Of a stretch of DNA of 64,000 nucleotides, positions 1-64,000 are shown one piece after another. Positions within the stretch are counted from its first letter, which is position 1, and every line of letters begins with the position of its first letter. A model generated the notes under the pieces. That model searched no databases and was not told where the DNA came from. It worked only from the letters and a program-made list of their open reading frames with translations. The DNA lies in assembly GCA_016936555.1 (NCBI GenBank), contig JAFGXR010000007.1, positions 1 to 64,000 of the forward strand, written 5' to 3'. The stretch comes from Spirochaetales bacterium (lineage in GTDB: Bacteria; Spirochaetota; Spirochaetia; DSM-2461). Position numbers and translations under genes: made by a program.

Positions 1-7
1 TATCATG

Positions 8-49
8 AAAAAAGGACATGGTCACAATTTCTTGTTTCCATGTCCTTTA
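8..49 (-). terminator. Rho-independent terminator downstream of thrS
   Basis: An 11-bp perfect inverted repeat (AAAGGACATGG / CCATGTCCTTT) with a 16-nt loop is followed on the minus strand by a run of T. It lies about 70 bases past the thrS stop codon in the direction of thrS transcription, so it probably ends that transcript. Confidence 0.75.
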
Positions 50-120
50 GAACTCCTACTTTAGGGAGACTTTTTCAGTGGCCTCCCGGTTAGAGCAGGC
101 TTTTTTTACCCCGATTACAA

Positions 121-1872
121 TCAGGGGAGTTCTTTTAATTCAATTTTATCCAGTATCATCTGAACAGCATCATTCATGGGCAGCCCGTTCTTCTGCTCTC
201 CGGTCCGGACTCGAATGCTCACAGCCTTTTCATTCATCTCATTCTCCCCGACGACAATCATGTAGGGGATTTTCTGATTCTGGGCATTACGGATTTTCGC
301 ATTCATCCTTTCATCGGAGAAATCGGTCTCAACCCGGATGCCCGCAGCCCGGAAGCTTTTCTCGACTTCCTTTGCATAATCATCGAATTTGGCAGAAACT
401 GGTATAACCATCGCCTGAACTGGACAGAGCCAGACAGGGAAAGCGCCGCCGAAGTTTTCAACAAGAACTCCGAAGAAACGTTCTATTGATCCGAGCAGAG
501 CTCTATGAATCATAAAAGGACGTTTTTCTTTTCCGTCTTTATCGACAAAAACCATGTCGAACCGCTCAGATAGATTAAAGTCGAACTGTACTGTGGAAAG
601 CTGCCACTCACGGCCCATTGTATCCTTGACTTTGAGGTCGATTTTCGGACCGTAAAATGCTCCGCCCCCTTCATCGACTCCGTATTCAAGCCCTTCTTTC
701 TCTATGGCCTTTCGGAGTGATTCTGTCGCCAGATCCCAGTCCTTTTTATCACCGACGCTCTTTTCAGGCATGGTTGAAAGATACGCGCTGATATCCTCAA
801 ACCCGAAAGATCTGAGCATAAAAAGAGAAAATCTCAAAACTTCGAGAATTTCATCTTCCACCTGATCGGGCGTACAGATGATATGGGCATCATCCTGAGT
901 AAACCCTCTGACTCTCATCAGTCCGTGGAGAGTCCCCGATTTCTCGTATCTGTACACTGTACCCAGTTCCGCCCAGCGGAAAGGAAGTTCCCGGTAGGAA
1001 TGCTTTCCGTTGTTGTAGATCATGATATGAAAGGGGCAGTTCATCGGTTTTGCGTAATAATCGCTTTTATCCATTTCCATCGGCTGGAACATGCTCTCGT
1101 TGTAAAAGCCCAGATGCCCGGAAGTCTCCCAAAGCCATGATTTTCCGACATGGGGAGTGAACACCATCTCGTATCCGTTTTTATAATGCTCGTTTCTCCA
1201 GAAATCCTCGATGGCGATTCTGATTCTGGCCCCTTTCGGATGCCAGTAGACCAGTCCCGGACCGGCCTCTTCATGAAGGGAGAAGAGATCAAGCTCTTTA
1301 CCGAGCTTGCGGTGATCTCTTTTTTCCATCTCTTCAAGATGATCAAGATGCATCTTCAGATCCTTTGGATTGGAGAAAGCCGTACCGTAAATTCTCTGAA
1401 GCATAGGTCTCTTCTCATCGCCGCGCCAGTAAGCTCCGGCTGTTTTGAGAAGCTTGAATGACTGGGGATTGAGGCGGCTCGTATCCTCGACGTGAGGACC
1501 CCGGCACAGATCTTTGAAATCACCCATCTGATAAACGGAAATCTCTTCCGAATCAGGCAGCTCTTCTATAAGTTCCAGCTTATAGGGCTGATCGGCAAAA
1601 AGAGCTCTAGCTTCTTCTTTGGATACCACGGATCTTTCAAAACCGCTACGGGCTTTGATGATCTCTTTCATGGATTCTTCGATAACGGCAAGATCATCGG
1701 GAGTGATGGACCTGGGGAGGTCGAAATCGTAGTAGAATCCGTTTTCAATAGCGGGTCCGATAGCGATTTTCGCATCGGGGAACATTTTCAAAACAGCTCC
1801 TGCCATGACATGAGCCATCGAGTGGCGCATGGTCTGCTGTTTTTCAAGCTTCTTAGCTTCTTTGTCAGACAT
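121..1872 (-). CDS. thrS: Threonyl-tRNA synthetase, TGS-less form
   Basis: Charges tRNA-Thr with threonine in the cytoplasm. The 583-aa protein begins almost directly with the second-additional (editing) domain (HSMAHV metal-binding motif near residue 17), followed by the class II catalytic core (zinc-ligand segment MNCPFHI, motif 2 around FRWAELGTVYRYE, motif 3 near the HRALLGSIERF segment) and a C-terminal anticodon-binding domain. Usual bacterial ThrRS is about 640 aa; the missing part is the N-terminal TGS domain, a reduction that I recall from other spirochaetes. ATG start with AGGAGG 6 nt upstream. It is preceded by a T-box leader, so expression should rise when tRNA-Thr is uncharged. 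Confidence 0.97.
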   Translation of the reverse strand: MSDKEAKKLEKQQTMRHSMAHVMAGAVLKMFPDAKIAIGPAIENGFYYDFDLPRSITPDDLAVIEESMKEIIKARSGFERSVVSKEEARALFADQPYKLELIEELPDSEEISVYQMGDFKDLCRGPHVEDTSRLNPQSFKLLKTAGAYWRGDEKRPMLQRIYGTAFSNPKDLKMHLDHLEEMEKRDHRKLGKELDLFSLHEEAGPGLVYWHPKGARIRIAIEDFWRNEHYKNGYEMVFTPHVGKSWLWETSGHLGFYNESMFQPMEMDKSDYYAKPMNCPFHIMIYNNGKHSYRELPFRWAELGTVYRYEKSGTLHGLMRVRGFTQDDAHIICTPDQVEDEILEVLRFSLFMLRSFGFEDISAYLSTMPEKSVGDKKDWDLATESLRKAIEKEGLEYGVDEGGGAFYGPKIDLKVKDTMGREWQLSTVQFDFNLSERFDMVFVDKDGKEKRPFMIHRALLGSIERFFGVLVENFGGAFPVWLCPVQAMVIPVSAKFDDYAKEVEKSFRAAGIRVETDFSDERMNAKIRNAQNQKIPYMIVVGENEMNEKAVSIRVRTGEQKNGLPMNDAVQMILDKIELKELP

Positions 1873-1889
1873 AAATGCCTCCTGGTACT

Positions 1890-2200
1890 TTCGCGGGGCA
1901 AAAAAAAAGACATCTTATTTTTTGCCCCTGAAAACTTAATTTGATAAAAGTTTCCTAAGGACGAAAAACAAAATGTCTTCCGCGTTACCACCTTAATTCG
2001 CTGCAGCTAGTGTATTCTCTGCAACGCACTCAGCTCTCCCTTGACGCGGGATGTCGGCACAGGATACTCGGATTCAACCTTTGACCTGTACAGCTCGGGA
2101 GTGGTTTTCACTGATTCTTCCGCCGATCATCTTCCAGCCCAGGGATGATCTCTCTCGTGACGCAGGGGACCATTACTCGTCTCCGTCTTAGCCTTTGAAC
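1890..2200 (-). promoter_or_regulatory. T-box riboswitch (threonine) in the thrS leader
   Basis: Read on the minus strand, the leader has the parts of a tRNA-sensing T-box. Stem I elements are an AGTA motif near 2176, AGAGAG near 2153 and a GGCTGGAA loop near 2137. The specifier region near 2100-2105 reads ACC followed by ACT, both threonine codons. The conserved T-box AAGGTGGTAACGCGG lies at 1980-1994, and its AAGG and ACG pair with a downstream CGTCCTT to form the antiterminator with the TGGT bulge. A competing terminator follows: AAGACAT (1979-1973) pairs with ATGTCTT (1913-1907) and precedes a T run. The adjacent thrS gene matches the specifier. Borders are approximate. Confidence 0.93.
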
Positions 2201-2201
2201 T

Positions 2202-2232
2202 ATAATATCAGGATATGAGGCTTTAAAGTCAA
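2202..2232 (-). promoter_or_regulatory. Probable sigma70 promoter of thrS
   Basis: On the minus strand TTGACT (2232-2227) and TATTAT (2207-2202) are 19 bases apart, just upstream of the T-box leader. The spacing is long, so this is a plausible rather than a firm call. Confidence 0.5.
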
Positions 2233-2241
2233 GTAGAACTA

Positions 2242-2270
2242 TTCAAAGAGAGAATAAATTTCTCTATAAT
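2242..2270 (+). promoter_or_regulatory. Promoter directly in front of the 95-aa gene
   Basis: TTCAAA (2242-2247), a 17-base spacer and a consensus TATAAT (2265-2270) stand only 8 bases before the ATG at 2279. There is no Shine-Dalgarno sequence. The predicted transcript would start at or within 1-2 bases of the start codon. Confidence 0.55.
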
Positions 2271-2278
2271 GTCTATTA

Positions 2279-2566
2279 ATGGAATTAGTAGAAGGTATAA
2301 CGGAAAACTACCTCATCATGTACATTGTACGTGATGCCGAGGGACAGATAGAAAAAGTCCTGGATGCAGATGGAAGCGAGGTAGAGAAACAGATGCTGGC
2401 CCATTCATTTCTGGCCAGCGGTTGCGACGGCGGCTTCATCTACAAAGATGAATTTATTGAAATGGACAATTATTACGAATTCAGAAAAGACAAGGCGTCA
2501 CGGCACCAGCGGTTCAAATCGAGAAAACTGCCCAAAACTGTTAAGCCGAAAGCGCCTAAAAGCTGA
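2279..2566 (+). CDS. Small hypothetical protein, possibly leaderless
   Basis: 95 aa, not recognised. The protein is acidic in its first 70 residues and strongly basic at the C-terminus (RKDKASRHQRFKSRK, then KTVKPKAPK), which could be a nucleic-acid-binding tail. No signal peptide or membrane segment is visible. The gene is divergent from thrS and converges on the omptin gene, with an 11-bp 3' overlap. Support for its being real is a well-placed TTCAAA-17-TATAAT promoter right before the ATG and an open frame in an otherwise unexplained gap; there is no ribosome-binding site. Confidence 0.55.
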   Translation: MELVEGITENYLIMYIVRDAEGQIEKVLDADGSEVEKQMLAHSFLASGCDGGFIYKDEFIEMDNYYEFRKDKASRHQRFKSRKLPKTVKPKAPKS

Positions 2567-3542
2567 AAACGGAACAGAGAGTTATTGAGAGGGATTGATA
2601 CTGCATTCCAGCTCCGTCCGGCCAGGATCCTATGGGAGTTCCGTACCCGTTGTATGCGTAGGTATTGCCCATTCTTTCAAAGAGATAATCCCCCGATATG
2701 ACAAACTTTATTCCAAAAAATGAATTGAAATGATATCCTGTCTCCAGCGAACCGAAAACATAGTGGCCCCATTTTATGATGTCATAAAAATGAATATCTC
2801 TTAAAATATGATGATCATGATCCAGTCCGAAAGCAAAAGGACTGTAATGAAGATTTCCTTTAATGCTCAGCCCTGAAGCGCTTACATAGCCCCCCCGGAT
2901 TCCGAAATAGGGAAGATGAAATGCGAGATTGTAATCAATGGCGTTGGTGCCGACGGGAATCACATCGTCAATGCCGTCATACATTGAATCCAGAACCGAA
3001 TCTGTCCAATCCCAGTAGAGGTATCTGTATCCGATTACAAACAGAAAGGACCACAACCTGTCATTCAGAAAATCAAATGAGCTGTTTACATCAAATATCA
3101 GGGAATCGAGAACCTCTACGGAACTCAGAGACCAGTGTGACAGATCCGTTTTTCCATCTCTGTCATGAAGATCATATCCGGCTATCCAGTCATAATCATT
3201 CATGAAGCCAACGCCTTTGCTAACCGCCGTCTTGACCCCTGCGTTGATATAAGCTCTATTCAGGAAATTAAATGAAGAAGAAGCACCGATGTAATAAATG
3301 TCATTAAGCTCCCAAATCAACTCGCTTAAGTAATAGCCATTGGAACTGCTCATCCCTTCGGTACTTTCGTCTCCCGTATCATAGACGATTTCACGAGCCC
3401 GCCCGTTCAGATAACCGGAAGAAAATTCAAGAGAAATTCCGTATTTATCACCTTCTTCAAGAACGGGACCTTCCAGACTCTGCAGCGCAAACAGTGGAAA
3501 AACCAGAGAGAGTAATTGAATCAGAAAGAAACTATTTCTCAA
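2556..3542 (-). CDS. Omptin-family outer-membrane aspartyl protease
   Basis: Predicted outer-membrane beta-barrel protease of the OmpT/Pla (omptin) family, which cleaves peptides at the cell surface. A signal peptide covers residues 1 to about 20. Two omptin catalytic pairs are visible: D116-Y-D118-W (OmpT D83/D85) and D243-H-H245 (OmpT D210/H212). The distance from D118 to D243 is 125 residues, exactly that between OmpT D85 and D210. The segment around AIDYNLAFHLPYFGIRGGY also follows the OmpT pattern of a membrane strand after the second loop. The strand-rich, aromatic 328-aa sequence ends in Phe, as barrel proteins do. Start is TTG with AGGA about 10 nt upstream; it follows ispH closely, so it may be co-transcribed. 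Natural substrate unknown. Confidence 0.8.
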   Translation of the reverse strand: MRNSFFLIQLLSLVFPLFALQSLEGPVLEEGDKYGISLEFSSGYLNGRAREIVYDTGDESTEGMSSSNGYYLSELIWELNDIYYIGASSSFNFLNRAYINAGVKTAVSKGVGFMNDYDWIAGYDLHDRDGKTDLSHWSLSSVEVLDSLIFDVNSSFDFLNDRLWSFLFVIGYRYLYWDWTDSVLDSMYDGIDDVIPVGTNAIDYNLAFHLPYFGIRGGYVSASGLSIKGNLHYSPFAFGLDHDHHILRDIHFYDIIKWGHYVFGSLETGYHFNSFFGIKFVISGDYLFERMGNTYAYNGYGTPIGSWPDGAGMQYQSLSITLCSVFSF

Positions 3543-3558
3543 AAAGTGAAAATCCTCA

Positions 3559-4386
3559 TCATCTTTTTAATTTTTCTTCAATCTCATCGACAATCCAGTC
3601 GGGTGTGGAAGCTCCTGCAGTCAAACCTATTGTATCATATTCAAATATTTCTCGGGGGATTTCCTGGGCTGAGGAAATGTGCCAGCAGGGGACATTCATT
3701 TCCGTTACGGTCAGGTACAGTCTTTTTGTATTGGCACTGTTCTTCCCTCCGATAACCAGAACAGCCTCTACTTCCTGAGCCAGTTTTATCACAGCTGTCT
3801 GACGATCGTTTGTTGCGGAGCAGATGCTATTCTGGATCACGATATGGCTGTTCTTTCCTTTAAGCACGGAGCAGACCGATTCGAATTCACTTTCCTTGAT
3901 CGTCGTCTGACTGATAACCATACTTTTATCGGGTGGATTTAAAGATGATGCTTCTTCTGCGCTGCCGACGATATCAAAATCATCGGCATAGCCTGCGAGA
4001 CCTTTTATCTCTCCGTGATTTCTGTCTCCGACAATTATGATACGATACCCCATGGAACTGTATTTCTTAACCAGTTTATGTGAGGCGATAACTTTCGGAC
4101 ATGTACCGTCGATAATCTCGATTCCTTTTTTTTCGAGCTTTTGCCGTTCCGCAGGAGGTATTCCATGAGCCCGTATGACAGCCCGCCCCTCGTTGACTTC
4201 GTCGACCGAATCGATTGCGGGAATTCCAAGGGAAGTAAATTTATCAACGATCTGCTGATTGTGAATGATCGGCCCCAGGGTTACAGCATTCCTATGGCCT
4301 TCATCGGCTATTTTCTGAACAATTGAAACAGCTCTTTCCACGCCCATGCAGAAGCCCATAGCTTCAGCCCTGATAATTTTTCTCAT
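3559..4386 (-). CDS. ispH: 4-hydroxy-3-methylbut-2-enyl diphosphate reductase
   Basis: Last enzyme of the MEP isoprenoid pathway (LytB): reduces HMBPP to IPP and DMAPP using a [4Fe-4S] cluster. The three cluster cysteines are visible as C13 (GFCMGV), C96 (GTCP) and C189 (ICSAT), and the HGxxP segment (AHGIPP) is present. 275 aa is slightly short but complete. I chose the ATG at 4386 (GGAGA 6 nt upstream); an in-frame TTG four codons earlier lacks a comparable site. The start lies 1 nt after the stop of the deacetylase-like gene, implying translational coupling. Confidence 0.95.
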   Translation of the reverse strand: MRKIIRAEAMGFCMGVERAVSIVQKIADEGHRNAVTLGPIIHNQQIVDKFTSLGIPAIDSVDEVNEGRAVIRAHGIPPAERQKLEKKGIEIIDGTCPKVIASHKLVKKYSSMGYRIIIVGDRNHGEIKGLAGYADDFDIVGSAEEASSLNPPDKSMVISQTTIKESEFESVCSVLKGKNSHIVIQNSICSATNDRQTAVIKLAQEVEAVLVIGGKNSANTKRLYLTVTEMNVPCWHISSAQEIPREIFEYDTIGLTAGASTPDWIVDEIEEKLKR

Positions 4387-4387
4387 A

Positions 4388-5551
4388 TCATTCTCCAATC
4401 AGAATAAAATTCTGGTCCTGTCCATCTATTTCATATTCATTTATTCCGAAGGGGTAATCCCTATCTTTCAAGAGAACAGCTCTTTGATTGCAGTATAAAT
4501 CTGCTGCTTCAAGCCTTTTAAGGACATCCTCGAAATTACCGTTATCAACACCGATTCTGGAGATATCATACCTGTTGGCTTCTCCTGAATCAACAGGTCG
4601 TGAAAATTCGTTATCGTAATCAAAAGCACCAGCTATACTGATGCCGTTGTAGCTGAAATCCCGTACAGTTTTCTGCCGTTCAGGCGTTATCTCTCCGATC
4701 CCGTAGGAATAGGCTAAAGTGGTTCTCCCATCGTTCTGTACGCCGTAGCTAGTAAGGACATCGTAATACCCGACCAGTTCAAATATATATTCCATTTCAC
4801 TGACTACTTCCGAGTAGTAGTGATGAAGCGTATGGTTTCCCAGGTAGAAATTCTTCTCCAGGTATTGCAGTTTTGAATGAACAGCCGGCATGGCCAAATA
4901 GGGAGGACCGGGATTGTAACCGCCTCCGGTCTGCCGGAAGGGAATGGCGTCAAAAGTAAGATAAAAAGTAAAGTTTCTTCTCCCCCGCTCCAGAGGAAGA
5001 GTTTTTTCAAGAACAGATACCATACAGTATTTTGAGATAATATGATTGCCGTCCTTCATGATAAAAGGAGCATGCTTCAATTCTCCAACGGTCTCATAAT
5101 AAAACACACCGGAGGAACTGTCGTCACAGCCGAGTACGACAGGCGAAAAACCGTCGGGTACAAAGGAAAAATCACCATCGATCAGTTGCAGATCGGAAAT
5201 TACATGAAATTTATTGTTTTTAAAAAATCCAAGAATCTGTTCGAAGCGTTCAAGAGTTAATTCGAGTCTTTGTTCATTTCCGATACGATGAAAGGCCAGT
5301 ACGGGTATGAAACCCGGTCCGGACTTCGGAGAAATGAATGAAGTCTGTCTTTCAGTTCGGATCGTATAGTTTTCAAAGTTGAGAAAACCTGCCAGAGCTT
5401 CTTCGGGGCTTTCATTATCCCCGATTGTCAGAACCGGCTCACCGGGACGGAGCGTACCTTTTGCCGATCCGACTAAGCGGTAAATCTCATCAGCTGAAAC
5501 ATAGGAGTTAAGTAATAAAACGAACAGTATAATAAAAATGTTTTTCTTCAT
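4388..5551 (-). CDS. Exported polysaccharide-deacetylase-like (NodB-fold) protein
   Basis: 387 aa with an N-terminal signal peptide (MKKNIFIILFVLLLNSYVSA). The middle shows a degenerate NodB/polysaccharide deacetylase pattern: the usual TFDDG strand is replaced by VVLGCDDSSSG near residue 140, and a metal-ligand-like GNHTLHH sequence occurs about 95 residues later. The family removes acetyl groups from extracellular glycans; the altered first motif makes activity uncertain. A lone FHRIG segment before it also fits the family. It lies immediately upstream of ispH, 1 nt apart. There is only a weak AGGA next to the ATG. Confidence 0.65.
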   Translation of the reverse strand: MKKNIFIILFVLLLNSYVSADEIYRLVGSAKGTLRPGEPVLTIGDNESPEEALAGFLNFENYTIRTERQTSFISPKSGPGFIPVLAFHRIGNEQRLELTLERFEQILGFFKNNKFHVISDLQLIDGDFSFVPDGFSPVVLGCDDSSSGVFYYETVGELKHAPFIMKDGNHIISKYCMVSVLEKTLPLERGRRNFTFYLTFDAIPFRQTGGGYNPGPPYLAMPAVHSKLQYLEKNFYLGNHTLHHYYSEVVSEMEYIFELVGYYDVLTSYGVQNDGRTTLAYSYGIGEITPERQKTVRDFSYNGISIAGAFDYDNEFSRPVDSGEANRYDISRIGVDNGNFEDVLKRLEAADLYCNQRAVLLKDRDYPFGINEYEIDGQDQNFILIGE

Positions 5552-5610
5552 ATCCTGAATAAAATAAGGCTGCCCCTTATGAGACAGCCTTAATAAATTT
5601 CTTAATTTTA

Positions 5611-6549
5611 TCAGGCTTTATTGAAGTTTACAACTTTAGCATTTTTCGCAGTCTTTTTGGAACCGAGATTATGCCATCCAAGCAGGATGGATGATGCGAT
5701 AAAGACTGATGAGTAAGTTCCGACAACAACACCGACAATCAGGTTAAGAGCAAAGAGCTTGATTGATCCTGTTGCAAGAATGAAGATGGCGGTTACGGCA
5801 ATCAATGTCGTCAGAGATGTTATAATCGTTCTGCTCAAAGACTGAGTTACAGAAATATTAATCACTTCTTCAAAAGTTTTACCCTGGAGAACTCTGGCGT
5901 TTTCTCTGATTCTGTCAAAGATAACGATAGTATCGTTCAGAGAGTAACCGATGATTGTCAGAACAGCGGCTATTGTCGCTGTAGAGAAATCAATCTGGAA
6001 AATACCGATGAATCCGAGAAGAAACAGAACGTCGTGAAAAATCGCGGCAATAGCCGAAACGGCGTAGTTCAGTTTGAATCTGATCCAGATATACACGAGA
6101 ATAAGTGCCAGCGCAAATACCGTCAGAAAGATGGTCTGGGAAGTCAGACTTCCGGCAAAGCGGGGACCGACATAGTCGGAAGAGCGGATTTCCACAGCAC
6201 CAGATCCGAAAGAGGCTTCCAGTTTGGAAAGGATCTCTCTCTTTACTGTCTGCTGAAAGTCCGCCTGGGTTTCATCAACTCCGACGCGAACCATGAATTC
6301 CTTGTCTTCAGCATTGCCGATAGACTGAACCTGAAGGGATTCGATACCTTCAAGCGCCGCTTTCACATCTCCTTCGGAGATATCAGATGAAGTTGTAATC
6401 TGAATCCGCTGGTTCAAACCGGCCTGAAAGTCTATACCGAAATTGAACCCGCCGCGAAGGAATGTTCCTCCCCAGAAAGCGGCTATCAATACAAAAGACA
6501 GGGCCAGCATAACAAACCGGAGTCTGGTAAAATTGATTGTTTTTTCCAT
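5611..6549 (-). CDS. secF: Protein translocase subunit SecF
   Basis: Inner-membrane component of the SecDF complex that uses the proton motive force to help SecYEG-exported proteins leave the channel. About six membrane segments are visible: one N-terminal (residues 9-27), a periplasmic P1 domain with the beginning pattern GIDFQAGLNQRIQI, then five clustered helices with the SecF pattern YSLNDTIVIFDRIREN. I place the start at 6549, where the SecD stop and the SecF ATG overlap as TAATG; an in-frame ATG at 6564 inside secD is the alternative. It is the last gene of yajC-secD-secF. Confidence 0.95.
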   Translation of the reverse strand: MEKTINFTRLRFVMLALSFVLIAAFWGGTFLRGGFNFGIDFQAGLNQRIQITTSSDISEGDVKAALEGIESLQVQSIGNAEDKEFMVRVGVDETQADFQQTVKREILSKLEASFGSGAVEIRSSDYVGPRFAGSLTSQTIFLTVFALALILVYIWIRFKLNYAVSAIAAIFHDVLFLLGFIGIFQIDFSTATIAAVLTIIGYSLNDTIVIFDRIRENARVLQGKTFEEVINISVTQSLSRTIITSLTTLIAVTAIFILATGSIKLFALNLIVGVVVGTYSSVFIASSILLGWHNLGSKKTAKNAKVVNFNKA

Positions 6550-8276
6550 TATTTTAGCCCCCATCCGATGCTGAGTTTTTTCATTTTAAGAGTATCGGAT
6601 CCGAATGAAAAGATCGCTTTGGATACGAAGATAGCCGTAAAGAGCGAGCTGACGATACCGACAGCCAGAGTTACGGCAAAGCCCTGAATAGGTCCTTTAC
6701 CCAGCTGGGAAAGGAATATCGCGGCGATTAAAGTCGTAATATTGGCGTCCATAACGGTCCAGAAAGCTTTCTTGAAACCGGCTTCAATTGCCGCAGCGCG
6801 GCCCTTGCCGATTTTCAGTTCCTCTTTAATTCTCTCGAAAATAATAACGTTGGCGTCTACCGCCATACCGACGTTGAGAATCAGACCGGCTATACTGGTC
6901 ATTGTCAGCGTCATTTTAAAGGAAGAGAGAATTGCCATAATAAACAGGAAGTTCAGAAGAAGGGCGACTGTGGCCACAACTCCGGCACCTTTGTAGTAAA
7001 TGATCATAAAGAGGATAACAGCGATAAAACCGATGATCATGGCCATGATTCCCGTTCTGATCGCGTCGCTACCGAGCGATGCTCCGACAGCCTGCTCATC
7101 GATTACGTTGAGATTGATAGGCAGAGCGGCGGTTTTCAGAACGATGGAGAGCTGCTGCGCTTCATCGCTGTCAAAACCAGTCATCCTTACGGAGTTTCTG
7201 ATCCCCTCGGAAATGTTGGGAGCCCCTTCCTTGATCTTGTTATCCATAACAATAGCAAGACGCTTGCCCACATTATTACTGGTCAGCTCATAGAAAAGAT
7301 CGCCTCCCTCACTATCGAGCTCGAAAATAACTTCGGGCTGGTTGGTGATGGAATCTCTTCGGACAAGAGCCGATTTGATGTGCGAACCATCGAGACCCGC
7401 TTCTTTTTCAACAGCGAGATAGCTGTAAAGCTCATCCACACCGTAGGCATCTTTCTTGTAAACGCCCATGACAACAACATCTTCGGGAAGAAGTGTATCA
7501 TCTTCGGGACGTCCGTTTTCAAAAATCTCGCCGGGGCTTCTGCGGATGATATCCTGAACTTTATTTGATGCGTCATCATTCACTATGTGAAAGTTTAACG
7601 ATCCTTTTCCATGGAGGAAGGAATTGACAGTCTCCTGATCCACTTCACCGGGAACTTCAATAATGATCTGGTTGTTTGCCTGTTTTCTGATGGAAGGCTC
7701 GGTAACTCCGAACTTATCGATTCTGCTGTTAAGAGTCGTCATTGCCAGCGCAATGGCTTCATCAATCTCTGCGGCGGAGGGCTCATGTCCCAGTCTTTCG
7801 GCCAGGTTGGTCTCATCGGCTTCGATTGTGACGCTCAAACCACCGGAAATATCGAGACCGAGCTGCAGAATCTTGTTCTTCATATCTTTCAGGTCTGTGA
7901 TATCTTCGCGATGAAACTCTTCGAGAGCGGAGAAAAGCTCGTTTGCGGAATTGAATCCTTCAAGAGTGGACTTTACAGTCCATTCTGCAGGAAAATCTCT
8001 TTTCTCCAGTTTGTAGTTGTTTTTAGCTTCCGCTATGAGAAAACTGTAAGAATCGGCGAGAACTTCATCAGGACTGTTTTTTACCAGTGCCGTCAGCTCT
8101 TCCAATTCTCCAGCTGCCTGTTTCTTGGCATATTCCCGGATCTGCTCCTTGGAACTGTTCGCCAGAACCTGTCTGTCTTCAGGGGTAAAAAAATACCACT
8201 TGATTGTTGGTGACAGAAGAACTCCGGCCAGTCCGATAAACAGAAGAATCACCAGAAATCTAAATCTAATGCTCAT
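6549..8276 (-). CDS. secD: Protein translocase subunit SecD
   Basis: Partner of SecF in the inner membrane. 575 aa: one N-terminal membrane helix (residues 6-27), a large periplasmic region with the conserved GLDISGGLSVTIEAD segment near 145 and a P1 head domain, then five helices near the C-terminus carrying the GMAVDANVIIFERIKEE motif with the conserved Asp of the proton path. It follows yajC and overlaps secF by one base, as expected for a single transcript. Confidence 0.96.
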   Translation of the reverse strand: MSIRFRFLVILLFIGLAGVLLSPTIKWYFFTPEDRQVLANSSKEQIREYAKKQAAGELEELTALVKNSPDEVLADSYSFLIAEAKNNYKLEKRDFPAEWTVKSTLEGFNSANELFSALEEFHREDITDLKDMKNKILQLGLDISGGLSVTIEADETNLAERLGHEPSAAEIDEAIALAMTTLNSRIDKFGVTEPSIRKQANNQIIIEVPGEVDQETVNSFLHGKGSLNFHIVNDDASNKVQDIIRRSPGEIFENGRPEDDTLLPEDVVVMGVYKKDAYGVDELYSYLAVEKEAGLDGSHIKSALVRRDSITNQPEVIFELDSEGGDLFYELTSNNVGKRLAIVMDNKIKEGAPNISEGIRNSVRMTGFDSDEAQQLSIVLKTAALPINLNVIDEQAVGASLGSDAIRTGIMAMIIGFIAVILFMIIYYKGAGVVATVALLLNFLFIMAILSSFKMTLTMTSIAGLILNVGMAVDANVIIFERIKEELKIGKGRAAAIEAGFKKAFWTVMDANITTLIAAIFLSQLGKGPIQGFAVTLAVGIVSSLFTAIFVSKAIFSFGSDTLKMKKLSIGWGLK

Positions 8277-8314
8277 TTTATGACTCCAGATTGTTTAAAT
8301 ATCTTATATTTATT

Positions 8315-8692
8315 TTATTCTTTATCTTTTTTCTTGGACTTCTTTTCAGTTTCTTCGCTGATTTCAGCTACTTTCTGATTTTTCTTATCCTTGACAACTT
8401 CGGAAAGAGCGGATTTTTTAAATTCGATCTTAACATCGTTGTATACTCTGACAGAAACTATATCATCTTTTACGGAATCGACAGTCCCTCTGATTCCTCC
8501 GATGGTTGTAACTTTGTCACCTTTTTCGACAGATTCGATCATGGCTTTTGTTTCTTTCTGTTTCTTGTTCTGAGGTCTGATAATCAGAAAGTAGAAAATG
8601 GCGATAACAAGAGCGAATGTCACGATGGGAGTGGACATGGCCGCTGCGCCGCCCGCAGCCTGCAGAAGAGGCAGATTCAGTAATAAATTCAT
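8315..8692 (-). CDS. yajC: Preprotein translocase subunit YajC
   Basis: Small single-pass membrane protein that associates with SecDF. 125 aa with one membrane helix (residues about 19-40), the hallmark IRPQNKKQKE after it, and a soluble domain with the conserved GDKVTTIGGIRGTV pattern. The C-terminal tail is unusually rich in Lys and Glu. Starts the yajC-secD-secF operon, 38 nt before secD. GGGGA lies before the ATG. Confidence 0.95.
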   Translation of the reverse strand: MNLLLNLPLLQAAGGAAAMSTPIVTFALVIAIFYFLIIRPQNKKQKETKAMIESVEKGDKVTTIGGIRGTVDSVKDDIVSVRVYNDVKIEFKKSALSEVVKDKKNQKVAEISEETEKKSKKKDKE

Positions 8693-8732
8693 AATTTATC
8701 CCCGCATTTGTATTTTGAAACTTATGTTAATA

Positions 8733-9026
8733 CTAGATTCTGGCAGTTTTGTGTATTTCATCGGGTACAGTATAAACTCCGAACAGAAGTTTAAGCTGAT
8801 CTATGGATTTGTAAGCAGAACCGCTTTGTTCGTTGTACAGATCGAGAATGTATTGCATCGATTCCTGATCATTGTCGTACAGAGCGTCGCAAAAAGCTGA
8901 TTTAAACAACCCTATGTCAGCCAGTTCCCGGGATTTCAGGGAGGAATTCGCTTTTAAAGCTCTTTTATCGACAATGGCAGAATCTCCATGATATCCGATT
9001 ATAAAATTGAAAACTGTTTTCTTCAT
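8733..9026 (-). CDS. Conserved-looking small hypothetical protein
   Basis: 97 aa, not recognised. There is no signal peptide or membrane span. It is predicted mostly helical, with an N-terminal FNFIIGYHGDSAIVD segment. AGGA lies about 8 nt before the ATG. The gene sits between the groEL terminator and yajC on the same strand. The frame is uninterrupted, and the codon usage looks like that of its neighbours, so I consider it real, without a function. Confidence 0.6.
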   Translation of the reverse strand: MKKTVFNFIIGYHGDSAIVDKRALKANSSLKSRELADIGLFKSAFCDALYDNDQESMQYILDLYNEQSGSAYKSIDQLKLLFGVYTVPDEIHKTARI

Positions 9027-9111
9027 AGTAATATCCTACAAGTTCAAATGATTTTATCAGTATAGCTTGAAAAAGTACACTCAAAAAAAAGTATGTTTTA
9101 TTAAAAAAAAC

Positions 9112-9142
9112 GGACTGCTCCGGATATGCTCCGAAGCAGTCC
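9112..9142. terminator. Terminator hairpin after groEL
   Basis: GGACTGCT and AGCAGTCC form the outer stem, with CCGG/CTCCG pairing inside. T runs follow the stem on both strands, so it can act in either direction; the likely use is to end groEL transcription (minus strand). Confidence 0.8.
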
Positions 9143-9164
9143 TTTTTATCCATTAAGGAAGGGT

Positions 9165-10823
<1,659 letters not shown>

Positions 10824-10851
10824 TTATAAGGTATAAAAAATTGATAATTAA

Positions 10852-10870
10852 ACGGATAGAAATTATCCGT
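10852..10870. promoter_or_regulatory. Palindrome in the groEL upstream region
   Basis: ACGGATA-GAAAT-TATCCGT is a perfect 7-bp inverted repeat with a 5-base centre, about 45 bases before the groEL ATG. It could be an operator or a leader hairpin. It does not match the HrcA CIRCE sequence. Confidence 0.35.
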
Positions 10871-10919
10871 GATAAAAGATACTAATTCTCGTTCAGATCA
10901 TCAAGTAATTTGACCGGAT

Positions 10920-11666
10920 TTATGGTATTTCTATTTCTCCGGCATAAATTTCATGAATAGAGCCGCTTTCATCCTCTATAAGGAGCTGACCGTCTTCGCC
11001 TAACCCCCGGTTTATGCCGATGACGGATTTTTCCGATCCGGCCTGCCCGCTTCGCACTTCGATCTTCAGTCCGGAATGAAATAATTTATCTCCGACGAGC
11101 GAGCGCCATAAGTCACCGGATTTCAGAAGCGAGGAAAATGAAGAAAGCACCTCGAGAAGCACAGCATCCCGGTTGATATCCGCTTCGATGATATTGCCCA
11201 GCGACGTACTCTTATCCTTGATCTCTCCGGGAAAGTTTCTCTGATTACAATTGATGCCCATTCCGCAGTAAAAGTACCGGCTGTCAGCTTCGCAAAGTAT
11301 TCCCGCGCACTTCTTTCCCCGGAAGAGAAGATCATTGGGCCATTTCAAATTGAAAAGCTCACCGGTTATCTTTTCAACAGCTATAAGCAGAGCCGCTCCG
11401 GCAATCAGGGGAAGGTGATGCAGTTCCTGGATTAGTTCATCCCGTCTCAGAACCAGAGTGAACATGAGATTCTCACCCTTTCCCGATTGCCAGACCCGCC
11501 CTTTGATCCTGCCTCTCCCCTGCTTCTGAAAATCAGCAGTAAATACAGTTCCGTGGCGAATTCCCGTTTCTGCCGTTTTTTTAGAGTCATCCATGGTTGA
11601 ATCTGTGACTTCTCTGTAATATACTGGAGCATCGGGAAAGGGATTATTCAGATTCTTTATTTCCAT
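10920..11666 (-). CDS. birA: Biotin-[acetyl-CoA-carboxylase] ligase, no DNA-binding domain
   Basis: Attaches biotin to biotin carboxyl carrier proteins through biotinyl-AMP. 248 aa containing only the catalytic and C-terminal SH3-like parts. The biotinyl-AMP loop GRGRIKGRVW begins at residue 50 and the KWPNDL motif is at 108-113. With no N-terminal helix-turn-helix it cannot be a repressor, unlike the second ligase gene at 61848. No Shine-Dalgarno site is visible, but TAAAAT ends 6 bases before the ATG, so it may be leaderless. Confidence 0.92.
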   Translation of the reverse strand: MEIKNLNNPFPDAPVYYREVTDSTMDDSKKTAETGIRHGTVFTADFQKQGRGRIKGRVWQSGKGENLMFTLVLRRDELIQELHHLPLIAGAALLIAVEKITGELFNLKWPNDLLFRGKKCAGILCEADSRYFYCGMGINCNQRNFPGEIKDKSTSLGNIIEADINRDAVLLEVLSSFSSLLKSGDLWRSLVGDKLFHSGLKIEVRSGQAGSEKSVIGINRGLGEDGQLLIEDESGSIHEIYAGEIEIP

Positions 11667-11744
11667 AAAGGTATTTTATGACGTTAAGGCTTCTTTATAT
11701 AGTCCCGGTCCCAATAAAAAAGATTTTTGAGTGTTTGTTGATAT

Positions 11745-12380
11745 ATGAAAATTAAGATTCTGATAGCATGTCTCCTTATTGTTGTTTTCCCCTTGTTCAG
11801 TGATATTGACAGTGATTTGATCTACTATGTCGTACGGGGAAACGAAACCAGAGTTACGGAACTCCTCGATCAGGGAGCCAATCCCGATGCGGAGGGAGAT
11901 GACGGAAGAACGGCTCTCCACAGAGCCATTCTGAACAGACATGATGCTATAGGTGAAATTCTCATAAGCGCCGGTGCCGATCCATCGGGAGTTGACCGGG
12001 ATGGAGATACCTACCTCTATCTGGCAATTCTCAGGGATCTCGATTTTACTGCGACGGCCCTGGTAAATCACGGAGCCAACCCCCATGCCATAAATTTATA
12101 CGGGAACAATATGCTGTATCTCGCTCTTTCCAGAAATCTGGAAACAACGGCTATAGCATTGATCCGGGCCGGAGCCGAACCCAATACGATCGGGAGTAAC
12201 GGGACACATGTCCTTATTATGGCTATCAGCCTGGGAATGGCCGAAGCGGCGGAGGAGCTGGTTCTCCATGGAGCCGATGTCAATATAAAAGACCATAACG
12301 GCTATACAGCCCTTAAAAGAGCTGAGTGGAGAGGCTATTTCAATCTCATAGATCTTATGAAGGAGAGAGGAGCCGAATAG
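11745..12380 (+). CDS. Secreted or periplasmic ankyrin-repeat protein
   Basis: 211 aa. A signal peptide (about residues 1-19, ending near FPLFS) precedes five to six ankyrin repeats of about 33 residues, recognisable by the recurring G-A-x-P or G-A-D-V-N turns and by TALHRAI-like starts (DGRTALHRAI, GDTYLYLAI, GNNMLYLAL, GTHVLIMAI, GYTALKRA). Ankyrin repeats bind other proteins; the partner here is unknown. It is divergent from the biotin ligase and converges on the FapA gene. No clear ribosome-binding site. Confidence 0.8.
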   Translation: MKIKILIACLLIVVFPLFSDIDSDLIYYVVRGNETRVTELLDQGANPDAEGDDGRTALHRAILNRHDAIGEILISAGADPSGVDRDGDTYLYLAILRDLDFTATALVNHGANPHAINLYGNNMLYLALSRNLETTAIALIRAGAEPNTIGSNGTHVLIMAISLGMAEAAEELVLHGADVNIKDHNGYTALKRAEWRGYFNLIDLMKERGAE

Positions 12381-12387
12381 AGCCCCT

Positions 12388-13743
12388 CTAGAGAATCGGT
12401 CCGATAACGATCTGCCCTTTTTCCCTGTCCGCCTTGACCAGGACTCTGCTCTGGTTTTTTTCAACTTTTATTCTTAAATGACCTATGCGGATTTCCGTTC
12501 CGGCAAAGAGGGTTCCATTGACTTTTATATAAGCTTCTTCGCAGATACAGAGACTTCTGACAATGGTATCCATTTCTTTTTCCTGCGTTTTAGACGCTTC
12601 AAGCATCCTGGAAATAAGATCCTCCGGCGGATTGGGACGGTTTTTCATTTTCTGGATTTTCTCAAGCAGCACGTCGTGACGGACTTTCATATTTTCCAGT
12701 TTCCGGTTTTCAACGAATGAGATTCCGCAACAGAGTGTCGTGGGGGCACAGTTCTCCCGTCCGATATTAAAGGCCTCGATACTCTTTTCCGCCATAATGG
12801 TGCTGGAGACGATAATACCCTTCTGACCCATGGTAAGTTTGCCAAGCGTATTGATTTCAGCTGTCATGATGGAAGTGGAGACGGAAACTCCCGTGCGTGA
12901 CTCTACTGTGCCATATTCGATAAACTTCGCCGTTATCATTCCGTTGGCGCGGATGAGGGCATTTCCACGGCCTTTGACTCCGAGATCCAGCGTCAGGTCT
13001 CCGCGACAGAGAATCTCCGCATTTTTGATAAGCTGTTTACATCGGATACTTTTTCCCGCAGCGACTCTGAATCCGTCCTGCACTCCGCCTTCGATTACGA
13101 GATCTCCGGCAAAAGAGACATTTCCGGTGTGATAGTCGACATCGGAAGGAATTTGCAGAACTTCTGTTACTGAAATATTATCTCCGTCGATGACGAACCG
13201 GCCATGAGCCATGGAAACGAGAAGCTCACCGCGGGATTCAAGATTCTCACCGGCTCTGAATATCTGCATATCCTTGTTTCTAAATGGTATGACTGAACCT
13301 GTTACATCTTTGCCTTCAACTCCGGCTCTGTAGGGGAAGATCCTTCCCACAGCTTCACCTTTTTTGACCATTACGAAGGGACTGCTCTCCTTGTGATCGA
13401 CCGAGCCGTCTGCTTTGACCACGGTTTTTTCCCTATTGAAAAACTCAGGTTTGAGATTGATATGGGGAGGCGATGCTTTTACCGGCTTTGTCCCTCTGGC
13501 GACAGGTACGTCTTTTACGGGCTTCTGCTCGCTGTTACATTTCTCAATAGCCCTGAGAATGTTTTCTTCAATGATTCCAAAAATGATATTATTGGCATTG
13601 AGTGCCGAATCCGCCTGAACCTTCTCAAGAGGTCTGCCTTTTCCCGATGACGGAAAAAAAGAAGCAAATGCTTCCATTTTATCTTCAGAGATCTCGATTG
13701 CCACATAACCGTCGCTCCGGTCATCAATAATCTTCTCACTCAT
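12388..13743 (-). CDS. FapA/DUF342-family protein
   Basis: 451 aa from the preferred ATG at 13743; an upstream in-frame TTG at 13833 would add 30 residues unlike the family. The N-terminus (DGYVAIEISEDKMEAFASF) matches the start of FapA proteins. The middle is a right-handed beta-helix rich in Gly, Ile and Val (roughly residues 130-340), followed by a coiled-coil-like stretch (about 345-400) and a final beta segment. DUF342 proteins are common in spirochaetes and are often called flagellar assembly protein A, but the biochemical role is unsettled. The gene is divergent from argR. Confidence 0.85.
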   Translation of the reverse strand: MSEKIIDDRSDGYVAIEISEDKMEAFASFFPSSGKGRPLEKVQADSALNANNIIFGIIEENILRAIEKCNSEQKPVKDVPVARGTKPVKASPPHINLKPEFFNREKTVVKADGSVDHKESSPFVMVKKGEAVGRIFPYRAGVEGKDVTGSVIPFRNKDMQIFRAGENLESRGELLVSMAHGRFVIDGDNISVTEVLQIPSDVDYHTGNVSFAGDLVIEGGVQDGFRVAAGKSIRCKQLIKNAEILCRGDLTLDLGVKGRGNALIRANGMITAKFIEYGTVESRTGVSVSTSIMTAEINTLGKLTMGQKGIIVSSTIMAEKSIEAFNIGRENCAPTTLCCGISFVENRKLENMKVRHDVLLEKIQKMKNRPNPPEDLISRMLEASKTQEKEMDTIVRSLCICEEAYIKVNGTLFAGTEIRIGHLRIKVEKNQSRVLVKADREKGQIVIGPIL

Positions 13744-13849
13744 ATCCCGTTTATTATCGGAAATTACATTTATAAACTGTAGAATTGACAGGCCACCGGT
13801 CCGGGGGGAAACATAAACAGGATTTATTTGCAAAAAAAATCGAAAAATA

Positions 13850-13928
13850 AAGAATATTTATTCACAAAACACTTGATCAATATGCATCATAGAGATATTT
13901 TATGCTAAAAATAGAATATTTATACATG
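13850..13928 (+). promoter_or_regulatory. argR promoter with two ARG boxes
   Basis: Two AT-rich sites resemble the ArgR consensus TGAATWWWWATTCA: AAGAATATTTATTCAC at 13850-13865 and ATAGAATATTTATACATG at 13911-13928. Between them a promoter is visible, TTGATC (13873-13878), 17 bases, TATTTT (13896-13901). The second box lies just past the expected transcription start. ArgR with arginine bound should repress the operon and its own gene. Confidence 0.7.
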
Positions 13929-13938
13929 GAGTCCGCTC

Positions 13939-14415
13939 TTGAATGATAGAAGAACCAGATTGGTCCAAATTAAGAAGATAATCCGGGAAAGTCATGTTTC
14001 CAGCCAGGAACAGCTTCTGAAACTGCTTGATGAAAATGGTATTTCCGTTACGCAGGCGACGCTGTCCAGAGACTTGAAAATGCTGAACGTCAGCAAGATC
14101 TCCAATGAGAAAGAGGGCTATCACTATCACCTCCCCTCAGAGAAGGAGGAAAAAGAAGCTGAAAAATACCTGGTTGAAGATATCGCCCGGGGATTCCTCT
14201 CCATCGAGTTTTCCGGGAATCTCGCTATTCTGAAAACCCTGCCGGGCCATGCCAACACGGTTGCCATAGCTCTGGACAAGCTTGAAGGTCTTCCCATCAT
14301 CGGCACAATCGCCGGCGACGATGCCATATTGATTGTGCTGAAGGAAAATGAAAGGGAGGAGACGGTTATTGACGCTCTGGTAAAAAGAATACCGGATTTG
14401 GAGCACGAATTATGA
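13939..14415 (+). CDS. argR: Arginine repressor ArgR
   Basis: 158-aa hexameric regulator that senses L-arginine. The N-terminal winged helix-turn-helix (residues 1-70, with the VTQATLSRDLKMLNV recognition segment) is followed by the C-terminal oligomerisation and arginine-binding domain, including GTIAGDDAILIVL with the conserved GDD. The start is TTG at 13939 with TGGAG 7 nt upstream. It is the first gene of argR-argC-argB-argD-argG and overlaps argC by 4 bp (ATGA). Confidence 0.95.
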   Translation: MNDRRTRLVQIKKIIRESHVSSQEQLLKLLDENGISVTQATLSRDLKMLNVSKISNEKEGYHYHLPSEKEEKEAEKYLVEDIARGFLSIEFSGNLAILKTLPGHANTVAIALDKLEGLPIIGTIAGDDAILIVLKENEREETVIDALVKRIPDLEHEL

Positions 14416-15425
14416 AAGCTGCCGTATTGGGCGCCTCGGGATACACGGGGATGCTCCTTCTCAGACTGCTGAGCAGTCACTCTGATATCGATGAAGTCAT
14501 TGCTGTATCCACTTCAAAAACGGGAGAGATGATTGAATCGGGGGACCCGGGGCTTTTCGGCAATATCCCGGGAAGTTATATCGGAATAGAAGAACTGGAA
14601 GCCGCAGCCCCCGATGTTATTTTTTCAGCCCTGCCTCATCTGGCGTCCCTCCCCTTCTACAGGGATTTTATCGGCAAGGCTGTCATTATCGATCTCTCGG
14701 CGGATCTGCGCTATGAAACGAAAGAGGGGTTCGAGAAAGCCTACGGAACAGAGCACGCCGCGCCCGAGCACATCGGCAAAGCGGTTTTCGGCCTTTCCGA
14801 ATGGTACCGGGAAAAGGTGAAGCAGGCCGATCTGATAGCCAATCCGGGATGCTACCCCACCTGCACGCTTCTCCCCCTTCTTCCCTTATTAAAGGAAGGC
14901 ATCGTGGAGGGAGACCTGACGACCACGGCTCTGTCGGGCATATCCGGTGCCGGGAAAAAAGCGGCGATCAACAATCTTTTCGTCGAAAGAAGCGAAAACT
15001 GCAACGCCTATAATCCCGGAAAAAAGCACAGGCATCAGACGGAAATTCAAAAGGAACTGGATTATACGGGCAGGAAGAGCAATCTTCTTTTCACTCCCCA
15101 TCTTGTCCCATTAAGGCGCGGCATGTTTGTCACGACAACGGCGTACCACAGGGGACTGGATAACGAGACGCTGAAAGGTATTTACACCGGTTATTACGGA
15201 AACGATCCCTTTATAAAGATCAATGGTTCCTCAATTCCCGAAACATCCCATCTCTGGGGTTCCAACCGCTGCGATATAGGATGGGAAATCTGCGGAGACC
15301 GCGTTCTTCTTTTCTCGGCTATCGACAACCTGATGAAAGGGGCTTCCGGACAGGCCGTACAGAATATGAATATCCGCTTCGGATTTGACGAAACGGCAGG
15401 TCTGCGCACCTGGGGAGATCTCTGA
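14412..15425 (+). CDS. argC: N-acetyl-gamma-glutamyl-phosphate reductase
   Basis: Third step of arginine synthesis: NADPH-dependent reduction of N-acetylglutamyl phosphate to the semialdehyde. 337 aa; the nucleotide-binding GASGYTG is at residues 8-14 and the catalytic cysteine C147 sits in NPGCYPT. The HxxPL-like segment LVPLRRGMFVT is also present. ATGA overlap with argR and a 1-nt gap to argB suggest one message. Confidence 0.97.
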   Translation: MKAAVLGASGYTGMLLLRLLSSHSDIDEVIAVSTSKTGEMIESGDPGLFGNIPGSYIGIEELEAAAPDVIFSALPHLASLPFYRDFIGKAVIIDLSADLRYETKEGFEKAYGTEHAAPEHIGKAVFGLSEWYREKVKQADLIANPGCYPTCTLLPLLPLLKEGIVEGDLTTTALSGISGAGKKAAINNLFVERSENCNAYNPGKKHRHQTEIQKELDYTGRKSNLLFTPHLVPLRRGMFVTTTAYHRGLDNETLKGIYTGYYGNDPFIKINGSSIPETSHLWGSNRCDIGWEICGDRVLLFSAIDNLMKGASGQAVQNMNIRFGFDETAGLRTWGDL

Positions 15426-15426
15426 T

Positions 15427-16197
15427 ATGGGCAAACCTCTGATGATAATTAAAACCGGAGGAAGAGCGGCTGAAAACAACGTAGCTCTCAGCCATCTGAC
15501 GAAAGAGATTAAAGAACTGCACGGCGATTATGATTTCCTGATCGTTCACGGAGGGGGAGCGGCCGTTTCGGCAATACAGAAAACATACGGCATCGAACCT
15601 GTTTTTAAAAATGGGATCAGGATGACGACAGAAAGGGAAATGGATCTGGTCGATATGGGGCTGGCCGGTCTGATGAATAAAAAGCTGGTCCGGCTTTTCA
15701 GCAGCTGCGGTCTGCCCTCCGTGGGAATCAGCGGCGCCGATGGCTCTTTGCTGACAGGTGAGCCCATAGGAGAACAGAGCCGGACAGGAAGGATTACCGC
15801 ATCTGACAGAAAATTAATCGATTTACTTCTGGAGGGCGGTTTTACGCCGATCGTATCGCCGGTTTCTTCCGATTCTGACGGCGGGCCATTGAATATAAAC
15901 GCCGATGAAGCGGCATTGGCTCTGGGTATTTCCTGTAAGGCCGATGCGATTGTTTTTCTTTCCGATATTCCGGGTATTCTCAATGAGAAGGTTCTCATAA
16001 AGGAGCTTACGGAACTGGAAGCCGAATCCCTTATGGAACAGGGAATTATCAGCGGAGGAATGATTCCGAAGGTACGGTCATCGCTCACGGCTCTTCATGA
16101 AGGAGCGGGAACAGTGGTAATCGGAGAATATAAGAATCCCGGAGATCTGAAAAATCTTCTGCAGGGAAATAAAGGAACAAAAATATGGCTGAAATAA
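15427..16197 (+). CDS. argB: Acetylglutamate kinase
   Basis: Phosphorylates N-acetylglutamate with ATP. 256 aa from the ATG at 15427, which follows the argC stop by one base; an ATG 14 codons further upstream lies inside argC and is unlikely. Amino-acid kinase family landmarks: KTGGRAAEN near the N-terminus, VHGGGAAVS, and the NADEAALALG and GGMIPKV segments. It overlaps argD by 13 bp. Confidence 0.95.
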   Translation: MGKPLMIIKTGGRAAENNVALSHLTKEIKELHGDYDFLIVHGGGAAVSAIQKTYGIEPVFKNGIRMTTEREMDLVDMGLAGLMNKKLVRLFSSCGLPSVGISGADGSLLTGEPIGEQSRTGRITASDRKLIDLLLEGGFTPIVSPVSSDSDGGPLNINADEAALALGISCKADAIVFLSDIPGILNEKVLIKELTELEAESLMEQGIISGGMIPKVRSSLTALHEGAGTVVIGEYKNPGDLKNLLQGNKGTKIWLK

Positions 16198-17408
16198 ACA
16201 TGGCGACGACAAGGGAACACGGGTTTCCCAATAACTACTCCAATGAGTTTCTGATTCTCGATAAAGGTGAAGGGGTTTATGTTTTCGATGTGGCGGGAAA
16301 GAAGTATCTCGACTTCGGTTCGGGCATAGCCGTAAACGCACTGGGATACGGGAATAAAGAGATTGCCGCTATCGCATCGGCCCAGATGGAAAAACTGGTC
16401 CATGTCTCCAATCTGTTTACGACGGAACCGGCTCTGGCCTTCGCTTCCAGACTCGTAGACGGGAAGAGATTCAGCGCCGTACATTTCGGAAACAGCGGTT
16501 CGGAAGCCAACGAAGCCGCCATAAAATACGCCAAGCTCTGGTCCATCCGGACAAAAGGTCCCGATTGCTACAGGATACTATCTTTTTCGGGAGCCTTCCA
16601 CGGCAGAACCATGGGTGCCCTGGCCAGCACTTATAACAACAAGTACAAGGACCCTTTCGGTCCGATGATTCCCGGCGCTGAAATTATCGAGTACAACAAT
16701 GTGGAAAAGCTGAGGGAAACACTCGATGAGTCTTTCGCAGCCGTCATTGTCGAAGTTGTCCAGGGTGAAGGCGGACTGAGATCACTTTCCGATGAATTCG
16801 CTTCGGCGCTGAAGGAACTCTGCGTTAAGCATAAAGTGCTGATCATAGCCGATGAGGTTCAGACAGGGATGGGACGGACAGGAGATCTCTATGCTTCAGA
16901 CGGAATCGGACTCGACGCCCATATCATTACCCTTTCCAAACCCCTTGCGGGAGGGCTTCCCCTCTCGGCGACACTTATCCCCGGTTTCGTCAATGACAAA
17001 GTGAAAGTCGGCGAGCACGGTACCACATTCGGAGGCGGACCGGTGACCACGGCAGTGGCCTCCTATGTCTGGGATATCATTACCGGTGAGGGTTTTCTCG
17101 GGGGAGTAAAGGAAAAATCCTCCTATCTGATCGGCAGACTTGAAATTCTGATGAAGGAATACGGGTTTATCAAAGAGATCCGGGGGAAGGGTCTGCTGCT
17201 CGGCCTGGAAATAGACGAGAATGAAACGGTCGATGTTCTGAAGATTATGGGAGAAGCAAGGGATAAGGGGCTGCTGCTTCTGAAGACGGGAGTCAATGTT
17301 CTTCGACTGGCGCCCCCTCTGATTATCAGCAAGGAAGAAATTGATGAAGGAATTGCCATTCTCGATTCGGTTTTAAAAGATTTTGAAGAGAATATATTTA
17401 CGCGCTAA
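16185..17408 (+). CDS. argD: Acetylornithine aminotransferase
   Basis: PLP-dependent class III aminotransferase that makes N-acetylornithine from the semialdehyde and glutamate. 407 aa. The GxGIAVNALG segment, FGNSGSEANEAAIK cofactor region, the DEVQTGMGRTG motif and a Schiff-base lysine in TLSKPLAGGLP are visible. It may also act in lysine synthesis, as many ArgD enzymes do. Starts inside the end of argB; argG follows 10 nt later. Confidence 0.95.
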   Translation: MAEINMATTREHGFPNNYSNEFLILDKGEGVYVFDVAGKKYLDFGSGIAVNALGYGNKEIAAIASAQMEKLVHVSNLFTTEPALAFASRLVDGKRFSAVHFGNSGSEANEAAIKYAKLWSIRTKGPDCYRILSFSGAFHGRTMGALASTYNNKYKDPFGPMIPGAEIIEYNNVEKLRETLDESFAAVIVEVVQGEGGLRSLSDEFASALKELCVKHKVLIIADEVQTGMGRTGDLYASDGIGLDAHIITLSKPLAGGLPLSATLIPGFVNDKVKVGEHGTTFGGGPVTTAVASYVWDIITGEGFLGGVKEKSSYLIGRLEILMKEYGFIKEIRGKGLLLGLEIDENETVDVLKIMGEARDKGLLLLKTGVNVLRLAPPLIISKEEIDEGIAILDSVLKDFEENIFTR

Positions 17409-17418
17409 GGAGAAATAA

Positions 17419-18687
17419 ATGGGTGCAATAAAAAAAATAGCTCTGGCCTATTCGGGCGGACTGGATACTTCAATCATCATACAGTGGCTGAAGGAAAATT
17501 ACGATAACGCGGAAGTTATCGCCATCTGTACCAACGTGGGACAGGATGAAGACTGGGACGCCGTAGAACAGAAGGCTTTGAAAGCCGGCGCGTCTAAATA
17601 CTACCTGGGAGACCTCAGGGAGGAGCTGGCCGCTCAGTATATCTTTCCCATGGTCAGAGCGGGAGCCGTTTACGAAGGGCAGTATATGCTCGGGACATCG
17701 ATCGCCAGACCTTTCCAGGCGAAATACCAGGTCGATATCGCCCTGGCAGAGGGATGCGACGCCCTGTGCCACGGCTGTACGGGCAAGGGAAATGACCAGG
17801 TCCGCTTCGAACTGACCTATAAAGCCCTCGCGCCCCATCTCAAAGTCATTGCGCCCTGGAGAATCTGGGATATCAAATCCCGTGAGGATGCCATCGATTT
17901 CGCCGAGAGCCGGAATATCAATCTCGGAGAAATCTCCAAAAAAAATATCTACTCACGGGACTGGAACATCTGGCATATGAGCCACGAAGGGGGAATTCTC
18001 GAAGACGCCTGGAACCGCCCCGAAGAGAGCATGTTCCGACTGACGAAATCTCCCAAGGACGCGCCGGATAAAGAGACGGAAGTCATCATCGATTTCGAGA
18101 AAGGTATGCCAGTCGGCCTGAACGGCGAAAAAATGAGCGCCTTTGAAATGATGAAGCAGCTGAACAGAATCGCAGCGGAGAACGGTGTCGGCCGTGTGGA
18201 TATTGTCGAAACCCGTCTCGTGGGAATGAAGAGCCGCGGCGTCTACGAAACACCGGGGGGAACTCTTCTCCATACAGCCATGCGCGACCTGGAAATGTTC
18301 ACGATCAACAACGACGCGCTGCATCTGAAACAGAAGATGTCCTATGATTACGCCGATCTGGTCTACGCGGGGAAATGGTATACGACGGCACGTTACGCTC
18401 TGGAAGAAATGATGAAAAAAGTGACAGAATATACGACCGGTTCCGTCAAGCTCTGCGTTTACAAGGGGAATGCCTGGGTAATCGGCCGGAAATCACCTTA
18501 TGCCCTCTATCTGGAGGATCTGGCCTCTTTCGGTCCCAGTGATTACAACCAGAAGGATGCCGAAGGTTTTATCAATCTTTACGGATTGTCAACCGGCGTT
18601 ACGGCAATGGTTCACAAGGATCTGGAGGACGGGTCCGGCCAGGCTGTAGAGATGAAACAGATGGCAGCCAGTTTTCATGATAAATAA
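17419..18687 (+). CDS. argG: Argininosuccinate synthase
   Basis: Joins citrulline and aspartate with ATP. 422 aa. The ATP-pyrophosphatase P-loop AYSGGLDTS is at residues 9-17; the CHGCTGKGNDQVRF and YSRDWNIWHMSHEG segments are typical of the family. Last gene of the arg operon, with a strong terminator 60 bases on. argH, argF and argJ/argA are not in the window, so the pathway is completed elsewhere. Confidence 0.97.
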   Translation: MGAIKKIALAYSGGLDTSIIIQWLKENYDNAEVIAICTNVGQDEDWDAVEQKALKAGASKYYLGDLREELAAQYIFPMVRAGAVYEGQYMLGTSIARPFQAKYQVDIALAEGCDALCHGCTGKGNDQVRFELTYKALAPHLKVIAPWRIWDIKSREDAIDFAESRNINLGEISKKNIYSRDWNIWHMSHEGGILEDAWNRPEESMFRLTKSPKDAPDKETEVIIDFEKGMPVGLNGEKMSAFEMMKQLNRIAAENGVGRVDIVETRLVGMKSRGVYETPGGTLLHTAMRDLEMFTINNDALHLKQKMSYDYADLVYAGKWYTTARYALEEMMKKVTEYTTGSVKLCVYKGNAWVIGRKSPYALYLEDLASFGPSDYNQKDAEGFINLYGLSTGVTAMVHKDLEDGSGQAVEMKQMAASFHDK

Positions 18688-18748
18688 GCAGATGGGAGTC
18701 GGAAGATGGAGACGGGATGAGTTTTCTTTTTTCTGATTCTTCGATATG

Positions 18749-18777
18749 AGCCGGCCGGTTATGGCCGGCTTTTTTTA
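18749..18777 (+). terminator. Rho-independent terminator of the arg operon
   Basis: AGCCGGCC-GGTTAT-GGCCGGCT is a perfect 8-bp GC-rich stem followed by eight T residues. Confidence 0.92.
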
Positions 18778-18808
18778 TAAGAATTGAGGAGTTTTCGATT
18801 ATTTCAAA

Positions 18809-19825
18809 CTATAGAGCTTGAATACCGGTGCTTCGTTTCTTTTTCAGCCCGTTGAAGAGTTCGGTGAATTCTACACTTGCCCATTGCCGCTGCCAGTCGT
18901 AACTGCCCTTTACATCGCGGTAGTATGACTCTACAATCATGATAAGGAAGAGGTACAGACGGAAAAGTTTGATTCTGTTGAATGCCTTTTCATCAGCGAT
19001 GAAGGGCTCCGGAGCATGGAGGTTGTACTCTTCGAAGAACCAGGGATTTTTTTCCAGATCCACATATCCCTGGACCTGGGAAAAGTCCGCTGCGGGGTCG
19101 GCGTAGAACCCTCTTTCGAAATCTATCAAGCCGGATATCTCCATACCGTCCCGAGTCTGCCGGACAAAGACGTTGCCGTCCCAGAGGTCGAAATGGACGA
19201 AAACAGGGTTGCTGATTCCGGCGAATGATTCGCTGTAGCTATCTAGAATCTGCAGAAGTTCTTTTTCCGGCACGGGAAGCTGTGCTTTGACTTTTTGGCC
19301 GTCTTCAAGAATATGGACAGCCATCTGTCTGAAAGCATCGAAATAGGAAGGAAGGCCCTGCCTCTCCATAAAGAGGTACCCGAAAAAATCTCCTTTTATC
19401 CCGTGAAGCCCCGCCATATGCCGTGCCAGCTGAAATGTCAGGGATTTCCTGAGTTTTTCCGGAATATCCCCTGATTTGTCGAGGGGAACTCCTTCCTGCC
19501 TGTCCATAATAAAATAGTCGAAGGGAATCTTCTCCCGTGAAAAATCCCAGGTTTCTATAAATGCGACGGGCATATCCGGTATTTCAATGGCTCTGTTCTG
19601 GAAATACACTTCTCCTTTCATAAGGTCCTTCTCATAAGTCAGAACCGGTACGGAATCGTGAGGCGCGATTTTGAGAACGTACTCCCTGTGGTTATCGAGC
19701 TGAATCAGATAGGACGTATTGTATGTTCCGTCTTTCAGCTCTCTGATAGCGGCGACACGGCCCAGTTCTTTGAATAATCCGGCTATCTGCTGATCTGTCA
19801 GGGTTGATTTCGTCGTGCTTTCCAT
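18809..19825 (-). CDS. Phosphotransferase-family (APH-like) kinase
   Basis: 338 aa with the aminoglycoside-phosphotransferase/choline-kinase fold. Visible are the N-terminal lobe lysine in EYVLKIAPH, the Brenner-type catalytic loop HFDLWDGNVFV and the metal-binding LIDFERGFYADPAADFS. Such kinases phosphorylate small hydroxyl compounds or fructosamines; the substrate cannot be told from sequence, and antibiotic resistance should not be assumed. Start chosen at 19825 (AGGGG 5 nt upstream) rather than the ATG at 19879, which would overlap the promoter zone of the divergent phosphatase. It converges on argG. Confidence 0.75.
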   Translation of the reverse strand: MESTTKSTLTDQQIAGLFKELGRVAAIRELKDGTYNTSYLIQLDNHREYVLKIAPHDSVPVLTYEKDLMKGEVYFQNRAIEIPDMPVAFIETWDFSREKIPFDYFIMDRQEGVPLDKSGDIPEKLRKSLTFQLARHMAGLHGIKGDFFGYLFMERQGLPSYFDAFRQMAVHILEDGQKVKAQLPVPEKELLQILDSYSESFAGISNPVFVHFDLWDGNVFVRQTRDGMEISGLIDFERGFYADPAADFSQVQGYVDLEKNPWFFEEYNLHAPEPFIADEKAFNRIKLFRLYLFLIMIVESYYRDVKGSYDWQRQWASVEFTELFNGLKKKRSTGIQAL

Positions 19826-19928
19826 ACCCCTATTCTGTACCGGAAACCTATCCGGGGCAATAAAAGTGTTTGAATGCATTTTTCAAGTATTTGAAGAATT
19901 TCACGATGATTTTCTCTATACTTTCTCT

Positions 19929-20705
19929 ATGAATCACTATGATATGCACTGTCATTCAGTCCATTCGGAAGATACGGACAGCTCCCCCGACGATATGTGC
20001 CGGTCGGCCTTGGAGAAAAGTATAAAGGGGATAGCATTTACCGAACATGTGGATTTCAATCCCGCCGACAAAGGCTTCGACTACTTCGATGCCGGGACTT
20101 TTCAAACTGACATCGACAGGCTGAGACAGATTTATTCTCCGAAACTCGGTATTTTAAAGGGAATGGAGTTCAGCGAACCCCATCTCTACCCCCGGGAGTT
20201 TAGGGCTTTATCCCTGAGCTATGACTGGGATGTCATAATCGGCTCGGTACACATGATGGGCGATCGCTTCGTCGGCGATTGTATCGTCAATAATGGCGGT
20301 GAATTGAGAACGCTCTACAGGGATTACTATGCTCTTTTGCTTGATATGGTGGAAAAGGGAGGTTTTGACATTCTCGGCCATCTCGATTTCCCTAAACGGT
20401 ATTTCGGCAAAGCGGAGATTCCGGTCGACCATATAAAACCTGTTCTGAGGAATATGATAGAAAAAGGGATAGCGCTGGAAGTCAATACATCCCCCTGGAG
20501 AAAAGGACTCGATGAGTTCTCCCCGCACAGGGAAATTCTGGAATTATATGCCGGGGCGGGAGGGGAAATGATAACCCTGGGTTCCGATGCCCATATTCCC
20601 GGGGATGTAGCCGCTGATTTTAAAACAGCGGAGGAACTGATCGGGTCGATCGGTAATCTGAAAATCGGACGGTTTGAGAAGAGAAAATTTATTGAGAATG
20701 ATTAA
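19929..20705 (+). CDS. hisJ: Histidinol-phosphatase, PHP family
   Basis: 258-aa PHP-fold metal phosphatase of the HisJ/HisK type, expected to hydrolyse histidinol phosphate to histidinol. Metal-ligand motifs are MHCHSVHSE at the N-terminus, FTEHVDFNP, the GSVH segment, LGHLDFPKRYF and GSDAHIPGD. No other his genes lie nearby. I start at the ATG at 19929; longer in-frame starts extend into the divergent gene. There is no Shine-Dalgarno site, and TATACT (19917-19922) ends 6 bases before the ATG, so the message may be leaderless. Another PHP phosphoesterase activity is possible. Confidence 0.8.
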   Translation: MNHYDMHCHSVHSEDTDSSPDDMCRSALEKSIKGIAFTEHVDFNPADKGFDYFDAGTFQTDIDRLRQIYSPKLGILKGMEFSEPHLYPREFRALSLSYDWDVIIGSVHMMGDRFVGDCIVNNGGELRTLYRDYYALLLDMVEKGGFDILGHLDFPKRYFGKAEIPVDHIKPVLRNMIEKGIALEVNTSPWRKGLDEFSPHREILELYAGAGGEMITLGSDAHIPGDVAADFKTAEELIGSIGNLKIGRFEKRKFIEND

Positions 20706-20712
20706 ACAGGAA

Positions 20713-20753
20713 GGACGGGGTTGTAAAAATGGACCCATGCTACAACCCCGCCC
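20713..20753. terminator. Stem-loop between convergent hisJ and DASS genes
   Basis: GGACGGGGTTGTA and TACAACCCCGCCC form a 13-bp stem with one mismatch around a 15-base loop. Neither side has a long T run, so it is a likely but atypical transcription end for both converging genes. Confidence 0.5.
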
Positions 20754-20782
20754 TATATAAAAGAGTATATCAATAAAACAGA

Positions 20783-22231
20783 TCAGTAGAGCCCTTCTAT
20801 TGATCCCACTGTAAAAATGACCAGTGAAACAACAATTGTTGTGAATACAGTCATAATTATCCCTGATTTCGCGAAATCGCGGATTGAAAAATATCCGGCC
20901 GAATAGGGAATGACATTGGTCGGACTCGAGGTGACCAGTATAAAAGCCAGAGACGCGGTTATGGCGGCCGGCAGGGTGATGGAAAGGGCATCGAATCCCA
21001 GATTATCAGCCAGGGCGATCATTATGGGGATGACGATCGTAGCCGTAACGCTGTTGCTCGAAAGCGCCACTTTCAGGATCATGACAATGAGAACGATAGC
21101 ACCGACTCTCAGAAGAGGCGAGAAACTGCCGATTCCGCCGAGCAGAACAAAGGAGAGCCAGCCGGCGGCGCCGGACTGATAGAGCATCATGCCGATGGAA
21201 ATTCCCGTGACGACCAGGATGATCCCGCTCCACGAAACGTCCTCTTCAATTTCCTTCCACTTCAGGGAAGTGACTCCGGGAAAAAAGAAGAGAGTCGCCG
21301 TAAAAAAGACCGGCATGGATGTGGGAATGGCGATACCCAGCAATTTCTGCAGCAGACCGGATGTGAGCCAGAGCAGCACAGTCAGGAGAAAAATAACCAA
21401 TGTCAATTTCTCTTCACGGCTCATGGGCGGATAATGATCAAACTCATGGCGCAGCTCTTCTTTGGTTTTCTTCAGATGTTTCATTTCCGGCTTAAACAGA
21501 AGCATCAGAAGCCCCCAGCCGATGGGCAGAAGCAGAATCACCGCCGGGACGCCGTACATCATCCAACGGGTGAAACTCAGGTCAATGCCGGCGATTTCTT
21601 TCAGAAAGCCTATGGCTATGGGATTGGGCCCGGCTCCTGCCGGCGTTCCGATTCCCCCGATAAGAGGACCCCACACCGTTGCAATCATCAGCGCTTTTCC
21701 GAAATTGCTTTTCAGCTTGAGACACCCTTCCTCTTCCAGAATAGCCACTCCCAGAGGCAGCAGCATGGCCGCCACGGCCATATTGGTTATCCACATGGAC
21801 AGGAGGGCCCCCACCAGCATAAAACCGAATATGATCATGGCCGTACTGTTTCCCGTTCTGGAAAGCAGGAAAACGCTGATTCTTTTCCCCAGACCCGATC
21901 TGGTGATAAAGGCGGAGAGAATCAGAACCCCGATGAAGAAGGCAATTATATGGTTTCCGAATCCGACGCTGACGATATTTTTAAAGGTATCGACACGGAA
22001 AACAGCCAGCAGGACAACGCCCAGCATCCCGGTTATATGAAAGGGAATGGCTTCGGTCATCCAGAGAATGAGACAGAACAGGAGAAGCCCCATGGCAATC
22101 TGTCCTTCCTGAGTCAGAACGCCCTTACCGGCATTACGGATTGAATCGGGAACGGGAAGAACCATCATGAGAGCCATAACCACAGCGGCTATAGCGAAAT
22201 AGAGAAGTTTTTTTCCGGTTTCTTTTGTCAT
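20783..22231 (-). CDS. DASS/SLC13-family anion transporter (probable sulfoacetate exporter)
   Basis: 482-aa membrane protein with about 12 hydrophobic segments. Family signatures are WITNMAVAAMLLP in the first half and SSNSVTATIVIP plus TSSPTNVIPYSAGYF in the second, the SNT-type repeats that bind carboxylate and sodium in DASS transporters. It is the last gene of the split-transketolase operon and overlaps the SucD-like gene as ATGA. In this context the most economical role is movement of the end product sulfoacetate across the inner membrane; import of a related anion is the alternative. Function is inferred from position; the family assignment is secure. Confidence 0.85.
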   Translation of the reverse strand: MTKETGKKLLYFAIAAVVMALMMVLPVPDSIRNAGKGVLTQEGQIAMGLLLFCLILWMTEAIPFHITGMLGVVLLAVFRVDTFKNIVSVGFGNHIIAFFIGVLILSAFITRSGLGKRISVFLLSRTGNSTAMIIFGFMLVGALLSMWITNMAVAAMLLPLGVAILEEEGCLKLKSNFGKALMIATVWGPLIGGIGTPAGAGPNPIAIGFLKEIAGIDLSFTRWMMYGVPAVILLLPIGWGLLMLLFKPEMKHLKKTKEELRHEFDHYPPMSREEKLTLVIFLLTVLLWLTSGLLQKLLGIAIPTSMPVFFTATLFFFPGVTSLKWKEIEEDVSWSGIILVVTGISIGMMLYQSGAAGWLSFVLLGGIGSFSPLLRVGAIVLIVMILKVALSSNSVTATIVIPIMIALADNLGFDALSITLPAAITASLAFILVTSSPTNVIPYSAGYFSIRDFAKSGIIMTVFTTIVVSLVIFTVGSIEGLY

Positions 22232-23121
22232 CGGACTCGATCTCCCAGCAGCTCTTTGAGATAATCGCCGACAAATCGCGGTCTTTCAGCTACTTTTCCG
22301 CCGACGCTTTCGATGGCTTTGATTTTATCTTTGACCGAGCCTTTCCCTCCGGAAACAATAGCTCCGGCATGGCCCATCCGCTTTCCTTCGGGGGCGGTCC
22401 GCCCGCCGAGGAATGCCACAAGTGGCTTGGTGAAGATTCCCAGCCCTTTCATTTCAGCGCATTCCTCTTCCATGGTGCCCCCGAGCTCACCGATAATCAC
22501 AACCGCATCGGTCTGGTCATCAGCTTCATAGAGAGGCAGCATTTCGGCGAATCTGGTGCCCGGGACGGGATCTCCTCCGATACCGATCAGAGAGGATACG
22601 CCGAATCCCGCTTTAACGACCATGGCCGTAACCTCGTTGGTGAGGGATCCGCTTCTGGTCATGACACCGATTCTGCCCTGTTTATAGACCCGTTCTATCC
22701 AGTAGGGAAAGAAACCCATCATCGCTCTGCCCGGAGAAATGACTCCCGAAGTATTTCCGCCGATAACCATGGCGCCTTCCGACATGGCGGCTTTTCTTAT
22801 CTGAACAGCATCGTGGAGAGGTATTCCATCGGCTACCGTAACGATCTTTTTTATCCCCCCGTCGAGGGCTTCAAATACGGCGTCCTTTGTAAAGCGGGGC
22901 GGCACAAACAGCATGGAAGCCTCGACTTCAACCTTGTCCACAGCTCTTCTGACAGAGTGATAGACATCCCGTCCCTCCACCTGCTGCCCCTCTTTTCCGG
23001 GAGTGACGCCGGCCACGACATTGGTTCCGCAGCCTATCATATGATTGGTCCAGAAACTCCCCTCTTTACCGGTGATTCCCTGTATGAGTACTTTTGTTGT
23101 TTCGTCGATGAATATGCTCAT
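22228..23121 (-). CDS. SucD-like CoA ligase alpha subunit (SqwL/SqwK-type, sulfoacetyl-CoA to sulfoacetate)
   Basis: 297 aa; CoA-binding Rossmann domain at the N-terminus (QGITGKEGSFWTNHM) and phosphohistidine H251 in MGHAGAIVSGG. This is the alpha subunit of an ADP-forming acyl-CoA synthetase. Ordinary succinyl-CoA ligase sits in a TCA setting; here it overlaps a CoA-acylating aldehyde dehydrogenase by way of its partner subunit, as in described sulfo-transketolase clusters, where the pair makes ATP while releasing sulfoacetate. The TGKEGSFWTNHM region differs from the standard SucD GFTGxQGTFH pattern. Substrate assigned from context; succinate is the alternative. Confidence 0.8.
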   Translation of the reverse strand: MSIFIDETTKVLIQGITGKEGSFWTNHMIGCGTNVVAGVTPGKEGQQVEGRDVYHSVRRAVDKVEVEASMLFVPPRFTKDAVFEALDGGIKKIVTVADGIPLHDAVQIRKAAMSEGAMVIGGNTSGVISPGRAMMGFFPYWIERVYKQGRIGVMTRSGSLTNEVTAMVVKAGFGVSSLIGIGGDPVPGTRFAEMLPLYEADDQTDAVVIIGELGGTMEEECAEMKGLGIFTKPLVAFLGGRTAPEGKRMGHAGAIVSGGKGSVKDKIKAIESVGGKVAERPRFVGDYLKELLGDRVR

Positions 23122-24242
23122 GGCTTCTCCCCTTTGGCGATAGCAACGGCTTTACGCACCGCCTCTTCCGTATCATAGAGAGGAACCAGACCGGCTTCCT
23201 TCAGGATCCGGCTCGCGTCCTCTTCGTTGGTTCCCCGGATACAGGTTACTATGGGCCTGTCGGGCTTGAGCCGGCTTATGGCATCGACAATCCCTTCGGC
23301 CATGACATCGGCGCGGGCTATGGTCCCGAAAGTAACGACCAGAATGACTTTAGAGTCGTTTTTCAGACAGAGCTCCATAGCCCTGACGGCTTTCTTGTAG
23401 TTCGGGCCTCCGAATTCGAGGTAGTTGGCCACGGTTCCGCCTTCATAGTTGATCAGGTCGTAAACGGTTGTAGTCAAACCGGCTCCCGCGCACATAAGGC
23501 TGATATCGCCGTCGAACTGGAGATAGGGGATTCCTTCAAGAGAGGCTTCGTACTCCGCATCGGAATCGTAGTAATCCCTTGTCTTCCCGTAAGAGGGCTG
23601 ACGGAAATCCGAATTATCGTCGATCGACAGTTTCCCGTCTCCGGCTATGATATTGCCATCACCTGTAATGAAGAGGGGATTTATTTCAATCAGCTCCGCA
23701 TCGCTGGAAACGAAAGCTTTATATAGATTAGCGAGGACCGCTGAGAATTTTTTCAGCAAGTCCCCTTCCAGCCCCAGGGAGAACCCGACGTTTTTTATCT
23801 GAAATGGCATAAGGCCTCTATCGGGATCGACGTATTCCCGTATTATCCTTTCGGGGCTCTCCACGGCGAGTGTTTCGATTTCCACTCCTCCGTCCCCGCA
23901 GGCGATAATCATGTGTTTAGCTTCAACAGGATCGACGGTGATGGAGAGATAAAGTTCTGTTTTAATATCGACAGCCTGTTCAACCAGGATTTTTCTGACG
24001 TTGTATTCCGAGTCAAATAATTCTCCGCATTCTTTACGGGCCTGTGCTTCATCGCTGACAAGGCGGATAAGACCTTTTTTACCCCGTCCGCCCATGAGAA
24101 GCTGAGATTTCAAAACAATCGGAAAACTTGTTTTCGCCATGGCATCGCTCAACTCTTCAGCATTTTTAATCAGGACGCCAGCCGGTGTTTCTATTCCGAA
24201 TTTCCTGAATGTTTCCTTGGCCTGATACTCGAATAATTTCAT
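23118..24242 (-). CDS. SucC-like CoA ligase beta subunit (SqwK/SqwL-type)
   Basis: 374-aa ATP-grasp beta subunit that takes the phosphate from the alpha-subunit histidine to make ATP. It shows the N-terminal EYQAKETFRKFGIETPAG, the nucleotide-loop lysine in KSQLLMGGRGKKGLI, the metal-binding AELIEINPLFI and the C-terminal LEFGGPNYKKAVRA. Overlaps of 4 bp with both neighbours (ATGA) indicate tight coupling with the dehydrogenase upstream and the alpha subunit downstream. Together with them it would conserve one ATP per sulfoacetyl-CoA. Confidence 0.82.
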   Translation of the reverse strand: MKLFEYQAKETFRKFGIETPAGVLIKNAEELSDAMAKTSFPIVLKSQLLMGGRGKKGLIRLVSDEAQARKECGELFDSEYNVRKILVEQAVDIKTELYLSITVDPVEAKHMIIACGDGGVEIETLAVESPERIIREYVDPDRGLMPFQIKNVGFSLGLEGDLLKKFSAVLANLYKAFVSSDAELIEINPLFITGDGNIIAGDGKLSIDDNSDFRQPSYGKTRDYYDSDAEYEASLEGIPYLQFDGDISLMCAGAGLTTTVYDLINYEGGTVANYLEFGGPNYKKAVRAMELCLKNDSKVILVVTFGTIARADVMAEGIVDAISRLKPDRPIVTCIRGTNEEDASRILKEAGLVPLYDTEEAVRKAVAIAKGEKP

Positions 24243-25642
24243 TCATATCTCCTGAAGAAATCGCCCCAGATCTCTTCATCGGTCGGTCTGACCGGAGAAA
24301 ACCACTCGGAAACAAAAGTGACATTGAGAAAATGTTTATAGGTGATATTTTCCGTGGTGATATTCCCGCCCCAGGTTCCGCAGCCCAGAGTCGTGGTCGA
24401 AGCCATGCCGTTGAAAAAGTTTCCTCCGTTAGCCGGAGCCTGCGGCTGGTTTATCATAATGCGGCTGGTCCGCATATCCAGGGACATTCGCTCAACGTAG
24501 GAAGAGTTTTTCGTATGGATTCCGCAGGAGTGACCTGTTCCGCAGTTATCTGTCAGTCTGATCAGGATCTCCATGGCGCGGTCGAAACCATTGTATTTGA
24601 AAATGGTGAGGACCGGAGAGAGTTTCTCCTGGCTGAAATAATCATCTTCAATGGCATCTGCCCCTTCAACGAGGAGGATTCTTGTCCCGCCGGGCACTTT
24701 CAAACCGGCGCCGGCGGCAATTTCCTCTGCCGATTTAGCTATAATGGCGGGATTGATAGACCGGTGTCCGTTTTTTCCGGTAATCCACATCCACTCTTCA
24801 AGAGCTTTTCTCTCTTCGCCGGTACAGAGATAGGTTCCCGCAACTTCGAGCTCTTTGACGACACTGTCATAGATGCTTTCCTCGACAATGATCGAGTTCT
24901 CGGAGGAACAGGACGTGGCATTGTCAAAACACTTGCTGAGAACCACTTTATCGACGGCATCTTTCCAGTCCGCATCCTCTGCGATGATCTGCACGGAATT
25001 TCCTGGTCCGACACCATAGGCGGGGGTACCACTCGAATAGGCCGCCTTGACCATGGCGCTGCCGCCGGTAGCCAGAACCAGATCGACCTGCTTCATTAGC
25101 TCTCCGGTCGCTTCGATAGAGGGTTCCTGAACGATCTGAATAAGATCCTCGGGAGCTCCGACACGTTTCAATCCCCGGCGCATGAATTCGACAGCTTTGG
25201 CCGATGCTTTTTTAGATCGGGGATGGGGTGCGAAAATAACGGCATTTCCCCCTTTGAGTATGGAAACCCCATTGCTGGCCGGTGTTGCCGTAGGGTTTGT
25301 CACAGGAGTCAAAGCTCCGACGACCCCGACTGGCTTGGCATATTTTTTAATTTTCTTCTCAGGTATTTCCTCGATACAGCCCGTGGATTTCACCCCTTTT
25401 AAATCATTGATAACGCCGAGAACTTTCCCTTTGTGTTTAGCAATTTTATCGGGAACATTTCCCATACCGGTTTCCTCAACTGCCATTTCCGCAAGAATTT
25501 TAATATTCTCGTCATTATAGACTTCCCAGGCGACAGCCAGACAGATATCGTCAAGCTGCTGCTGGGAATAGCCGGCGGCCACAGACTGCGCCGCCCGGGC
25601 TTTTTCAACAAGAGAGGCTATCATCTGCGCTGTTTCAGCCAT
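24239..25642 (-). CDS. CoA-acylating aldehyde dehydrogenase (sulfoacetaldehyde dehydrogenase, SqwD/SauS-type)
   Basis: 467 aa, an aldehyde dehydrogenase of the acetylating (AdhE-N/EutE-like) branch: it oxidises an aldehyde with NAD(P)+ and CoA to the acyl-CoA. The catalytic cysteine lies in FDNATSCSSENS and the conserved PVTNPTATPASNGV and GTGHSCGIHT segments are present. In this operon the expected substrate is sulfoacetaldehyde from the second transketolase step. Start at 25642 with GGAGGAAGAG upstream; the ATG overlaps the end of the isomerase gene by 8 bp. Acetaldehyde or another short aldehyde is the alternative if the pathway assignment is wrong. Confidence 0.85.
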   Translation of the reverse strand: MAETAQMIASLVEKARAAQSVAAGYSQQQLDDICLAVAWEVYNDENIKILAEMAVEETGMGNVPDKIAKHKGKVLGVINDLKGVKSTGCIEEIPEKKIKKYAKPVGVVGALTPVTNPTATPASNGVSILKGGNAVIFAPHPRSKKASAKAVEFMRRGLKRVGAPEDLIQIVQEPSIEATGELMKQVDLVLATGGSAMVKAAYSSGTPAYGVGPGNSVQIIAEDADWKDAVDKVVLSKCFDNATSCSSENSIIVEESIYDSVVKELEVAGTYLCTGEERKALEEWMWITGKNGHRSINPAIIAKSAEEIAAGAGLKVPGGTRILLVEGADAIEDDYFSQEKLSPVLTIFKYNGFDRAMEILIRLTDNCGTGHSCGIHTKNSSYVERMSLDMRTSRIMINQPQAPANGGNFFNGMASTTTLGCGTWGGNITTENITYKHFLNVTFVSEWFSPVRPTDEEIWGDFFRRYE

Positions 25643-26123
25643 AGATCTCTTCCTCCAGTTTCTGGACCTCTTTAAAGGCATTGGTCAGAAAGTCTTTTTT
25701 GAATTCCATTTTCTGGGTAAAAGCCATGGAAAGCCAGGCGTCCACGATCTGAGTACCCAGGAAAGGCGCCGTGATCCATCCCCCCATGGTGATGATATTG
25801 GCGTTGTTTATGATCTTGCTCCGTTCGGCGGCAAAAACGCTGTCCACGACCGAAGCGTATACACCTTTGAATTTATTGGAGACAATGGCCATTCCCTGAC
25901 CGGTACCGCAGATAAGAATACCTTTTTCAGCCTCGCCGCTCTGCACGCACCTGGCCACTTTGGGAGCCTGTTCGAAATAGGGTTTGGGGTTCTCTTCCGA
26001 TTCAATTCCGAAATCGATCACTTCTATCGCGTCGGCATAATTTTCTTTCAGATGTTCAACGACAGCTTTTTTCAGGGGAAAACCCGATAGATCCGATGCA
26101 ATTGCCAGTTTTATTTTTTCCAT
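25635..26123 (-). CDS. RpiB/LacAB-family sugar isomerase (SqwI-type sulfoerythrose isomerase)
   Basis: 162 aa with the RpiB fold. The catalytic-base cysteine C72 is kept in LICGTGQG. Two residues that RpiB uses for its phosphorylated, ring-closed substrate are changed: the ASDHAG motif reads ASDLSG (residues 9-14), and the ring-opening His of SREHNDAN is Ile105 in SKIINNAN. Both changes fit a non-phosphorylated, open-chain substrate such as 4-deoxy-4-sulfoerythrose, which has no 4-OH to close a ring. It lies between transketolase and the aldehyde dehydrogenase, as in sulfo-transketolase clusters. The residue comparison is from memory of E. coli RpiB. Confidence 0.82.
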   Translation of the reverse strand: MEKIKLAIASDLSGFPLKKAVVEHLKENYADAIEVIDFGIESEENPKPYFEQAPKVARCVQSGEAEKGILICGTGQGMAIVSNKFKGVYASVVDSVFAAERSKIINNANIITMGGWITAPFLGTQIVDAWLSMAFTQKMEFKKDFLTNAFKEVQKLEEEIYG

Positions 26124-26139
26124 AATTTTCCGCTCCCTC

Positions 26140-27078
26140 CTATTTTCTTTTGATCAGCGCCTTGGCTTTTTCTGCAATATTTTCTTTAGTGAATCCGTAG
26201 GCTTCTTTCAGATATTCGAGCGTCCCGACCTGACCGAACTGATCTTCGACAGCGACGGCCGCCACGGGAGCGGGATATTCCTCACCGAGACACTCCGCAA
26301 CGGCGCTGAAAAGTCCGCCTTTTTTCTGATGGTTCTCACAGACCAGAACGGCGCCGGTTTTTTCAGCGCTCTCCACTACCAGTTTTCTGTCGAGAGGCTT
26401 TACTGTATGCATATCGATGACGCGGGCATTTATTCCCTCATCGGCGAGCATCTCAGCCGCGGCCAGCGCTTCGGGAACCATGACGTACCCGCTGGCGATG
26501 ATGGTCAGATCTTCCCCCTCTTTCAGAACATTGCCCTTTCCGAGAACGATCTCATCGGATTCGCCGTAGAGGGTGTATTTCCCTTTTCTCTGAAGACGCA
26601 TATACGTGCTGCCCTTATGTTCAGTCGCTTGCCTGATCAGGGATTTCAGCGATACGCTGTCGCAGGGTTCGAAAATAACCAGGCCGGGAATGCAGCGCAT
26701 GAGGCCCGTATCCTCAAAGGGCATATGGGTTCCGCCGTTGAAGGCCGCGGTAACGCCCGGATCGGTTCCCACAAGTTTTACGTTCTGCTGAGCGTAATTG
26801 GCGGAAATAAAAAACTGATCGTAGGATCTTCTGGCGGCAAAACAGCCGAAAGTGGCGGCCCAGGGGATTTTCCCGCCTGCGGACAGACCGGAAGCGACCC
26901 CGACCATATTGGCTTCGGCGACACCCACATTAAAAGCCCTCTCGGGGAATTTGTCTTTGAATGATCCGGTTCCCGTGGCTCTCATCAGATCCGCCTCGAG
27001 AACGCAGATTCTCTGATCGGCATCAGCCATTTCCATCAGAGTTTCCGTATATACATCTCTCATATCTTTATCTGACAT
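26140..27078 (-). CDS. Split transketolase, C-terminal subunit (SqwH-type)
   Basis: 312 aa: pyrimidine-binding domain (residues about 1-165; RDVYTETLMEMADADQRI, conserved Glu in VGVAEANMVGVASGLS) and the C-terminal domain (about 190-312). It pairs with the adjacent N-terminal subunit to form a TPP enzyme that moves two-carbon ketol units. Proposed reactions here are sulfofructose + glyceraldehyde-3-P to sulfoerythrose + xylulose-5-P, then sulfoerythrulose + glyceraldehyde-3-P to sulfoacetaldehyde + xylulose-5-P. Start placed at 27078 with GAGGAA upstream, 16 nt after the partner gene. Confidence 0.88.
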   Translation of the reverse strand: MSDKDMRDVYTETLMEMADADQRICVLEADLMRATGTGSFKDKFPERAFNVGVAEANMVGVASGLSAGGKIPWAATFGCFAARRSYDQFFISANYAQQNVKLVGTDPGVTAAFNGGTHMPFEDTGLMRCIPGLVIFEPCDSVSLKSLIRQATEHKGSTYMRLQRKGKYTLYGESDEIVLGKGNVLKEGEDLTIIASGYVMVPEALAAAEMLADEGINARVIDMHTVKPLDRKLVVESAEKTGAVLVCENHQKKGGLFSAVAECLGEEYPAPVAAVAVEDQFGQVGTLEYLKEAYGFTKENIAEKAKALIKRK

Positions 27079-27094
27079 CGTTATTTCCTCTTCC

Positions 27095-27913
27095 TCAACC
27101 CAGCGCTTCAATGGCTTCTTTCGCCTGTTCGTAGGTGAAAGCCATATTGTGATTGGTAATGACCCCTTCCGCGAAGGAGCAGCCTTTGCCCTTGATAGTA
27201 TCCATAATGATCATGGTCGGCTTATCCTTCGATTCCCTGGCTCTGTCGATCGCAGCGTCGAGTTCGGCGAAGCTATGGCCGTTCACCCTGTCGGTATTCC
27301 ACCCGAAAGCCTTCCATTTGGCTTCGGGATCATCTATGGACATGATTTCGCTGGTGTAGCCGTCTATCTGCATTTTGTTGTAGTCGGTAAACGCAATAAG
27401 CTTGTTGAGTCTGAACTGAGAGGCCGTCATGGCCGCTTCCCAGTTCTGCCCTTCCTGGGATTCCCCGTCTCCGATGATGGCGAAGACATTGCGCTCCGAT
27501 TTATCGAGCCTCATGGCCAGAGCCAGCCCGATGGCCGATGAAAGTCCCTGCCCGAGAGATCCGGTCGTCATATCTATTCCCGGCGTCCTGTTCATATCGC
27601 AGTGGCTGGGAAGATTGGTACCGCCCACATTGAGAGTGCGGAGCCATTGTTCGGGAAAAAAGCCTTTCTGAGCCAGAGTGCTGTACAGCGCCGGCCCGGC
27701 ATGACCTTTGGAGAGGACGAGCTTGTCCCGGTCTTCCATTTTCGGATTGGAGGGATCCACATGCATTTTCCTGTAATAGAGAATGGTCAGCAGATCGGCA
27801 ATGGACATGGCGCCGCCTATATGCCCGACTCCGAGAAAACCGATAGAATCTATGGTTTTTTTTCTGATATCTTTCGCCAGATCTTCAAGATCTTTGTATT
27901 TGTTTTCAGACAT
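27095..27913 (-). CDS. Split transketolase, N-terminal subunit (SqwG-type)
   Basis: 272 aa: the pyrophosphate-binding half of transketolase. The TPP motif runs from GDGESQEGQNWEA to the following Asn in FTDYNKMQIDG; GHIGGAMS, LSKGHAGPALY and TTGSLGQGLS are typical. Split transketolases also serve ordinary pentose metabolism, so the specific role comes from its neighbours. First gene of the leftward seven-gene operon; its upstream region shares a TTACTTAC box with the ROK gene and the ABC transporter promoter. Confidence 0.88.
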   Translation of the reverse strand: MSENKYKDLEDLAKDIRKKTIDSIGFLGVGHIGGAMSIADLLTILYYRKMHVDPSNPKMEDRDKLVLSKGHAGPALYSTLAQKGFFPEQWLRTLNVGGTNLPSHCDMNRTPGIDMTTGSLGQGLSSAIGLALAMRLDKSERNVFAIIGDGESQEGQNWEAAMTASQFRLNKLIAFTDYNKMQIDGYTSEIMSIDDPEAKWKAFGWNTDRVNGHSFAELDAAIDRARESKDKPTMIIMDTIKGKGCSFAEGVITNHNMAFTYEQAKEAIEALG

Positions 27914-27930
27914 CTCAACTCCTGATTTAG

Positions 27931-27988
27931 TTACTTACTGTAAATAAATAATTAAATACAAATTATCACTCTCCGGGGATTCTGTAAA
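27931..27988 (-). promoter_or_regulatory. Promoter and operator of the split-transketolase operon
   Basis: On the minus strand TTTACA (27988-27983), 17 bases and TAATTT (27965-27960) form a plausible promoter. Just downstream, at 27931-27947, lies TTACTTAC-T-GTAAATAA, an imperfect palindrome that shares TTACTTAC with two other sites in the locus. In this position a bound repressor would block elongation. Confidence 0.6.
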
Positions 27989-28007
27989 GCGAATTTGATT
28001 TTGATTG

Positions 28008-28055
28008 TTGCAAAAAAAACAAAAAAGCTGTTAAAATAAATTAAAACTTACTTAC
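28008..28055 (+). promoter_or_regulatory. Promoter of the ROK regulator with a TTACTTAC box
   Basis: TTGCAA (28008-28013), 18 bases and TAAAAT (28032-28037) precede TTACTTAC at 28048-28055, which lies near the expected transcription start and 12 bases before the ATG. Suggests autoregulation. Confidence 0.5.
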
Positions 28056-28067
28056 AGGAAGAAATAA

Positions 28068-29246
28068 ATGGCGAAATCTGACCTGCCTCTCCGCGGAAAC
28101 GATATTAGAATCATAAATGAAAAGCTGATTCTGGGTCTGATACAGAAGAACGGCAACCTGTCTCAGTCGGAAGCGGTGAACCTCACAGGCCTGAAACCGC
28201 CTACTATTTTACGCATTTTCGCCAATCTTGAAAATGAAAAACTCATCACAATTAATAAAAAATCAGATATTTCCACAGATAAAAAAGGCAGAAAACCGGT
28301 TTATTATAAAATAAATGCCAAAGCCGCCTATGCTATCGGCATAGATTTCTGTTCCACATCCATTTCTGTCGTCATCGTCGACTTCAACCGCAGACCGGTA
28401 TACAGCAAGTTTATCGATATCAATGAGGACCACACAGGCGATTCCATATTCGAACTGATCTGCCAGCTGATACAGGAGGGAATTGATTCGAAATCGATTC
28501 CGAAATCAAGATTGCTGGGAATCGGTATCGGAGCCCCGGGGAAAGTCGATATTTCGTCGGGATCTGTCATTTTTTATGATCGCATTGCCGGATTATCGGA
28601 CTATCCACTCCGGAAGAAAATGTCGGAACGGTTCAATACGGAGATTTTCGTCAACAACAACTGCTCCGTCATCGCCATGAACGAATATCAGTACGGCACG
28701 GTTTCCGAATCCCAGTCCCTCGTAACTCTGCTTATAAGAAGCGGTGTGGGCGGAGCCTTCATCAATGAAGGCCAGGTTCTTACGACCAAAGGCTCAACTA
28801 CGATGGAAATCGGCCATACATCCATTGATTACAACGGCAGACAATGCGAGTGCGGAGAACGGGGGTGCCTTCAGTCCTATCTTGCGGAACCGGCTATAAT
28901 GAAAGACATTCAGGTCCTATCTCCTCTGAAAACTTTTCTCGAAATAGATGAACTGATCGGAAACAATTCTCCCGGAATTGAAGATTTTATAAAAGGCAAA
29001 GCCGAACAGATGACAAAAGGTCTGAAAATGCTCAGCCGGGTTTTTTCTCCCGACACGTTTCTGATTATTTCCCGCTCTCCTCTCTACGCTCAGAAGCTGG
29101 CATATTACACAAACGAGCTTTTACAGAACGATCCCTGCCGGTTTGATAATATCGAAGGGCTGACAATCGAACACTGCGCCTACAATCCTGTGCATGCCGG
29201 ACAGGGAGCCGCCGACCTCGTATTTACAGACTATTTCACTCACTGA
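28068..29246 (+). CDS. ROK-family transcriptional regulator
   Basis: 392 aa. An N-terminal winged helix-turn-helix (about residues 18-85, NLSQSEAVNLTGLKPPTILRIF) is followed by a ROK sugar-sensing domain with the GIGIGAPGKVD nucleotide-site pattern and the zinc motif CECGERGC after EIGHTSID. This is the NagC/XylR type of repressor. Its position between the two divergent catabolic arms and the shared TTACTTAC boxes suggest that it represses both arms until SQ or a pathway sugar binds. AGGAAG lies before the ATG. Confidence 0.9.
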   Translation: MAKSDLPLRGNDIRIINEKLILGLIQKNGNLSQSEAVNLTGLKPPTILRIFANLENEKLITINKKSDISTDKKGRKPVYYKINAKAAYAIGIDFCSTSISVVIVDFNRRPVYSKFIDINEDHTGDSIFELICQLIQEGIDSKSIPKSRLLGIGIGAPGKVDISSGSVIFYDRIAGLSDYPLRKKMSERFNTEIFVNNNCSVIAMNEYQYGTVSESQSLVTLLIRSGVGGAFINEGQVLTTKGSTTMEIGHTSIDYNGRQCECGERGCLQSYLAEPAIMKDIQVLSPLKTFLEIDELIGNNSPGIEDFIKGKAEQMTKGLKMLSRVFSPDTFLIISRSPLYAQKLAYYTNELLQNDPCRFDNIEGLTIEHCAYNPVHAGQGAADLVFTDYFTH

Positions 29247-29271
29247 TCCTTCATGTTTTTAAAGATTTTAT

Positions 29272-29317
29272 TTGACAGGCATTTATCAGTCGTGATTTAC
29301 TTACTTATCGTAAGTAA
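29272..29317 (+). promoter_or_regulatory. ABC-transporter promoter overlapped by a perfect ROK-type operator
   Basis: TTGACA (29272-29277) is followed after 17-18 bases by an ATTTAC/TTTACT -10 region that runs into a perfect 8-bp palindrome, TTACTTAC-N5-GTAAGTAA, at 29297-29317. AAGGAG and the ATG of the binding-protein gene follow. Binding here would cover the -10 region. Confidence 0.75.
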
Positions 29318-29334
29318 TTAAAAAGGAGAATGAA

Positions 29335-30597
29335 ATGAGAAAAATCACTTTTCTGGTTCTTTCACTGACTCTTATCGTGGCAGGTACTGTTTTTGCCAAC
29401 GGTCAACAGGAAAAAGACAAAGAAATCGTTCTGAAATGGCCTTCAATCTGGGTCGGTGAGGATTCAAAAGCCGGTGTCGTAGCACAACTGGTCGAGCAGT
29501 TCAATGCCGATAACGCAGGAATGATCAAAGTTGAGGTTGAAGCACAGCCCGACTATGACGGATACGAGCAGAAGATAAGAACATCCATCGCCGCCGGTAT
29601 CGTTCCCGATATTTTCACAATGAAACTCAACCCCACAACCAAAGCTTATTACGACTCTCCCCTTCTGATGGATTTTTCAAAAGAGCTGAGTACGGGATGG
29701 GGCAAAGACTTCAACGAGGGCACAGTCGCACAGGCAACTGTCAACGGCATGGTAAAATCCCTTCCCTACGAAGTGGCTATTACACCGGTATGGTACAATA
29801 TGGACCTTTTCAAAAAGGCCGGCGTTTCCAAATATCCCCGGACCTACGCTGAATTCCTCGACGCGGCGGCCAAGCTTAAAGCAGCCGGTTTTATTCCCAC
29901 ATCCCAGATGACCGGCGGATCCAATGCTTGGACTTCCATGCTCTGGTATTCCCATTTTCTGGCTTCTTTCGGCGGCCCGGATGTTTATGCCAATCCTTTC
30001 GGAACTGATGCTTATGTAAAAGCGGCTGAAGTTCTTCTCGCCATGTACAGCGATGGAAATACTTCCATGGACGCCATCGGTGGAGATGCCGGCGTTTCCG
30101 GAGGCCATTACCTGGCCGGAGAGTCCGCGATGTTCATAAATGGCCCCTGGTACATCGGCCGTGTAAAAACCGAAGCTCCCGCCGTATACAGCGCAACGGA
30201 AGTCGGTCCCGCACCAGCAGCCGGAAGCCAGAAAGGCGCCATGATCGGTTTCCTCCAGACAAACTTCGCCGCGGCAGCAAACGCCGACGACCCTGAAAAA
30301 GCCGCAGCCGCAGTCAAGTTCATAAAATGGATGACAAAAGCTGAAAATGTGGCGAAAATTTCCGCAGCGTCCGGAGCCATGTTCGCCGTCAAATACGATT
30401 CATCTTCGATCAGTGATGAACTGATGGGCAAATTCATCAACGCTTCCAACGATGCATCATTCACAATTCCCCATCTCGAAGGTGTTGTCACTTCCGATGT
30501 AATTACAGAGTTCGGACAGGCTCTCGGAAAAATGGCTCTCGGCGAAGCCACACCGAAAGAGTTTGTTGAAATGCTGAAAAAAGTTCAGGACCAGTAA
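29335..30597 (+). CDS. ABC sugar transporter, extracellular solute-binding protein
   Basis: 420 aa, family 1 solute-binding protein. The signal peptide ends near TVFANGQQ; there is no lipobox cysteine, so it is likely a soluble periplasmic protein. The mature part has the usual two-lobe pattern (IVLKWPSIWVGEDSK start; AINGPWYIGR-like GESAMFINGPWYI near residue 262). In this locus the likely ligand is SQ or sulfoquinovosyl glycerol. AAGGAG lies before the ATG. The partner permeases follow after a 200-bp gap that contains a MITE-like repeat. Confidence 0.88.
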   Translation: MRKITFLVLSLTLIVAGTVFANGQQEKDKEIVLKWPSIWVGEDSKAGVVAQLVEQFNADNAGMIKVEVEAQPDYDGYEQKIRTSIAAGIVPDIFTMKLNPTTKAYYDSPLLMDFSKELSTGWGKDFNEGTVAQATVNGMVKSLPYEVAITPVWYNMDLFKKAGVSKYPRTYAEFLDAAAKLKAAGFIPTSQMTGGSNAWTSMLWYSHFLASFGGPDVYANPFGTDAYVKAAEVLLAMYSDGNTSMDAIGGDAGVSGGHYLAGESAMFINGPWYIGRVKTEAPAVYSATEVGPAPAAGSQKGAMIGFLQTNFAAAANADDPEKAAAAVKFIKWMTKAENVAKISAASGAMFAVKYDSSSISDELMGKFINASNDASFTIPHLEGVVTSDVITEFGQALGKMALGEATPKEFVEMLKKVQDQ

Positions 30598-30623
30598 ACA
30601 TATCTTAGTACTATAATGATATC

Positions 30624-30773
30624 AGGGGCTGTTGCAAAAGAAGACATCTGTTCTGCCCCTCAACCCCGGCCCTTCTCCCAAAAGGAGAAGGGAGAATAGC
30701 TCGCTTTGAACTCCTCTCCCTCCGGGAGAGGCCGGGTGAGGGCTGTGGAAATGGACTTTTGCAACAGTCGCCT
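30624..30773. mobile_element. MITE-like element between transporter genes
   Basis: About 150 bp bounded by terminal inverted repeats: the left end AGGGGCTGTTGCAAAAG matches the reverse complement of the right end, with a perfect core CTGTTGCAAAAG. Inside, CCCTCAACCCCGGCCCTTCTCCC and its complement form further arms (GGAGAGGCCGGGTGAGGG), so the whole can fold into a long hairpin. There is no open reading frame. This is the look of a non-autonomous transposon or REP-like palindrome. The terminal TGTTGCAAA resembles ends of several IS families. I could not see a clear target duplication. Confidence 0.75.
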
Positions 30774-30800
30774 TATTTCTCTTTCAAGGAAAACACCGAA

Positions 30801-31679
30801 ATGAAAAAAAACAAGAATATCAGAATGATATTGCTTTTCCTTGTTCCCGTTGCCTTTCTCTACATCAGCTTTTTTATCTATCCTCTGGCATTCGTTCTGG
30901 GAACGAGTCTCACAGAGTGGAACGGGATCACGGAAATGAAATTCGCCGGAATTGACAATTACAAAAAGCTGCTGACCGACGAGACCTTTCTTCTGTCCAT
31001 AAAAAACAACATTATATGGGCCTTATCCGGTGGTTTCATCCAGATTCCGCTGGCGACTATGGTGGCGTTAATACTTGCAAGGAAGCCGAAAGGATGGAAA
31101 ACGCTCAGGACGATCTATTTCCTTCCAAATATTATTTCCGCCGTTGCCATCGCCATGATGTGGAAAGCCATATACAATCCCATGTACGGTTTTCTCAATG
31201 CCTTTTTAAATCTGTTCGGAATTGAAGGCCATAACTGGCTCGGGGAGACGGCGACGGCTCTGCCTTCCGTCATAGCCCAGACAGTCCTCTACATCGGCTA
31301 TTTTATGGTTATCATATTCGCCGCGACGACGACCATTCCCAAATCCTTTTACGAAGCCGCTGAAATTGACGGATGCACGACCCTTCAGCAGGAGTGGTTT
31401 ATAACGATACCCATGATCAGGGGGATCCTGGTGACAACCATAACCCTGGCCATGGCTTACGGTATGCGCCATTTCGAAGCGACTTTTCTGATGACAAGCG
31501 GCGGTCCGGCTCACTCAACCTCTGTTATGGGTCTGATCCTGTACAACAAAATGGACGCCTTCCGCCTCGGCGAGGCCAATGCGACCGGTACGATACTCAT
31601 CCTTCTGGGTACAGTGGTAATCGTTGTGATCCGCAAACTTCTTTCGGGAAGGGATGCCGGATCCGATTCGGTGCAGTAG
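30801..31679 (+). CDS. ABC sugar transporter permease 1 (MalF-like)
   Basis: 292 aa with six membrane segments and the EAA-loop EAAEIDGCTTLQQEWFITIP that contacts the ATPase. Start chosen at the ATG at 30801 (AAGGA upstream); an in-frame TTG at 30759 lies inside the MITE-like repeat. It works with the binding protein and the second permease. No ATPase gene lies in the locus, so a shared MsmK/MsmX-type ATPase encoded elsewhere is likely. Confidence 0.92.
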   Translation: MKKNKNIRMILLFLVPVAFLYISFFIYPLAFVLGTSLTEWNGITEMKFAGIDNYKKLLTDETFLLSIKNNIIWALSGGFIQIPLATMVALILARKPKGWKTLRTIYFLPNIISAVAIAMMWKAIYNPMYGFLNAFLNLFGIEGHNWLGETATALPSVIAQTVLYIGYFMVIIFAATTTIPKSFYEAAEIDGCTTLQQEWFITIPMIRGILVTTITLAMAYGMRHFEATFLMTSGGPAHSTSVMGLILYNKMDAFRLGEANATGTILILLGTVVIVVIRKLLSGRDAGSDSVQ

Positions 31680-31689
31680 GAGTATTGTA

Positions 31690-32514
31690 ATGAAAGTATT
31701 TTTAAACACCCTGAAATGGATTATTCTCATATTTTTTCTTTTCGTGGCCCTGTATCCCCTTATCTGGCTCCTCCTGGCGTCTTTTAAAGCCAATAACCTG
31801 GAATTACAGCAGAACCCCTTCGGTTTTCCCGAAAAGTGGATGTTCATCAACTATTACAACGCCATGGTCAAAGCGAAACTTCCCTCCCTGTTTATCCATT
31901 CGATCATCGTGGCCTTCAGTGCCGTTTTCCTTAACCTTCTGGTAGCCTCCATGACATCCTTCGTCATTTCAAGAGAGGATTTCAAAGGCAAGAATGTACT
32001 TCTGACAGTCATAGCCGCGGGAATACTGCTGCCCATCATCTCTTTCATGGTCCCCTACTTTACCATAATTCAGAAAATGAGGCTCTACGATTCTCTTCTG
32101 GCTTTGATTATTGTCTACAGCGCTATTAACATTCCCATTTCCGTCTTTCTCCTCACGTCGTTTATGGGATCCATCCCCGTGGAGCTGGAGGAAGCTGCTA
32201 CGATCGACGGCGCCGGTTTTGTGCAGAGATTTACGAAAGTCATTATCCCCCTTTCCCAGACGGGTCTGGCGACGGCCGGAACATTCTGCTTTATCTATTC
32301 CTGGAACGAGTTCATAATGGCGCTTCTTCTCACCTCTTCCGAATCGTCCAGGACCCTGCAGCTGGGCATACGGTTCTTTACCAGCCAGTTCGTCACTGAC
32401 TATACGGCCATGTATGCGGCCATTGTCATAACAATTATCCCGAGCATCGTCGTGTATTTTATTTTCCACAACAAAATTATCTCCGGATTGACAGCCGGAG
32501 CTGTAAAGGGTTGA
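31690..32514 (+). CDS. ABC sugar transporter permease 2 (MalG-like)
   Basis: 274 aa with six membrane segments and the EAA loop EEAATIDGAGFVQRFTKVIIP. The start is the ATG at 31690, after TAGGAG that spans the stop codon of the first permease; an ATG at 31654 lies within that gene. Followed 7 nt later by the GH31 glycosidase, so uptake and hydrolysis genes are co-transcribed. Confidence 0.92.
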   Translation: MKVFLNTLKWIILIFFLFVALYPLIWLLLASFKANNLELQQNPFGFPEKWMFINYYNAMVKAKLPSLFIHSIIVAFSAVFLNLLVASMTSFVISREDFKGKNVLLTVIAAGILLPIISFMVPYFTIIQKMRLYDSLLALIIVYSAINIPISVFLLTSFMGSIPVELEEAATIDGAGFVQRFTKVIIPLSQTGLATAGTFCFIYSWNEFIMALLLTSSESSRTLQLGIRFFTSQFVTDYTAMYAAIVITIIPSIVVYFIFHNKIISGLTAGAVKG

Positions 32515-32521
32515 GATTTCC

Positions 32522-34513
32522 ATGAAACTGATTGCCAATAAAAAAGGATTTACGCTCTCTCATAAAAACAGGATTCTTCTGTCCCATTCAGCTGAAGCAC
32601 CGGCCATTTTCGCCGGCACTGGAGAGGGAAAGTACAAATTCAATTACGGCCTCTTCAAAATCAAAGACAGCAATCTCAAAATGCAGAGCTGCCTCGACTA
32701 CAAAGTGGAGGAGTCTTCCGGCGATCTGATCCGGATCTCCTTTTCCTGCGGCTTCTCTCTTGTTTTCAGAGAAGTTCAGGACCGCATTCATATGGAATCG
32801 GAGCAGACAAATAACAGGCTGAACCGCTTCAAACTTATACTGAAAGCTTCTGAAAAAGAGCATATCTACGGTTGCGGCGAACAGTATACCAAGCTGGATC
32901 TGAGAGGGCAGAAACTTCCGATCTGGGTGCAGGAGCCGGGACTGGGACGGGGGAAGGATCTGATAACCCTTCTGGCTGAAATGAAACAGGGATACGGGGG
33001 AAATGCCTTCACCACTTATTTCTCTCAGCCGACTTTTGTCTCGTCGGACAACTGGTACTTCCACTCCGAGGGGACAGCCTACAGCGAATTTGATTTCAGG
33101 AAGAAAAAAGAGCACAGCCTGGTTTTCTGGCAGATTCCCCGGAAGATTATTTTCGGAGTTGAAAAAAGTGCCGTCGAAACTCTCTCTTCCCTCTCCGCCT
33201 ATCTGGGCCGGCAGAGAAAGCCCCCGGAATGGGTTTATGACGGGATGTTGATAGGAATGCAGGGCGGCCGGGAAGTGACGACGAAAAAGCTGCAGGACGC
33301 CCTGGATGCCGGTGTTAAAACGGCTGCGATATGGTGTCAGGACTGGGAGGGTATCCGCATAACCTCATTCGGCAAGCAGCTCTTCTGGGACTGGAAACCC
33401 AACGAAGAACTATACCCCGATTTCAAAGGATATATGAAAGAGCTGAACGGCAAAGGGATTAAATATCTCGGTTACATCAATCCGTTTCTGGCTCTGGAAG
33501 GTCCTCTTTACGCTGTGGCGAAGGAAAAGAACTACTGTGTCAAAAACGATAAGGGAGAGGATTATTACGTCTATATAACGACTTTCCCCGCCGCTATGGT
33601 AGACCTCACGAATCCCGAAGCGGTCAAATGGATCAAAGAGGTTATAAAAAAAGATATGATCGCCAGAGGCCTTTCCGGATGGATGGCCGATTTCGGAGAA
33701 TATGTGCCGGCCGATGCGGTTCTCCATTCCGGTGTCGATCCCGAGGTTTATCACAATCAGTATGCTGCGGACTGGGCCCGAATCAATTATGAAGCGGTCC
33801 TGGAAGCCGGTAAAGAAAATGAAATTACCTACTTTATGCGCGCCGGATATACGGGATCGTCAAAGTATTCGGCCATGAACTGGAACGGCGATCAGCTTGT
33901 GAACTGGAGCCTGGACCAGGGATTCGCCACGGTAATTCCCGGAACCATATCCATGGGCTTTTCCGGGATAGGTTATACTCATTCCGATCTCGGCGGCTAT
34001 ACGACGATCCTCTGGCTGAAAAGGAGCAAAGAGCTGTTTATGCGCTGGGCCGAACTCTCCGCTTTCACCCAGACCATGAGAACCCATGAAGGGAACCGGC
34101 CCGACTCGAACTGGCAGTTCAACAGCGATGATGAAACGCTCTCCCACCTGGCGAGAATGACTGAAATCTACACAAAACTGAAACCCTATCACCTGGCTCT
34201 TTCCGATGAATATCAGAAAAGCGGAATCCCGCCGGTCCGTCATCCCTATATCCACTATGAAAAGGATAAGGTCCTTCATAATCTGAAATATCAGTATATG
34301 TACGGCAGGGATCTTCTGGTTGCCCCCGTTATAAGTCAGGGCAAAGAGAAATGGAAAGTCTATCTCCCCTCCGATAAATGGATACATCTCTGGAGCGGAA
34401 AAGAATACAAAGGCGGATGGTTCACCGTTGACAGTCCCCTGGGTCACCCTCCGGTTTTCTATAGAAAGAACTCCGAATTTGCATCTCTATTTCAGGAGAC
34501 CGGTCTATGTTGA
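32522..34513 (+). CDS. GH31 glycosidase, sulfoquinovosidase (YihQ-like)
   Basis: 663-aa cytoplasmic glycoside hydrolase family 31 enzyme, expected to release SQ from sulfoquinovosyl glycerol. The nucleophile is D390 (MADFGEY) and the acid/base D457 (NWNGDQ). Spacing to the E. coli YihQ active site is gap-free in this stretch: taking YihQ Q262, Q288, R301, W304, D405, D472 and Y508, the equivalents are Q247, Q273, Q286, W289, D390, D457 and Y493. All match except R301, which is Gln286. That Arg binds the substrate sulfonate in YihQ, so specificity or affinity may differ. Long matching segments such as QTMRTHEGNRP and HSDLGGYTT support the subfamily. YihQ numbering is from memory. The stop overlaps the next gene by 7 bp. 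Confidence 0.85.
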   Translation: MKLIANKKGFTLSHKNRILLSHSAEAPAIFAGTGEGKYKFNYGLFKIKDSNLKMQSCLDYKVEESSGDLIRISFSCGFSLVFREVQDRIHMESEQTNNRLNRFKLILKASEKEHIYGCGEQYTKLDLRGQKLPIWVQEPGLGRGKDLITLLAEMKQGYGGNAFTTYFSQPTFVSSDNWYFHSEGTAYSEFDFRKKKEHSLVFWQIPRKIIFGVEKSAVETLSSLSAYLGRQRKPPEWVYDGMLIGMQGGREVTTKKLQDALDAGVKTAAIWCQDWEGIRITSFGKQLFWDWKPNEELYPDFKGYMKELNGKGIKYLGYINPFLALEGPLYAVAKEKNYCVKNDKGEDYYVYITTFPAAMVDLTNPEAVKWIKEVIKKDMIARGLSGWMADFGEYVPADAVLHSGVDPEVYHNQYAADWARINYEAVLEAGKENEITYFMRAGYTGSSKYSAMNWNGDQLVNWSLDQGFATVIPGTISMGFSGIGYTHSDLGGYTTILWLKRSKELFMRWAELSAFTQTMRTHEGNRPDSNWQFNSDDETLSHLARMTEIYTKLKPYHLALSDEYQKSGIPPVRHPYIHYEKDKVLHNLKYQYMYGRDLLVAPVISQGKEKWKVYLPSDKWIHLWSGKEYKGGWFTVDSPLGHPPVFYRKNSEFASLFQETGLC

Positions 34514-35163
34514 AAGATCTGATTGAGGTCAACAAGCCCCTGGCGATTTTTCCTGTAGACTCCCCTGCCATGGACCGGTACGGACGGATTATCACAGGGA
34601 TAGACTGTTCCGATATGATCAATCCTTCGACGGAGGCGGCAGTGCCTGAGAACCCGACCTATCTCAGAGATCTTGAAGAGTTGCGCAGACAGGAATCTTT
34701 CGACCAGATCAGCCGTGAAGTCTACGGGGGAAAAATAGCGCTGCAGGCGGGCATCTGTTTCGGATACAACGACAGAATGAACGGGATGGAATACCACGAG
34801 GGCAGCGAAGTCATCGTAGCAATTACCGATTGTGTCCTCATTCTGGGGCGCTGCGAAGATATTCACGATGATATCTGGGATTCCTCGCTGGCCGAATGTT
34901 TCTATCTGCCGGAAGGGACTGTGCTGGAATTGTACAGCAATACGCTCCACCTCGCCCCCTGCCGCACCACCGACGCCCCGTTCTGCACTGTGATTATCCT
35001 CCCCGAAGGTACGAACAGACCTCTGGAGGGGAAATCGATCTCCGATCATCCCACTTATTTTATGGAAAATAAATGGCTGATCTGCCACAGCGAATCACCG
35101 GCTGTCCAGAGGGGAGCTTATGTTGGAATCCGCGGCGATAATATACGGATTAAGACGGTTTGA
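34507..35163 (+). CDS. DUF4867 cupin-like protein, probable sulfoquinovose isomerase
   Basis: 218 aa. The pattern GMEYHEGSEVIVAITDCVLILG, followed by PEGTVLELYSNTLHLAPC, is that of the DUF4867 (KduI-like cupin) family, with probable metal ligands in EYHEGSE and at Glu and His of the second segment. As I recall, members serve as SQ/sulfofructose isomerase in transaldolase- and transketolase-type sulfoglycolysis. It would convert SQ to 6-deoxy-6-sulfofructose, the first transketolase substrate. It overlaps the GH31 gene and is followed by a terminator, closing the rightward arm. Confidence 0.78.
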   Translation: MLKDLIEVNKPLAIFPVDSPAMDRYGRIITGIDCSDMINPSTEAAVPENPTYLRDLEELRRQESFDQISREVYGGKIALQAGICFGYNDRMNGMEYHEGSEVIVAITDCVLILGRCEDIHDDIWDSSLAECFYLPEGTVLELYSNTLHLAPCRTTDAPFCTVIILPEGTNRPLEGKSISDHPTYFMENKWLICHSESPAVQRGAYVGIRGDNIRIKTV

Positions 35164-35170
35164 AGTATAA

Positions 35171-35200
35171 GGGGAGCTCCCGTCGGGAACTCCCTTTTTT
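35171..35200 (+). terminator. Terminator after the rightward sulfoglycolysis arm
   Basis: GGGAGCTCCCG-TC-CGGGAACTCCC forms a stem with one mismatch, followed by six T residues. The FeoB-associated gene ends on the other strand within the same stretch. Confidence 0.82.
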
Positions 35201-35348
35201 AATGACAGCCGCAGCTCCCGCCCTTTCCCGAAGCATGGCTGAAGGGACAGCCTACGCATTTTACACCTTTCTTTTTCTCTCTGACGATTTTAGAAACCGA
35301 AAGAGCGAATATCCCGGCCAGAACCAGCGAAACAACAAGATTAGCCAT
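35199..35348 (-). CDS. FeoB-associated Cys-rich membrane protein
   Basis: 49 aa: one N-terminal membrane helix (NLVVSLVLAGIFALSVSKIV), a basic patch (REKKKG) and a Cys-rich tail with CVGCPF and CGCH. This is the layout of the small proteins that follow feoB in many bacteria; they are thought to assist ferrous iron uptake, possibly by metal binding or by stabilising FeoB. AGGAGG lies 6 nt before the ATG, and the gene is 9 nt downstream of feoB, so it is co-transcribed. Confidence 0.88.
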   Translation of the reverse strand: MANLVVSLVLAGIFALSVSKIVREKKKGVKCVGCPFSHASGKGGSCGCH

Positions 35349-35357
35349 GAAAACCTC

Positions 35358-37358
35358 CTATAAGCTCATCTGCAGCTGAACTTCCGGTTCTCTCTCGCCC
35401 CGTTTCATGAGATAGGCGATGAGACCGATCAGAAATGAAACAAACAACAGCCCGGGCAGAAATCCCGATCCTGGAGATCCCGTGGTAATGAATGTCCCTA
35501 TCTGATATGTCAGAAAGGCAGCGGTGTATCCCATGGAAAGCTGAAAACCAATACCGGCCCACAGCCATTTCCGGCTGTTCATTTCCGCATTCATTGCGCC
35601 GATCGCGGCGAAACAGGGAGGCGTGAAGAGGTTGAAAACAAGATAGGACAACGCGACGACCGATGTAATGCCCAAAAGGGAAGCGACATCGGCTCCACCC
35701 GAGACCAGTGCCAGCTCTTCCGTATCGATAAAATTGGTGATGCCGTAAACAACGGCCAGAGTTCCCACGACATTTTCTTTTGCTATAAAGCCCGTAATGG
35801 CTGCAGCGGCGAGCTGCCAGACCCCGAATCCCAGAGGGATGAGAAGAAAGGCGAAGGGATTGGCCAGGCCGGCCAGAATGCTTGTATTCTCCATACCTTC
35901 CGGTACAATCTGAAGTTTCCAGTTAAAAGACTGCATGACCTGAACGACGGCATTGCAGAGCAGAATAATGGTGCCGGCTTTGATAATGAAGGCTTTGCCA
36001 CGGGAGATCATGGACAGGGTCGCCCGCTTGAGACCGGGAACCCTGTATTCCGGAAGTTCCATAATGAAATAGGAGCGGGCGTTTCTATCTCCGGTAATGC
36101 GAACGACAATAAGCGATCCGGCAATGATAATCCCTATACCTGTAAAATACATTGCCGTTCCGACCCAGGCGGCATCTTTGAAGAAGACTCCCGCAAAGAG
36201 AGCGATAACCGGCAGCTTGGCTCCGCAGGGCATGAATGGAGTCAGCATGGCGGTAGTGCGTCTCTGCCTCTCATTCTTTATGGTCCTTGTAGCCATGATT
36301 CCCGGAATGGCACAGCCTGTGCTGATGATCATGGGAATGATGGATTTGCCCGATAGCCCCACCTTCTTGAAAAAGCGGTCCATAATCAAAGCGACCCGGG
36401 CCATATAGCCGCTGTCCTCCAGCAATGCGAGTAGCCAGAACAGGACCATGATAAGCGGTAGAAAACCTACGACCGCGCCGACTCCGCCGATGATTCCATC
36501 GAGCAGGAGAGACTGGAGAATTGGTGAGACCTTTCCATCAATCAGACCTTCGACCAGACTGTATAGACTATCGATCCAGCCTACAAAGAGATCAGCCAGA
36601 AAAGGCCCGGCATAAGTCTGGGAAATGGCAAAAACGGTCCACATGACCAGAGCGAAAACCGGCAGGCCGAGCCATTTGTCTGCCAGAATCCGATCCGCTA
36701 TATCCTGGGCATTCTGCTTTGAACTTGGATTCTTTCTGGTTTCTATTTTTGAAACAAGATCATTGACGAATCGGAATCTGTCTCTGTCCGCAGCATCGAC
36801 AGAATCCCCGTCAAAAAGATTCGCCCCGGGACCGCGATAGGGAGAAAGCTGCTTTTTTCCGTACCTCTCTGCGGTTTCTGAAATGAGTTCAACAAGCCCG
36901 TTATGTCTGCTTTTTGTAGAAACGGTATTGATAACGGGACAACCGAGCTCAATGGAAAGGCGTTCAGAATCAACGGTAGTTCTCTTTTTTCCAAGAAGGT
37001 CACTTTTATTGAGAGCCACAACGACCGGAATGCCCAGTTCCAGGAGCTGCGTTGTAAAAAACAGGCTCCTGCTGAGATTCGAAGCGTCGACAATGTTAAT
37101 TATGACATCGGGATTTTCGCTGATTACGAACCGGCTGGTAATACTCTCTTCCGATGTGAAGGGTGATATGGAATAAGCTCCGGGAAGATCCACAACCGAC
37201 ATGGATACTCCCGTTTTATTCAGATTTTTTTTAACTGAGCCCTCTTTCTTTGCGACGGTAACGCCGGCCCAGTTACCCACATGTTCAATCCGCCCTGTAA
37301 TGGCGTTAAACAATGTCGTTTTCCCGCTGTTCGGATTTCCCGCAAGCGCTATTTTCAT
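35358..37358 (-). CDS. feoB: Ferrous iron transport protein B
   Basis: 666-aa inner-membrane Fe(II) transporter. The N-terminal G-protein domain has G1 GNPNSGKT (7-14), the G3-type DLPGAYS and G4 NKSD, followed by a helical linker and about eight to ten membrane segments with the two Gate motifs (SGYMARVALIMDRFF; LFNLFTPPCFAAIGAM, containing the conserved Cys). AAGGAGG precedes the ATG. A DtxR-type palindrome lies about 50 bases upstream. FeoA is not fused; a FeoA-domain gene sits just upstream in its own transcript. Confidence 0.97.
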   Translation of the reverse strand: MKIALAGNPNSGKTTLFNAITGRIEHVGNWAGVTVAKKEGSVKKNLNKTGVSMSVVDLPGAYSISPFTSEESITSRFVISENPDVIINIVDASNLSRSLFFTTQLLELGIPVVVALNKSDLLGKKRTTVDSERLSIELGCPVINTVSTKSRHNGLVELISETAERYGKKQLSPYRGPGANLFDGDSVDAADRDRFRFVNDLVSKIETRKNPSSKQNAQDIADRILADKWLGLPVFALVMWTVFAISQTYAGPFLADLFVGWIDSLYSLVEGLIDGKVSPILQSLLLDGIIGGVGAVVGFLPLIMVLFWLLALLEDSGYMARVALIMDRFFKKVGLSGKSIIPMIISTGCAIPGIMATRTIKNERQRRTTAMLTPFMPCGAKLPVIALFAGVFFKDAAWVGTAMYFTGIGIIIAGSLIVVRITGDRNARSYFIMELPEYRVPGLKRATLSMISRGKAFIIKAGTIILLCNAVVQVMQSFNWKLQIVPEGMENTSILAGLANPFAFLLIPLGFGVWQLAAAAITGFIAKENVVGTLAVVYGITNFIDTEELALVSGGADVASLLGITSVVALSYLVFNLFTPPCFAAIGAMNAEMNSRKWLWAGIGFQLSMGYTAAFLTYQIGTFITTGSPGSGFLPGLLFVSFLIGLIAYLMKRGEREPEVQLQMSL

Positions 37359-37407
37359 TTTTCCTCCTTATATGTATCAATCAGCCCCGACTGATTTTCA
37401 AAAAATT

Positions 37408-37423
37408 GTTAACCTACGCTAAC
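37408..37423. promoter_or_regulatory. Putative DtxR-type operator upstream of feoB
   Basis: GTTAACCTACGCTAAC has GTTA/TAAC half-sites. The same frame, GTTA-N8-TAAC, occurs at 38201 upstream of the regulator gene (GTTATCCTTGTCTAAC). The shared NCCT core supports a common binding protein, most simply the DtxR-family regulator encoded between them. Confidence 0.6.
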
Positions 37424-37475
37424 ACGTGATGAAAAAAAATATGTTTCCCTTAGTTAACTTTTAGTTGAAAAAAAA

Positions 37476-37775
37476 TCAGATAATTATGGCTTCCGCCAGT
37501 TCTCTGTTTATGCTGTAACGCGCATCCTTCAAGTTCAGGACGTACATTTCGGACAAAGCGGATATAATCGTTATTTTCTCCCCCTCATAACATCCCAGAG
37601 AAAACAGAAAATTTTCAAGTTCCTTGTCATCAGTCCGGATTTCCCTGATCATATACTCTTCATTAACCTTTCCTTCCGTGAGGTTTCTTCTGTCGAGAGC
37701 CAGTTTTTTTCCTTCCTCTTTCTGAAGGAAAACACTTTCCTCTTTATTAACCATATCAGCTAATAATCCGCTCAT
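37476..37775 (-). CDS. feoA: FeoA-domain protein
   Basis: 99 aa. The C-terminal 60 residues match the SH3-like FeoA fold (EYMIREIRTDDKELENFLFSLGCYEGEKITII ... YSINRELAEAIII), including the LGCYEGE turn. The first 35 residues are an unusual charged extension. FeoA acts with FeoB in ferrous iron import. It follows the DtxR-family gene by 3 nt, so regulator and FeoA are expressed together. Confidence 0.82.
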   Translation of the reverse strand: MSGLLADMVNKEESVFLQKEEGKKLALDRRNLTEGKVNEEYMIREIRTDDKELENFLFSLGCYEGEKITIISALSEMYVLNLKDARYSINRELAEAIII

Positions 37776-37778
37776 TTA

Positions 37779-38153
37779 TCACTCCTCCCCCCATTTCAGG
37801 ACTTCAACCTGATGTTCCCTGATATATTTACTAATCGAATCCAGCAAGTCATCTGTTATTATGTGCTCCATACGGCAGGCATTTTCCGATGCTACAGCCT
37901 GAGTCACTCCGAGCGAATGTTTTAAATAAGCACAGAGCAGGCGGTGCTTCTCGTATATTGATGTCGAAAGCTTCAAGCCTTCAGCGGTGAGCGTAATGGC
38001 TCCGTAATCCTCTTTCTCCACAAACCCTTCGTTTTGAAGCCTGTTCATGGCCTTGGTGACGCTGGCCTTGGAAACCCCAAGCTCCCTGGCGACTTCAACC
38101 CCGTGGGCATGACCATGACTCTTTTGAAGCAGTAGAATAGTCTCCAGATACAT
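37779..38153 (-). CDS. DtxR/MntR-family metal-dependent regulator
   Basis: At least 124 aa. A winged helix-turn-helix (HGVEVARELGVSKASVTKAMNRLQNEGFV) is followed by the metal-binding dimerisation domain (EKHRLLCAYLKHSLGV, EHIITDDLL). The C-terminal SH3 domain is absent, as in MntR. The ATG at 38153 has no ribosome-binding site; a CTG eight codons upstream at 38177 has GGAGGG before it and would restore the family start (SESTEMYLETIL), so the true protein may be 132 aa. Likely an iron-responsive repressor of feo genes through the two GTTA-N8-TAAC sites; manganese sensing is the alternative. Confidence 0.88.
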   Translation of the reverse strand: MYLETILLLQKSHGHAHGVEVARELGVSKASVTKAMNRLQNEGFVEKEDYGAITLTAEGLKLSTSIYEKHRLLCAYLKHSLGVTQAVASENACRMEHIITDDLLDSISKYIREHQVEVLKWGEE

Positions 38154-38200
38154 CTCTGTCGATTCGCTTGTTTCCAGCTTCGCCCTCCAATTGAGAAAAT

Positions 38201-38216
38201 GTTATCCTTGTCTAAC
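38201..38216. promoter_or_regulatory. Putative DtxR-type operator upstream of the regulator gene
   Basis: GTTATCCTTGTCTAAC, the partner of the site in front of feoB. It lies about 50 bases upstream of the regulator start, compatible with autoregulation. Confidence 0.55.
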
Positions 38217-38300
38217 TTCTTGAGTTTATTGGAATGAATGAAAAAAGTCAATAATTATCGAATGACATCTTTCACAGGAATCTTCCTCCTGCCGGCCCGG

Positions 38301-39032
38301 CTACATGGGAATTCCCGCATTTCTGAATTCCGAGGTTATACGGTCCATAAACTCCCTGTCGGGGGGGGAGGTTCTTCCCAGACTGTATTGCAGCCCTTCC
38401 TGCACCCATTTTTCCTCACCCATTTTGTGGAAGGGAAGGAGTTCGAACTTCTCCAGCGAGGGTATATCCTTCAGGATCTCCTTCAGGGCCTGTAGATTAT
38501 CCCTTCGGTCTGTCAATCCCGGAACGACGACATGCCTGATCCAAAGGGGCTTTCGTGATTGTATGAGATAGCGGAGTATCCTTCGCGGCCGATCTGCGGG
38601 AACTCCAGCTAGTTCCCGATGCTTTTCCGCCAGAGCGGTTTTTATATCCAGAATAATAAGGTCCGCTTCATCGAGGCAATCCCGCACCCGGTCCAGGAGT
38701 CCGTAACCCGATGTATCGATTGCGACAGACATATCCTTTTCGTGAGCCTTTCGAATGACATCCAGAACGAAATCGGGCTGAGACAGAGGTTCGCCCCCGC
38801 TGAGCGTTATGCCGCCGCCCGATGCTTTCATATATGTCCTGTATTTCCAGGCTTCATCGACCAGCTCCTGCGAAGACATCTCCCGCCCCTTTCCGAAATT
38901 CCAGCTGTCGGGGTTGTGGCAATAGAGGCAGCGCAGGGGACAGCCCTGAAGAAAAGCGACAAAGCGGATTCCCGGCCCGTCGACCATGCCGCCTGTTTCC
39001 AATGCGTGAATTCTTCCCTTTACCGTCCCCAT
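38301..39032 (-). CDS. pflA: Pyruvate formate-lyase activating enzyme
   Basis: 243-aa radical SAM enzyme that installs the glycyl radical on PFL. The [4Fe-4S] cysteines are C31, C35 and C38 (CPLRCLYC); the GGxxxxP-type SAM segment reads SGGEPLSQPDF. Located 16 nt downstream of pflB on the same strand, so co-transcribed. Oxygen sensitivity of both proteins implies anaerobic growth. Confidence 0.96.
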   Translation of the reverse strand: MGTVKGRIHALETGGMVDGPGIRFVAFLQGCPLRCLYCHNPDSWNFGKGREMSSQELVDEAWKYRTYMKASGGGITLSGGEPLSQPDFVLDVIRKAHEKDMSVAIDTSGYGLLDRVRDCLDEADLIILDIKTALAEKHRELAGVPADRPRRILRYLIQSRKPLWIRHVVVPGLTDRRDNLQALKEILKDIPSLEKFELLPFHKMGEEKWVQEGLQYSLGRTSPPDREFMDRITSEFRNAGIPM

Positions 39033-39048
39033 TTTTTAACTCCTCTAT

Positions 39049-41274
39049 TCAGATGACCTGGTGGAATGTCCTGTTGATGACATCCTGCTGCTGTTCCCGG
39101 GTCAGTTTAACAAAATTCACTGCGTAACCGGAGACCCTGATGGTCAACTGGGGGTATTTTTCCGGATGATCCATCGCATCGATAAGGGTTTCTCTATCAA
39201 GAACGTTTATATTGACATGATGTCCACCGTCGAGAAAGAAGCCGTCCATCAGACTGGTCAGATTGGAAGCCCTGCCCTTTTCTTCCTTTCCGAGAGCCTG
39301 TGGGATAATTGAGAAGGTATAGGAAATTCCATCATTGGCATGCTCGAAGGGAAGCTTGGCTATGGAAGCAAAGCAGGCCAGAGCGCCTTGGGTGTCCCTG
39401 CCGTGAATGGGATTGGCTCCCGGTCCGAAAGGCGCTCCCGCTTTTCTGCCGTCAGGTGTTGATCCTGTTTTTTTGCCGTATACAACATTACTGGTTATGG
39501 TGAGTATGGACTGGGTAGGTTTCGCGTTGCGGTATGTCTTCTGATTCCTCAGTTTCTCCATAAACTGTTCTACGAGATTGACAGCAATAAGATCGACCCG
39601 GTCATCATTGTTTCCGTAGGCGGGATAGTCTCCTTCGATCTCGTAATCGACGGCCAGTCCCCGTTCATCGCGGATCACTTTTACTTTAGCGTATTTTATT
39701 GCAGACAGAGAGTCGGCGACAACTGAAAGTCCGGCAATTCCACAGGCCATTGTTCTCATCACATTATCGTCGTGCAGCGCCATCTGCAGCGATTCGTAAT
39801 TGTACTTGTCGTGCATGAAGTGAATGATATTCAGTGTCTTTATATACAGATTGGCCAGCCATTCGAGTATGACATCGAATTTGCCCGTCACTTCGTCATA
39901 ATCGAGATAATCTCCCTTTACTGGAGCGTACTCCGGAGCGACCTGTTCTCCCGACTTCTCGTCCCGGCCGCCGTTAATGGCATAGAGAAGGGCTTTTGCC
40001 AGATTCGCCCGCGCTCCGAAAAACTGCATCTGCTTTCCCAATTTCATGGGGGAAACACAACAGGCAATGCCGTAATCGTCTCCATACCAGGTTCTCATGA
40101 GGCAGTCGTTTTCATACTGAACAGCCGATGTTGTGACCGAAACTTTCGAACAGTAGTTACGGAAACCGAGAGGCAGACGGGGCGTCCAGAGAACAGTCAT
40201 GTTGGGCTCCGGCGCTGGGCCGAGATTTTCCAGTGTATGGAGCATTCTGAAGCTGTTTCTCGTAACGAGAGTCCGCCCGTCGACTCCCATTCCTCCTATT
40301 GTCTCTGTCACCCAGGTGGGGTCGCCAGAAAAAAGGGCGTCATAATCAGGCGTTCTCAAAAATCGGACCATGCGGAGTTTCATAACGAACTGATCCATCA
40401 GTTCCTGAGCCTGTTCTTCCGTTAAAAGACCTCTTTTCATATCCCTTTCCATATAAATATCGAAAAAAGAGGAGACCCGGCCCAGAGACATGGCGGCGCC
40501 ATCCTGATCCTTTATAGCTGCAAGATAACCGAAATAGGTCCACTGAATAGCTTCTCGAGAGTCTTCAGCAGGACCGGACAGATCAAAACCGTATATCCTT
40601 CCAAGCTCCTTCAGCTCTTTCAGGCTTTTTATCTGTTCGGATATTTCTTCCCGTTTACGGATAACCTCTTCATCAATAACAGGAGATCTTAATGCCGCCA
40701 GCGAGGTTTTCTTTTCACTTAAAAGAAAATCGACTCCATACAGAGCGACACGGCGGTAGTCGCCGATAATTCTTCCCCTCCCGTAGGCGTCGGGAAGACC
40801 TGTGAGAACACCGGATCGCCGGGCTTTTTTCATTTCTTCGGAGTATGCGCTGAAAACACCGTCATTATGGGTTTTCCTGTACTTCCCGAAAATTTCCTCC
40901 ACAAAGGGAGACAGTTCATACCCATGGGATTCAAGGGCATTTTTAACAACCCGTAATCCTCCTCTGGGCATGATGCCTCTCTTCAAAGGCTTATCGGTCT
41001 GAAACCCGACTATCAGTTCCTTATGTTTGTCAACATATCCGGGTTTATGGGATGTTATAGATGATGGGATTGAAGTTTCAGCGTCGAGAATGCCCTTTTC
41101 AGTCTCCACTCTCATAAGTACACGCACCTGTTCCCAGAGCTCTCTGGTGTTTTCTGTCACAGGGGAGAGAAAGGATTCATCGCCCTCATAAGGTGTTATA
41201 TTCCTCTGAATAAAATCGCGGACATCAACCTTGTTGTTCCAGTTACCGCTGTTGAAATCTTTCCATTCTTTCAT
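39049..41274 (-). CDS. pflB: Formate C-acetyltransferase (pyruvate formate-lyase)
   Basis: 741-aa glycyl-radical enzyme that splits pyruvate with CoA to acetyl-CoA and formate. The adjacent active-site cysteines are in IACCVSP, and the radical glycine is G716 in RVSGYAVNF near the C-terminus. Length and both motifs fit true PFL rather than a glycerol or choline lyase. GGAGG lies before the ATG. A LysR gene is divergent from it across an 80-104 bp AT-rich spacer and may control it. Confidence 0.97.
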
Positions 41275-41354
41275 TTATTTATCCTCCAAAAGAGTTTACG
41301 CCCCCATAATAGTTAAAGAATAATGATTAGTGAAATTAATTATTTGAATAAATT

Positions 41355-41369
41355 ATGAATTATATTCAT
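41355..41369. promoter_or_regulatory. Palindrome between pflB and the LysR gene
   Basis: ATGAAT-TAT-ATTCAT is a perfect 6-bp inverted repeat. It contains the first possible ATG of the LysR frame, which argues that the real start is the next ATG (41379) and that this is a regulatory site, perhaps bound by the LysR protein. Confidence 0.4.
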
Positions 41370-41378
41370 AATAAAGAT

Positions 41379-42281
41379 ATGTTTGAATACAGACAGCTGG
41401 AAGCTCTGGGAGCTGTTATAGAATACGGCGGGTTTGATAAAGCAGCTGAAAAGTTAGGTTTAACTCAGTCCGCTGTTACACACCGCATAAAACATCTGGA
41501 AACTTATGCCGGGCAACCACTGCTCATCCGTTCCAATCCGCCTGTTCCCACTCAGGAAGGGCTCCCCTTTTACAGCCATTACAAAAAAATGAGACTTCTG
41601 GAAAAAGATCTGAAGGCGGAGATCGGCAAAGAAGAGGTTTCAACGGCCTTATCACTTGGAGTTAATGCGTCGACACTGGGAAGCTGGTTTCTTCCGGTCC
41701 TGAGAAATATAATGGATCACACTCTCATAGATTTACATGTTGGAGAAGCCAAAGTCGTACACAATCTGCTCCAGCAGGGAGAATTGGCGGGCTGTATCAG
41801 CATCAGAAGCAAATCAACCAGAGGCTGCTATGTTGAATATCTGGGCCAGCTGGTTCTCCGCTGTGTTGCATCATGGGATTTTAAAAGACGTTTCTTCTCT
41901 CAGGGTATTAATGCGGATGATATGAAAAAGGCTCCGGTCGTCCTCTTCCATAAAGACAGTCAGATGATGAGGATGTTTCAGAAGAATGTTCTAAATGAAA
42001 AGCCTTTTGATGTACCGACACATATTGTCCCGCCTCAGTATGAGTATTTTGAAATGATCAGTTCAGGCAGAGCGTACGGTTTTATCCCCGAGCCCTTTTT
42101 CAATCTTCACCAGGTGGAGAAGGAACTGATAGATCTCTCACCTCTGTCACCCATCATTATTCCCCAGTACTGGCACAGGTGGGGGATTGAATCGGAACTT
42201 CTGGAACTGCTAACGGCAGAAATACGGCAGGCAGCCAAGGACAATCTTCAACAGAGCCCCGGTGCTTCCGCAACGTATTAA
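41379..42281 (+). CDS. LysR-family regulator, ArgP/LysG-like
   Basis: 300 aa. The N-terminal LysR helix-turn-helix (residues 1-60, GGFDKAAEKLGLTQSAVTHRIKHLE) is followed by a substrate-binding domain. The VTHRIKHLE helix and the pattern of the effector domain resemble ArgP, which responds to basic amino acids, but no exporter gene lies nearby. It is divergent from pflB. No Shine-Dalgarno sequence is visible before either possible ATG (41355 or 41379). Confidence 0.85.
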   Translation: MFEYRQLEALGAVIEYGGFDKAAEKLGLTQSAVTHRIKHLETYAGQPLLIRSNPPVPTQEGLPFYSHYKKMRLLEKDLKAEIGKEEVSTALSLGVNASTLGSWFLPVLRNIMDHTLIDLHVGEAKVVHNLLQQGELAGCISIRSKSTRGCYVEYLGQLVLRCVASWDFKRRFFSQGINADDMKKAPVVLFHKDSQMMRMFQKNVLNEKPFDVPTHIVPPQYEYFEMISSGRAYGFIPEPFFNLHQVEKELIDLSPLSPIIIPQYWHRWGIESELLELLTAEIRQAAKDNLQQSPGASATY

Positions 42282-42533
42282 TTATTTAGTGAAAGGAACG
42301 ATCGACTGAAACGGATACCCATGACAGATTCCGCTCTGAATCCGATCTGTTCCGCCTCTCCAATCACTTCTCTGAAGAAGGGAATTTCTCCTTATTTCAT
42401 CTAAATACTCGGTCAAATAATTAAACCAGACCATTTCAGGGAGATAATAATATATGTAATCAATGATGAGTGTACAGTTTGCGGATCCTGTGCTGATGTC
42501 TGCCCTGTGGATTGGATATTCACAGGCTGAAAC
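42282..42533. other. Intergenic stretch without a convincing gene
   Basis: The gap after the LysR gene contains only a 97-codon minus-strand frame that lacks a ribosome-binding site and has no recognisable features. I see no RNA gene. Confidence 0.5.
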
Positions 42534-42573
42534 AAAAAAGGAGAAGCAGAATCCGATTTTTCCTGCTTCTCCC
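42534..42573 (-). terminator. Terminator downstream of the adenylate kinase gene
   Basis: GGAGAAGCAG and CTGCTTCTCC make a perfect 10-bp stem with a 13-base loop; on the minus strand a run of six T follows. It lies about 100 bases past the stop of the tandem adenylate kinase gene. Confidence 0.78.
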
Positions 42574-42675
42574 AAGTCAATAACAAAATCTATCCCGACT
42601 ATTTATACACAACTATTTTTATTAGGTACCTTTTTGCCTTAATTTAATAATGAAAAAACGGACAGAATCGCCTGT

Positions 42676-43842
42676 TTAAATATTCATTCCATTTTTGAAC
42701 TCATTGGATATTCTTTCAAAAACTTCCTCGAAGGTCCCTACACCGTCGATAGTCACCGATCCGTAGAGGGATTTATATTTCTCGAGTACCGGCAGCGTTG
42801 TATCCTCGTAATCGCGGAGGCGTTTGAGGATTTTCTGTGTGTTGCTGTCATAGGGTTTTTTCTTATCGGTATCCCGCCGCTTATCCAGACGGTTGATAAG
42901 TTCCAGAGCGGGTACATCCATTTCTATTATCTGGGAGATTTTGGAATCTCTTTTCTTCAGCATCCCGTCCAGCATGTAGGACTGGACGAGGGTTCGGGGA
43001 AAACCTTTGAAAATATATCCCTTGACGTTTCCCCGGGATTTTTCAATTTTCTCATCAATGAGCTGAACGACGACATCATCGGGAACGAGCTCTCCGCTGT
43101 TGTAGCATTCTTCAATGCTTTTGCCGATTTCAGTTCCCTTTTTGATTTCCTCAGCCAGCATGGGCCCGGTAGCGATGTACTCCAGGTCGTACTTTTCAGC
43201 AAGCGCTTCTCCATGCGAGCCTCTACCCGACCCGGGATATCCGAAAAGGACAACATTGTAGAGGCTGTTCTTCATCTCCTCTTTCAGAATATCCTTTATC
43301 TGAGCGGTAACGTCATCAATGGATCTGTTTCCGTCCACATTTCTCAGGATTCCTTTCTCCCGGTAGAATTCCAGCACGGGATGGGTTTTCTCGTTGTATT
43401 CCTGAAGCCGTTTTTTTATAACTGTTTCATTATCATCGGAACGGCCCGAAGATTTCCCGCGCTCGATAAGCCTTTTTACCGTCAGATCCTGATCCACATC
43501 GAGGTTGATCAGGCAGTTGAGCGATGAGTTGTGCTGAATCATCAATCCTTCGAGTATATAAGCCTGCATATAGGTTCTTGGAAACCCGTCGAAAAGGAAT
43601 CCGTGCGAATAGGGATTTGTCACAATCGTCTTTTCTATAAGCTGAACAATGATTTCATCGGATACAAGCTGCCCCCGGGCAATAATGCTTTCCGCTTCCT
43701 GCCCCAGCTTTGTGCCTTCGGCTATTTCCTTACGGAGCAGATCACCTGTCGAGATATAACAGAGATTGTACTCTTTTATGATAAACTCCGACTGAGTTCC
43801 CTTTCCCGCACCGGGAGGGCCGAATAAGGCAATATTCAACAT
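42676..43842 (-). CDS. Tandem-domain adenylate kinase, second domain degenerate
   Basis: 388 aa, two consecutive adenylate-kinase domains (about 1-190 and 194-388). Domain 1 is complete: P-loop GPPGAGKGT with K14, STGDLLR, DGFPRT (D85) and Arg-rich LID, so it should interconvert ATP + AMP and 2 ADP. Domain 2 keeps the outline (GYPGSGRGS, ATGPMLAEEI, KGFPRT, ALELINRLDKRRD), but the P-loop lysine is R207 and the Asp of DGFPR is K279. It probably lacks normal catalysis and may be regulatory or bind another nucleotide. Usual bacterial Adk is about 215 aa with one domain. The gene stands alone. Confidence 0.88.
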   Translation of the reverse strand: MLNIALFGPPGAGKGTQSEFIIKEYNLCYISTGDLLRKEIAEGTKLGQEAESIIARGQLVSDEIIVQLIEKTIVTNPYSHGFLFDGFPRTYMQAYILEGLMIQHNSSLNCLINLDVDQDLTVKRLIERGKSSGRSDDNETVIKKRLQEYNEKTHPVLEFYREKGILRNVDGNRSIDDVTAQIKDILKEEMKNSLYNVVLFGYPGSGRGSHGEALAEKYDLEYIATGPMLAEEIKKGTEIGKSIEECYNSGELVPDDVVVQLIDEKIEKSRGNVKGYIFKGFPRTLVQSYMLDGMLKKRDSKISQIIEMDVPALELINRLDKRRDTDKKKPYDSNTQKILKRLRDYEDTTLPVLEKYKSLYGSVTIDGVGTFEEVFERISNEFKNGMNI

Positions 43843-44239
43843 AACGTATATACTCTCCTGAGAATTAAATCGACTTTAAAATTAAATCAGCTGAAGAATT
43901 CTTACAAGCATCACCATTGTATTTCATGCTAAAAAATAGCTTCTAAAGTAACTTTATGTTTCTTTTGAAGGAATGACAATATCGATTTTATTGAAGAATA
44001 TATTCTACCTGACACTTTATTCGCCCATGACTTCAGCATAGAGAGTAGGACCGGCCTCCTGATAGAGCCGGCCATCTCCTGTATTTATCGCCGAAAGCAA
44101 TAATGACTCGAAAGCTGCGGCCGGGATCCAAAGGGGCCTTTTCATTCAGTTCCCGCCAATGGACTGAGATTGACAGACAGAGTAGCTAAAGAGAGGCATC
44201 TGCTTAAATATAGATCCGAATCATCTCTCATTTTTTTTG
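43843..44239. other. 400-bp gap without a supported gene
   Basis: Upstream of the adenylate kinase and the Liv operon. On the minus strand two overlapping frames stay open between about 44170 and 44018, one ending in GDGRLYQEAGPTLYAEVMGE, but neither has a start with a ribosome-binding site. It may be a decayed gene end. There are imperfect GGCC-rich inverted repeats at 44050-44073. No riboswitch or tRNA was recognised. Confidence 0.4.
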
Positions 44240-44267
44240 TTGACAGCTGAAAATACCGTTGTACAAT
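44240..44267 (+). promoter_or_regulatory. Sigma70 promoter of the Liv-type operon
   Basis: TTGACA (44240-44245), 16 bases and TACAAT (44262-44267) lie about 45 bases before the start of the binding-protein gene. Close to consensus. Confidence 0.8.
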
Positions 44268-44314
44268 GAAACAAAAGTGAGAACCGATTCGGTTGTCAAA
44301 TCATGGAGGAAAAA

Positions 44315-45538
44315 GTGAGTAAAAAATTATCCGCACTGACTATGATGCTCATAGTTTTATTCAGTTCTGTCTTTTTTCTGACGTCCTGTAAGGGAAAGGA
44401 AGAAAAGCCGGCTGAACCAATTAAATTCGGCGGAATCTGGCCTCTCGGTGATATTACCGGGGATCAGGCGGCGAAAGCGGCTCAGCTCGTCGTCGACGAG
44501 CTGAATGCCAATGGCGGGCTTATGGGAAGACCTGTCGAATTGATCGTTATCGACAGCGAACTCAATCCTGAAAAGGGCGCTGCTGCTGTCGAGAGACTGG
44601 CTACTGTCGAGAAAGTGGACTTTTTCGTCGGCGGTATGTCCAGCGGAGTTCACCTCGGACAGATCCCCGCCCTGAAAAAGTATAAAAAAGTCACAATGTG
44701 GACCGGTGCAGCCAGCTCTACTGCTGAAACAGCCGTAGGCGAAGGTCAGGACTGGTATTTCCACCTGCATCCCTGGGATTACAATCAGGGGAACTCCTAT
44801 GTGGAAGGCTGGGATGATATCGCAGCAAAATTTTCAAACATTTCCATAGACAGATGGTTCCTGGCTTACGAAGAAGGTCCTTTCGGAAGTGCTTCTTTCG
44901 CCGCGACACAAACTCTTTTCTCCGATATGGAAATTGACGGAGAAGCGTTCCAGTCTGCTGCTCTTGGCGGAGGCGACTACACAGCCGTCCTTCAGAGAGC
45001 CAAAGATTACAACCCCGATGTATTCATCTGGGCCGGTTACGCTGCCGACGCTCTTCCCATTATGGAACAGGCTAAAGCCGTCAACTTCACACCTCCCCTG
45101 TTCATCGGAGCGCCTCCGGGGTGGCCTTCAGACTTCGGCGATTCCGCTCTGGCTGAAAATGTAACGCTTTACGGTATGTGGGCGCCTTCCATCAGCAAAG
45201 TAAGCGCTGTCAGCAAGAAGTTTCAGGATGCCTATGAAGCGAAATACGGTGAAACGCCCGCGACCTACTTCGCACCTCTTGGATACACTTCCATCGAGAT
45301 TATCGCGAAAGCTGTCGAAGCGGCAGGTTCCGTTGAAACAGAAGCTGTCATCAAAGCACTCAAAGCGATTCAGTACGAATCTCCCCTGGGCGAAACAATC
45401 AGCTTCAGCCCTTCCAACGTTATCAGCAACCAGGGATTCAGAAACCAGAAGATTCTTCAGTGGCAGAACGGAAACCAGGAAGTCATCTGGCCCTTTGAAT
45501 TCGCAACGGCTGAGCCGGCTTATCCTTTCACCAGATAA
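44315..45538 (+). CDS. Liv-type ABC transporter, substrate-binding lipoprotein
   Basis: 407 aa of the Peripla_BP_6 family (LivJ-like). The start is GTG at 44315, with GGAGG 5 nt upstream; the ATG at 44303 overlaps that ribosome-binding site. The signal peptide ends in the lipobox FLTSC with C25 as the lipidated residue. The mature part begins IKFGGIWPLGDITGDQ, as in this family. Members bind branched-chain amino acids but also amides, aromatic acids and other small acids. The presence of a FabH-like gene in the same operon makes a non-amino-acid ligand possible. Confidence 0.92.
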   Translation: MSKKLSALTMMLIVLFSSVFFLTSCKGKEEKPAEPIKFGGIWPLGDITGDQAAKAAQLVVDELNANGGLMGRPVELIVIDSELNPEKGAAAVERLATVEKVDFFVGGMSSGVHLGQIPALKKYKKVTMWTGAASSTAETAVGEGQDWYFHLHPWDYNQGNSYVEGWDDIAAKFSNISIDRWFLAYEEGPFGSASFAATQTLFSDMEIDGEAFQSAALGGGDYTAVLQRAKDYNPDVFIWAGYAADALPIMEQAKAVNFTPPLFIGAPPGWPSDFGDSALAENVTLYGMWAPSISKVSAVSKKFQDAYEAKYGETPATYFAPLGYTSIEIIAKAVEAAGSVETEAVIKALKAIQYESPLGETISFSPSNVISNQGFRNQKILQWQNGNQEVIWPFEFATAEPAYPFTR

Positions 45539-45564
45539 TCCTCTTTCTATCTGACATTTCGATT

Positions 45565-45590
45565 TCCGCAGAGCATGCAGTCTCTGCGGA
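45565..45590 (+). other. Hairpin between binding-protein and permease genes
   Basis: TCCGCAGAG-N8-CTCTGCGGA, a perfect 9-bp stem without a T run. Such hairpins after binding-protein genes commonly raise binding-protein mRNA relative to permease mRNA by stabilising the 3' end. Confidence 0.55.
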
Positions 45591-45635
45591 GATCATTTCA
45601 CCTTCAAGCAAACAAGATTTTTTGGAGAATCGGTA

Positions 45636-46559
45636 ATGAATAAGAAAAAAATTTATACGATTGCCGGGATAAGCGCCGCTCTGATCCTATCGGTGATCCT
45701 GCTGATCATCAGACCGACAATACTGGTATATGGCATACAGCGGGCAGGGATTTATGCTGCCATAGCGCTACCCATGGCCCTTGTTCTGGGTATCGTGCAT
45801 ATTGTCAACCTCGCTCACGGCGAAATGATGATGGTAGCGGCCTACCTGAGTTATTTTATCTGTACAACCTTCGGAATCGATCCTCTGGTAGCAGCGATTC
45901 CCACAGGAATCATCATGTTTTTCCTGGGCCTGATTATTTTCAAGACATCCATAGCCCATACGCTCGAGGCTCCCGAACTGAATCAGCTGATTCTGACATT
46001 CGGAGTCGCCATGGTGCTCAGTCAGAGTGTAAACCTGATTGCCACAAGCCAACCGAGAAAAATATCACTCGACTATGTTTCCGCTTCGGCAACGATCGGA
46101 GACGTGAGTTTCGGAATATACGATTTTATATTTCCTGTATTAGCAGCCCTATTCCTTGCGGTCCTGATCTACTTTCTGAAAAAGACCCGTCTCGGTAAAG
46201 CCGCATCCGCTGTGGGACAGAATCCCCGGGGAGCCCGCATCGTCGGGATCAATGTCGATCTGACCTACACGATCATCTTTTCTCTCGCATCGATGATTAT
46301 CGGTGTATTCGGCTCCTTCTTCATAACCAAGTTCTCCATATTCCCGGCGGTCGGCGGCACCTTCACCATGAAGTCCTTTGCACTGGTCGCCATGGCCGGC
46401 ATAGGAAATCTGCCCATGGTTATCGGCGCCAGCCTCGTCCTCGGACTGGCGGAAAGCCTTGTCATGTCGGTTCCCCACGGGGCAGGATGGTCGCCGATGA
46501 TCTTCTTCGGCCTGATCATTATCGTTATTCTCAGCAGATCTTTCAGGAGTAAACAATGA
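45636..46559 (+). CDS. livH: Liv-type ABC transporter permease LivH
   Basis: 307 aa with about eight membrane segments. Family segments GIVHIVNLAHGEMMMVAAY near residue 50 and GQNPRGARIVGINVD in the cytoplasmic loop are clear. Forms the inner-membrane channel with LivM. Overlaps livM by 4 bp. Confidence 0.93.
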   Translation: MNKKKIYTIAGISAALILSVILLIIRPTILVYGIQRAGIYAAIALPMALVLGIVHIVNLAHGEMMMVAAYLSYFICTTFGIDPLVAAIPTGIIMFFLGLIIFKTSIAHTLEAPELNQLILTFGVAMVLSQSVNLIATSQPRKISLDYVSASATIGDVSFGIYDFIFPVLAALFLAVLIYFLKKTRLGKAASAVGQNPRGARIVGINVDLTYTIIFSLASMIIGVFGSFFITKFSIFPAVGGTFTMKSFALVAMAGIGNLPMVIGASLVLGLAESLVMSVPHGAGWSPMIFFGLIIIVILSRSFRSKQ

Positions 46560-47503
46560 ACTCAACTGTTCAGAAAAATAAAACATGGCCTGTGATCTTC
46601 GGGATCTTGGGAGTCATCGTCATGATTCTGCCCTTCTTCTCGGGGCCGTATATCCAGTCTATCGGACGGACTGTTATAACCTATATGATTCTGGCTATCA
46701 GCTGGGATATGCTGATCCGATCGGGACAGCTCTCCTTCGGCCTGGCCGGTTTTTTCGGATTGGGCAGTTATGCGGCGGTTCTTTCTGCGGTCAATCTACA
46801 TTTCAATCCCTTTATCAGCATTGTTTTCGCCGCACTCGTGGCAGGTCTGATCGCTTTCCTGGTGGGAGCTGTGGTTCTCAGGCTGAGAGGGATGTATTTT
46901 GCCATTACGACTCTGGCTCTCGGTGAAATCTTCCGGATCATCATCCACAACTGGACGAGCCTGACCGGCGGGCCCAATGGGAAACTGCTTCCCAAACTGG
47001 CTTTCGACGGAGCTTCCATTCCGACCTACGCCATGATGGTCCTTTTCGCTCTGATCATCATCGCGCTGTCCGAGTACTTCAAAAGAAGCAGGATACACTA
47101 CGCTCTGACGGCGATACGGGACAATGAAATCGTAGCTAAATCAAGCGGTATCAATATTTACAAATACCTTCTTATCGCTTTTACCGTTACGGCAGCGATT
47201 CAGGGTGCCGCCGGTGCAGGCTTCGCCCAGCTTTACGGTTTTGTTACACCGGAAAGCAGCTTCAACGCCAACTACACGCTGATTCCCCTGGCCATGACTC
47301 TGCTCGGAGGCATGTACAGCACCTGGGGTCCTGTGATCGGAGCCGTTCTGCTCGGCGTTCTGGGAGAATTCCTGAAACTCTACATACCCTACGGTCACCT
47401 GGTCGTATACGGAATCATTATCATTCTGGTCCTACTCTTTATGCCCTGGGGAATTGTGGGAATGGCCGGCAGGCTATTAAAAAAAGGAGAGAGCCATGAG
47501 TGA
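46556..47503 (+). CDS. livM: Liv-type ABC transporter permease LivM
   Basis: 315 aa with eight or more membrane segments; the GQLSFGLAGFFGLGSYAAVL segment and the AIRDNEIVAKSSGINI loop are typical. Overlaps livG by 8 bp. Confidence 0.93.
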   Translation: MNSTVQKNKTWPVIFGILGVIVMILPFFSGPYIQSIGRTVITYMILAISWDMLIRSGQLSFGLAGFFGLGSYAAVLSAVNLHFNPFISIVFAALVAGLIAFLVGAVVLRLRGMYFAITTLALGEIFRIIIHNWTSLTGGPNGKLLPKLAFDGASIPTYAMMVLFALIIIALSEYFKRSRIHYALTAIRDNEIVAKSSGINIYKYLLIAFTVTAAIQGAAGAGFAQLYGFVTPESSFNANYTLIPLAMTLLGGMYSTWGPVIGAVLLGVLGEFLKLYIPYGHLVVYGIIIILVLLFMPWGIVGMAGRLLKKGESHE

Positions 47504-48215
47504 GCTGAGAACAGAAAATCTGACCATCTCCTTCGGAGGTCTGACGGCGACCGACAATGTAAACTTCAATATCAAATCAGGAGAAATCGTCGGGATCATC
47601 GGTCCCAACGGCGCGGGGAAAACCACACTGATCAATTTGATAGCCGGTATCTACTACCCCACTTCGGGAAAAATCTGGCTCGACGACAAAGACATTTCCC
47701 AGATTCCGGCCCATGAGCGCTCGGCTCTGGGTATCGGACGGACTTTCCAGCTGATTCATCCTCTGGAGGGGCTGACGGTCCTTCAGAATGTTATGACCGG
47801 TTTCCTCTTCGCCCAGAAAATGGGACTGAAACAGGCCAGAGAAGAAGCCCGTAAGCTCTGCAGGACACTGGAGCTGACCGGACTGGACAGAGCGACGGGA
47901 GAAATCAACATTCTTGAAACCAAGAAAATGGAAATCGCTAAGGCGCTGGCAACCAATCCCAAAGTCATGTTCCTCGATGAGGTTATGGCGGGTCTCAACA
48001 GCACGGAAACACTGGAAGCGATCGATATAGTCAAACAGATCGCCGCGGAGAGAAATCTGGCTGTCGGCGTAGTGGAACACGTCATGGGTGTCATCACGAA
48101 ATTGACCCACAGCGTTATCGTTCTCGATACGGGCAGAATCATTGCAGCCGGACCCTATGAGGACGTGGCGCAGAACGAAAGAGTGAAAAGCGCCTATCTG
48201 GGAGGTGGTGTATAA
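47496..48215 (+). CDS. livG: Liv-type ABC transporter ATPase LivG
   Basis: 239-aa ATP-binding subunit. Walker A GPNGAGKT, Walker B VMFLDEVMAGL and the LivG-type C-terminus (VEHVMGVITKLTHSVIVLDTG) are present. The signature region is unusual, reading ILETKKMEIAKAL in place of LSxGxQ-like residues, as in several LivG proteins where it reads LPYGxQRxLEIARAL. Overlaps livF by one base. Confidence 0.93.
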   Translation: MSELRTENLTISFGGLTATDNVNFNIKSGEIVGIIGPNGAGKTTLINLIAGIYYPTSGKIWLDDKDISQIPAHERSALGIGRTFQLIHPLEGLTVLQNVMTGFLFAQKMGLKQAREEARKLCRTLELTGLDRATGEINILETKKMEIAKALATNPKVMFLDEVMAGLNSTETLEAIDIVKQIAAERNLAVGVVEHVMGVITKLTHSVIVLDTGRIIAAGPYEDVAQNERVKSAYLGGGV

Positions 48216-48916
48216 TGCTTGAACTGAAAAATATAAGCTGCTCCTACGGCAGGATGCCTGTGGTCAGAAACCTGACCCTCGATATTGAAGAGGGATCGAC
48301 CGGACTTTTCGGCCCCAACGGAGCGGGAAAAACCACTATCATCAATGCCATTCTGGGACTGGTTCCCTTAAAGACAGGTTCCATCAGCTTCAGAGGCACG
48401 GAACTGAATAAACTGAAGACCCATGAGAGAGTTCACCTGGGTATCTCGGTTGTTCCGCAGGAGAGAGAGCTTTTCCCCTTTATGACAGTCTATGAGAACC
48501 TGATCGTCGGAGGTCAGAATGTTCCTTCGGCGCGGGATCGCGTAGCCAGGACGCTGGAGGAAGTCTGTGAGATCTTCCCCATTCTGAAAGAGCGTTTCGA
48601 ACAGAAAGCGGGAACCATGAGCGGCGGACAGCAGAGACAGCTCGCTGTAGGACGGGCTTTGATGGCCAGACCGAAGCTTCTGATTCTCGATGAACCTTCC
48701 CTGGGACTGCAGCCCTCCATCGTTCACGATCTTTTCAGCATCCTGAAAGATATGAAAAAAGACGTTTCCATTATGGTAACCGAACAGAATGTCCGGGAGA
48801 GCCTCCGGGCTGTTGATACGGGCCATATTATGGAAAACGGAGAAATCATCATCACCGGTACGGCCGATGAGCTTTCCAATAACCCGGAAGTTGAAAAAGC
48901 CTATATGGGGCTTTAG
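48215..48916 (+). CDS. livF: Liv-type ABC transporter ATPase LivF
   Basis: 233-aa second ATPase subunit. Walker A GPNGAGKT, signature MSGGQQRQLAVGRALM, Walker B LLILDEPSLGLQP and the switch region VTEQNVRESL are all present. The FabH-like gene follows 9 nt later, apparently in the same message. Confidence 0.94.
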   Translation: MLELKNISCSYGRMPVVRNLTLDIEEGSTGLFGPNGAGKTTIINAILGLVPLKTGSISFRGTELNKLKTHERVHLGISVVPQERELFPFMTVYENLIVGGQNVPSARDRVARTLEEVCEIFPILKERFEQKAGTMSGGQQRQLAVGRALMARPKLLILDEPSLGLQPSIVHDLFSILKDMKKDVSIMVTEQNVRESLRAVDTGHIMENGEIIITGTADELSNNPEVEKAYMGL

Positions 48917-48925
48917 GAGTTTGCA

Positions 48926-49942
48926 ATGAGTCATGTAGGAGTCATGGGCATAGGAACCTATACCCCTGAAACAAGAATGGATGCCTCGGAGATAGCTTCT
49001 CTTTCGGGTATTCCGGAAAATGTGATCAGAGAGAAATTCGGGGTCGATTCCAAACCGGTCCCCGGACCTGATGACAGCACGAGCCGCATGGGCATCGAAG
49101 CCGCGAAAAAGGCTATTGAGATGGCCGGTATCGATCCGGCAGAAATAGATATACTGATCTGGAACGGAGCGCAGCACAAAGACTATCTGAACTGGCTGGC
49201 CGGACTGTATGTGGCTGACCAAATCGGGGCTGTCAACGCCTGGTCTTTCGATATGGAAGCCATGTGCGGATCCATGATGGCGGGCATCGAAGTGGCACGG
49301 TCTCTTCTGCTCTGTAACAGCGATTACAAAACGGTGCTGCTTGTAAGCGGATACCGGAACGGCGATATGATCGACTATTCGGTTCCCGAAACCTCTTTCA
49401 TGTTCGACATCGGCGCCGGAGGTTCCGCCATGGTTTTGAGAAAGGACCTGGGAAGAAATGAAATACTCGGTTCGGCATTTAAAGGGGACGGCTCTTTTTC
49501 CGAAGATTGCATCGTTAAAGCCGGCGGAACCCGGAACTGGCCTGTAAAGCCTGAAGATGCGGGAAAATTCCGTTTTGAAATCGACGATGTCGAGGATTTC
49601 AAAAAGAAACTGGGAGAGAGAACCCTTCCCAATTTCTATAAAGTGATCCGCGAAAGTCTGGCAAAAGGGGGATTGACTGATGATGATCTCGATTATCTGG
49701 CCATTCTCCATTTCAAGAAATCCACCCATAATCTGATTCTGGAAGAACTGAAGCTGACCGAAGAGCAGACGACTTATCTCAACGAGTTCGGCCATATCGG
49801 ACAGAACGATCAGATCATCTCCATCGAAGAGGGTCTTGCCGGCGGCAGAATCAAAGAGGGAGATAATATCGTTATGGTCGGGGCCGGAATCGGGTTCGTC
49901 TGGGCCGCCGCCGCTTTACGCTGGGGTCCTGTTCTTAAGTAA
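48926..49942 (+). CDS. FabH-like (KAS III/HMG-CoA-synthase fold) protein with altered triad
   Basis: 338-aa thiolase-fold protein. The nucleophile is C114 (AMCGSMM); H262 (ILHFKKS) occupies the catalytic His position; the third residue, Asn in FabH (YGN), is H290 (EFGHIGQND). A Cys-His-His set is not that of fatty-acid-initiating FabH, so a specialised Claisen condensation, or acyl transfer or its reversal on an acyl-CoA, is more likely. AGGAG lies before the ATG. Being the last gene of a Liv-type transporter operon, it may process the imported compound. Assigned to the superfamily only. Confidence 0.8.
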   Translation: MSHVGVMGIGTYTPETRMDASEIASLSGIPENVIREKFGVDSKPVPGPDDSTSRMGIEAAKKAIEMAGIDPAEIDILIWNGAQHKDYLNWLAGLYVADQIGAVNAWSFDMEAMCGSMMAGIEVARSLLLCNSDYKTVLLVSGYRNGDMIDYSVPETSFMFDIGAGGSAMVLRKDLGRNEILGSAFKGDGSFSEDCIVKAGGTRNWPVKPEDAGKFRFEIDDVEDFKKKLGERTLPNFYKVIRESLAKGGLTDDDLDYLAILHFKKSTHNLILEELKLTEEQTTYLNEFGHIGQNDQIISIEEGLAGGRIKEGDNIVMVGAGIGFVWAAAALRWGPVLK

Positions 49943-49951
49943 AAAAAGATC

Positions 49952-49999
49952 ATCCCCCTTCATAAGAAATAGAATATTGATGTATAAATGAAGGGGGAT
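49952..49999. promoter_or_regulatory. Perfect 12-bp inverted repeat before the tandem TetR gene
   Basis: ATCCCCCTTCAT (49952-49963) and ATGAAGGGGGAT (49988-49999) are separated by 24 bases. On the minus strand a T run follows, as in a terminator; on the plus strand the hairpin would sit in the leader just ahead of the ribosome-binding site. It could end transcription of the FabH-like operon inefficiently or be a binding site for the tandem regulator. Confidence 0.55.
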
Positions 50000-50011
50000 T
50001 TACGGGGAAAT

Positions 50012-51127
50012 ATGGCTAAAGACACCAAAGAACGGATAATGAAATCAGCGGAGCATCTCTTTTCACAACGACAATTTGATGATGTTTCCATTGCTGAGAT
50101 CTGCCGTGAAGCCAATGTTTCGAACGGCGTCTATTACCGCTATTTCCGGAATAAGGAGATACTTCTCCGATCTCTCAACGACAGTTTTCTCGAGTATTTT
50201 GAAGAAAAACTCTCCCGGCTAGCCGGTGATACGGTCGAAGAGAGGCTTCATGATTTTATAAGCATCGTCCTCCGGGTCGGGCGGGAGAGAAAGAGCGAAA
50301 TCACGATCTTCAGAGAGGGACAGTACCGCTTTTACGGGTATGAAGACAGATTGAGAGATATTTATATCCGGTCCGCTGAAAAAGTCTTCGGCAGAGAAAT
50401 CAACGAAGCGGAATATCTCTATACCCTTTCGGGATTGCGCTTCTGCTCAACAAGGGCGCTCTATAACGATATGAAAGTGAATCCGGATTTTCTTGTCGAT
50501 TTCATCCTCAGAGGCGTGCTTCATTCAGATAAGACGATTCTCCCGGAACTGCCTGATGTGTTCAAATCCCCTCCGCTTCCTCCGGCGGAAACGGGACAGG
50601 AAAAACTGATTCAAAGCGGCCTGTCTCTTTTCGGAGAAAAAGGTTTTTACCACACGGCGGTAGCGGATATCGTCAGGGAATCCGGTCTGGCTGTGGGAAC
50701 CTTTTACACTCATTTCGAAAGCAAGGAATCCTTTCTCAACCACCTTGTTCTTCAGCTGGGAGAAAAGACAAGACACTACCTGACAGAGCAGGTAACCGGT
50801 GTTAATGACCGCCTGGAGCAGGAGATTTCCGGACTCTGGTATTTCCTGAATTATTTTCACGACCATCTGGAATACTACTCCATCGTCCGGGAGGCGGAGT
50901 TCGTGGCCAACGAAGTGGTTAATCAGTATTACAATGCTTTCGAACAGGGGTATATGAAAAACCTCTTATCGGTTACCGATGGAGAAATCCGCCATCACGC
51001 CGCCAATTTCCTCATGGGGCTGGCACACTATACGGGCATAGAAGTTCTGCACCGAAAAAGAATCCGGGACATAAAGCCCTTCCTTCAGCGGATAATGGCT
51101 CTTCTCGCCGAAGGCATCAGCTACTGA
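50012..51127 (+). CDS. Tandem TetR regulator (two TetR units in one chain)
   Basis: 371 aa with two consecutive TetR DNA-binding domains. The first is at about residues 5-55 (KERIMKSAEHLFSQRQF ... VSNGVYYRYFRNKEILL), the second at about 195-245 (QEKLIQSGLSLFGEKGF ... LAVGTFYTHFESKESFL), each followed by a helical ligand-type domain. Ordinary TetR proteins are about 200 aa and dimerise; this one resembles a covalent dimer. Start at 50012 with GGGGA upstream rather than the ATG at 49988 inside the inverted repeat. A paralogue of the same build lies at 52342. Probably controls the Liv or acyl-CoA genes. Confidence 0.88.
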   Translation: MAKDTKERIMKSAEHLFSQRQFDDVSIAEICREANVSNGVYYRYFRNKEILLRSLNDSFLEYFEEKLSRLAGDTVEERLHDFISIVLRVGRERKSEITIFREGQYRFYGYEDRLRDIYIRSAEKVFGREINEAEYLYTLSGLRFCSTRALYNDMKVNPDFLVDFILRGVLHSDKTILPELPDVFKSPPLPPAETGQEKLIQSGLSLFGEKGFYHTAVADIVRESGLAVGTFYTHFESKESFLNHLVLQLGEKTRHYLTEQVTGVNDRLEQEISGLWYFLNYFHDHLEYYSIVREAEFVANEVVNQYYNAFEQGYMKNLLSVTDGEIRHHAANFLMGLAHYTGIEVLHRKRIRDIKPFLQRIMALLAEGISY

Positions 51128-51343
51128 TAACTTCCAGAAAGCGATTAATTCTTCCCGCTACCAGTTCAGGCTGTTCTATAACCACCGCATGGCCGGCATC
51201 AGGCACAATTTCCAGCCGGGGATAAGGGGTTTCCAGTGGGCCATGGTCATGGCCACTCCGTTGAGCAAAAAGATGACATCGTCCCCTTCCCCGAGAACTT
51301 CATAGGCCAGCTTTACACCGTCGATATCAATAAATGAAAACAT
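51117..51343 (-). pseudogene. Alpha/beta hydrolase remnant with internal deletion
   Basis: On the minus strand an ATG overlapping the end of the FabH-like gene opens a typical hydrolase N-terminus (FIDIDGVKLAYEVLGEGDD, LLNGVAMTMAHWKPLIP). It then breaks directly into a hydrolase C-terminus in another frame (PRLEIVPDAGHAVVIEQPE with the catalytic GH, ending RINRFLEVISS). Roughly the middle 170 residues, including the nucleophile, are missing. It is thus the scar of a deletion and frameshift in the last gene of the leftward operon. Confidence 0.8.
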
Positions 51344-52322
51344 TGCATCCCACTGCCAGACCGGCGCCGCTCGCTATTGTAACGATAAGGTCCCCTCTTT
51401 TAATTCTGCCCTCTTTGACCGCATGATAAAAAGCCATGGGAATACAGGCTGATCCCGTATACCCGTATTTATCCATCACCGTTGTGGTTTTTTCATGGGT
51501 CTCACCGAGAATATCCATAACTTCATGAATGACAGCTCTGTTTATCTGTGTAAAAAAATAATGATCCGCCTTTTCAAGACCGGCTTTCTCCAGCGCTTTC
51601 CGAACCACTTTCGGCCATAGATTGACATTTCTGTCTCCGGGCAGGCGCTGCCACATCTCCAGTCCGTATTGTCCGGCCTCCAGTTTTTCTTTGGAATAAG
51701 GGATCTTCGTCCCGCCGGTATATACACCGATAAAATCCCACTGAGTTCCGTCGGCCAATTGCAATCCCGCCAGATATTTCTGCTCATCTGTACGCTCGAG
51801 AATGAATGCGCCGGCTCCGTCGGCAAATATGGAATACCCGAAAGCATCACCGGGGCGAACGAAGGCCGGCATGTTGTAGATTCCCGTGACCAGGGCGTAT
51901 TTCATATCGGGACGGCCCGAGAGCATATTAGCGGCGACATCAAGCGCCGTAGTGAAGCTGGCGCAGGAAGCGGCGATGTCAAAGGCGCAGGAATATCGCT
52001 CTCCTTTCTGTATCCGCCCCTGAAGGAGAACTCCCGTTGCAGGACTGATATATTCGGGGGTATCGGTAGCGGCGATAAATAAACCGATCTCTCCGGGATC
52101 GATCCCCGCGTCGCTTATGGCCGCCAGAGCCGCTTTTTCGGCGAAATCCGCTGTTGTCTCTTCCATTCCCCGGAGGTGGGCAATGTGCCGGCTGACGATT
52201 CCCAGCTTATTCTCCATTTTTTCAGGATCCAGCTCGATTCCCGTCAGCTTCATGAGTTCATGATTGTCTATAGGTCTTCCCGGAGCGTATAGGCCGACCC
52301 CTTTGATATTGATTGATGCCAT
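51327..52322 (-). CDS. FabH-like protein lacking the catalytic His and Asn
   Basis: 331-aa thiolase-fold protein related to KAS III. The nucleophile C120 is present (AASCASFTTALD), but the FabH PHQAN position reads FTQIN (T258 for His) and the YGN position reads YGY (Y288 for Asn). Loss of the decarboxylation pair suggests an acyltransferase or a retro-type reaction rather than malonyl condensation. It follows the second tandem TetR gene by 19 nt and precedes the hydrolase remnant. It differs from the FabH-like protein at 48926, so the two are not simple duplicates. Confidence 0.8.
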   Translation of the reverse strand: MASINIKGVGLYAPGRPIDNHELMKLTGIELDPEKMENKLGIVSRHIAHLRGMEETTADFAEKAALAAISDAGIDPGEIGLFIAATDTPEYISPATGVLLQGRIQKGERYSCAFDIAASCASFTTALDVAANMLSGRPDMKYALVTGIYNMPAFVRPGDAFGYSIFADGAGAFILERTDEQKYLAGLQLADGTQWDFIGVYTGGTKIPYSKEKLEAGQYGLEMWQRLPGDRNVNLWPKVVRKALEKAGLEKADHYFFTQINRAVIHEVMDILGETHEKTTTVMDKYGYTGSACIPMAFYHAVKEGRIKRGDLIVTIASGAGLAVGCNVFIY

Positions 52323-52341
52323 TCCTGATTCCTTTTTAAAA

Positions 52342-53469
52342 TTAATCTCTGATTCCCGAACGGAGGAACGATCCGACCCGAATAAGACTTGTTTCTATAT
52401 TTTCGATATTGTGGCTGAATATATCTTCTATACCGAAATAGTGGCCGATACCCGAAAGGGCATTAGCCATGGTTACATTATCCAACTGTTCGGGATATTG
52501 CTGTTTCAGATATCCCTTCTCGAAACGGTTGTAGTAATCCTCTACGGTTTTATCTATGACGAACTCCGCTTCCCGGACGATTTTATAGTATGCCGGATGC
52601 TTTTCAAACATCCTTATAAAGGCGTAGAACCCCCGGACAGTCTGCTCCAGAGGGTTCAGATCCTCTTTCATGGAACCGGCGATGGCCGAACGGGTCTTTG
52701 TCCCGATCATTTCAACGAGTTCTTGAAGAATCTGCTCCTTTGATTCGAAATGCCGGTAAAATGTTCCGACGGCGAAACGGGACTGCCTGGTTATATCGTA
52801 GACATTGACCTGATGAAATCCCTCTTCCCCGAAAAGTTCAACCGCCTTGGCCAGAAGTATTTCACGGGTGCTTTCCGGCTTCGGCTCTTCATCAAATCCG
52901 ACCGGTCCGAATACCTTCTCCCGATCCAGAGTGTATCCGCTGTAGAGCCCTTTCAGGAGAAGTTCCAGGAGAGACTTCCTGTCATATGGCCTTTTATGAT
53001 AGAGGCTTCTGATGGATATGAAACGGACGGGACCTGTTACATAGAGATACTCGTTTTCAGTCAGCTCTCTTCCGTAAACATAATTCAGAGCTTCAACATA
53101 AATGAGCTTTAGCCTCTGTTCCATTTCATTATATCTGTACTGCCCTTCCCTGAAGATGGTTACCAGATCACGGTATTTTTCCGCTGTTCCAATGGTTATA
53201 TCTATGAAGGATACCATTCTTTCTTCCAGGGATTCACCGTCAATCTTTTTAAGCTCAGTCTGAAAAATCTCGAGAAAACGGTTGAGAAGACTGAGAAATA
53301 TCTCCTCTTTGTTCTTGAAGTAATTGTAAAACGCCCCGCTCGATTTTCCCGCGTGGCGGCTGATCTCGGGAACTGATACGGTCTCGTACCACTTGGCGGA
53401 AAAGAGCTGCTCCGCCGAGTCGAGAAGGGCCTGTTTCGTTTCAAGAGATTTCTTCGTCACTTTTGCCAT
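52342..53469 (-). CDS. Tandem TetR regulator, second copy
   Basis: 375 aa with the same two-unit build as the gene at 50012. First HTH about residues 10-60 (KQALLDSAEQLFSAKWY ... GAFYNYFKNKEEIF), second about 205-255 (REILLAKAVELFGEEGF ... FAVGTFYRHFESKEQIL). The EITIFREGQYR/LVTIFREGQYR and YYKIVREAEFV segments are shared between the two proteins, showing common ancestry. It lies inside the leftward operon, sharing one base with the hydrolase gene stop, and probably autoregulates through the CATGTGA-type palindromes upstream of the operon. Confidence 0.88.
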   Translation of the reverse strand: MAKVTKKSLETKQALLDSAEQLFSAKWYETVSVPEISRHAGKSSGAFYNYFKNKEEIFLSLLNRFLEIFQTELKKIDGESLEERMVSFIDITIGTAEKYRDLVTIFREGQYRYNEMEQRLKLIYVEALNYVYGRELTENEYLYVTGPVRFISIRSLYHKRPYDRKSLLELLLKGLYSGYTLDREKVFGPVGFDEEPKPESTREILLAKAVELFGEEGFHQVNVYDITRQSRFAVGTFYRHFESKEQILQELVEMIGTKTRSAIAGSMKEDLNPLEQTVRGFYAFIRMFEKHPAYYKIVREAEFVIDKTVEDYYNRFEKGYLKQQYPEQLDNVTMANALSGIGHYFGIEDIFSHNIENIETSLIRVGSFLRSGIRD

Positions 53470-54287
53470 CAGTCCAGAAACTCCACCAATACAGATTTAA
53501 ACTCTTCCGGAACTTCCACAAGCGGGGAATGGCCGCAGGATGGAAAAGTATGCAAAGTTCCCTTCCAGGCCTCAGCCGTTTCCTCAGCCATCTCGGCTGT
53601 AATAAGAATATCCCCCCCGCCGCGGAGAACCAGGACGGGAATCCCGTGAAGCCCCGTTTTTCCCGTGAGATCGAACTTATCGAGAGACCGGGCATGGCCG
53701 ATATAGCAGTGGTGGCTCATGAACAGAGCGCCGTCCACCAGCTCATCTTTCCTTTGCCCCTCAGCCAATTGCGGCATAATGGCCGATAAAGCGGCTCTCA
53801 GAAACTGATAGTTAACCTTATACTGTTCGAAAATCGGATAGGATTCTTCAGGAGTGTGCAGCCCCTTGTAGGACCCGGAATCGATAAGAATCATTTTCTT
53901 TACTGAATCCGGTTTTTTAACCGACATGCTCTGGGCGACACATCCCCCGAGAGAATGACCTGCCACAACAGCGGAACCAACGCCGAGAACTTCGAGAAAA
54001 TCGAGAAGATAGGCGGCATAGTCTTCAACTTCGGAACCCTCAATCCTTCCGGAAAAACCGAAATTAGGCATATCGGGAGCGATCGTCCTGTATCCGGTGA
54101 TATCCATAAGATCATTAAACCATCCGTGATATCCCAGATTCCCGTGGATATAGAGAAGAACCGGTCCGGTCCCTTTTTCCCTGTAAAAAACCTCACACCC
54201 CCTAACCAAGGCGGTTTTGCCATCGGCAGGAGGCTGAAAAGCCATCTTACGCTTTACAATTTCTTCGGGCAGATTCATCTCATCCAC
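53469..54287 (-). CDS. Alpha/beta hydrolase
   Basis: 272 aa, cytoplasmic. Catalytic triad candidates: S112 in GHSLGG, Asp in GGGDILI and His in CGHSPLVE; the oxyanion-hole motif is HGNLG. It resembles carboxylesterase, C-C hydrolase or lipase-like enzymes. In the operon with thiolase, CoA-transferase and SDR it could cleave an ester or a beta-diketone type substrate, but no specific substrate can be named. Confidence 0.85.
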   Translation of the reverse strand: MDEMNLPEEIVKRKMAFQPPADGKTALVRGCEVFYREKGTGPVLLYIHGNLGYHGWFNDLMDITGYRTIAPDMPNFGFSGRIEGSEVEDYAAYLLDFLEVLGVGSAVVAGHSLGGCVAQSMSVKKPDSVKKMILIDSGSYKGLHTPEESYPIFEQYKVNYQFLRAALSAIMPQLAEGQRKDELVDGALFMSHHCYIGHARSLDKFDLTGKTGLHGIPVLVLRGGGDILITAEMAEETAEAWKGTLHTFPSCGHSPLVEVPEEFKSVLVEFLD

Positions 54288-54304
54288 AGCAGACTCCTGT
54301 TGTA

Positions 54305-55513
54305 CTATTTCACGTTTTTTATCAGCATGGCCACGCCCATCCCTCCGCCGATGCAGAGAGAAGCGATTCCGTACTCCACATTCCTCTTCTTCATTTCATA
54401 GAGAAGAGTCACGAGAATCCGGTTGCCGCTGGCACCGAGAGGGTGTCCGATGGCAATGGCTCCGCCATTAACATTGATCTTATCATAGAGAGTCTGTTCG
54501 GGCACGGAAAAATCTTCCGCCAGAGCTTTCACACAGCCGATGGACTGGCTGGCAAAGGCTTCGTTCAGTTCGATAAGACCCACATCATCTAAAGACAGGT
54601 AGGCTTTTTCCATCAATCCCTTAATCGCGTAATATGGTCCCATACCCATATAAGCCGGATCAAGCCCGACCTGATGAAAGGCTACGATTTCCGCCATGGC
54701 AGCCAGCCCGTGAGCCTCTGCTGCGTCATCCGAAGCGACGAGAACAGCCGATGCTCCATCGTTGATGCCGCTGGAATTTCCCGCCGTTACCGTTCCGTCC
54801 TTTTTAAACGCCGGACGCAATTTCCCCAGACCTTCCAGAGTCGTATCGTCTTTTATGTACTCATCATCTTCAAAAAGAATCTCTTTCCGGCGGTCCTTGA
54901 CAGTTATGGGGGCGATTTCATCTCTGAACCGGCCCTCTTTCCTGGCTGCAGCCGCTTTCATCTGGCTGTCCGCAGCGAATTTATCCTGATCCTCTCTGGT
55001 GATGGCGTATTTCTCAGCGATATTTTCCGCTGTAACGCCCATATGGTAGTTATTGAAATGATCGGTGAGTCCATCGGTAATCAGGGAATCCTTCATGATC
55101 AGGTCTCCCATCTTCGTGCCGAACCGGACCTGACCCGGGACCAGCATGGGAAGCGAGCTCATATTCTCCATGCCGCCGGCCATTACAATCCGGCTCTGTC
55201 CGGTCTGGATAGCCTGCGCCGCCAGCATGATAGACTTCAAACCGCTTCCGCAGATCATATTAGCCGCCCAGGCCGGTTTTTCCACGGGGATACCCGCTTT
55301 GACCGAAGCCTGACGGGCCGGCCCCATCCCCTGATCGGCGGACATGACATTACCCATGATCACTTCGTCAACAGCTTCGGGAGCACACCCCGCCTGATCG
55401 AGAACCGCTTTGATGCAGTGGGCTCCCATATTGCCGAGAGACACATCTTTTAAAGTTCCTCCGTAGGAACCGACCGGCGTTCTTTTTGCGCCGCATATAT
55501 AGACTTTACTCAT
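54305..55513 (-). CDS. Acetyl-CoA C-acyltransferase (thiolase)
   Basis: 402-aa degradative or biosynthetic thiolase. The acyl-accepting cysteine C88 is in NMICGSG, the GHPLGASG histidine and the C-terminal CIGGG cysteine complete the set. Converts a 3-ketoacyl-CoA and CoA to acetyl-CoA and acyl-CoA, or the reverse. Sits between the CoA-transferase and the hydrolase with 13- and 17-nt gaps. Confidence 0.93.
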   Translation of the reverse strand: MSKVYICGAKRTPVGSYGGTLKDVSLGNMGAHCIKAVLDQAGCAPEAVDEVIMGNVMSADQGMGPARQASVKAGIPVEKPAWAANMICGSGLKSIMLAAQAIQTGQSRIVMAGGMENMSSLPMLVPGQVRFGTKMGDLIMKDSLITDGLTDHFNNYHMGVTAENIAEKYAITREDQDKFAADSQMKAAAARKEGRFRDEIAPITVKDRRKEILFEDDEYIKDDTTLEGLGKLRPAFKKDGTVTAGNSSGINDGASAVLVASDDAAEAHGLAAMAEIVAFHQVGLDPAYMGMGPYYAIKGLMEKAYLSLDDVGLIELNEAFASQSIGCVKALAEDFSVPEQTLYDKINVNGGAIAIGHPLGASGNRILVTLLYEMKKRNVEYGIASLCIGGGMGVAMLIKNVK

Positions 55514-55526
55514 AATCCTTCCTCAC

Positions 55527-56846
55527 TCAGATGTATTTCAACTTTGCCGCCTCTTCGGCCAGCTGTTCCCGGAAATCGGGATGGGCGATGGCGATGAGGG
55601 CTTTCACTCTCTGGGCAATGGTGCCTCCCCGGAGGTGGGCCACTCCGTACTCGGTCACGATGTAGTCGATATCCTGACGGGGAACCGTGACTTTAGCCCC
55701 TTCCGCCAGAACAGATGTAATGGTGGAAACAGTTCCGCCTTTGGCGGTTGAACGGAGGGCAATAATCCCTTTTCCGCCTTTGCTCATAACCGCCCCGCGG
55801 TGAGTGTCGAGCTGACCGCCTGTTCCGGAGTACTGTACCGTACCCAGAGATTCGGAACAGACCTGCCCCGTCAGATCGACCGAAATAGCTGTATTAATAC
55901 TGACCATGTTATCATTCTGCGAGATAACATAAGGGTCATTTACATAGCTTCCGCGGAGAATGAGAACCGCCGGATTGTCAGCCAGCCAGTCATACATCCT
56001 CTGGCTGCCCAGAGCGAAGGTGCAGATAAACTTTCCCGGCCAGAGCGTCTTTTTCTTATTCGTAATGACCCCGGCTTCAAAGAGGTCTATCATCGATTCG
56101 GTAAACATTTCCGTGTGAATTCCCAGGTCTTTCTTATCGGAAAGAAGTCCGCAGACTGCATTGGGAATACCGCCGATCCCGACCTGGAGGGTCGCGCCGT
56201 CGTCAACCAGTCCGGCGATATGGCCGGCGATCGTTTTCTCCACTTCAGAGGGCTCGAGAACTCCGATTGTCGGCAGATCCTTGCTGTACTCGACGATATA
56301 ATCCACATCTTTCATATGGATCTGCGTATCGCCATGGGTTACGGGAACCTTATCGTTCACTTCGAGGATGACCATATCGGCCATCTCGATGACTTCCTGC
56401 TCATAGACATTGCTCAATCCGAGGCTGAAGAATCCCGATTTTTCCATCATGGGGCTTACGGCTCCCCAGTAGACGACAAAATCCCCCTCTTCCTTGAAAG
56501 AGACAATCCTGTCCATACCGGCGGCATGGAGGTTGTTGGGAATATAATCGACAATCCGGTATCCCGCTTTCTGGGCCGCTCTGGTGGAAGGCCCGAAAAA
56601 CCAGTTGTCATTGCAGAAAACGCCTTCCGATTCGGGATTCTCGCAGAAAGGGTAATGCCCGAAGTTCAAACAGGAGTTCACCCGCAGAAAATCAAATTTT
56701 TCCGCGTGCTTGTGAATTTCATTCATAAACCCCTGGGATTCCATGGAAGCCATCCCGACGACGACACTGGCCTTGCGGGGGATTTTCCCGATGGCCTCCT
56801 CCATGGATAAAAATTTCTTTTCGTATTCTTTTTTCCAGTCCGTCAC
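55527..56846 (-). CDS. Acetyl-CoA hydrolase/4-hydroxybutyrate-type CoA-transferase
   Basis: 439 aa of the AbfT/Cat1 CoA-transferase family. Segments include GIGGIPNAVCG, GIHTEMFTESM (the region that carries the catalytic glutamate in this family), GGQLDTHRGA and the C-terminal VTEYGVAHLRG. It would activate a carboxylic acid with CoA from acetyl-CoA, or make the final acid during fermentation. Neighbours suggest a C4-C5 hydroxy or branched acid. Confidence 0.9.
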   Translation of the reverse strand: MTDWKKEYEKKFLSMEEAIGKIPRKASVVVGMASMESQGFMNEIHKHAEKFDFLRVNSCLNFGHYPFCENPESEGVFCNDNWFFGPSTRAAQKAGYRIVDYIPNNLHAAGMDRIVSFKEEGDFVVYWGAVSPMMEKSGFFSLGLSNVYEQEVIEMADMVILEVNDKVPVTHGDTQIHMKDVDYIVEYSKDLPTIGVLEPSEVEKTIAGHIAGLVDDGATLQVGIGGIPNAVCGLLSDKKDLGIHTEMFTESMIDLFEAGVITNKKKTLWPGKFICTFALGSQRMYDWLADNPAVLILRGSYVNDPYVISQNDNMVSINTAISVDLTGQVCSESLGTVQYSGTGGQLDTHRGAVMSKGGKGIIALRSTAKGGTVSTITSVLAEGAKVTVPRQDIDYIVTEYGVAHLRGGTIAQRVKALIAIAHPDFREQLAEEAAKLKYI

Positions 56847-56860
56847 AACGGTCCTCCCAA

Positions 56861-57598
56861 TCAGATTTTCAGCCCGCCGTCCACGCCGAGGATCTGTCCG
56901 GTTACGAAAGCCGATTTATCTCCTGCCAGGAAGGCTACGGCGTTGGCAATATCTTCCGGTTCGCCGAGACGTCCCAGCGCCGTGTTGCTTTCCATAAGAT
57001 CCAGAACTTTCTGGGGAACCGCATCAGTCATGGGCGTGCGGATAAATCCCGGGGCAACGGCATTGACCCTCACTTTCGCCCCTTTTCTCGCAAACTCCTT
57101 GGCCCAGGTTTTCGTCATGGAGATAACGCCGCCTTTGCTGGCCGCATAGTTGGACTGTCCCACATTTCCGTAGACGCCGACGACGGAAGACATATTGATA
57201 ATGGAACCCGCTCCTTTTTCCATCATTTTCGGCGCGATATATTTCGTCATATTAAATACGCCCTTGAGGTTGATATTGAGAACGAAGTCCCAATCCTCTT
57301 CGGACATTTTCTGGATGAGATTATCTCTTGTGACACCGGCATTATTGACCAGAACATCGATAGAACCGTACTGACCGACCATTTCCTCGGCAAAAGCAGC
57401 AATGGCTACACTGTTCTGAACATCCAGAACATATCCCTTAACATTGCTGTTGGCTTTTTCCATTTCAGAGAAGGTGGCATCGGACACATCGGTGGCTATA
57501 ACCATCTTCGCGCCTTCCGCGGCAAACTGCTCGACTATTGTCCGGCCGATACCACGGCCTCCGCCTGTTACGACGCATACAAGATCTTTAACACTCAT
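56861..57598 (-). CDS. Short-chain dehydrogenase, FabG/PhaB-like 3-ketoacyl reductase
   Basis: 245 aa, NAD(P)-dependent. The cofactor motif TGGGRGIG is near residue 11, NNAG in the fourth strand region, and the YxxxK catalytic pair in YAASKGG with the preceding Ser in INMSSVVG. In this operon it would interconvert 3-hydroxyacyl-CoA and 3-ketoacyl-CoA. Start at 57598 with AAGGAG upstream; the longer frame to 57637 overlaps an operator-like palindrome zone. First gene of the leftward operon. Confidence 0.92.
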   Translation of the reverse strand: MSVKDLVCVVTGGGRGIGRTIVEQFAAEGAKMVIATDVSDATFSEMEKANSNVKGYVLDVQNSVAIAAFAEEMVGQYGSIDVLVNNAGVTRDNLIQKMSEEDWDFVLNINLKGVFNMTKYIAPKMMEKGAGSIINMSSVVGVYGNVGQSNYAASKGGVISMTKTWAKEFARKGAKVRVNAVAPGFIRTPMTDAVPQKVLDLMESNTALGRLGEPEDIANAVAFLAGDKSAFVTGQILGVDGGLKI

Positions 57599-57642
57599 TT
57601 TTATACTCCTTACGACCGGACCCTGCCGGCGCCACACTCAAC

Positions 57643-57657
57643 CATGTGAATCACTTG
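57643..57657. promoter_or_regulatory. TetR-type operator candidate 1
   Basis: CATGTGAATCACTTG, an imperfect copy of the palindrome at 57722. It lies in the leader of the SDR operon. Confidence 0.5.
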
Positions 57658-57721
57658 TCATTTTTATAGTTTATGTTACCATAGATCTGACTGGTGTAAA
57701 GAGGAATTTTGATTTTTTATT

Positions 57722-57736
57722 CATGTGATTCACATG
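57722..57736. promoter_or_regulatory. TetR-type operator candidate 2
   Basis: CATGTGA-T-TCACATG, a perfect 15-bp palindrome, 65 bases from a near-copy at 57643. The pair flanks the likely promoter of the leftward operon, which itself encodes a tandem TetR protein. Confidence 0.6.
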
Positions 57737-57796
57737 AGCATTTACAGGGAGGTTTCATCACTTCTCTAAAATGATTCTATATTCTATAATCTCCCT

Positions 57797-58435
57797 ATGA
57801 AGCAATACGAAACCTACCTCTTCGATGCCGACGGGACTCTGCTCGATACTTCGGAACTGATTTATCAGAGTTTTTTACATACATGCCGGACCCACGGCGG
57901 TTTTGATGTCGACCGGGAAACCATTTTCAAGGATGTGGGAATCCCCCTCAAGGTGCAACTTGTCAAACTTCTCGGAGAGAAGAGCCCCGGGGAGCTGGAT
58001 GCTATCATGGAGACGCATCGCTCCTTCCAGGCGACCATATACGGGAAGACACTCCGCCTCTATGACGGGGTGGAAGAAGGTCTGGAAAAACTGAAGGGAA
58101 AAGGAGCCCGCCTCGGCATTGTGACATCGAGGAACAGGGATTCCCTCGATACCTATATTAAATACACGGGAATCAGCCATCTCTTCGAAGTCATAGCCTC
58201 TCCGGAAGTGACGGAAAACCACAAACCCCATCCCGAGCCGGTACTCTGGGCCATGAAGCAGCTGGGAGCCGATCGGGAAACCACACTCTTCGTGGGTGAT
58301 GCGGTTTTTGATATCCGGAGCGGAAACGCGGCCGGCGTGGATACGGCTCTGATATCCTGGGGGCACAACGATCCGGACAATATCGAAGCCGTTCCGACCT
58401 GGCTTCTCCATGATTTAAGAGACCTGCTGAAATGA
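57797..58435 (+). CDS. HAD-family hydrolase (phosphoglycolate phosphatase-like)
   Basis: 212 aa. Motif I is FDADGTLLDT with nucleophile D10 and acid D12; motif II is in IVTSRNR; the motif III lysine is in ENHKPHPEP; motif IV is FVGDAVFDI. Resembles Gph and PpaX; the substrate is uncertain (phosphoglycolate, pyrophosphate or a sugar phosphate). TATAAT (57785-57790) ends 6 bases before the ATG and there is no Shine-Dalgarno site, a leaderless arrangement. Confidence 0.85.
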   Translation: MKQYETYLFDADGTLLDTSELIYQSFLHTCRTHGGFDVDRETIFKDVGIPLKVQLVKLLGEKSPGELDAIMETHRSFQATIYGKTLRLYDGVEEGLEKLKGKGARLGIVTSRNRDSLDTYIKYTGISHLFEVIASPEVTENHKPHPEPVLWAMKQLGADRETTLFVGDAVFDIRSGNAAGVDTALISWGHNDPDNIEAVPTWLLHDLRDLLK

Positions 58436-58476
58436 TTTATTCTTGATAAATGCCATAGGCGATGTAAGCTTATGGT

Positions 58477-60216
58477 ATGAAAACATATAAAATCGTAATA
58501 GTTCTTCTTTCGCTGTATCTATTAGTATCCTGTCAATCTGCGGAAAATCCGGAGAGCCGGCAGGGAGCCGGAGCAGAAGAACTCGACGGCCTTATCATGG
58601 ATATGACTGACAGGATCATACCTCTGCTGCCCCTCGACAAGGAAGCCAATATCGCCGTCTACTATTTTACAGTTGACGGTGAGCAAAGCCCCTACAGCGA
58701 TTACCTTATCAACAATCTGACCACCGGAATAGCCAACAGGGCTCCCGAAAACTGCCACATAGTCAGCCGCAAAGGCCTGGACCGCATCATGGAGGAATAC
58801 TCCTTCCAGCTTTCGGATCTGGTCAGCGAAGAGACACAGGTCGATATAGGAGAACTGCTCGGAGCCGATACGATCATCACCGGATATATCACTCCCCTCG
58901 AAGACGGAAGCAATATCAATGTCCAGCTGATCGATGTTCATTCGGGAGCCGTTACAGGGGGCTTCACCATGAATATCGATCCGGACATTCAGCTGGGACA
59001 GGCCAGCGACAGAACGACCATGGGCCGCCGCTATGTCACCCGTGCCGGAGAAGCCACATCGACGATTATTCTTGAAAATTTCGACGGACCCATTTCCGAA
59101 ATCTCACCGGGATTTTTCGAAGAACACTGGGGTGAAGACATAATCTCCCTGAACGGGGAAACCGATGTCGACCCCGAAGGATTCGCCTATCTGAATTTCT
59201 CGGCGGAAATAGAGACAGAGGACTTCATGAAAATCCGGGAAAACTCGGATATGACATTCTATCTCGATCTTCCCCTTAACAACCCTCCGGAAGAAAATGA
59301 CGGTGTCTATATAAAAATCAAACCTGACGGGTTTACCCGATGCTATATTATGGTGCGCCAGGAAATATATGATGAACCCGTTGTAATGGGCGTTCCCGTG
59401 AACCTCAGGCCGGGACAGTGGAACGAAATGCGGATTCCCTTCGGAAACCTCCGGCTCCTGGAAGGAGATGATATTTTCGACAGGGAGGAAAATATCAGCA
59501 TAACACTGGGAATCCCCTACTTTGAAAATGTCCTTCAGGGATATTTGAAGGGGCTGGCCCCCCGGGGGACCCTCGCCATTGATGAAATAGGCCTGTACGC
59601 CCTGAAGACCCGCTCTGATAAGAGCGGTCTGATAACCGGTTTCGAGGATGAAATTCTCAAAGCCGTACCGTCGCTTCACAGCGAGGGCGGATTGTTCTAC
59701 CGGGACTACAGCCGGAGCGATTCGGGAATTGAAAAAATCAACAGAGGCATAGATTCGGCCCGTCTTGAATGGGAAATCGCCGAATCGGGACCCTTCGGCT
59801 CTTTTTTATCGATAAACGGCACATACGAACTCAATGATGAAATATTGACCTTTATTGATGACGAGGGGGAATTGTCACTGGTTCTCGATCTTTTTTTTGA
59901 GAAAAGACCGGATGATTTTGAAACCCTGTCTTTCCTCATTTCCGCTGAAGGATTATCCAGCGGGTACGTCCATATTTTCAATCCCGAAGAGGAAGACGCC
60001 TTTGATGCGGATATCAGAACAGGTAGAAGCTGGTCCAGAATCGAAATAGATTTTGCCGATCTTCTCTACTCAGAAGAGAATTCCGGTTTCAGCTGGGAGG
60101 ATCCGGTTCTTATGCGCATGATATGGCCGATAACTCCCGCTGTCATAAAGAGCTCTCTCGGAAACGGAGGTGTTCTGAATCTGACTCTGAACCTGGACGA
60201 ATTGAACTGGGAATAA
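58477..60216 (+). CDS. Lipoprotein with CsgG/LpoB-like domain and CBM-like repeats
   Basis: 579 aa. The signal peptide ends in a lipobox with C19 (LLVSC). Residues about 25-170 resemble the CsgG/FlgO/LpoB-type domain (ANIAVYYFTVDGEQSPYSDYLINNLTTGI; GADTIITGYIT). The rest contains two beta-rich domains (about 195-370 and 395-575), each opening with a phrase like ILENFDG or LITGFEDE, a feature of carbohydrate-binding modules of the CBM11/CIA30 type. Likely an envelope protein that binds glycans. TTGATA-16-TAAGCT stands 6 bases before the ATG, with no ribosome-binding site. Confidence 0.7.
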   Translation: MKTYKIVIVLLSLYLLVSCQSAENPESRQGAGAEELDGLIMDMTDRIIPLLPLDKEANIAVYYFTVDGEQSPYSDYLINNLTTGIANRAPENCHIVSRKGLDRIMEEYSFQLSDLVSEETQVDIGELLGADTIITGYITPLEDGSNINVQLIDVHSGAVTGGFTMNIDPDIQLGQASDRTTMGRRYVTRAGEATSTIILENFDGPISEISPGFFEEHWGEDIISLNGETDVDPEGFAYLNFSAEIETEDFMKIRENSDMTFYLDLPLNNPPEENDGVYIKIKPDGFTRCYIMVRQEIYDEPVVMGVPVNLRPGQWNEMRIPFGNLRLLEGDDIFDREENISITLGIPYFENVLQGYLKGLAPRGTLAIDEIGLYALKTRSDKSGLITGFEDEILKAVPSLHSEGGLFYRDYSRSDSGIEKINRGIDSARLEWEIAESGPFGSFLSINGTYELNDEILTFIDDEGELSLVLDLFFEKRPDDFETLSFLISAEGLSSGYVHIFNPEEEDAFDADIRTGRSWSRIEIDFADLLYSEENSGFSWEDPVLMRMIWPITPAVIKSSLGNGGVLNLTLNLDELNWE

Positions 60217-60275
60217 AAAAACGGCTTGCTTCCCCCATGTCCATACAATAATATAACTTCAGGAGGAAGAAGAAA

Positions 60276-61709
60276 TTGTCAAATCAGTCGCATAAGGATT
60301 CCTGGAAAAAGAATTACAGTACCGCCCCGGCTCAACTTGAAAAGATGTCGAAAATCAAAGGGCTTATCAGCGCTTTCAACGCCAATATAGATGCCGTGAT
60401 CAAAATATCGGGAAAGAGAATCAGTGAAATCATAACTTCCGGATCTATGGATCCTGACACTCTTCTCAAAGAAGGTATAACCTCGATCAACAGCAAAGAG
60501 GATTCCATAAGAGGAATCATCAAATGTTTCTCCGGCGGTATCGCCGAAGAGTGGCTTATCGAAGATGAGGATGTTTACAGCTGGCTCAATGAAACGATCG
60601 GCTACGACCAGCTTCAGATGGGCGGTCAGGGAGGCATAGTCGCCAACGCCATGGCCGTCTGCGGCGTCGACCCCGTTTATGTCCATTGCGCCTCTCTGCC
60701 GGGCGAGCAGGGAAAATTGTTTCTGGATCTTCCCAACCTCGTATCGGTGGACAGTCAGGGGAATGTGAAAAAAGCCTATGATATTTCCCGCGACGACCTC
60801 CCTTTGATCCACTGGATTATCGAATTCGATAAGGGCGATACTCTCGATATCGGAGGAAAGACGATCACATGCCCCAAATCGAACCGCTTTATCGCCACAT
60901 ACGACCCACTGAACTTCAAACTGGCTATCGATAAGCCTTTCGCCGAACTATTCAACAAAGGGAAAGATCCCTTCGAGTATATCATCCTCTCGGGTTATCA
61001 GATGCTCAAGGAAAACCTGGAAGGCGGAGAAAAGGGCGTCGACCGGATAGATGAGTCCATAGGCATAGTCGAAAAATGGCGCAAATCCGCATCGATGGAT
61101 CACATTCTCCATTTCGAAGTGGCATCCACGCAGGACAAGGTTATCAGAAAAAATCTTCTGGACAAACTGGCCGTCCGTTCTGACAGCCTCGGTTTCAATG
61201 AACGGGAGCTGATCGATATGCTGGAAGTTATCGGAGAAGAGGAACTGGCATCGCTCTGCGACAGGGAAACCACCAGCTCGAATCTCTTCAGAGGGATGCT
61301 GAAAGTGTATGAGTACACCGGATGCCCCAGACTGCAGCTCCATATGTTCGGTCTCTATGTAACCCTGCAGAAGAAAGGATTCTCCCTTACGCCGGAACAG
61401 AACAGAAACGGCATGCAGCTGGCGGCCGTCATTGCCGCGGCGAAAGCGGGAACAGGGGCGATCAACAGCAGGGATGTCCTGATGTGGGCCGCCGGAAGAG
61501 AAGTTTCCGATACGGGATTGAAGGAGCTGAAAGATCTTTCTGCTGAAGTCGAAAAAAGCTACGGTTCCAACAATCTTCCCGACACGGGGATCTTCGGGAA
61601 TGATGAAATAGACATTATCGCTGTCCCCACTATCCTTATTGATAACCCTGTGACTCTTGTGGGGATGGGAGATACCATTTCCTCCATCTCTCTGGTGGGA
61701 GCGCGATAA
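60276..61709 (+). CDS. ADP-dependent sugar kinase (ADP-PFK/ADP-glucokinase family)
   Basis: 477 aa. ribokinase-fold kinases that use ADP as phosphate donor show the elements seen here: FNANIDAV at 34-41, FSGGIAEEW, the MGGQGGIVANAMA sugar-site loop at 115-127 and a C-terminal catalytic GMGDTISS with D466. Length also fits this family, known mainly from archaea, with some bacterial and animal members. It would phosphorylate fructose-6-phosphate or glucose and release AMP. TTG start with AGGAGG 9 nt upstream; terminator follows. Confidence 0.82.
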   Translation: MSNQSHKDSWKKNYSTAPAQLEKMSKIKGLISAFNANIDAVIKISGKRISEIITSGSMDPDTLLKEGITSINSKEDSIRGIIKCFSGGIAEEWLIEDEDVYSWLNETIGYDQLQMGGQGGIVANAMAVCGVDPVYVHCASLPGEQGKLFLDLPNLVSVDSQGNVKKAYDISRDDLPLIHWIIEFDKGDTLDIGGKTITCPKSNRFIATYDPLNFKLAIDKPFAELFNKGKDPFEYIILSGYQMLKENLEGGEKGVDRIDESIGIVEKWRKSASMDHILHFEVASTQDKVIRKNLLDKLAVRSDSLGFNERELIDMLEVIGEEELASLCDRETTSSNLFRGMLKVYEYTGCPRLQLHMFGLYVTLQKKGFSLTPEQNRNGMQLAAVIAAAKAGTGAINSRDVLMWAAGREVSDTGLKELKDLSAEVEKSYGSNNLPDTGIFGNDEIDIIAVPTILIDNPVTLVGMGDTISSISLVGAR

Positions 61710-61731
61710 CAGACTGATTATTTGTCAGAAG

Positions 61732-61759
61732 GCTGTCCCGGAAGGGGCGGCTTTTTTTT
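61732..61759 (+). terminator. Terminator of the ADP-dependent kinase gene
   Basis: GCTGTCCC-GGAA-GGGGCGGC forms an 8-bp stem with two G-T pairs, followed by eight T residues. Confidence 0.85.
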
Positions 61760-61807
61760 CTTCTCATCATTCAACGGTTTATCTGTTTTGAGAATAAAAT
61801 CATCGGA

Positions 61808-61856
61808 TTGACAATTTCCTCTGCTCCGGTTAACTTCTAAATTATAAATGGTTAAC
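61808..61856 (+). promoter_or_regulatory. Promoter and BirA-type operator of the biotin uptake operon
   Basis: TTGACA (61808-61813), 17 bases and TAACTT (61831-61836) form a promoter. Two GTTAAC cores (61829-61834 and 61851-61856) are separated by exactly 16 bases, the arrangement of BirA sites of the GTTAAC-N16-GTTAAC type; the right half extends as GGTTAACAA. The site overlaps the -10 region and the start codon, so BirA with biotinyl-AMP should shut off its own operon. Confidence 0.75.
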
Positions 61857-62801
61857 AAAACAGACTTCACCAGAAAAACCATTCTCACTATGCTCAGAAA
61901 CAGTTCCGAACCCCTCTCCGGAGAAAAAATCTCCGGAAAAATCGGAATAAGCCGCGTAGCCGTGTGGAAACAGATCCAGACGCTGATCGGACTTGGCTAT
62001 GAGATCAGCTCGTCTTCAGCCGGTTATTCCCTCAAAGAAAGCGGGGATCACCTCTACTCCTGGGAATTCGACAGGGAGAAGCCGAACTACGAAGCCTTCA
62101 GAGAACTGGATTCAACCATGAGAAAAGCCAGGGAGCTCGCGCTGAAAGGCTGCCCCGATTTTACGACTATTGTAGCGGAAAAGCAGAGCAACGGCCGGGG
62201 GCGTGGCTCAAAAAGCTGGGATTCCTCTGAAGGAGGACTTTACTTCACCTGGATAATCCGTCCGGATCTCCCTCTGGCTTTTCATTACATCTACACAATC
62301 GGTGCCACGGCCGTTCTATCCCGGACAATCGCCGATCTCTACGGTGTCGAAACAAGTTCCAAATGGCCCAATGACCTCGTATCGCCGGCGGGAAAGGTGG
62401 CTGGCATTCTGACGGAAATGGAATGTTCGGGAGAAAAAATCAACTGGCTGAGCCTGGGTATCGGGATAAACGTCAATAACCGCCAGACAGAGATTGACCG
62501 AACCTCTTTACGGGACATGCTCGGTTCGCGAATCGACAGGAAATCACTCCTGACAAGATTTGAACAGGACTTCCGGAAGACTCTCCGCCATGAAGCGCCT
62601 CAATCGATCCGGTCCATGTGGGAGAGCCACAGCTCAACAATAGGCAGCTCTGTCCGTCTCCATTCGGAGAGAGAGGGGCTCCTGCAGGGAATAGCAATGG
62701 GAATCACCTCTTCGGGGGCACTACGCCTTAAAAACGGGAGCAGAGAACAGACAGCTCTCTTCGGAGATATCTATACAAAAAAACAGGAGAACACTCAATG
62801 A
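61848..62801 (+). CDS. birA: Bifunctional biotin ligase/biotin operon repressor BirA
   Basis: 317 aa. The N-terminal winged helix-turn-helix (about 8-62; GEKISGKIGISRVAVWKQIQ) is joined to the ligase domain with the biotinyl-AMP loop GRGRGSKSW at 116 and KWPNDL at 172, and a C-terminal SH3-like domain. Attaches biotin to carriers and represses transcription when biotin is plentiful. No Shine-Dalgarno sequence precedes the ATG. It is followed by bioY with a 4-bp overlap. A second, HTH-less ligase is at 10920. Confidence 0.95.
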   Translation: MVNKTDFTRKTILTMLRNSSEPLSGEKISGKIGISRVAVWKQIQTLIGLGYEISSSSAGYSLKESGDHLYSWEFDREKPNYEAFRELDSTMRKARELALKGCPDFTTIVAEKQSNGRGRGSKSWDSSEGGLYFTWIIRPDLPLAFHYIYTIGATAVLSRTIADLYGVETSSKWPNDLVSPAGKVAGILTEMECSGEKINWLSLGIGINVNNRQTEIDRTSLRDMLGSRIDRKSLLTRFEQDFRKTLRHEAPQSIRSMWESHSSTIGSSVRLHSEREGLLQGIAMGITSSGALRLKNGSREQTALFGDIYTKKQENTQ

Positions 62802-63328
62802 ATGATAAATCGCCCATCCGCATGATGGTTATGGCCTCTCTTTTCGCCGCGCTGACAGCTGTCGGCGCCTATATCGCCGTACCGATCGGCCCGGTGCCCA
62901 TAGTGCTGGCAAACTTTTTCGTTATGACAGCAGGACTTCTGCTCGGCTGGAAATGGGCTCCCCTTTCCATGGTCGTCTATCTGGGACTCGGCCTTATCGG
63001 CCTGCCTGTATTTTCCGGAGGAGCATCAGGGCCCGCAGCTTTTGCAGGCCCGACCGGTGGTTTTCTCATTGCTTATGCCTTTTCAGCCTATTTCATGGCT
63101 CTTATCAGCGGAGCCGGAGAACCGCGCCTATGGAAAGACGCCATTGCTGTTTCGGCCGGAATAGCCATTGTCTACCTGATAGGTGTACCCCGTTTGAAAT
63201 ACAGTCTCGATATGGATTGGAATAAAGCGCTCACAGCCGGAATGCTGCCCTTCATCCCCGGAGACCTGATAAAAGGTGCCGCGGCGGTAGCTGCCGTGAA
63301 ATATCTCAGACCGCGTTTCAATGACTGA
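62798..63328 (+). CDS. bioY: Biotin transporter BioY (S component)
   Basis: 176-aa membrane protein with about six helices and the BioY segments GPVPIVLANFFVMTAGLLLG and GGASGPAAFAGPTGGFLIAY. It is the biotin-binding subunit that works with an ECF energy module. Overlaps both birA and the downstream ATPase gene, so it is directly controlled by BirA. Confidence 0.95.
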   Translation: MNDKSPIRMMVMASLFAALTAVGAYIAVPIGPVPIVLANFFVMTAGLLLGWKWAPLSMVVYLGLGLIGLPVFSGGASGPAAFAGPTGGFLIAYAFSAYFMALISGAGEPRLWKDAIAVSAGIAIVYLIGVPRLKYSLDMDWNKALTAGMLPFIPGDLIKGAAAVAAVKYLRPRFND

Positions 63329-64000
63329 CCGGATTCCCCTTCTCGAAATCAGAGATCTGTCTCACAGGTTCTCCGATGGAACCGTGGCTCTTTCGGAAGT
63401 CTCCTTCTCTGTTGAAAAAGGAGACTTCCTGATTATTTCCGGTCCCAACGGCAGCGGAAAAAGCGTCCTGATGAAACACCTGAACGGCCTGCTCTCCCCC
63501 ACGGCGGGAGAGATACGGCTCAACGGCGTCTCCATAAGCAGAGATCTCGTGTCAACGAGAAAGAAGATCGGGCTTGTGTTCCAGGATGCCGACAGCCAGA
63601 TAATCGGCCAGACCGTCGAAAGAGATGCGGCATTCGGACCCGAGAATCTCAGGCTGCCCCGGGCTGAAGTCGACAGAAGGGTGGAGAAGGCGCTGAAAGA
63701 GGTCAATCTCCTCGGAAAGAAGACAGCCCGCCCCCATGTTCTGTCGGGAGGGGAGAAAAGACGGCTGGCCGTAGCGGGCGTGCTCTCCATGGACCCGGAG
63801 ATCGTCATATTCGATGAACCTTTTTCAAACCTCGATTATCCGGGAATCCGGCAGGTTCTCCAGCAGCTCGTGTATCTTCACGGAAAGGGACATACGCTGA
63901 TTGTTATAACTCACGATCTTGGCAAAGTGCTGGCCCACGGGACAAGGCTGATTATTATGGGAAACGGCAGAATCATCGAAGAGGGAGAACCGGAGGAGCT
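63321..64000 (+). CDS. ECF transporter ATPase (BioM/EcfA-like), partial
   Basis: The frame opens at the ATG at 63321 and runs off the window end after about 226 codons. Walker A GPNGSGKS, Q-loop VFQDADSQI, signature LSGGEKRRLAVAGVL, Walker B IVIFDEPFSNLD and the switch HD (ITHDLGK) are all present. Together with BioY and a T component probably encoded just beyond the edge, it would power biotin import. Overlaps bioY by 8 bp. Confidence 0.93.
   Translation, partial: MTDRIPLLEIRDLSHRFSDGTVALSEVSFSVEKGDFLIISGPNGSGKSVLMKHLNGLLSPTAGEIRLNGVSISRDLVSTRKKIGLVFQDADSQIIGQTVERDAAFGPENLRLPRAEVDRRVEKALKEVNLLGKKTARPHVLSGGEKRRLAVAGVLSMDPEIVIFDEPFSNLDYPGIRQVLQQLVYLHGKGHTLIVITHDLGKVLAHGTRLIIMGNGRIIEEGEPEE

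Follow-up and report, generated by a model that had tools for sequence, protein, structure and literature searches.

The window analyzed here, a 64-kb stretch of a spirochaete genome, carries a gene for threonyl-tRNA synthetase (ThrRS), thrS, on the minus strand, and directly 5' of this gene lies an RNA leader that matches the T-box family of Rfam (RF00230). A covariance-model search with RF00230 had been proposed as a check by an earlier sequence-only reading of this DNA, which described a threonine T-box riboswitch at this site. By cmscan, the leader matched the model over its whole length (positions 1-219 of 219) at window positions 2198-1954 on the minus strand with 95.5 bits and an E-value of 1.1e-19, which is above the gathering score of 93 bits, and the match ends approximately 80 bases from the ATG of thrS. 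This was the sole Rfam match within the window, and an RF00230 scan of the 4.73 Mb genome found it to be the single T-box. The features of the locus are as follows (all on the minus strand).

121..1872, thrS, threonyl-tRNA synthetase of 583 aa, ATG at 1872 (TIGR00418, 740 bits).
1878..1883, ribosome-binding site AGGAGG, from the sequence.
1900..1981, predicted intrinsic terminator (-32.4 kcal/mol by folding) with a U9 tract at 1908-1900; its 5' arm includes the CGUCCUU of the antiterminator.
1957..1994, predicted antiterminator (-9.6 kcal/mol by folding), AAGG/CCUU plus a helix closed by CGCGGAAGACA and UGUUUUUCG.
1954..2198, T-box leader, RF00230 from end to end.
1980..1994, T-box sequence AAGGUGGUAACGCGG with the acceptor-binding bulge UGGU, from the sequence, the Rfam alignment, and the fold.
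1999..2026, Stem III, CGUUGC/GCAGCG, from covarying pairs and from the sequence of its arms.
2057..2091, Stem II-type hairpin, GUACAGG/CCUGUGC, with an AGUA motif at 2068-2065, from the Rfam alignment and covarying pairs, with arms read from the sequence.
2093..2192, Stem I with the GA/K-turn motif, the distal motifs AGAGAG and GGCUGGAAG, and the specifier loop, from the Rfam alignment and covarying pairs.
2103..2105, specifier codon ACC (Thr), from its specifier-loop position and from its constancy between variable flanking bases.
2199..2232, sigma-70-like promoter candidates TTGACT-17-GATATT (2232-2204) and TTTAAA-17-TATAGT (2227-2199), weak evidence from a consensus scan with 9/12 matches each.

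The only Pfam domains of the window ThrRS are tRNA_SAD, tRNA-synt_2b, and HGTP_anticodon, and an N-terminal TGS domain was not detected with Pfam. The nearest named ThrRS is that of a 'Spirochaetes bacterium' (74%). Divergent to the T-box leader and adjoining it is a 95-residue reading frame (2279-2566, plus strand) that has no Pfam or NCBIfam match, and just upstream of this neighbor lies a gene for an omptin-family, outer-membrane protease-like protein (2556-3542, minus strand; PF01278, 110.5 bits).

All of the elements that the sequence-only reading had named in the leader, namely, Stem I motifs, a T-box, its CGTCCTT partner, and a U-tract terminator, were found on the minus strand. The element is slightly longer than the span it gave, 1890-2200, with the ribosome-binding site at 1883-1878. 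The GA/K-turn motif of Stem I reads GACGGAGACGAGUA. The UGGN bulge in its conserved AGGGUGGNACCGCG-type sequence is present as AAGGUGGUAACGCGG, with the 3' partner CGUCCUU at 1963-1957. This CGUCCUU strand is common to the antiterminator and the far more stable terminator, and the two folds are mutually exclusive. A simple terminator scan of the leader, which allowed only loops of 3-8 bases, returned none because the terminator loop has 10 bases; direct folding shows the terminator. The specifier, previously left as 'ACC/ACT', resolves to ACC, because this triplet is invariant in the spirochaete thrS leaders with a readable specifier loop while the base before it (A, C, G, or U) and the base after it (A, C, or G) vary. 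A chance match is excluded by the E-value, by compensatory changes on both sides in 34 of the 47 consensus pairs across 24 leaders, and by the pattern in control genomes, where T-box matches occurred only in Bacillus, Lactococcus, Corynebacterium, Thermus, and Deinobacterium. Judged from its sequence and predicted folds, the window leader is a real, canonical transcriptional (class I) threonine T-box.

The sequence-only reading had also held that T-boxes are not known as an ordinary part of spirochaete gene control and had offered either a horizontal transfer of a thrS unit or a wider range of T-boxes as the explanation. As far as published surveys are concerned, the first statement holds. A T-box was found in none of the six Spirochaetes genomes examined by Wels 2008 (PMC2494555), and the range of T-boxes has been described as 'rather limited to' Firmicutes, Actinobacteria, Chloroflexi, and Deinococcus/Thermus (PMC3766115) or as these four groups and delta-proteobacteria (PMC2916919). 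By full-text search, we found no report of a spirochaete T-box in the published literature available to us, and automated TBDB/Rfam entries for spirochaetes may exist. The genomes themselves speak for the wider range. RF00230 gave 77 matches in 72 of 392 genomes of the phylum Spirochaetota, with 26 genomes over the gathering score, and a T-box precedes thrS in 63 genomes from 36 genera and 13 families, all in the class of the window, Spirochaetia. The thrS region was examined in 112 genomes of this class and in 31 Spirochaetota genomes outside it, and none of the latter 31 has a T-box at thrS. The core motif 5' of thrS was bimodal, being present with two mismatches or fewer or else having nothing better than three. 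No T-box was found at thrS of the Borreliella-type family or of the families that resemble Treponema, Brachyspira, and Leptospira (names inferred). T-box-like strings near thrS in two genomes of family f2 (AAGGTGGTGAGATG and its kin) were rejected, as they overlap the end of an apparent coding frame on the 5' side and no other part of the element accompanies them.

Besides the thrS leaders, 14 T-boxes in nine genomes precede other genes (L078, L080, L081, L079, L031, L032, L033, L082, L010, L052, L068, L072, L048, and L070). Their targets include a sodium/solute symporter, AMP-binding acyl-CoA ligases, a tryptophanase family protein, trpB, and an aminotransferase, and some of the acyl-CoA ligases are fused to helix-turn-helix and cupin domains.

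The history of the unit was examined through ThrRS. The window enzyme is 76-79% identical to the others of its family and is nested in Spirochaetia. In a careful tree of 52 rows, Spirochaetia formed a clade (99/97) inside a clade with Chloroflexota (99/98), apart from the sampled Bacillota. A recent transfer of the thrS T-box unit from Firmicutes into the window genome alone, as a stray, would accord with the abundance of T-boxes in Firmicutes, where they are commonest (PMC2494555), and with the sole T-box of the window genome. Such an event is contradicted by both the tree and the distribution and is extremely unlikely, since the window ThrRS sits among other spirochaete enzymes, the sampled Bacillota ThrRS lie far off, and 63 of the 112 class genomes have the same unit. 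The idea of horizontal transfer thus fails in its recent form, and an old transfer between Chloroflexota and Spirochaetia fits the tree better. Chloroflexota thrS leaders also gave RF00230 matches over the gathering score and have the same GAAAACC specifier region.

When T-box presence was laid over a quick ThrRS tree of 132 rows, rows with and without a T-box were intermixed, with at least 25 changes of state, and T-box losses look frequent for this reason. The unit would have been lost in Borreliaceae, in family f2, and in most of family f3. In the same tree, 12 divergent spirochaete ThrRS fell far off; four of them, included in the 52-row tree, were placed inside Spirochaetia on a long branch. 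This divergent type (approximately 50% identical to the window ThrRS) occurs in families f3, f6, f7, and f11 and is also found behind a T-box (L043, L051, L056, L067, L069, and L087). Fast evolution of this branch might account for it, as might replacement of the gene downstream of a retained leader.

Vertical descent of the thrS T-box from an ancestor of several phyla, with mere retention in Spirochaetia and Chloroflexota and without any transfer, would agree with the occurrence of threonine T-boxes in Bacillota, Chloroflexota, and Spirochaetia, and a common-ancestor scenario was proposed earlier (quoted in PMC3766115). We consider this rather unlikely in view of the absence of the T-box from thrS in all 31 genomes outside Spirochaetia and of the position of nearly all sampled ThrRS of the other Spirochaetota classes, which fall elsewhere in the tree. 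The distribution and the tree suggest instead one old acquisition or inter-phylum exchange followed by several losses. The simplest reading would be one shared origin of the Spirochaetia and Chloroflexota thrS T-box units through an old transfer, in either direction, although the trees appear to settle the branch order among Chloroflexota and Spirochaetia only in part.

We next consider the cognate tRNA. A tRNA-Thr(GGU) gene was found in every T-box genome checked, and all 56 spirochaete tRNA-Thr(GGU) genes have U73 as the discriminator base. Among the 56 spirochaete leaders, the base N of UGGN is U in 32, including that of the window, A in 17, G in six, and C in one, so that 33 of the 56 lack a fourth acceptor pair. 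The window leader sets UGGU against U73, a U.U mismatch in place of the usual pairing between N and the discriminator. In the six Chloroflexota genomes in which the tRNA was found, U73 stands opposite UGGA and is paired. On the ThrRS tree, match and mismatch changed state at least five times. According to TBDB, N and the discriminator form a Watson-Crick pair in 'a majority of the cases', the Trp family being an exception with G:U, and the portion of this description available to us does not mention a systematic U.U (PMC7778990). As far as that source goes, the pairing is common but not defining, and the U.U mismatch therefore does not exclude the leader from the T-box family. The strength of its response should not be assumed, because U.U takes away a pair, the fourth at the acceptor end, found in most T-boxes.

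Taking these results together, we propose that the thrS leader is very probably a T-box that senses tRNA-Thr and that the unit is old in Spirochaetia, shares its ancestry with Chloroflexota, and was lost several times. As RNA polymerase transcribes the leader, the ACC of Stem I would pair with the GGU anticodon of tRNA-Thr. With uncharged tRNA, base pairing of its 3' CCA end to UGG in the T-box bulge would stabilize the antiterminator, and thrS would be transcribed. With charged tRNA, or with none bound, the stronger hairpin that uses CGUCCUU would form, and transcription would end at the U9 tract. We infer by analogy with the T-box family that the leader binds tRNA, responds to its charging, and allows antitermination; the analysis itself established the anatomy, two folds that exclude each other, the specifier, a tRNA-Thr(GGU) gene that matches it, and the conservation and covariation across Spirochaetia. 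Alternatively, the leader might retain the T-box fold but sense tRNA poorly, owing to UGGU against U73, and act mostly as a constitutive attenuator. The 32 leaders with U and the one with C opposite U73, the A in the matching Chloroflexota leaders, and the repeated changes between match and mismatch would be in line with this. Decay of sensing, however, would be expected to erode the ACC, the GGUGG-N-ACCGCG flanks, and the covarying stems, all of which are under strong constraint, and the terminator and antiterminator are intact in most leaders. We thus regard a poorly sensing attenuator as quite improbable and retain the tRNA-sensing T-box.

A terminator like that of the window is present in most spirochaete leaders and is absent in several of families f6 and f8. 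In one leader (L014, genome G341), the T-box is separated from the start codon by 58 bases without a terminator, and the antiterminator arm GUCCCUGCG can pair with CGCAGGAGG, which would hide the ribosome-binding site (-15.8 kcal/mol). Three further leaders among the f6 and f8 relatives (L069, L056, and L084) also lack a terminator. These features suggest translational T-box control in some spirochaete relatives.

What is surprising here is the host range, the history common to Chloroflexota, and the recurrent discriminator mismatch, while the T-box itself is canonical. As a tentative view, possible rather than probable, the threonine T-boxes of Spirochaetia may constitute a separate branch that usually has one member per genome, was anciently exchanged with Chloroflexota, repeatedly lost the discriminator pair, leaving a three-pair UGG:CCA contact to report charging, and became translational in f6 and f8 with a long Stem I. 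A tRNA-sensing regulator described to date chiefly in Gram-positive bacteria, with a few other phyla, extends to much of a diderm class. The locus also provides a clear example of an RNA switch that has a common history, across phyla, with the synthetase gene behind it, and the spirochaete leaders offer a natural test of the need for the discriminator base pair in T-box function.

Compared with known systems, the window leader shares with the class I thrS T-boxes of Bacillota (RF00230) the Stem I motifs, Stem III, the bulge, the switch between antiterminator and terminator, the threonine specificity, and the thrS target. It differs in its host, a diderm spirochaete whose genome has no other T-box, and in N, which is A in six of the seven Bacillota leaders read and U, against U73, in the window; the Bacillota ThrRS is of another lineage than that of the window. 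The thrS T-boxes of Chloroflexota (Anaerolineae, e.g., Leptolinea tardivitalis) are likewise over the gathering score and have the ACC specifier in the GAAAACC context, and their ThrRS is closely related (56-64%). They differ in a UGGA that pairs with U73 and in an antiterminator partner that reads CGCCCCA, in contrast to CGUCCUU in the spirochaete leader. A tRNA-Val(GAC) gene often lies just 5' of the Chloroflexota thrS T-box (L223, L228, L230, L249, L254, and L279) and directly abuts it in L230. Finally, a few spirochaete relatives such as L014 resemble the translational T-boxes of Actinobacteria (ileS) in that an antiterminator arm seems to cover their ribosome-binding site, whereas the window leader has a plain terminator and the spirochaete relatives retain a long Stem I.

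Follow-up and report, generated by a model that had tools for sequence, protein, structure and literature searches.

The gene cluster at positions 20783-35163 of the window, a 64,000-nucleotide stretch of DNA from a Spirochaetales bacterium, probably breaks down sulfoquinovose (SQ), the plant sulfolipid sugar, by an already described route. The sequence of the locus fits best with the oxidative (sulfoacetate) form of the sulfo-transketolase pathway. What seems new here is a probable replacement of the FucI-like isomerase SqvD by a KduI-like cupin: a ketol-isomerase of the KduI/IolB family, encoded on another contig of the same genome, most likely stands in for SqvD in this lineage. We regard as likely the whole reading, which combines the oxidative locus, the cupin as SQ isomerase and control by a ROK operator that includes a GPH-type transporter, and for which we infer the reactions, the transport directions and the pairing of regulator with operator. 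On balance we also favour the view that the cupin adds to YihS and SqvD/SftI a further, non-orthologous SQ isomerase not recognised before, which part of the Spirochaetota employs in the sulfoacetate-forming transketolase pathway, and that in the organism of the window the cupin, the cluster and the GPH transporter form a dispersed regulon under one ROK operator. No report of a cupin-type SQ isomerase was found in the open-licence PMC literature, where the single paper listed for SQ together with KduI concerns an E. coli regulator.

Gene content and pathway type of the cluster

The ORF and domain scan bore out the two divergent arms of the initial annotation, 13 genes in all, in both coordinates and families. 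On the reverse strand, the leftward arm comprises predicted genes for SqwG, the N-terminal, ThDP-binding half of a sulfofructose transketolase (27095..27913, PF00456); SqwH, its C-terminal half (26140..27111, PF02779 and PF02780); SqwI, a sulfoerythrose isomerase of the RpiB/LacAB family (25635..26123, PF02502); SqwD, a CoA-acylating sulfoacetaldehyde dehydrogenase (24239..25681, PF00171, Aldedh), whose true start may be 25642; SqwK, the SucC-like ATP-grasp subunit (23118..24242, PF08442 and PF00549), and SqwL, the SucD-like subunit (22228..23121, PF02629 and PF00549, CoA_binding/Ligase_CoA), of an ADP-forming acyl-CoA ligase, the putative sulfoacetate-CoA ligase; and a DASS (SLC13-type) anion transporter, the probable sulfoacetate exporter (20783..22231, PF00939 at 188 bits, TIGR00785 above cut-off). 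The forward arm holds a ROK-family transcriptional regulator (28068..29246, PF00480 with a winged HTH), an ABC sugar-type solute-binding protein (29335..30597, PF01547, SBP_bac_1), ABC permeases 1 and 2 (30759..31679 and 31654..32514, both PF00528, BPD_transp_1), a GH31 sulfoquinovosidase of the YihQ type (32522..34513) and a DUF4867 (SqvB/SftX) cupin (34507..35163, PF16161 at 203 bits). No ABC ATPase was found among the scanned frames of the locus, and one transport part is thus absent. The nearly continuous overlap that had been noted in the leftward operon was confirmed: when each frame is begun at its earliest start, adjacent frames share 4, 4, 4, 47 and 17 bases, with one gap of 16 bases between the RpiB-like and Transketolase_C frames. 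A scan for consensus promoters and terminators gave counts near chance.

Gene order was kept in the sister genome G400, where all 13 proteins were 83-96% identical, and in G401 (locus L074), where 12 of the 13 proteins were 73-90% identical and DUF4867 55%. The fact that order and sequence are both conserved in these two genomes indicates that the cluster is not a chance assembly. In another close relative (L092) the cluster lacks the GH31 and the aldehyde dehydrogenase. Neighbourhood mapping, which had been proposed for the Spirochaetota, found sulfo-transketolase loci widely in that phylum; the 80 named loci of the scan came from three named phyla and included neither the Clostridium sp. MSTE9 nor the Acholeplasma genome. 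Among the relatives with the oxidative branch is the cultured Rectinema subterraneum (L113). Neighbours of single loci (SMP-30/gluconolactonase, amidohydrolase, DUF362 and Fe-ADH/TRAP-transporter genes) were set aside, as they did not recur among the families present in at least 6 loci.

The transketolase and the isomerase did not group with ordinary families. SqwH formed one clade of 32 rows, supported at 100/100, with 31 rows chosen from SqwI-bearing loci, apart from 6 other transketolases (5 of the same genome and 1 from a relative). The best PDB match of SqwG was the split-chain transketolase 6yak. SqwI was 65-86% identical to relatives in the 80 loci. Its identity was 67-96% to 13 proteins whose loci carry SqwGH-type transketolases, against 36% to a further RpiB encoded in the same genome. 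It is hard to credit that the locus serves ordinary pentose or uronate catabolism and resembles a sulfoglycolytic one by chance. Transketolase, RpiB, ligase and dehydrogenase do all have relatives in the pentose-phosphate pathway, the TCA cycle or fermentation, but the separate transketolase clade contradicts this explanation, and the distance of SqwI from RpiB, the YihQ score above cut-off, and the presence of SqvD or a KduI-like gene as partner in 48 of the 80 loci count against it.

At the C2 end, the best NCBIfam model for the aldehyde dehydrogenase was NF047625 SauS (521.8 bits, under the cut-off of 600), followed by AdhE (434.8), and the best PDB match was 8cei, an acylating succinate-semialdehyde dehydrogenase. 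The SucD-like subunit scored just under both cut-offs for the succinate-CoA ligase alpha subunit (335.6 against 336 and 329.9 against 353.2), and the SucC-like subunit under those for the beta subunit (331.3 against 370 and 330.3 against 375.6). A two-subunit ADP-forming CoA ligase, SqwKL, is present in the operon, and its role with sulfoacetate is predicted.

In the proposed route, the ABC importer would take up SQ or SQ-glycosides, the GH31 enzyme would release SQ, DUF4867 may open or anomerise the SQ ring, and the cupin encoded outside the locus would convert SQ to sulfofructose. SqwGH would transfer two C2 units onto glyceraldehyde-3-phosphate to give two xylulose-5-phosphate, and SqwI would act after the first cut and before the second. 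SqwD would oxidise sulfoacetaldehyde to sulfoacetyl-CoA, from which SqwKL would form sulfoacetate and ATP, and DASS would export the product.

According to the available text of a review, the sulfo-transketolase pathway has already been reported from Spirochaetes (PMC12890257), and its isethionate form is transcribed in Sphaerochaetaceae (PMC13219744). Since the pathway itself is known, a spirochaete that carries it is no surprise. The initial annotation had likened the gene set to that of Clostridium. The pathway type was supported by the transketolase clade, SqwI and the YihQ match, but the attribution to strain MSTE9 was not: in the available text of the sources, Clostridium sp. MSTE9 makes isethionate, with the Fe-ADH SqwF reducing sulfoacetaldehyde, and the sulfoacetate variant with SqwD and SqwKL belongs to Acholeplasma sp. 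(PMC11659671, PMC9594981 and PMC12890257 for the former; PMC12890257 and PMC11659671 for the latter). By these partial published descriptions, our locus shares SqwGH and SqwI with MSTE9, whose SqwF has no match in the window, and shares split SqwGH, SqwI, a probable CoA-acylating aldehyde dehydrogenase and the ADP-forming CoA ligase with Acholeplasma. Unlike the Acholeplasma variant as described there, it has DASS in place of the exporter SqwE, no SqvD was detected in its cluster or genome, and a KduI-like cupin is encoded elsewhere behind the same operator.

Candidate sulfoquinovose isomerases in and outside the loci

The cluster had been called complete-looking. This did not hold, because the known SQ isomerase SqvD is absent from it and did not turn up in the genome. 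No PF02952-type match occurred in the window, and no match to a SqvD protein in the draft genomes of the window's organism (G000, 95% complete), G400 and G401. A search with a 7-row SqvD alignment gave only 40.9 bits in G000 and 37.4 bits in G400, and no match in G401; the 40.9-bit protein is an L-arabinose isomerase (831 bits, cut-off 622), and the sole Fucose_iso_C protein of the window's genome is a true L-fucose isomerase. When the SqvD profile was rebuilt without a 479-aa paralogue (L187), genome-wide matches separated into those of at least 375 bits, bar a fragment of a split gene at 179 bits, and those of at most 172 bits. Within loci, SqvD scored at least 345 bits except in L138, which was counted as SqvD at 193 bits. 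That a locus lacks SqvD says little by itself: in one genome-wide check, 10 of 12 genomes with SqvD had it outside the fetched locus.

A KduI-like gene was located at C35:2595-3356 in the window's genome, and its product is 83% identical to the copy in L074. In related species the gene lies within the cluster, at several different positions; in L074 and L092 it follows the DASS stop codon by 26-27 bases. Among the 80 loci, 10 contained the cupin, 38 contained SqvD, none contained both and 32 contained neither (p=0.0012); among the 45 loci of at least 15 kb the counts were 8, 28, 0 and 9 (Fisher p=1.1e-4), or 8, 27, 0 and 10 with L138 left out of the SqvD count (p about 2e-4, calculated by hand), and all these p values overstate independence because the loci are related by descent. 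Of the 16 genomes without SqvD, 6 showed no KduI-like gene in the locus (G400 and the genomes of L093, L098, L123, L131 and L156), and for L093, L098 and L156 the contig ends within the cluster. Both genes occur, at different places, in one genome of the Verrucomicrobiota (G436, locus L169). A search of 72,556 plasmid records for the KduI-like protein returned nothing at E 1e-5.

The C35 protein matched PF04962 at 51.3 bits (cut-off 23.9) and lay far under the equivalog cut-offs for KduI (43.6 against 250) and IolB (32.6 against 205), which makes it a relative and no known equivalog. Like the KduI/IolB cupin ketol-isomerases it has a two-cupin fold and the HxHxxxxE...H pattern: rows 1-7 of the VIA list were KduI/IolB-like structures with Z about 22, including KduI and an IolB-like protein, and other two-cupin proteins were no more than 1 to 3 Z away from KduI. 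The ligands H167, H169, E174 and H214 were invariant in 12 of 12 sequences. It differs from the known members in being about 16% identical to them by structural alignment and in lying within sulfo-transketolase clusters or behind their operator. Compared with SqvD/SftI (NF048012, PF02952), the reaction is presumed to be the same and the protein family is different.

The other cupin, DUF4867, had been listed as a core pathway enzyme. It corresponds to SqvB/SftX, which in the available text of PMC9594981 is a proposed mutarotase with no activity detected and is not the SQ isomerase, so its place in the core was not upheld. It is unlikely that DUF4867 is itself the SQ isomerase, a cupin metalloenzyme that would act like archaeal cupin phosphoglucose isomerase on a sulfonate analogue of glucose-6-phosphate. 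It is the only unassigned enzyme in the cluster of the window, its 2His-2Glu metal ligands (E95, H97, E101 and H148) were invariant in 16 of 16 rows, and cupin phosphoglucose isomerases took ranks 4-8 in Foldseek; their TM-scores, however, were just 0.3-0.4, and none appeared among the best 50 VIA rows. Its fold is that of 9gyy (E 2e-45; VIA Z 33.1 for a predicted model of pLDDT 94.1). DUF4867 is also the least conserved protein of the cluster, at 55% identity in L074 and 50% in L092, where the others present reach 67-90%. It was not enriched where SqvD is lacking: with PF16161 matches of at most 35 bits taken as absent (G424, G425 and G443) and the genome of L138 taken as SqvD-bearing, it occurred in 11 of 16 SqvD-less and 22 of 39 SqvD-bearing genomes (p=0.55), and thus beside SqvD in 22 genomes. 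With the SqvD profile that included the L187 paralogue, the counts were 10/13 and 22/41 (p=0.20). DUF4867 was rejected as the replacement isomerase on this co-occurrence.

If the isomerase does belong to the KduI/IolB family, one small, assayable protein would account for a specific reaction. Genome surveys that require a known SQ isomerase, as does the core-gene rule in the available text of PMC13372026, would miss these organisms if the isomerase is of another family.

A shared candidate operator

A candidate operator was common to the three promoters of the cluster, the C35 cupin gene and a GPH-type transporter gene on C12. The putative sites in the cluster are TTATTTACAGTAAGTAA upstream of sqwG (27931..27947, reverse strand, by 17-mer matching), TTACTTACAGGAAGAAA directly upstream of the ROK gene (28048..28064, forward strand) and TTACTTATCGTAAGTAA upstream of the gene for the solute-binding protein (29301..29317, forward strand), the last two by both matrix scan and 17-mer matching. 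At up to 3 mismatches the 17-mer gave 6 strand-matches at three places in the window, with 0.02 expected. With a matrix trained on the cluster promoters only, the C35 site ranked second in 899,391 bases scanned, at 27.6 bits, and apart from the sites of the cluster, C35 and C12 the best one reached 15.8. A similar site lies ahead of the cupin gene in both L075 and L076, and of sqvD in L118; of the 19 loci chosen for the scan, four (L072, L108, L131 and L149) had no operator at up to 3 mismatches. We infer that the ROK regulator, presumably a local repressor, is paired with the operator TTACTTACAGTAAGTAA and through it probably controls the cluster, the C35 cupin and the C12 GPH transporter.

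The operator also bears on the unlikely case that SQ is isomerised by a housekeeping enzyme, be it phosphoglucose isomerase, FucI or a GlcNAc-2-epimerase/YihS-type protein. SQ resembles glucose-6-phosphate, and the sole phosphoglucose isomerase match in the genome shares its contig with the cluster (C87:66018-67391), but the fetched stretch with that gene had no operator site at up to 3 mismatches. Three PF07221 proteins are encoded in the genome; their best models were N-acylglucosamine and cellobiose epimerase, under cut-offs, and only one of the three aligned with YihS, at 23% identity.

The probable sulfoquinovosidase and transport

The GH31 protein matched the sulfoquinovosidase YihQ over almost its full length (PDB 8r56, 5aed and 6pnr at E<1e-200; NF007746 at 874 bits, cut-off 553) and keeps the catalytic pair D405 and D472. 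The sulfonate pocket of YihQ, which we take to consist of two Gln, Arg301, Trp304 and Tyr508, is retained in four of five residues, with Gln in place of Arg301. Because of this change the substrate is not certain. Gln occupied this position in the window and in 14 others among 36 non-duplicate sequences. Compensation by an Arg at position 265 was unsupported, as this residue was found in only 5 of the 15 Gln sequences. No report on Arg301 or the QQRWY motif of sulfoquinovosidase was found in the open-licence PMC literature.

The same change could mean that the true substrate is some other sulfonated or anionic sugar, such as a glycoside with a different acid group, handled by the same transketolase logic. 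KduI/IolB relatives act on uronates, and the sole PDB sequence match of the solute-binding protein at E 1e-20 or better was the xylo-oligosaccharide binder 3zkk (E 1e-21), both of which would fit. We nevertheless consider this improbable: the GH31 keeps Trp304, Tyr508, both Gln and both catalytic Asp, the Gln form also adjoins a true SqvD in L118 and L153, and the C2 end is sulfonate-specific by its best family, SauS.

With SQ as the substrate, sulfoacetate would probably leave the cell through DASS, which replaces TauE in the oxidative branch. The exporter SqwE is presumably of the TauE family, and a one-sequence TauE profile had no match in the 64 kb window. A pairing of DASS with sulfoacetate and of TauE with isethionate would help to sort genomes by the C2 sulfonate that they supply to neighbours that respire sulfonates. 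Among the 80 named loci, DASS was present in 28 of 31 with SucC and SucD and in 0 of 29 with Fe-ADH, and TauE in 0 of 31 and 28 of 29, respectively.

Locus and pathway branch

The initial annotation described a two-armed locus for breakdown of sulfoquinovose (SQ) at 20783-35163 of contig C87. The locus was present as stated and was kept as a unit in two genomes of the same genus, the sister genome G400 and G401. The window represents bases 1-64000 of C87 in a 4.73 Mb genome (134 contigs, 95% complete). No ABC ATPase gene was found in the locus.

As described in PMC12890257 and PMC11659671, the isethionate form of the sulfo-transketolase pathway occurs in Clostridium MSTE9 and the sulfoacetate form in Acholeplasma; PMC12890257 names Spirochaetes for both. 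Transcription of the isethionate form by Sphaerochaetaceae of the cow rumen is described in PMC13219744.

An alignment of 14 proteins of the RpiB-like isomerase SqwI was used to scan named genomes. It found 272 relatives, of which the best 80 were taken; by title, 71 of these loci were from Spirochaetota, 6 from Chloroflexota, 1 from Verrucomicrobiota and 2 were unassigned. Among these best 80, SucC+SucD were found in 31 loci and Fe-ADH in 29, with no locus carrying both and 20 carrying neither, 12 of the latter being shorter than 15 kb. DASS occurred in 28/31 SucC+SucD loci vs 0/29 Fe-ADH loci, and TauE in 28/29 Fe-ADH loci vs 0/31 SucC+SucD loci, the Fe-ADH, TauE and DASS searches using one-sequence profiles. 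Aldehyde dehydrogenase was present in 28 of the same 31 SucC+SucD loci, the exceptions being L092, L099 and L171. By its gene content, the window is a predicted member of the SucC+SucD, sulfoacetate-forming branch. The top-scoring model for its aldehyde dehydrogenase was the acylating sulfoacetaldehyde dehydrogenase SauS, yet the score was below the SauS cut-off.

A tree of 38 C-half transketolase sequences placed all 32 that came from SqwI-bearing loci, the window's own and 31 others chosen for the tree, in one clade with support 100/100. Outside this clade fell five transketolases of the window's genome and one from a relative, some of these outer branches being long.

In the close relative L092 (Spirochaetia GH26), a Gfo/Idh/MocA protein (2729-3925) occupied the expected place of GH31, and SucCD and DASS were retained although the interval from SqwI to SucC lacked an aldehyde dehydrogenase. 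On contig C27 of the window's genome, a second gene group (L077:9304-13623) comprised a split transketolase, an RpiB-family protein of the PRK09273 type and an IolD-like ThDP enzyme.

A cupin as candidate SQ isomerase

According to PMC9594981, SqvD of the FucI family is the SQ isomerase and SqvB (DUF4867) a proposed ring-opener. SqvD had no match in the cluster or the whole 64-kb window, and SqvD of L118 as query found none in G400, G401 or the window's genome. An SqvD alignment gave top matches of only 40.9 bits in the window's genome and 37.4 bits in G400. The 40.9-bit protein was an L-arabinose isomerase and was rejected as SqvD. Genome-wide, SqvD scored at least 375 bits vs at most 172 bits for other FucI-like proteins after a paralogue was taken out of the profile, leaving aside a fragment of one split gene at 179 bits. 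Within loci, SqvD scored at least 345 bits; the single doubtful case (L138, 193 bits) was counted as SqvD. Three GlcNAc-2-epimerase-family proteins were found in the window's genome, and only one aligned with E. coli YihS (23%). The sole phosphoglucose isomerase match of this genome was on the same contig (C87:66018-67391), some 31 kb away from the cluster.

The likely replacement for SqvD is a cupin of the KduI/IolB family, about 253 residues long. By tblastn it was found in 10 of the best 80 loci and in L076. The gene lay behind DASS in L074/L094 and L092, with 27 (L074) or 26 (L092) bases from stop to ATG. Elsewhere it stood before sqwG (L048/L100, L103, L108, L149), before sqwI (L122), behind DUF4867 (L076), within the ABC arm (L147), convergent behind sqwI (L109) or some distance away (L169). 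In the window's genome it stood alone at C35:2595-3356, flanked by TetR and MFS genes, and was 83% identical to the L074 copy.

Among the best 80 loci, 10 had the cupin, 38 SqvD, none both and 32 neither (Fisher p=0.0012); for the 45 of at least 15 kb, the numbers were 8, 28, 0 and 9 (p=1.1e-4). By genome-wide SqvD status in 29 genomes, the cupin was found in 1/13 SqvD-bearing vs 10/16 SqvD-less genomes (p=0.006), sought in loci only except in the window's genome, where 60 stretches were also searched, which tilts the count toward the result by one genome. These p values serve as a guide only, because the genomes are related.

The cupin model (pLDDT 82, C-terminus weak) matched KduI and IolB-like structures in rows 1-7 of the VIA list (Z 21.8-22.6, rmsd 2.2-2.6, 203-213 aligned); further two-cupin proteins followed closely, starting at row 8 (Z 21.8). 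In Foldseek, quercetin dioxygenase and oxalate decarboxylase took the top rows and KduI appeared from row 5. Residues H167, H169, E174 and H214, positioned by alignment to KduI, were invariant in 12/12 rows and presumably are metal-ligand positions. Three KduI entries in the VIA list have titles that name a complex with a sulfonate buffer (MOPS, HEPES and MES), a hint and no more that a KduI-type pocket may hold a sulfonate.

The DUF4867 model (pLDDT 94) matched 9gyy (Z 33.1, rmsd 1.5, 216 aligned). PMC11968277 describes a crystal structure of the B. megaterium DUF4867 protein and reports that mutarotase activity of the E. rectale protein on SQ or sulfofructose was not detected.

Predicted operator

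A predicted 17-mer operator, TTACTTACAGTAAGTAA, was located upstream of sqwG, the ROK gene and the solute-binding protein gene. With up to 3 mismatches, it gave 6 strand-matches at three places in the window vs 0.02 expected. No such site was found in 5,186 non-overlapping 161-base blocks from 60 stretches of the genome (50 blocks unreadable; blocks of the C35 and C12 sites left out). These two sites, on the cupin gene's contig C35 and on contig C12, had one mismatch each.

Ten picks from promoters of the cluster, in the window and in four relatives, served to train a matrix. The C35 site was left out, and because the sqwG site was picked twice in the window and in L073, the G400 locus, the ROK-side site was absent from the training data. 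Over 899,391 bases of the window's genome, the C35 site ranked second (27.6 bits), between the window's sqwG (31.8 bits) and solute-binding protein (26.8 bits) sites, with the C12 site (24.7 bits) after these; the top score outside the cluster, C35 and C12 was 15.8 bits. Since the operator scan covered about 19% of the genome, the remainder may hold more members of the predicted regulon.

Operator-like sites were also found upstream of the cupin gene, with one mismatch each in L075 and L076, and upstream of sqvD in L118, with three mismatches; no site was found in 4 of 19 loci scanned. The strongest sign that cupin and SqvD would do the same job is that genes of these two unrelated families both carry the cluster's operator.

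Downstream of the C12 site was a GPH-type (MFS_2) transporter gene (239 bits vs cut-off 231). Its relatives, mostly 38-41% identical, occurred in seven further SQ loci (G130 L035, G194 L195, G396 L075, L110, L128, L131, L157).

GH31 pocket and variant loci

Of the 36 non-duplicate YihQ-like proteins in the comparison, 15 had Gln at the position of YihQ Arg301: the window GH31 (32522-34513), all compared relatives of its family and some others. The other pocket residues were kept in these 15, except for Phe in place of Tyr508 in two.

Six Chloroflexota loci (L095, L096, L097, L106, L114, L133) had SqvD-SqwGHI clusters, 5/6 with a distant GH31 (identity 25-27%) and a low-scoring match to TauE (64-73 bits). 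Only L097 had an aldehyde dehydrogenase match, and DUF4867, SucCD and Fe-ADH had no match in any of the six. SucCD and Fe-ADH also had no match in the spirochaete SqwGHI loci L110, L118, L128 and L147, each above 20 kb; the end of the pathway must be encoded elsewhere or be different. In L158, a 3.6 kb contig with no dehydrogenase, ligase or Fe-ADH, SqwGHI was directly followed by a diverged DASS (38%). In the window, two strong inverted repeats with arms of 8-9 lay in the gap (30598-30758) that separates the solute-binding protein gene from the first permease gene; they may represent a repeat element or a hairpin with a stabilising role.

Follow-up and report, generated by a model that had tools for sequence, protein, structure and literature searches.

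The GH31 glycosidase encoded in the window, the 64,000-nucleotide stretch of Spirochaetales DNA analyzed here, carries Gln (Gln286) at the position of Arg301 of YihQ, which we take to be the residue contacting the sulfonate. In the alignment of relatives, the set Arg301–Asp/Glu366–Gly368–Glu369 was exchanged as a block for Gln286–neutral351–Thr353–Thr354. We consider it probable (roughly 0.6) that the enzyme is a retaining α-sulfoquinovosidase of the YihQ kind, representing a second, Gln-type class with a rebuilt and uncharged sulfonate pocket. The block exchange supports this reading, as it is expected if the function was kept by another arrangement of residues.

Identity and pocket residues of the window enzyme

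The enzyme scored 874 bits against the YihQ family model PRK10426 (cut-off 553) and 587–697 bits against the SQases in the PDB, and the next GH31 reached only 160 bits. The remaining GH31 members of the window genome were only 27–28% identical to it. The phmmer alignment with YihQ among PDB sequences (5aed; 693 bits) had no gaps between query residues ~147 and 658, with the offset constant at 15, which bore out the YihQ numbering and the offset given in the initial annotation. The numbering was fixed because the 5aee sequence contains Asn in the D472 column. In this ungapped alignment, Q247, Q273, W289, D390, D457, and Y493 corresponded to Q262, Q288, W304, D405, D472, and Y508 of YihQ. Both catalytic Asp residues of the family (the nucleophile and the acid/base) were therefore present, as were the equivalents of Q262, Q288, W304, and Y508 from QQRWY; we take QQRWY and KERWY to be the names of SQase pocket motifs. 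The equivalent of Arg301 was absent, and the assignment of Q286 to the position of the sulfonate-binding Arg, made initially from the sequence, was confirmed by the ungapped alignment with YihQ (Table 1). Arg occupied the 301 column in all the solved SQases aligned (5aed, 5aee, 8r56, 6pnr, and 5ohy). Sequences with Gln (QQQWY) and Arg in this column are hereafter referred to as Gln type and Arg type, respectively.

The AF2 model of the enzyme built from the alignment reached a pLDDT of 90 and a pTM of 0.91 (the single-sequence AlphaFold model reached a pLDDT of only 32.5). Its Z scores were 56–58 to SQases and at most 41 to other GH31 enzymes, and its mean pLDDT was only 71–76 in pocket segments 281–290 and 351–360, which are the two exchanged segments. 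YihQ (5AED), Eubacterium rectale SftG (6PNR), BmSQase of B. megaterium (8R56), and the A. tumefaciens SQase (5OHY) showed full-length homology (41–46%) and the same fold. These solved GH31 SQases and the window enzyme have in common the catalytic Asp pair, Q262 and Q288 (Lys and Glu in the A. tumefaciens enzyme), W304, and Y508. They differ in that the solved enzymes combine Arg301 with Asp/Glu366 and an FGEF loop, whereas the window enzyme combines Gln with a neutral residue and an ITTFP loop.

KERWY-type SQases (the A. tumefaciens enzyme and that of locus L088) provide a precedent for an active SQase with a rebuilt sulfonate pocket, although they retain Arg301 and the FGEF loop and are altered at positions 262 and 288 instead. 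On pNP-SQ, YihQ and SftG reach kcat/KM values of about 1e5 per M per s (PMC11968277). The GH188 SQases offer a parallel to the Gln type in that a subset exhibits an altered sulfonate-binding position and distinct gene clusters, but these enzymes have an unrelated fold and an NAD-dependent mechanism, and it is the backbone of their altered residue that touches the sulfonate, whereas the Gln type loses a side chain (PMC11465081).

Table 1. Genes of the putative sulfosugar locus and codons of the GH31 pocket, in positions of the window
Feature	Position	Strand	Basis
DASS-type anion symporter, possible sulfoacetate exporter	20783..22231	-	PF00939, TIGR00785; same family in L012, L013, L023, L121, L126
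SqwL-like acid-CoA ligase alpha subunit	22228..23121	-	Curated-model search
SqwK-like ADP-forming acid-CoA ligase beta subunit	23118..24242	-	Succinate-CoA ligase models slightly below cut-off
SqwD-like CoA-acylating sulfoacetaldehyde dehydrogenase	24239..25681	-	NCBIfam best match SauS, 522 bits (cut-off 600), hence a relative
SqwI-like RpiB/LacAB isomerase	25635..26123	-	PF02502; 66-75% to L033, L086, L132
SqwH-like transketolase C subunit	26140..27111	-	PF02779/PF02780
SqwG-like transketolase N subunit	27095..27913	-	PF00456; 57-66% to sulfo-TK loci L018, L033, L086, L132
ROK-family regulator	28068..29246	+	PF00480
ABC importer solute-binding protein	29335..30597	+	PF01547; 47-51% identity to Arg-type SQ loci L080, L086
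ABC importer permease A	30759..31679	+	PF00528
ABC importer permease B	31654..32514	+	PF00528
GH31 YihQ-like glycosidase, Gln type (QQQWY), 663 aa	32522..34513	+	NCBIfam PRK10426, PDB SQase matches, AF2 model
Q247 codon (YihQ Q262), conserved pocket residue	33260..33262	+	Alignment
Q273 codon (YihQ Q288), conserved pocket residue	33338..33340	+	Alignment
Gln286 codon CAG (YihQ Arg301)	33377..33379	+	Ungapped alignment and sequence
W289 codon (YihQ W304), invariant in 131/131 Q/R-type rows	33386..33388	+	Alignment of relatives
F322 codon (YihQ Y337)	33485..33487	+	Phe in 47/60 Gln-type, Tyr in 66/71 Arg-type
Loop 351-358 YITTFPAA (YihQ 366-373 EFGEFYGG), varies with residue 286	33572..33595	+	Alignment of relatives
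D390 codon, catalytic nucleophile (YihQ D405)	33689..33691	+	Alignment
D457 codon, acid/base (YihQ D472)	33890..33892	+	Alignment
Y493 codon (YihQ Y508)	33998..34000	+	Alignment
DUF4867 (SqvB/SftX family, putative SQ ring-opening or mutarotase protein), overlaps GH31 stop	34507..35163	+	PF16161, 203 bits

Pocket exchange and phylogeny of the relatives

Relatives were gathered by a genome scan and whole-genome searches, and 132 YihQ-like sequences were sampled. The 301 column contained Arg in 71, Gln in 60, and Leu in one of these sequences, counts that differ from natural frequencies because the sample was weighted towards the query. The Gln type was found in Spirochaetota and Bacillota (Clostridia, Erysipelotrichia, and Bacilli), and the Arg type was seen in every sampled sequence from Pseudomonadota, in most from Bacilli, and in some from Clostridia and Spirochaetota. 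The initial annotation had described an Arg-to-Gln replacement in this enzyme; the difference was seen in the window enzyme, but Gln is fixed in a large, multi-phylum subfamily rather than being an oddity of one protein.

The loop after position 365 (YihQ numbering) varied together with this residue. An acidic residue (Asp or Glu) occupied position 366 in 70 of the 71 Arg-type sequences but was very rare there in the Gln type; position 368 was Gly in 66/71 Arg-type versus Thr in 47/60 Gln-type sequences, and position 369 was Glu (65/71) versus Thr or Ser (41/60). Tyr or Asp occupied position 371 in most Arg-type sequences versus Pro in 37 of the 60 Gln-type sequences. VEFGEFYGG of YihQ corresponds to VYITTFPAA of the window enzyme, that is, Asp/Glu366-Phe-Gly-Glu-Phe-Tyr to neutral-Ile-Thr-Thr-Phe-Pro. 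Arg301 and the acid at 366 appear to change jointly, as one unit, and we infer from the covariation a contact between side chains 301 and 366; an independent-pairs test of these positions yielded three contrasts, too few for significance. In the 132-sequence alignment, Q262, Q288, and W304 were the same in both types, as was Y/F508 nearly always.

A compensating Lys, Arg, or His specific to the pocket was not conserved in the Gln-type sequences of this alignment, and an Arg from another position filling the site, which would have spoken against the initial annotation, was likewise not found, there being no conserved Arg or Lys in its place among the Gln-type relatives. Lys or Arg at sequence position 131 was commoner in the Gln type (68% vs 21%). 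Four YihQ-like proteins with eroded pockets (L109, L157, L162, and L163; motifs ERRWDDD, GRQWDVC, GRQWDTC, and KELWDPY) are apparently no longer SQases.

In trees computed without the site columns, Arg-type sequences appeared in two places, namely one large clade and a second group (L094–L097) inside the Gln-type part, whose members combine Arg301 and Asp366 with another loop. Monophyly of all Arg-type rows was strongly rejected (AU p = 8e-39), and a root on the Q|R split was not rejected (AU p = 0.50). Rooted trees point to Gln as the ancestral residue; we do not claim this because the outgroup branch is very long and the Q|R root is not rejected. Since neither the rooted trees nor the AU test fixed the direction of the change, the term "replaced" in the initial annotation may name the wrong one.

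Gene neighborhoods in the window and across the subfamily

The window locus consists of divergent operons, with the sulfo-TK set and the symporter on the minus strand and the ROK regulator, importer, GH31, and DUF4867 on the plus strand. The GH31 is the sole glycosidase of the locus. Homologs of SqwGH, SqwI, SqwD, and SqwKL occur together in the window, SqwD and SqwKL being assigned by homology and context only, and the importer subunits are 47–65% identical to those beside Arg-type SQases (L080 and L086). The importer operon (28068–34513) contains no ATPase gene; therefore, a shared MsmK-type ATPase is presumably used. The glycyl radical enzyme and activase encoded downstream (38301–41274) are an ordinary pyruvate formate-lyase, with 1192 bits against a cut-off of 994, and the activase of that enzyme; this match ruled out a sulfonate lyase.

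A sulfo-TK variant forming sulfoacetate via SqwD and SqwKL has been reported for Spirochaetes among others (PMC12890257). The window shares with it the transketolase pair, RpiB-type isomerase, acylating dehydrogenase, ADP-forming ligase pair, and DUF4867, whose members have been proposed as ring-opening or mutarotase partners in SQ pathways (PMC9594981, PMC11968277). SqvD is named as the SQ isomerase of the sulfoacetate pathway, whereas a profile search for SqvD, which scored >670 bits in other genomes, gave no match in three genomes of the window genus (G000, G011, and G012; 95, 99, and 88% complete, respectively). For the first step after the GH31 in this genus, the conversion of SQ to sulfofructose, the RpiB-type SqwI, DUF4867, and an AGE-family protein encoded elsewhere are candidates.

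Counting by tblastn with SQ-pathway markers gave at least two SQ-pathway genes in 67 of the 74 Arg-type loci, 28 of the 49 Gln-type loci, and 18 of the 24 Gln-type loci with the TTFP loop of the query. In 14 genomes (loci L023, L033, L077, L079, L083, L085, L090, L132, L137, L192–L195, and L198), the sole YihQ-like protein found was of the Gln type, with SqvD nearby and usually with transketolase or transaldolase genes, and these genomes are the main argument for activity of Gln-type enzymes on SQ. In L137, a (2S)-3-sulfopropanediol dehydratase (1387 bits against a cut-off of 1000) is encoded in the same run of genes, pointing toward DHPS, a product of SQ. In the rumen, yihQ of Oscillospiraceae and Sphaerochaetaceae was enriched on SQ, and sulfo-transketolase genes were transcribed in both groups (PMC13219744). 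Several genomes encode a protein of ~740–820 aa directly before the Gln-type GH31 (L077:5515-7977, L083, L087, and L136:10711-12924), for which no Pfam match was obtained at 1e-6.

Around the Gln-type GH31 of two deep Spirochaetota clades (L184–L191, other families), which keep the QQQWY pocket, tblastn found no SQ genes. Within genus g81, SqvD, SqwG, SqwH, and SqwI surround the GH31 in the Arg-type members (L127–L130). G147 (L125), the member of the Gln type, shares the flanking genes with them but is missing SqvD, MFS, DASS, and SqwGHI; its genome contained neither SqvD nor an SqwH-like transketolase. The comparison of L125 with L127–L130 is a natural experiment tying Arg301 and Asp366 to the SQ genes. 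Both types were present in ten genomes, which suggests that they perform different jobs. One spirochaete sulfo-TK locus (L200) contained YihQ-like genes of both types.

Function of the Gln-type pocket

If the window enzyme is an SQase, its importer would take up a glycoside of SQ (for example, SQ-glycerol), and the SQ freed by the GH31 would enter the adjoining sulfo-transketolase route to sulfoacetate, with a gain of ATP. In place of a guanidinium paired with an acid, neutral hydrogen-bond donors would hold the sulfonate; the putative donors are Gln273, Gln286, the NH of Trp289, Tyr493 via water, and possibly a hydroxyl or backbone NH of Thr353/Thr354. We infer every step of this sequence from Gln286 to the holding of the sulfonate. 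The SQase reading is supported because the nearest solved structures are all SQases and because the locus matches the Spirochaete sulfo-TK variant and has an importer homologous to those of Arg-type SQ loci. It is weakened by the lack of a compensating positive charge, the SqvD gap in the genus, L184–L191 and G147 without SQ genes, and the ten genomes with both types. All of these except the missing charge make another substrate possible for at least some Gln-type enzymes. Whether the sulfonate is held otherwise or another glycoside is preferred, the choice posed by the initial annotation, is still the right question, and the context favors the former for most of the subfamily, with counter-evidence for some members. 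As for verified SQases with Gln, many of which would have spoken against the initial annotation, none was found among the structures and literature searched, and this literature yielded no published activity of any Gln-type enzyme.

In the main rival reading, the pocket of the query clade may instead be tuned to a different glycoside (another 6-sulfo-sugar, such as the substrate of a sulfofucosidase, or an SQ conjugate with an unusual aglycone), with the gain of Arg as an SQ specialization. We regard this as possible but unlikely. The absence of SqvD from the query genus despite the rest of the sulfo-TK set is consistent with it, as are the joint occurrence of the two types in ten genomes and in L200 and the findings that sulfofucosidases are unidentified and that pNP-sulfofucoside is not cleaved by the SQases from E. 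coli and A. tumefaciens (PMC12421959). However, many loci that have SqvD together with transketolase or transaldolase contain no YihQ-like protein other than a Gln-type one, and the shared Q262, Q288, W304, and nearly invariant Y/F508 also argue against a different glycoside. A rather doubtful extension would be that Gln-type enzymes form a functional class of their own, acting on another natural sulfosugar glycoside, with a SqvD-free sulfo-TK pathway in the window genus in which the RpiB-type isomerase or DUF4867 isomerizes first.

It is quite improbable that the sugar bound in the Gln-type pocket is neutral or lacks a sulfonate, as in an ordinary α-glucosidase or quinovosidase, and that the placement of the enzyme in the locus is incidental. 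The uncompensated loss of the single fixed positive charge, the deep Gln-type clades apart from any SQ genes, and the Gln-type congener G147 without SqvD and SqwGH would fit such a sugar, but the operon linkage to SQ genes recurs in two phyla, and the locus has no other glycosidase, the other GH31 proteins of the genome being as distant as noted above. Although CGG to CAG is a single transition, a sequencing error or decaying pseudogene is refuted because Gln was also found in congeners (74–88% identity) and in dozens of sampled sequences (60/132) with co-varying positions, and the frame is intact.

Arg301 is treated as a hallmark of GH31 SQases. Judging from the sampled sequences, the Gln type is a widespread second pocket type located mostly in sulfosugar gene clusters. 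If the Gln type hydrolyzes SQ, sulfonate recognition would be possible without the charge of Arg301, and motif-based annotation would miss a large class of enzymes, among them those of many spirochaetes and of Oscillospiraceae from gut and rumen. Otherwise, a set of genes that environmental surveys are prone to count as yihQ would encode something else.
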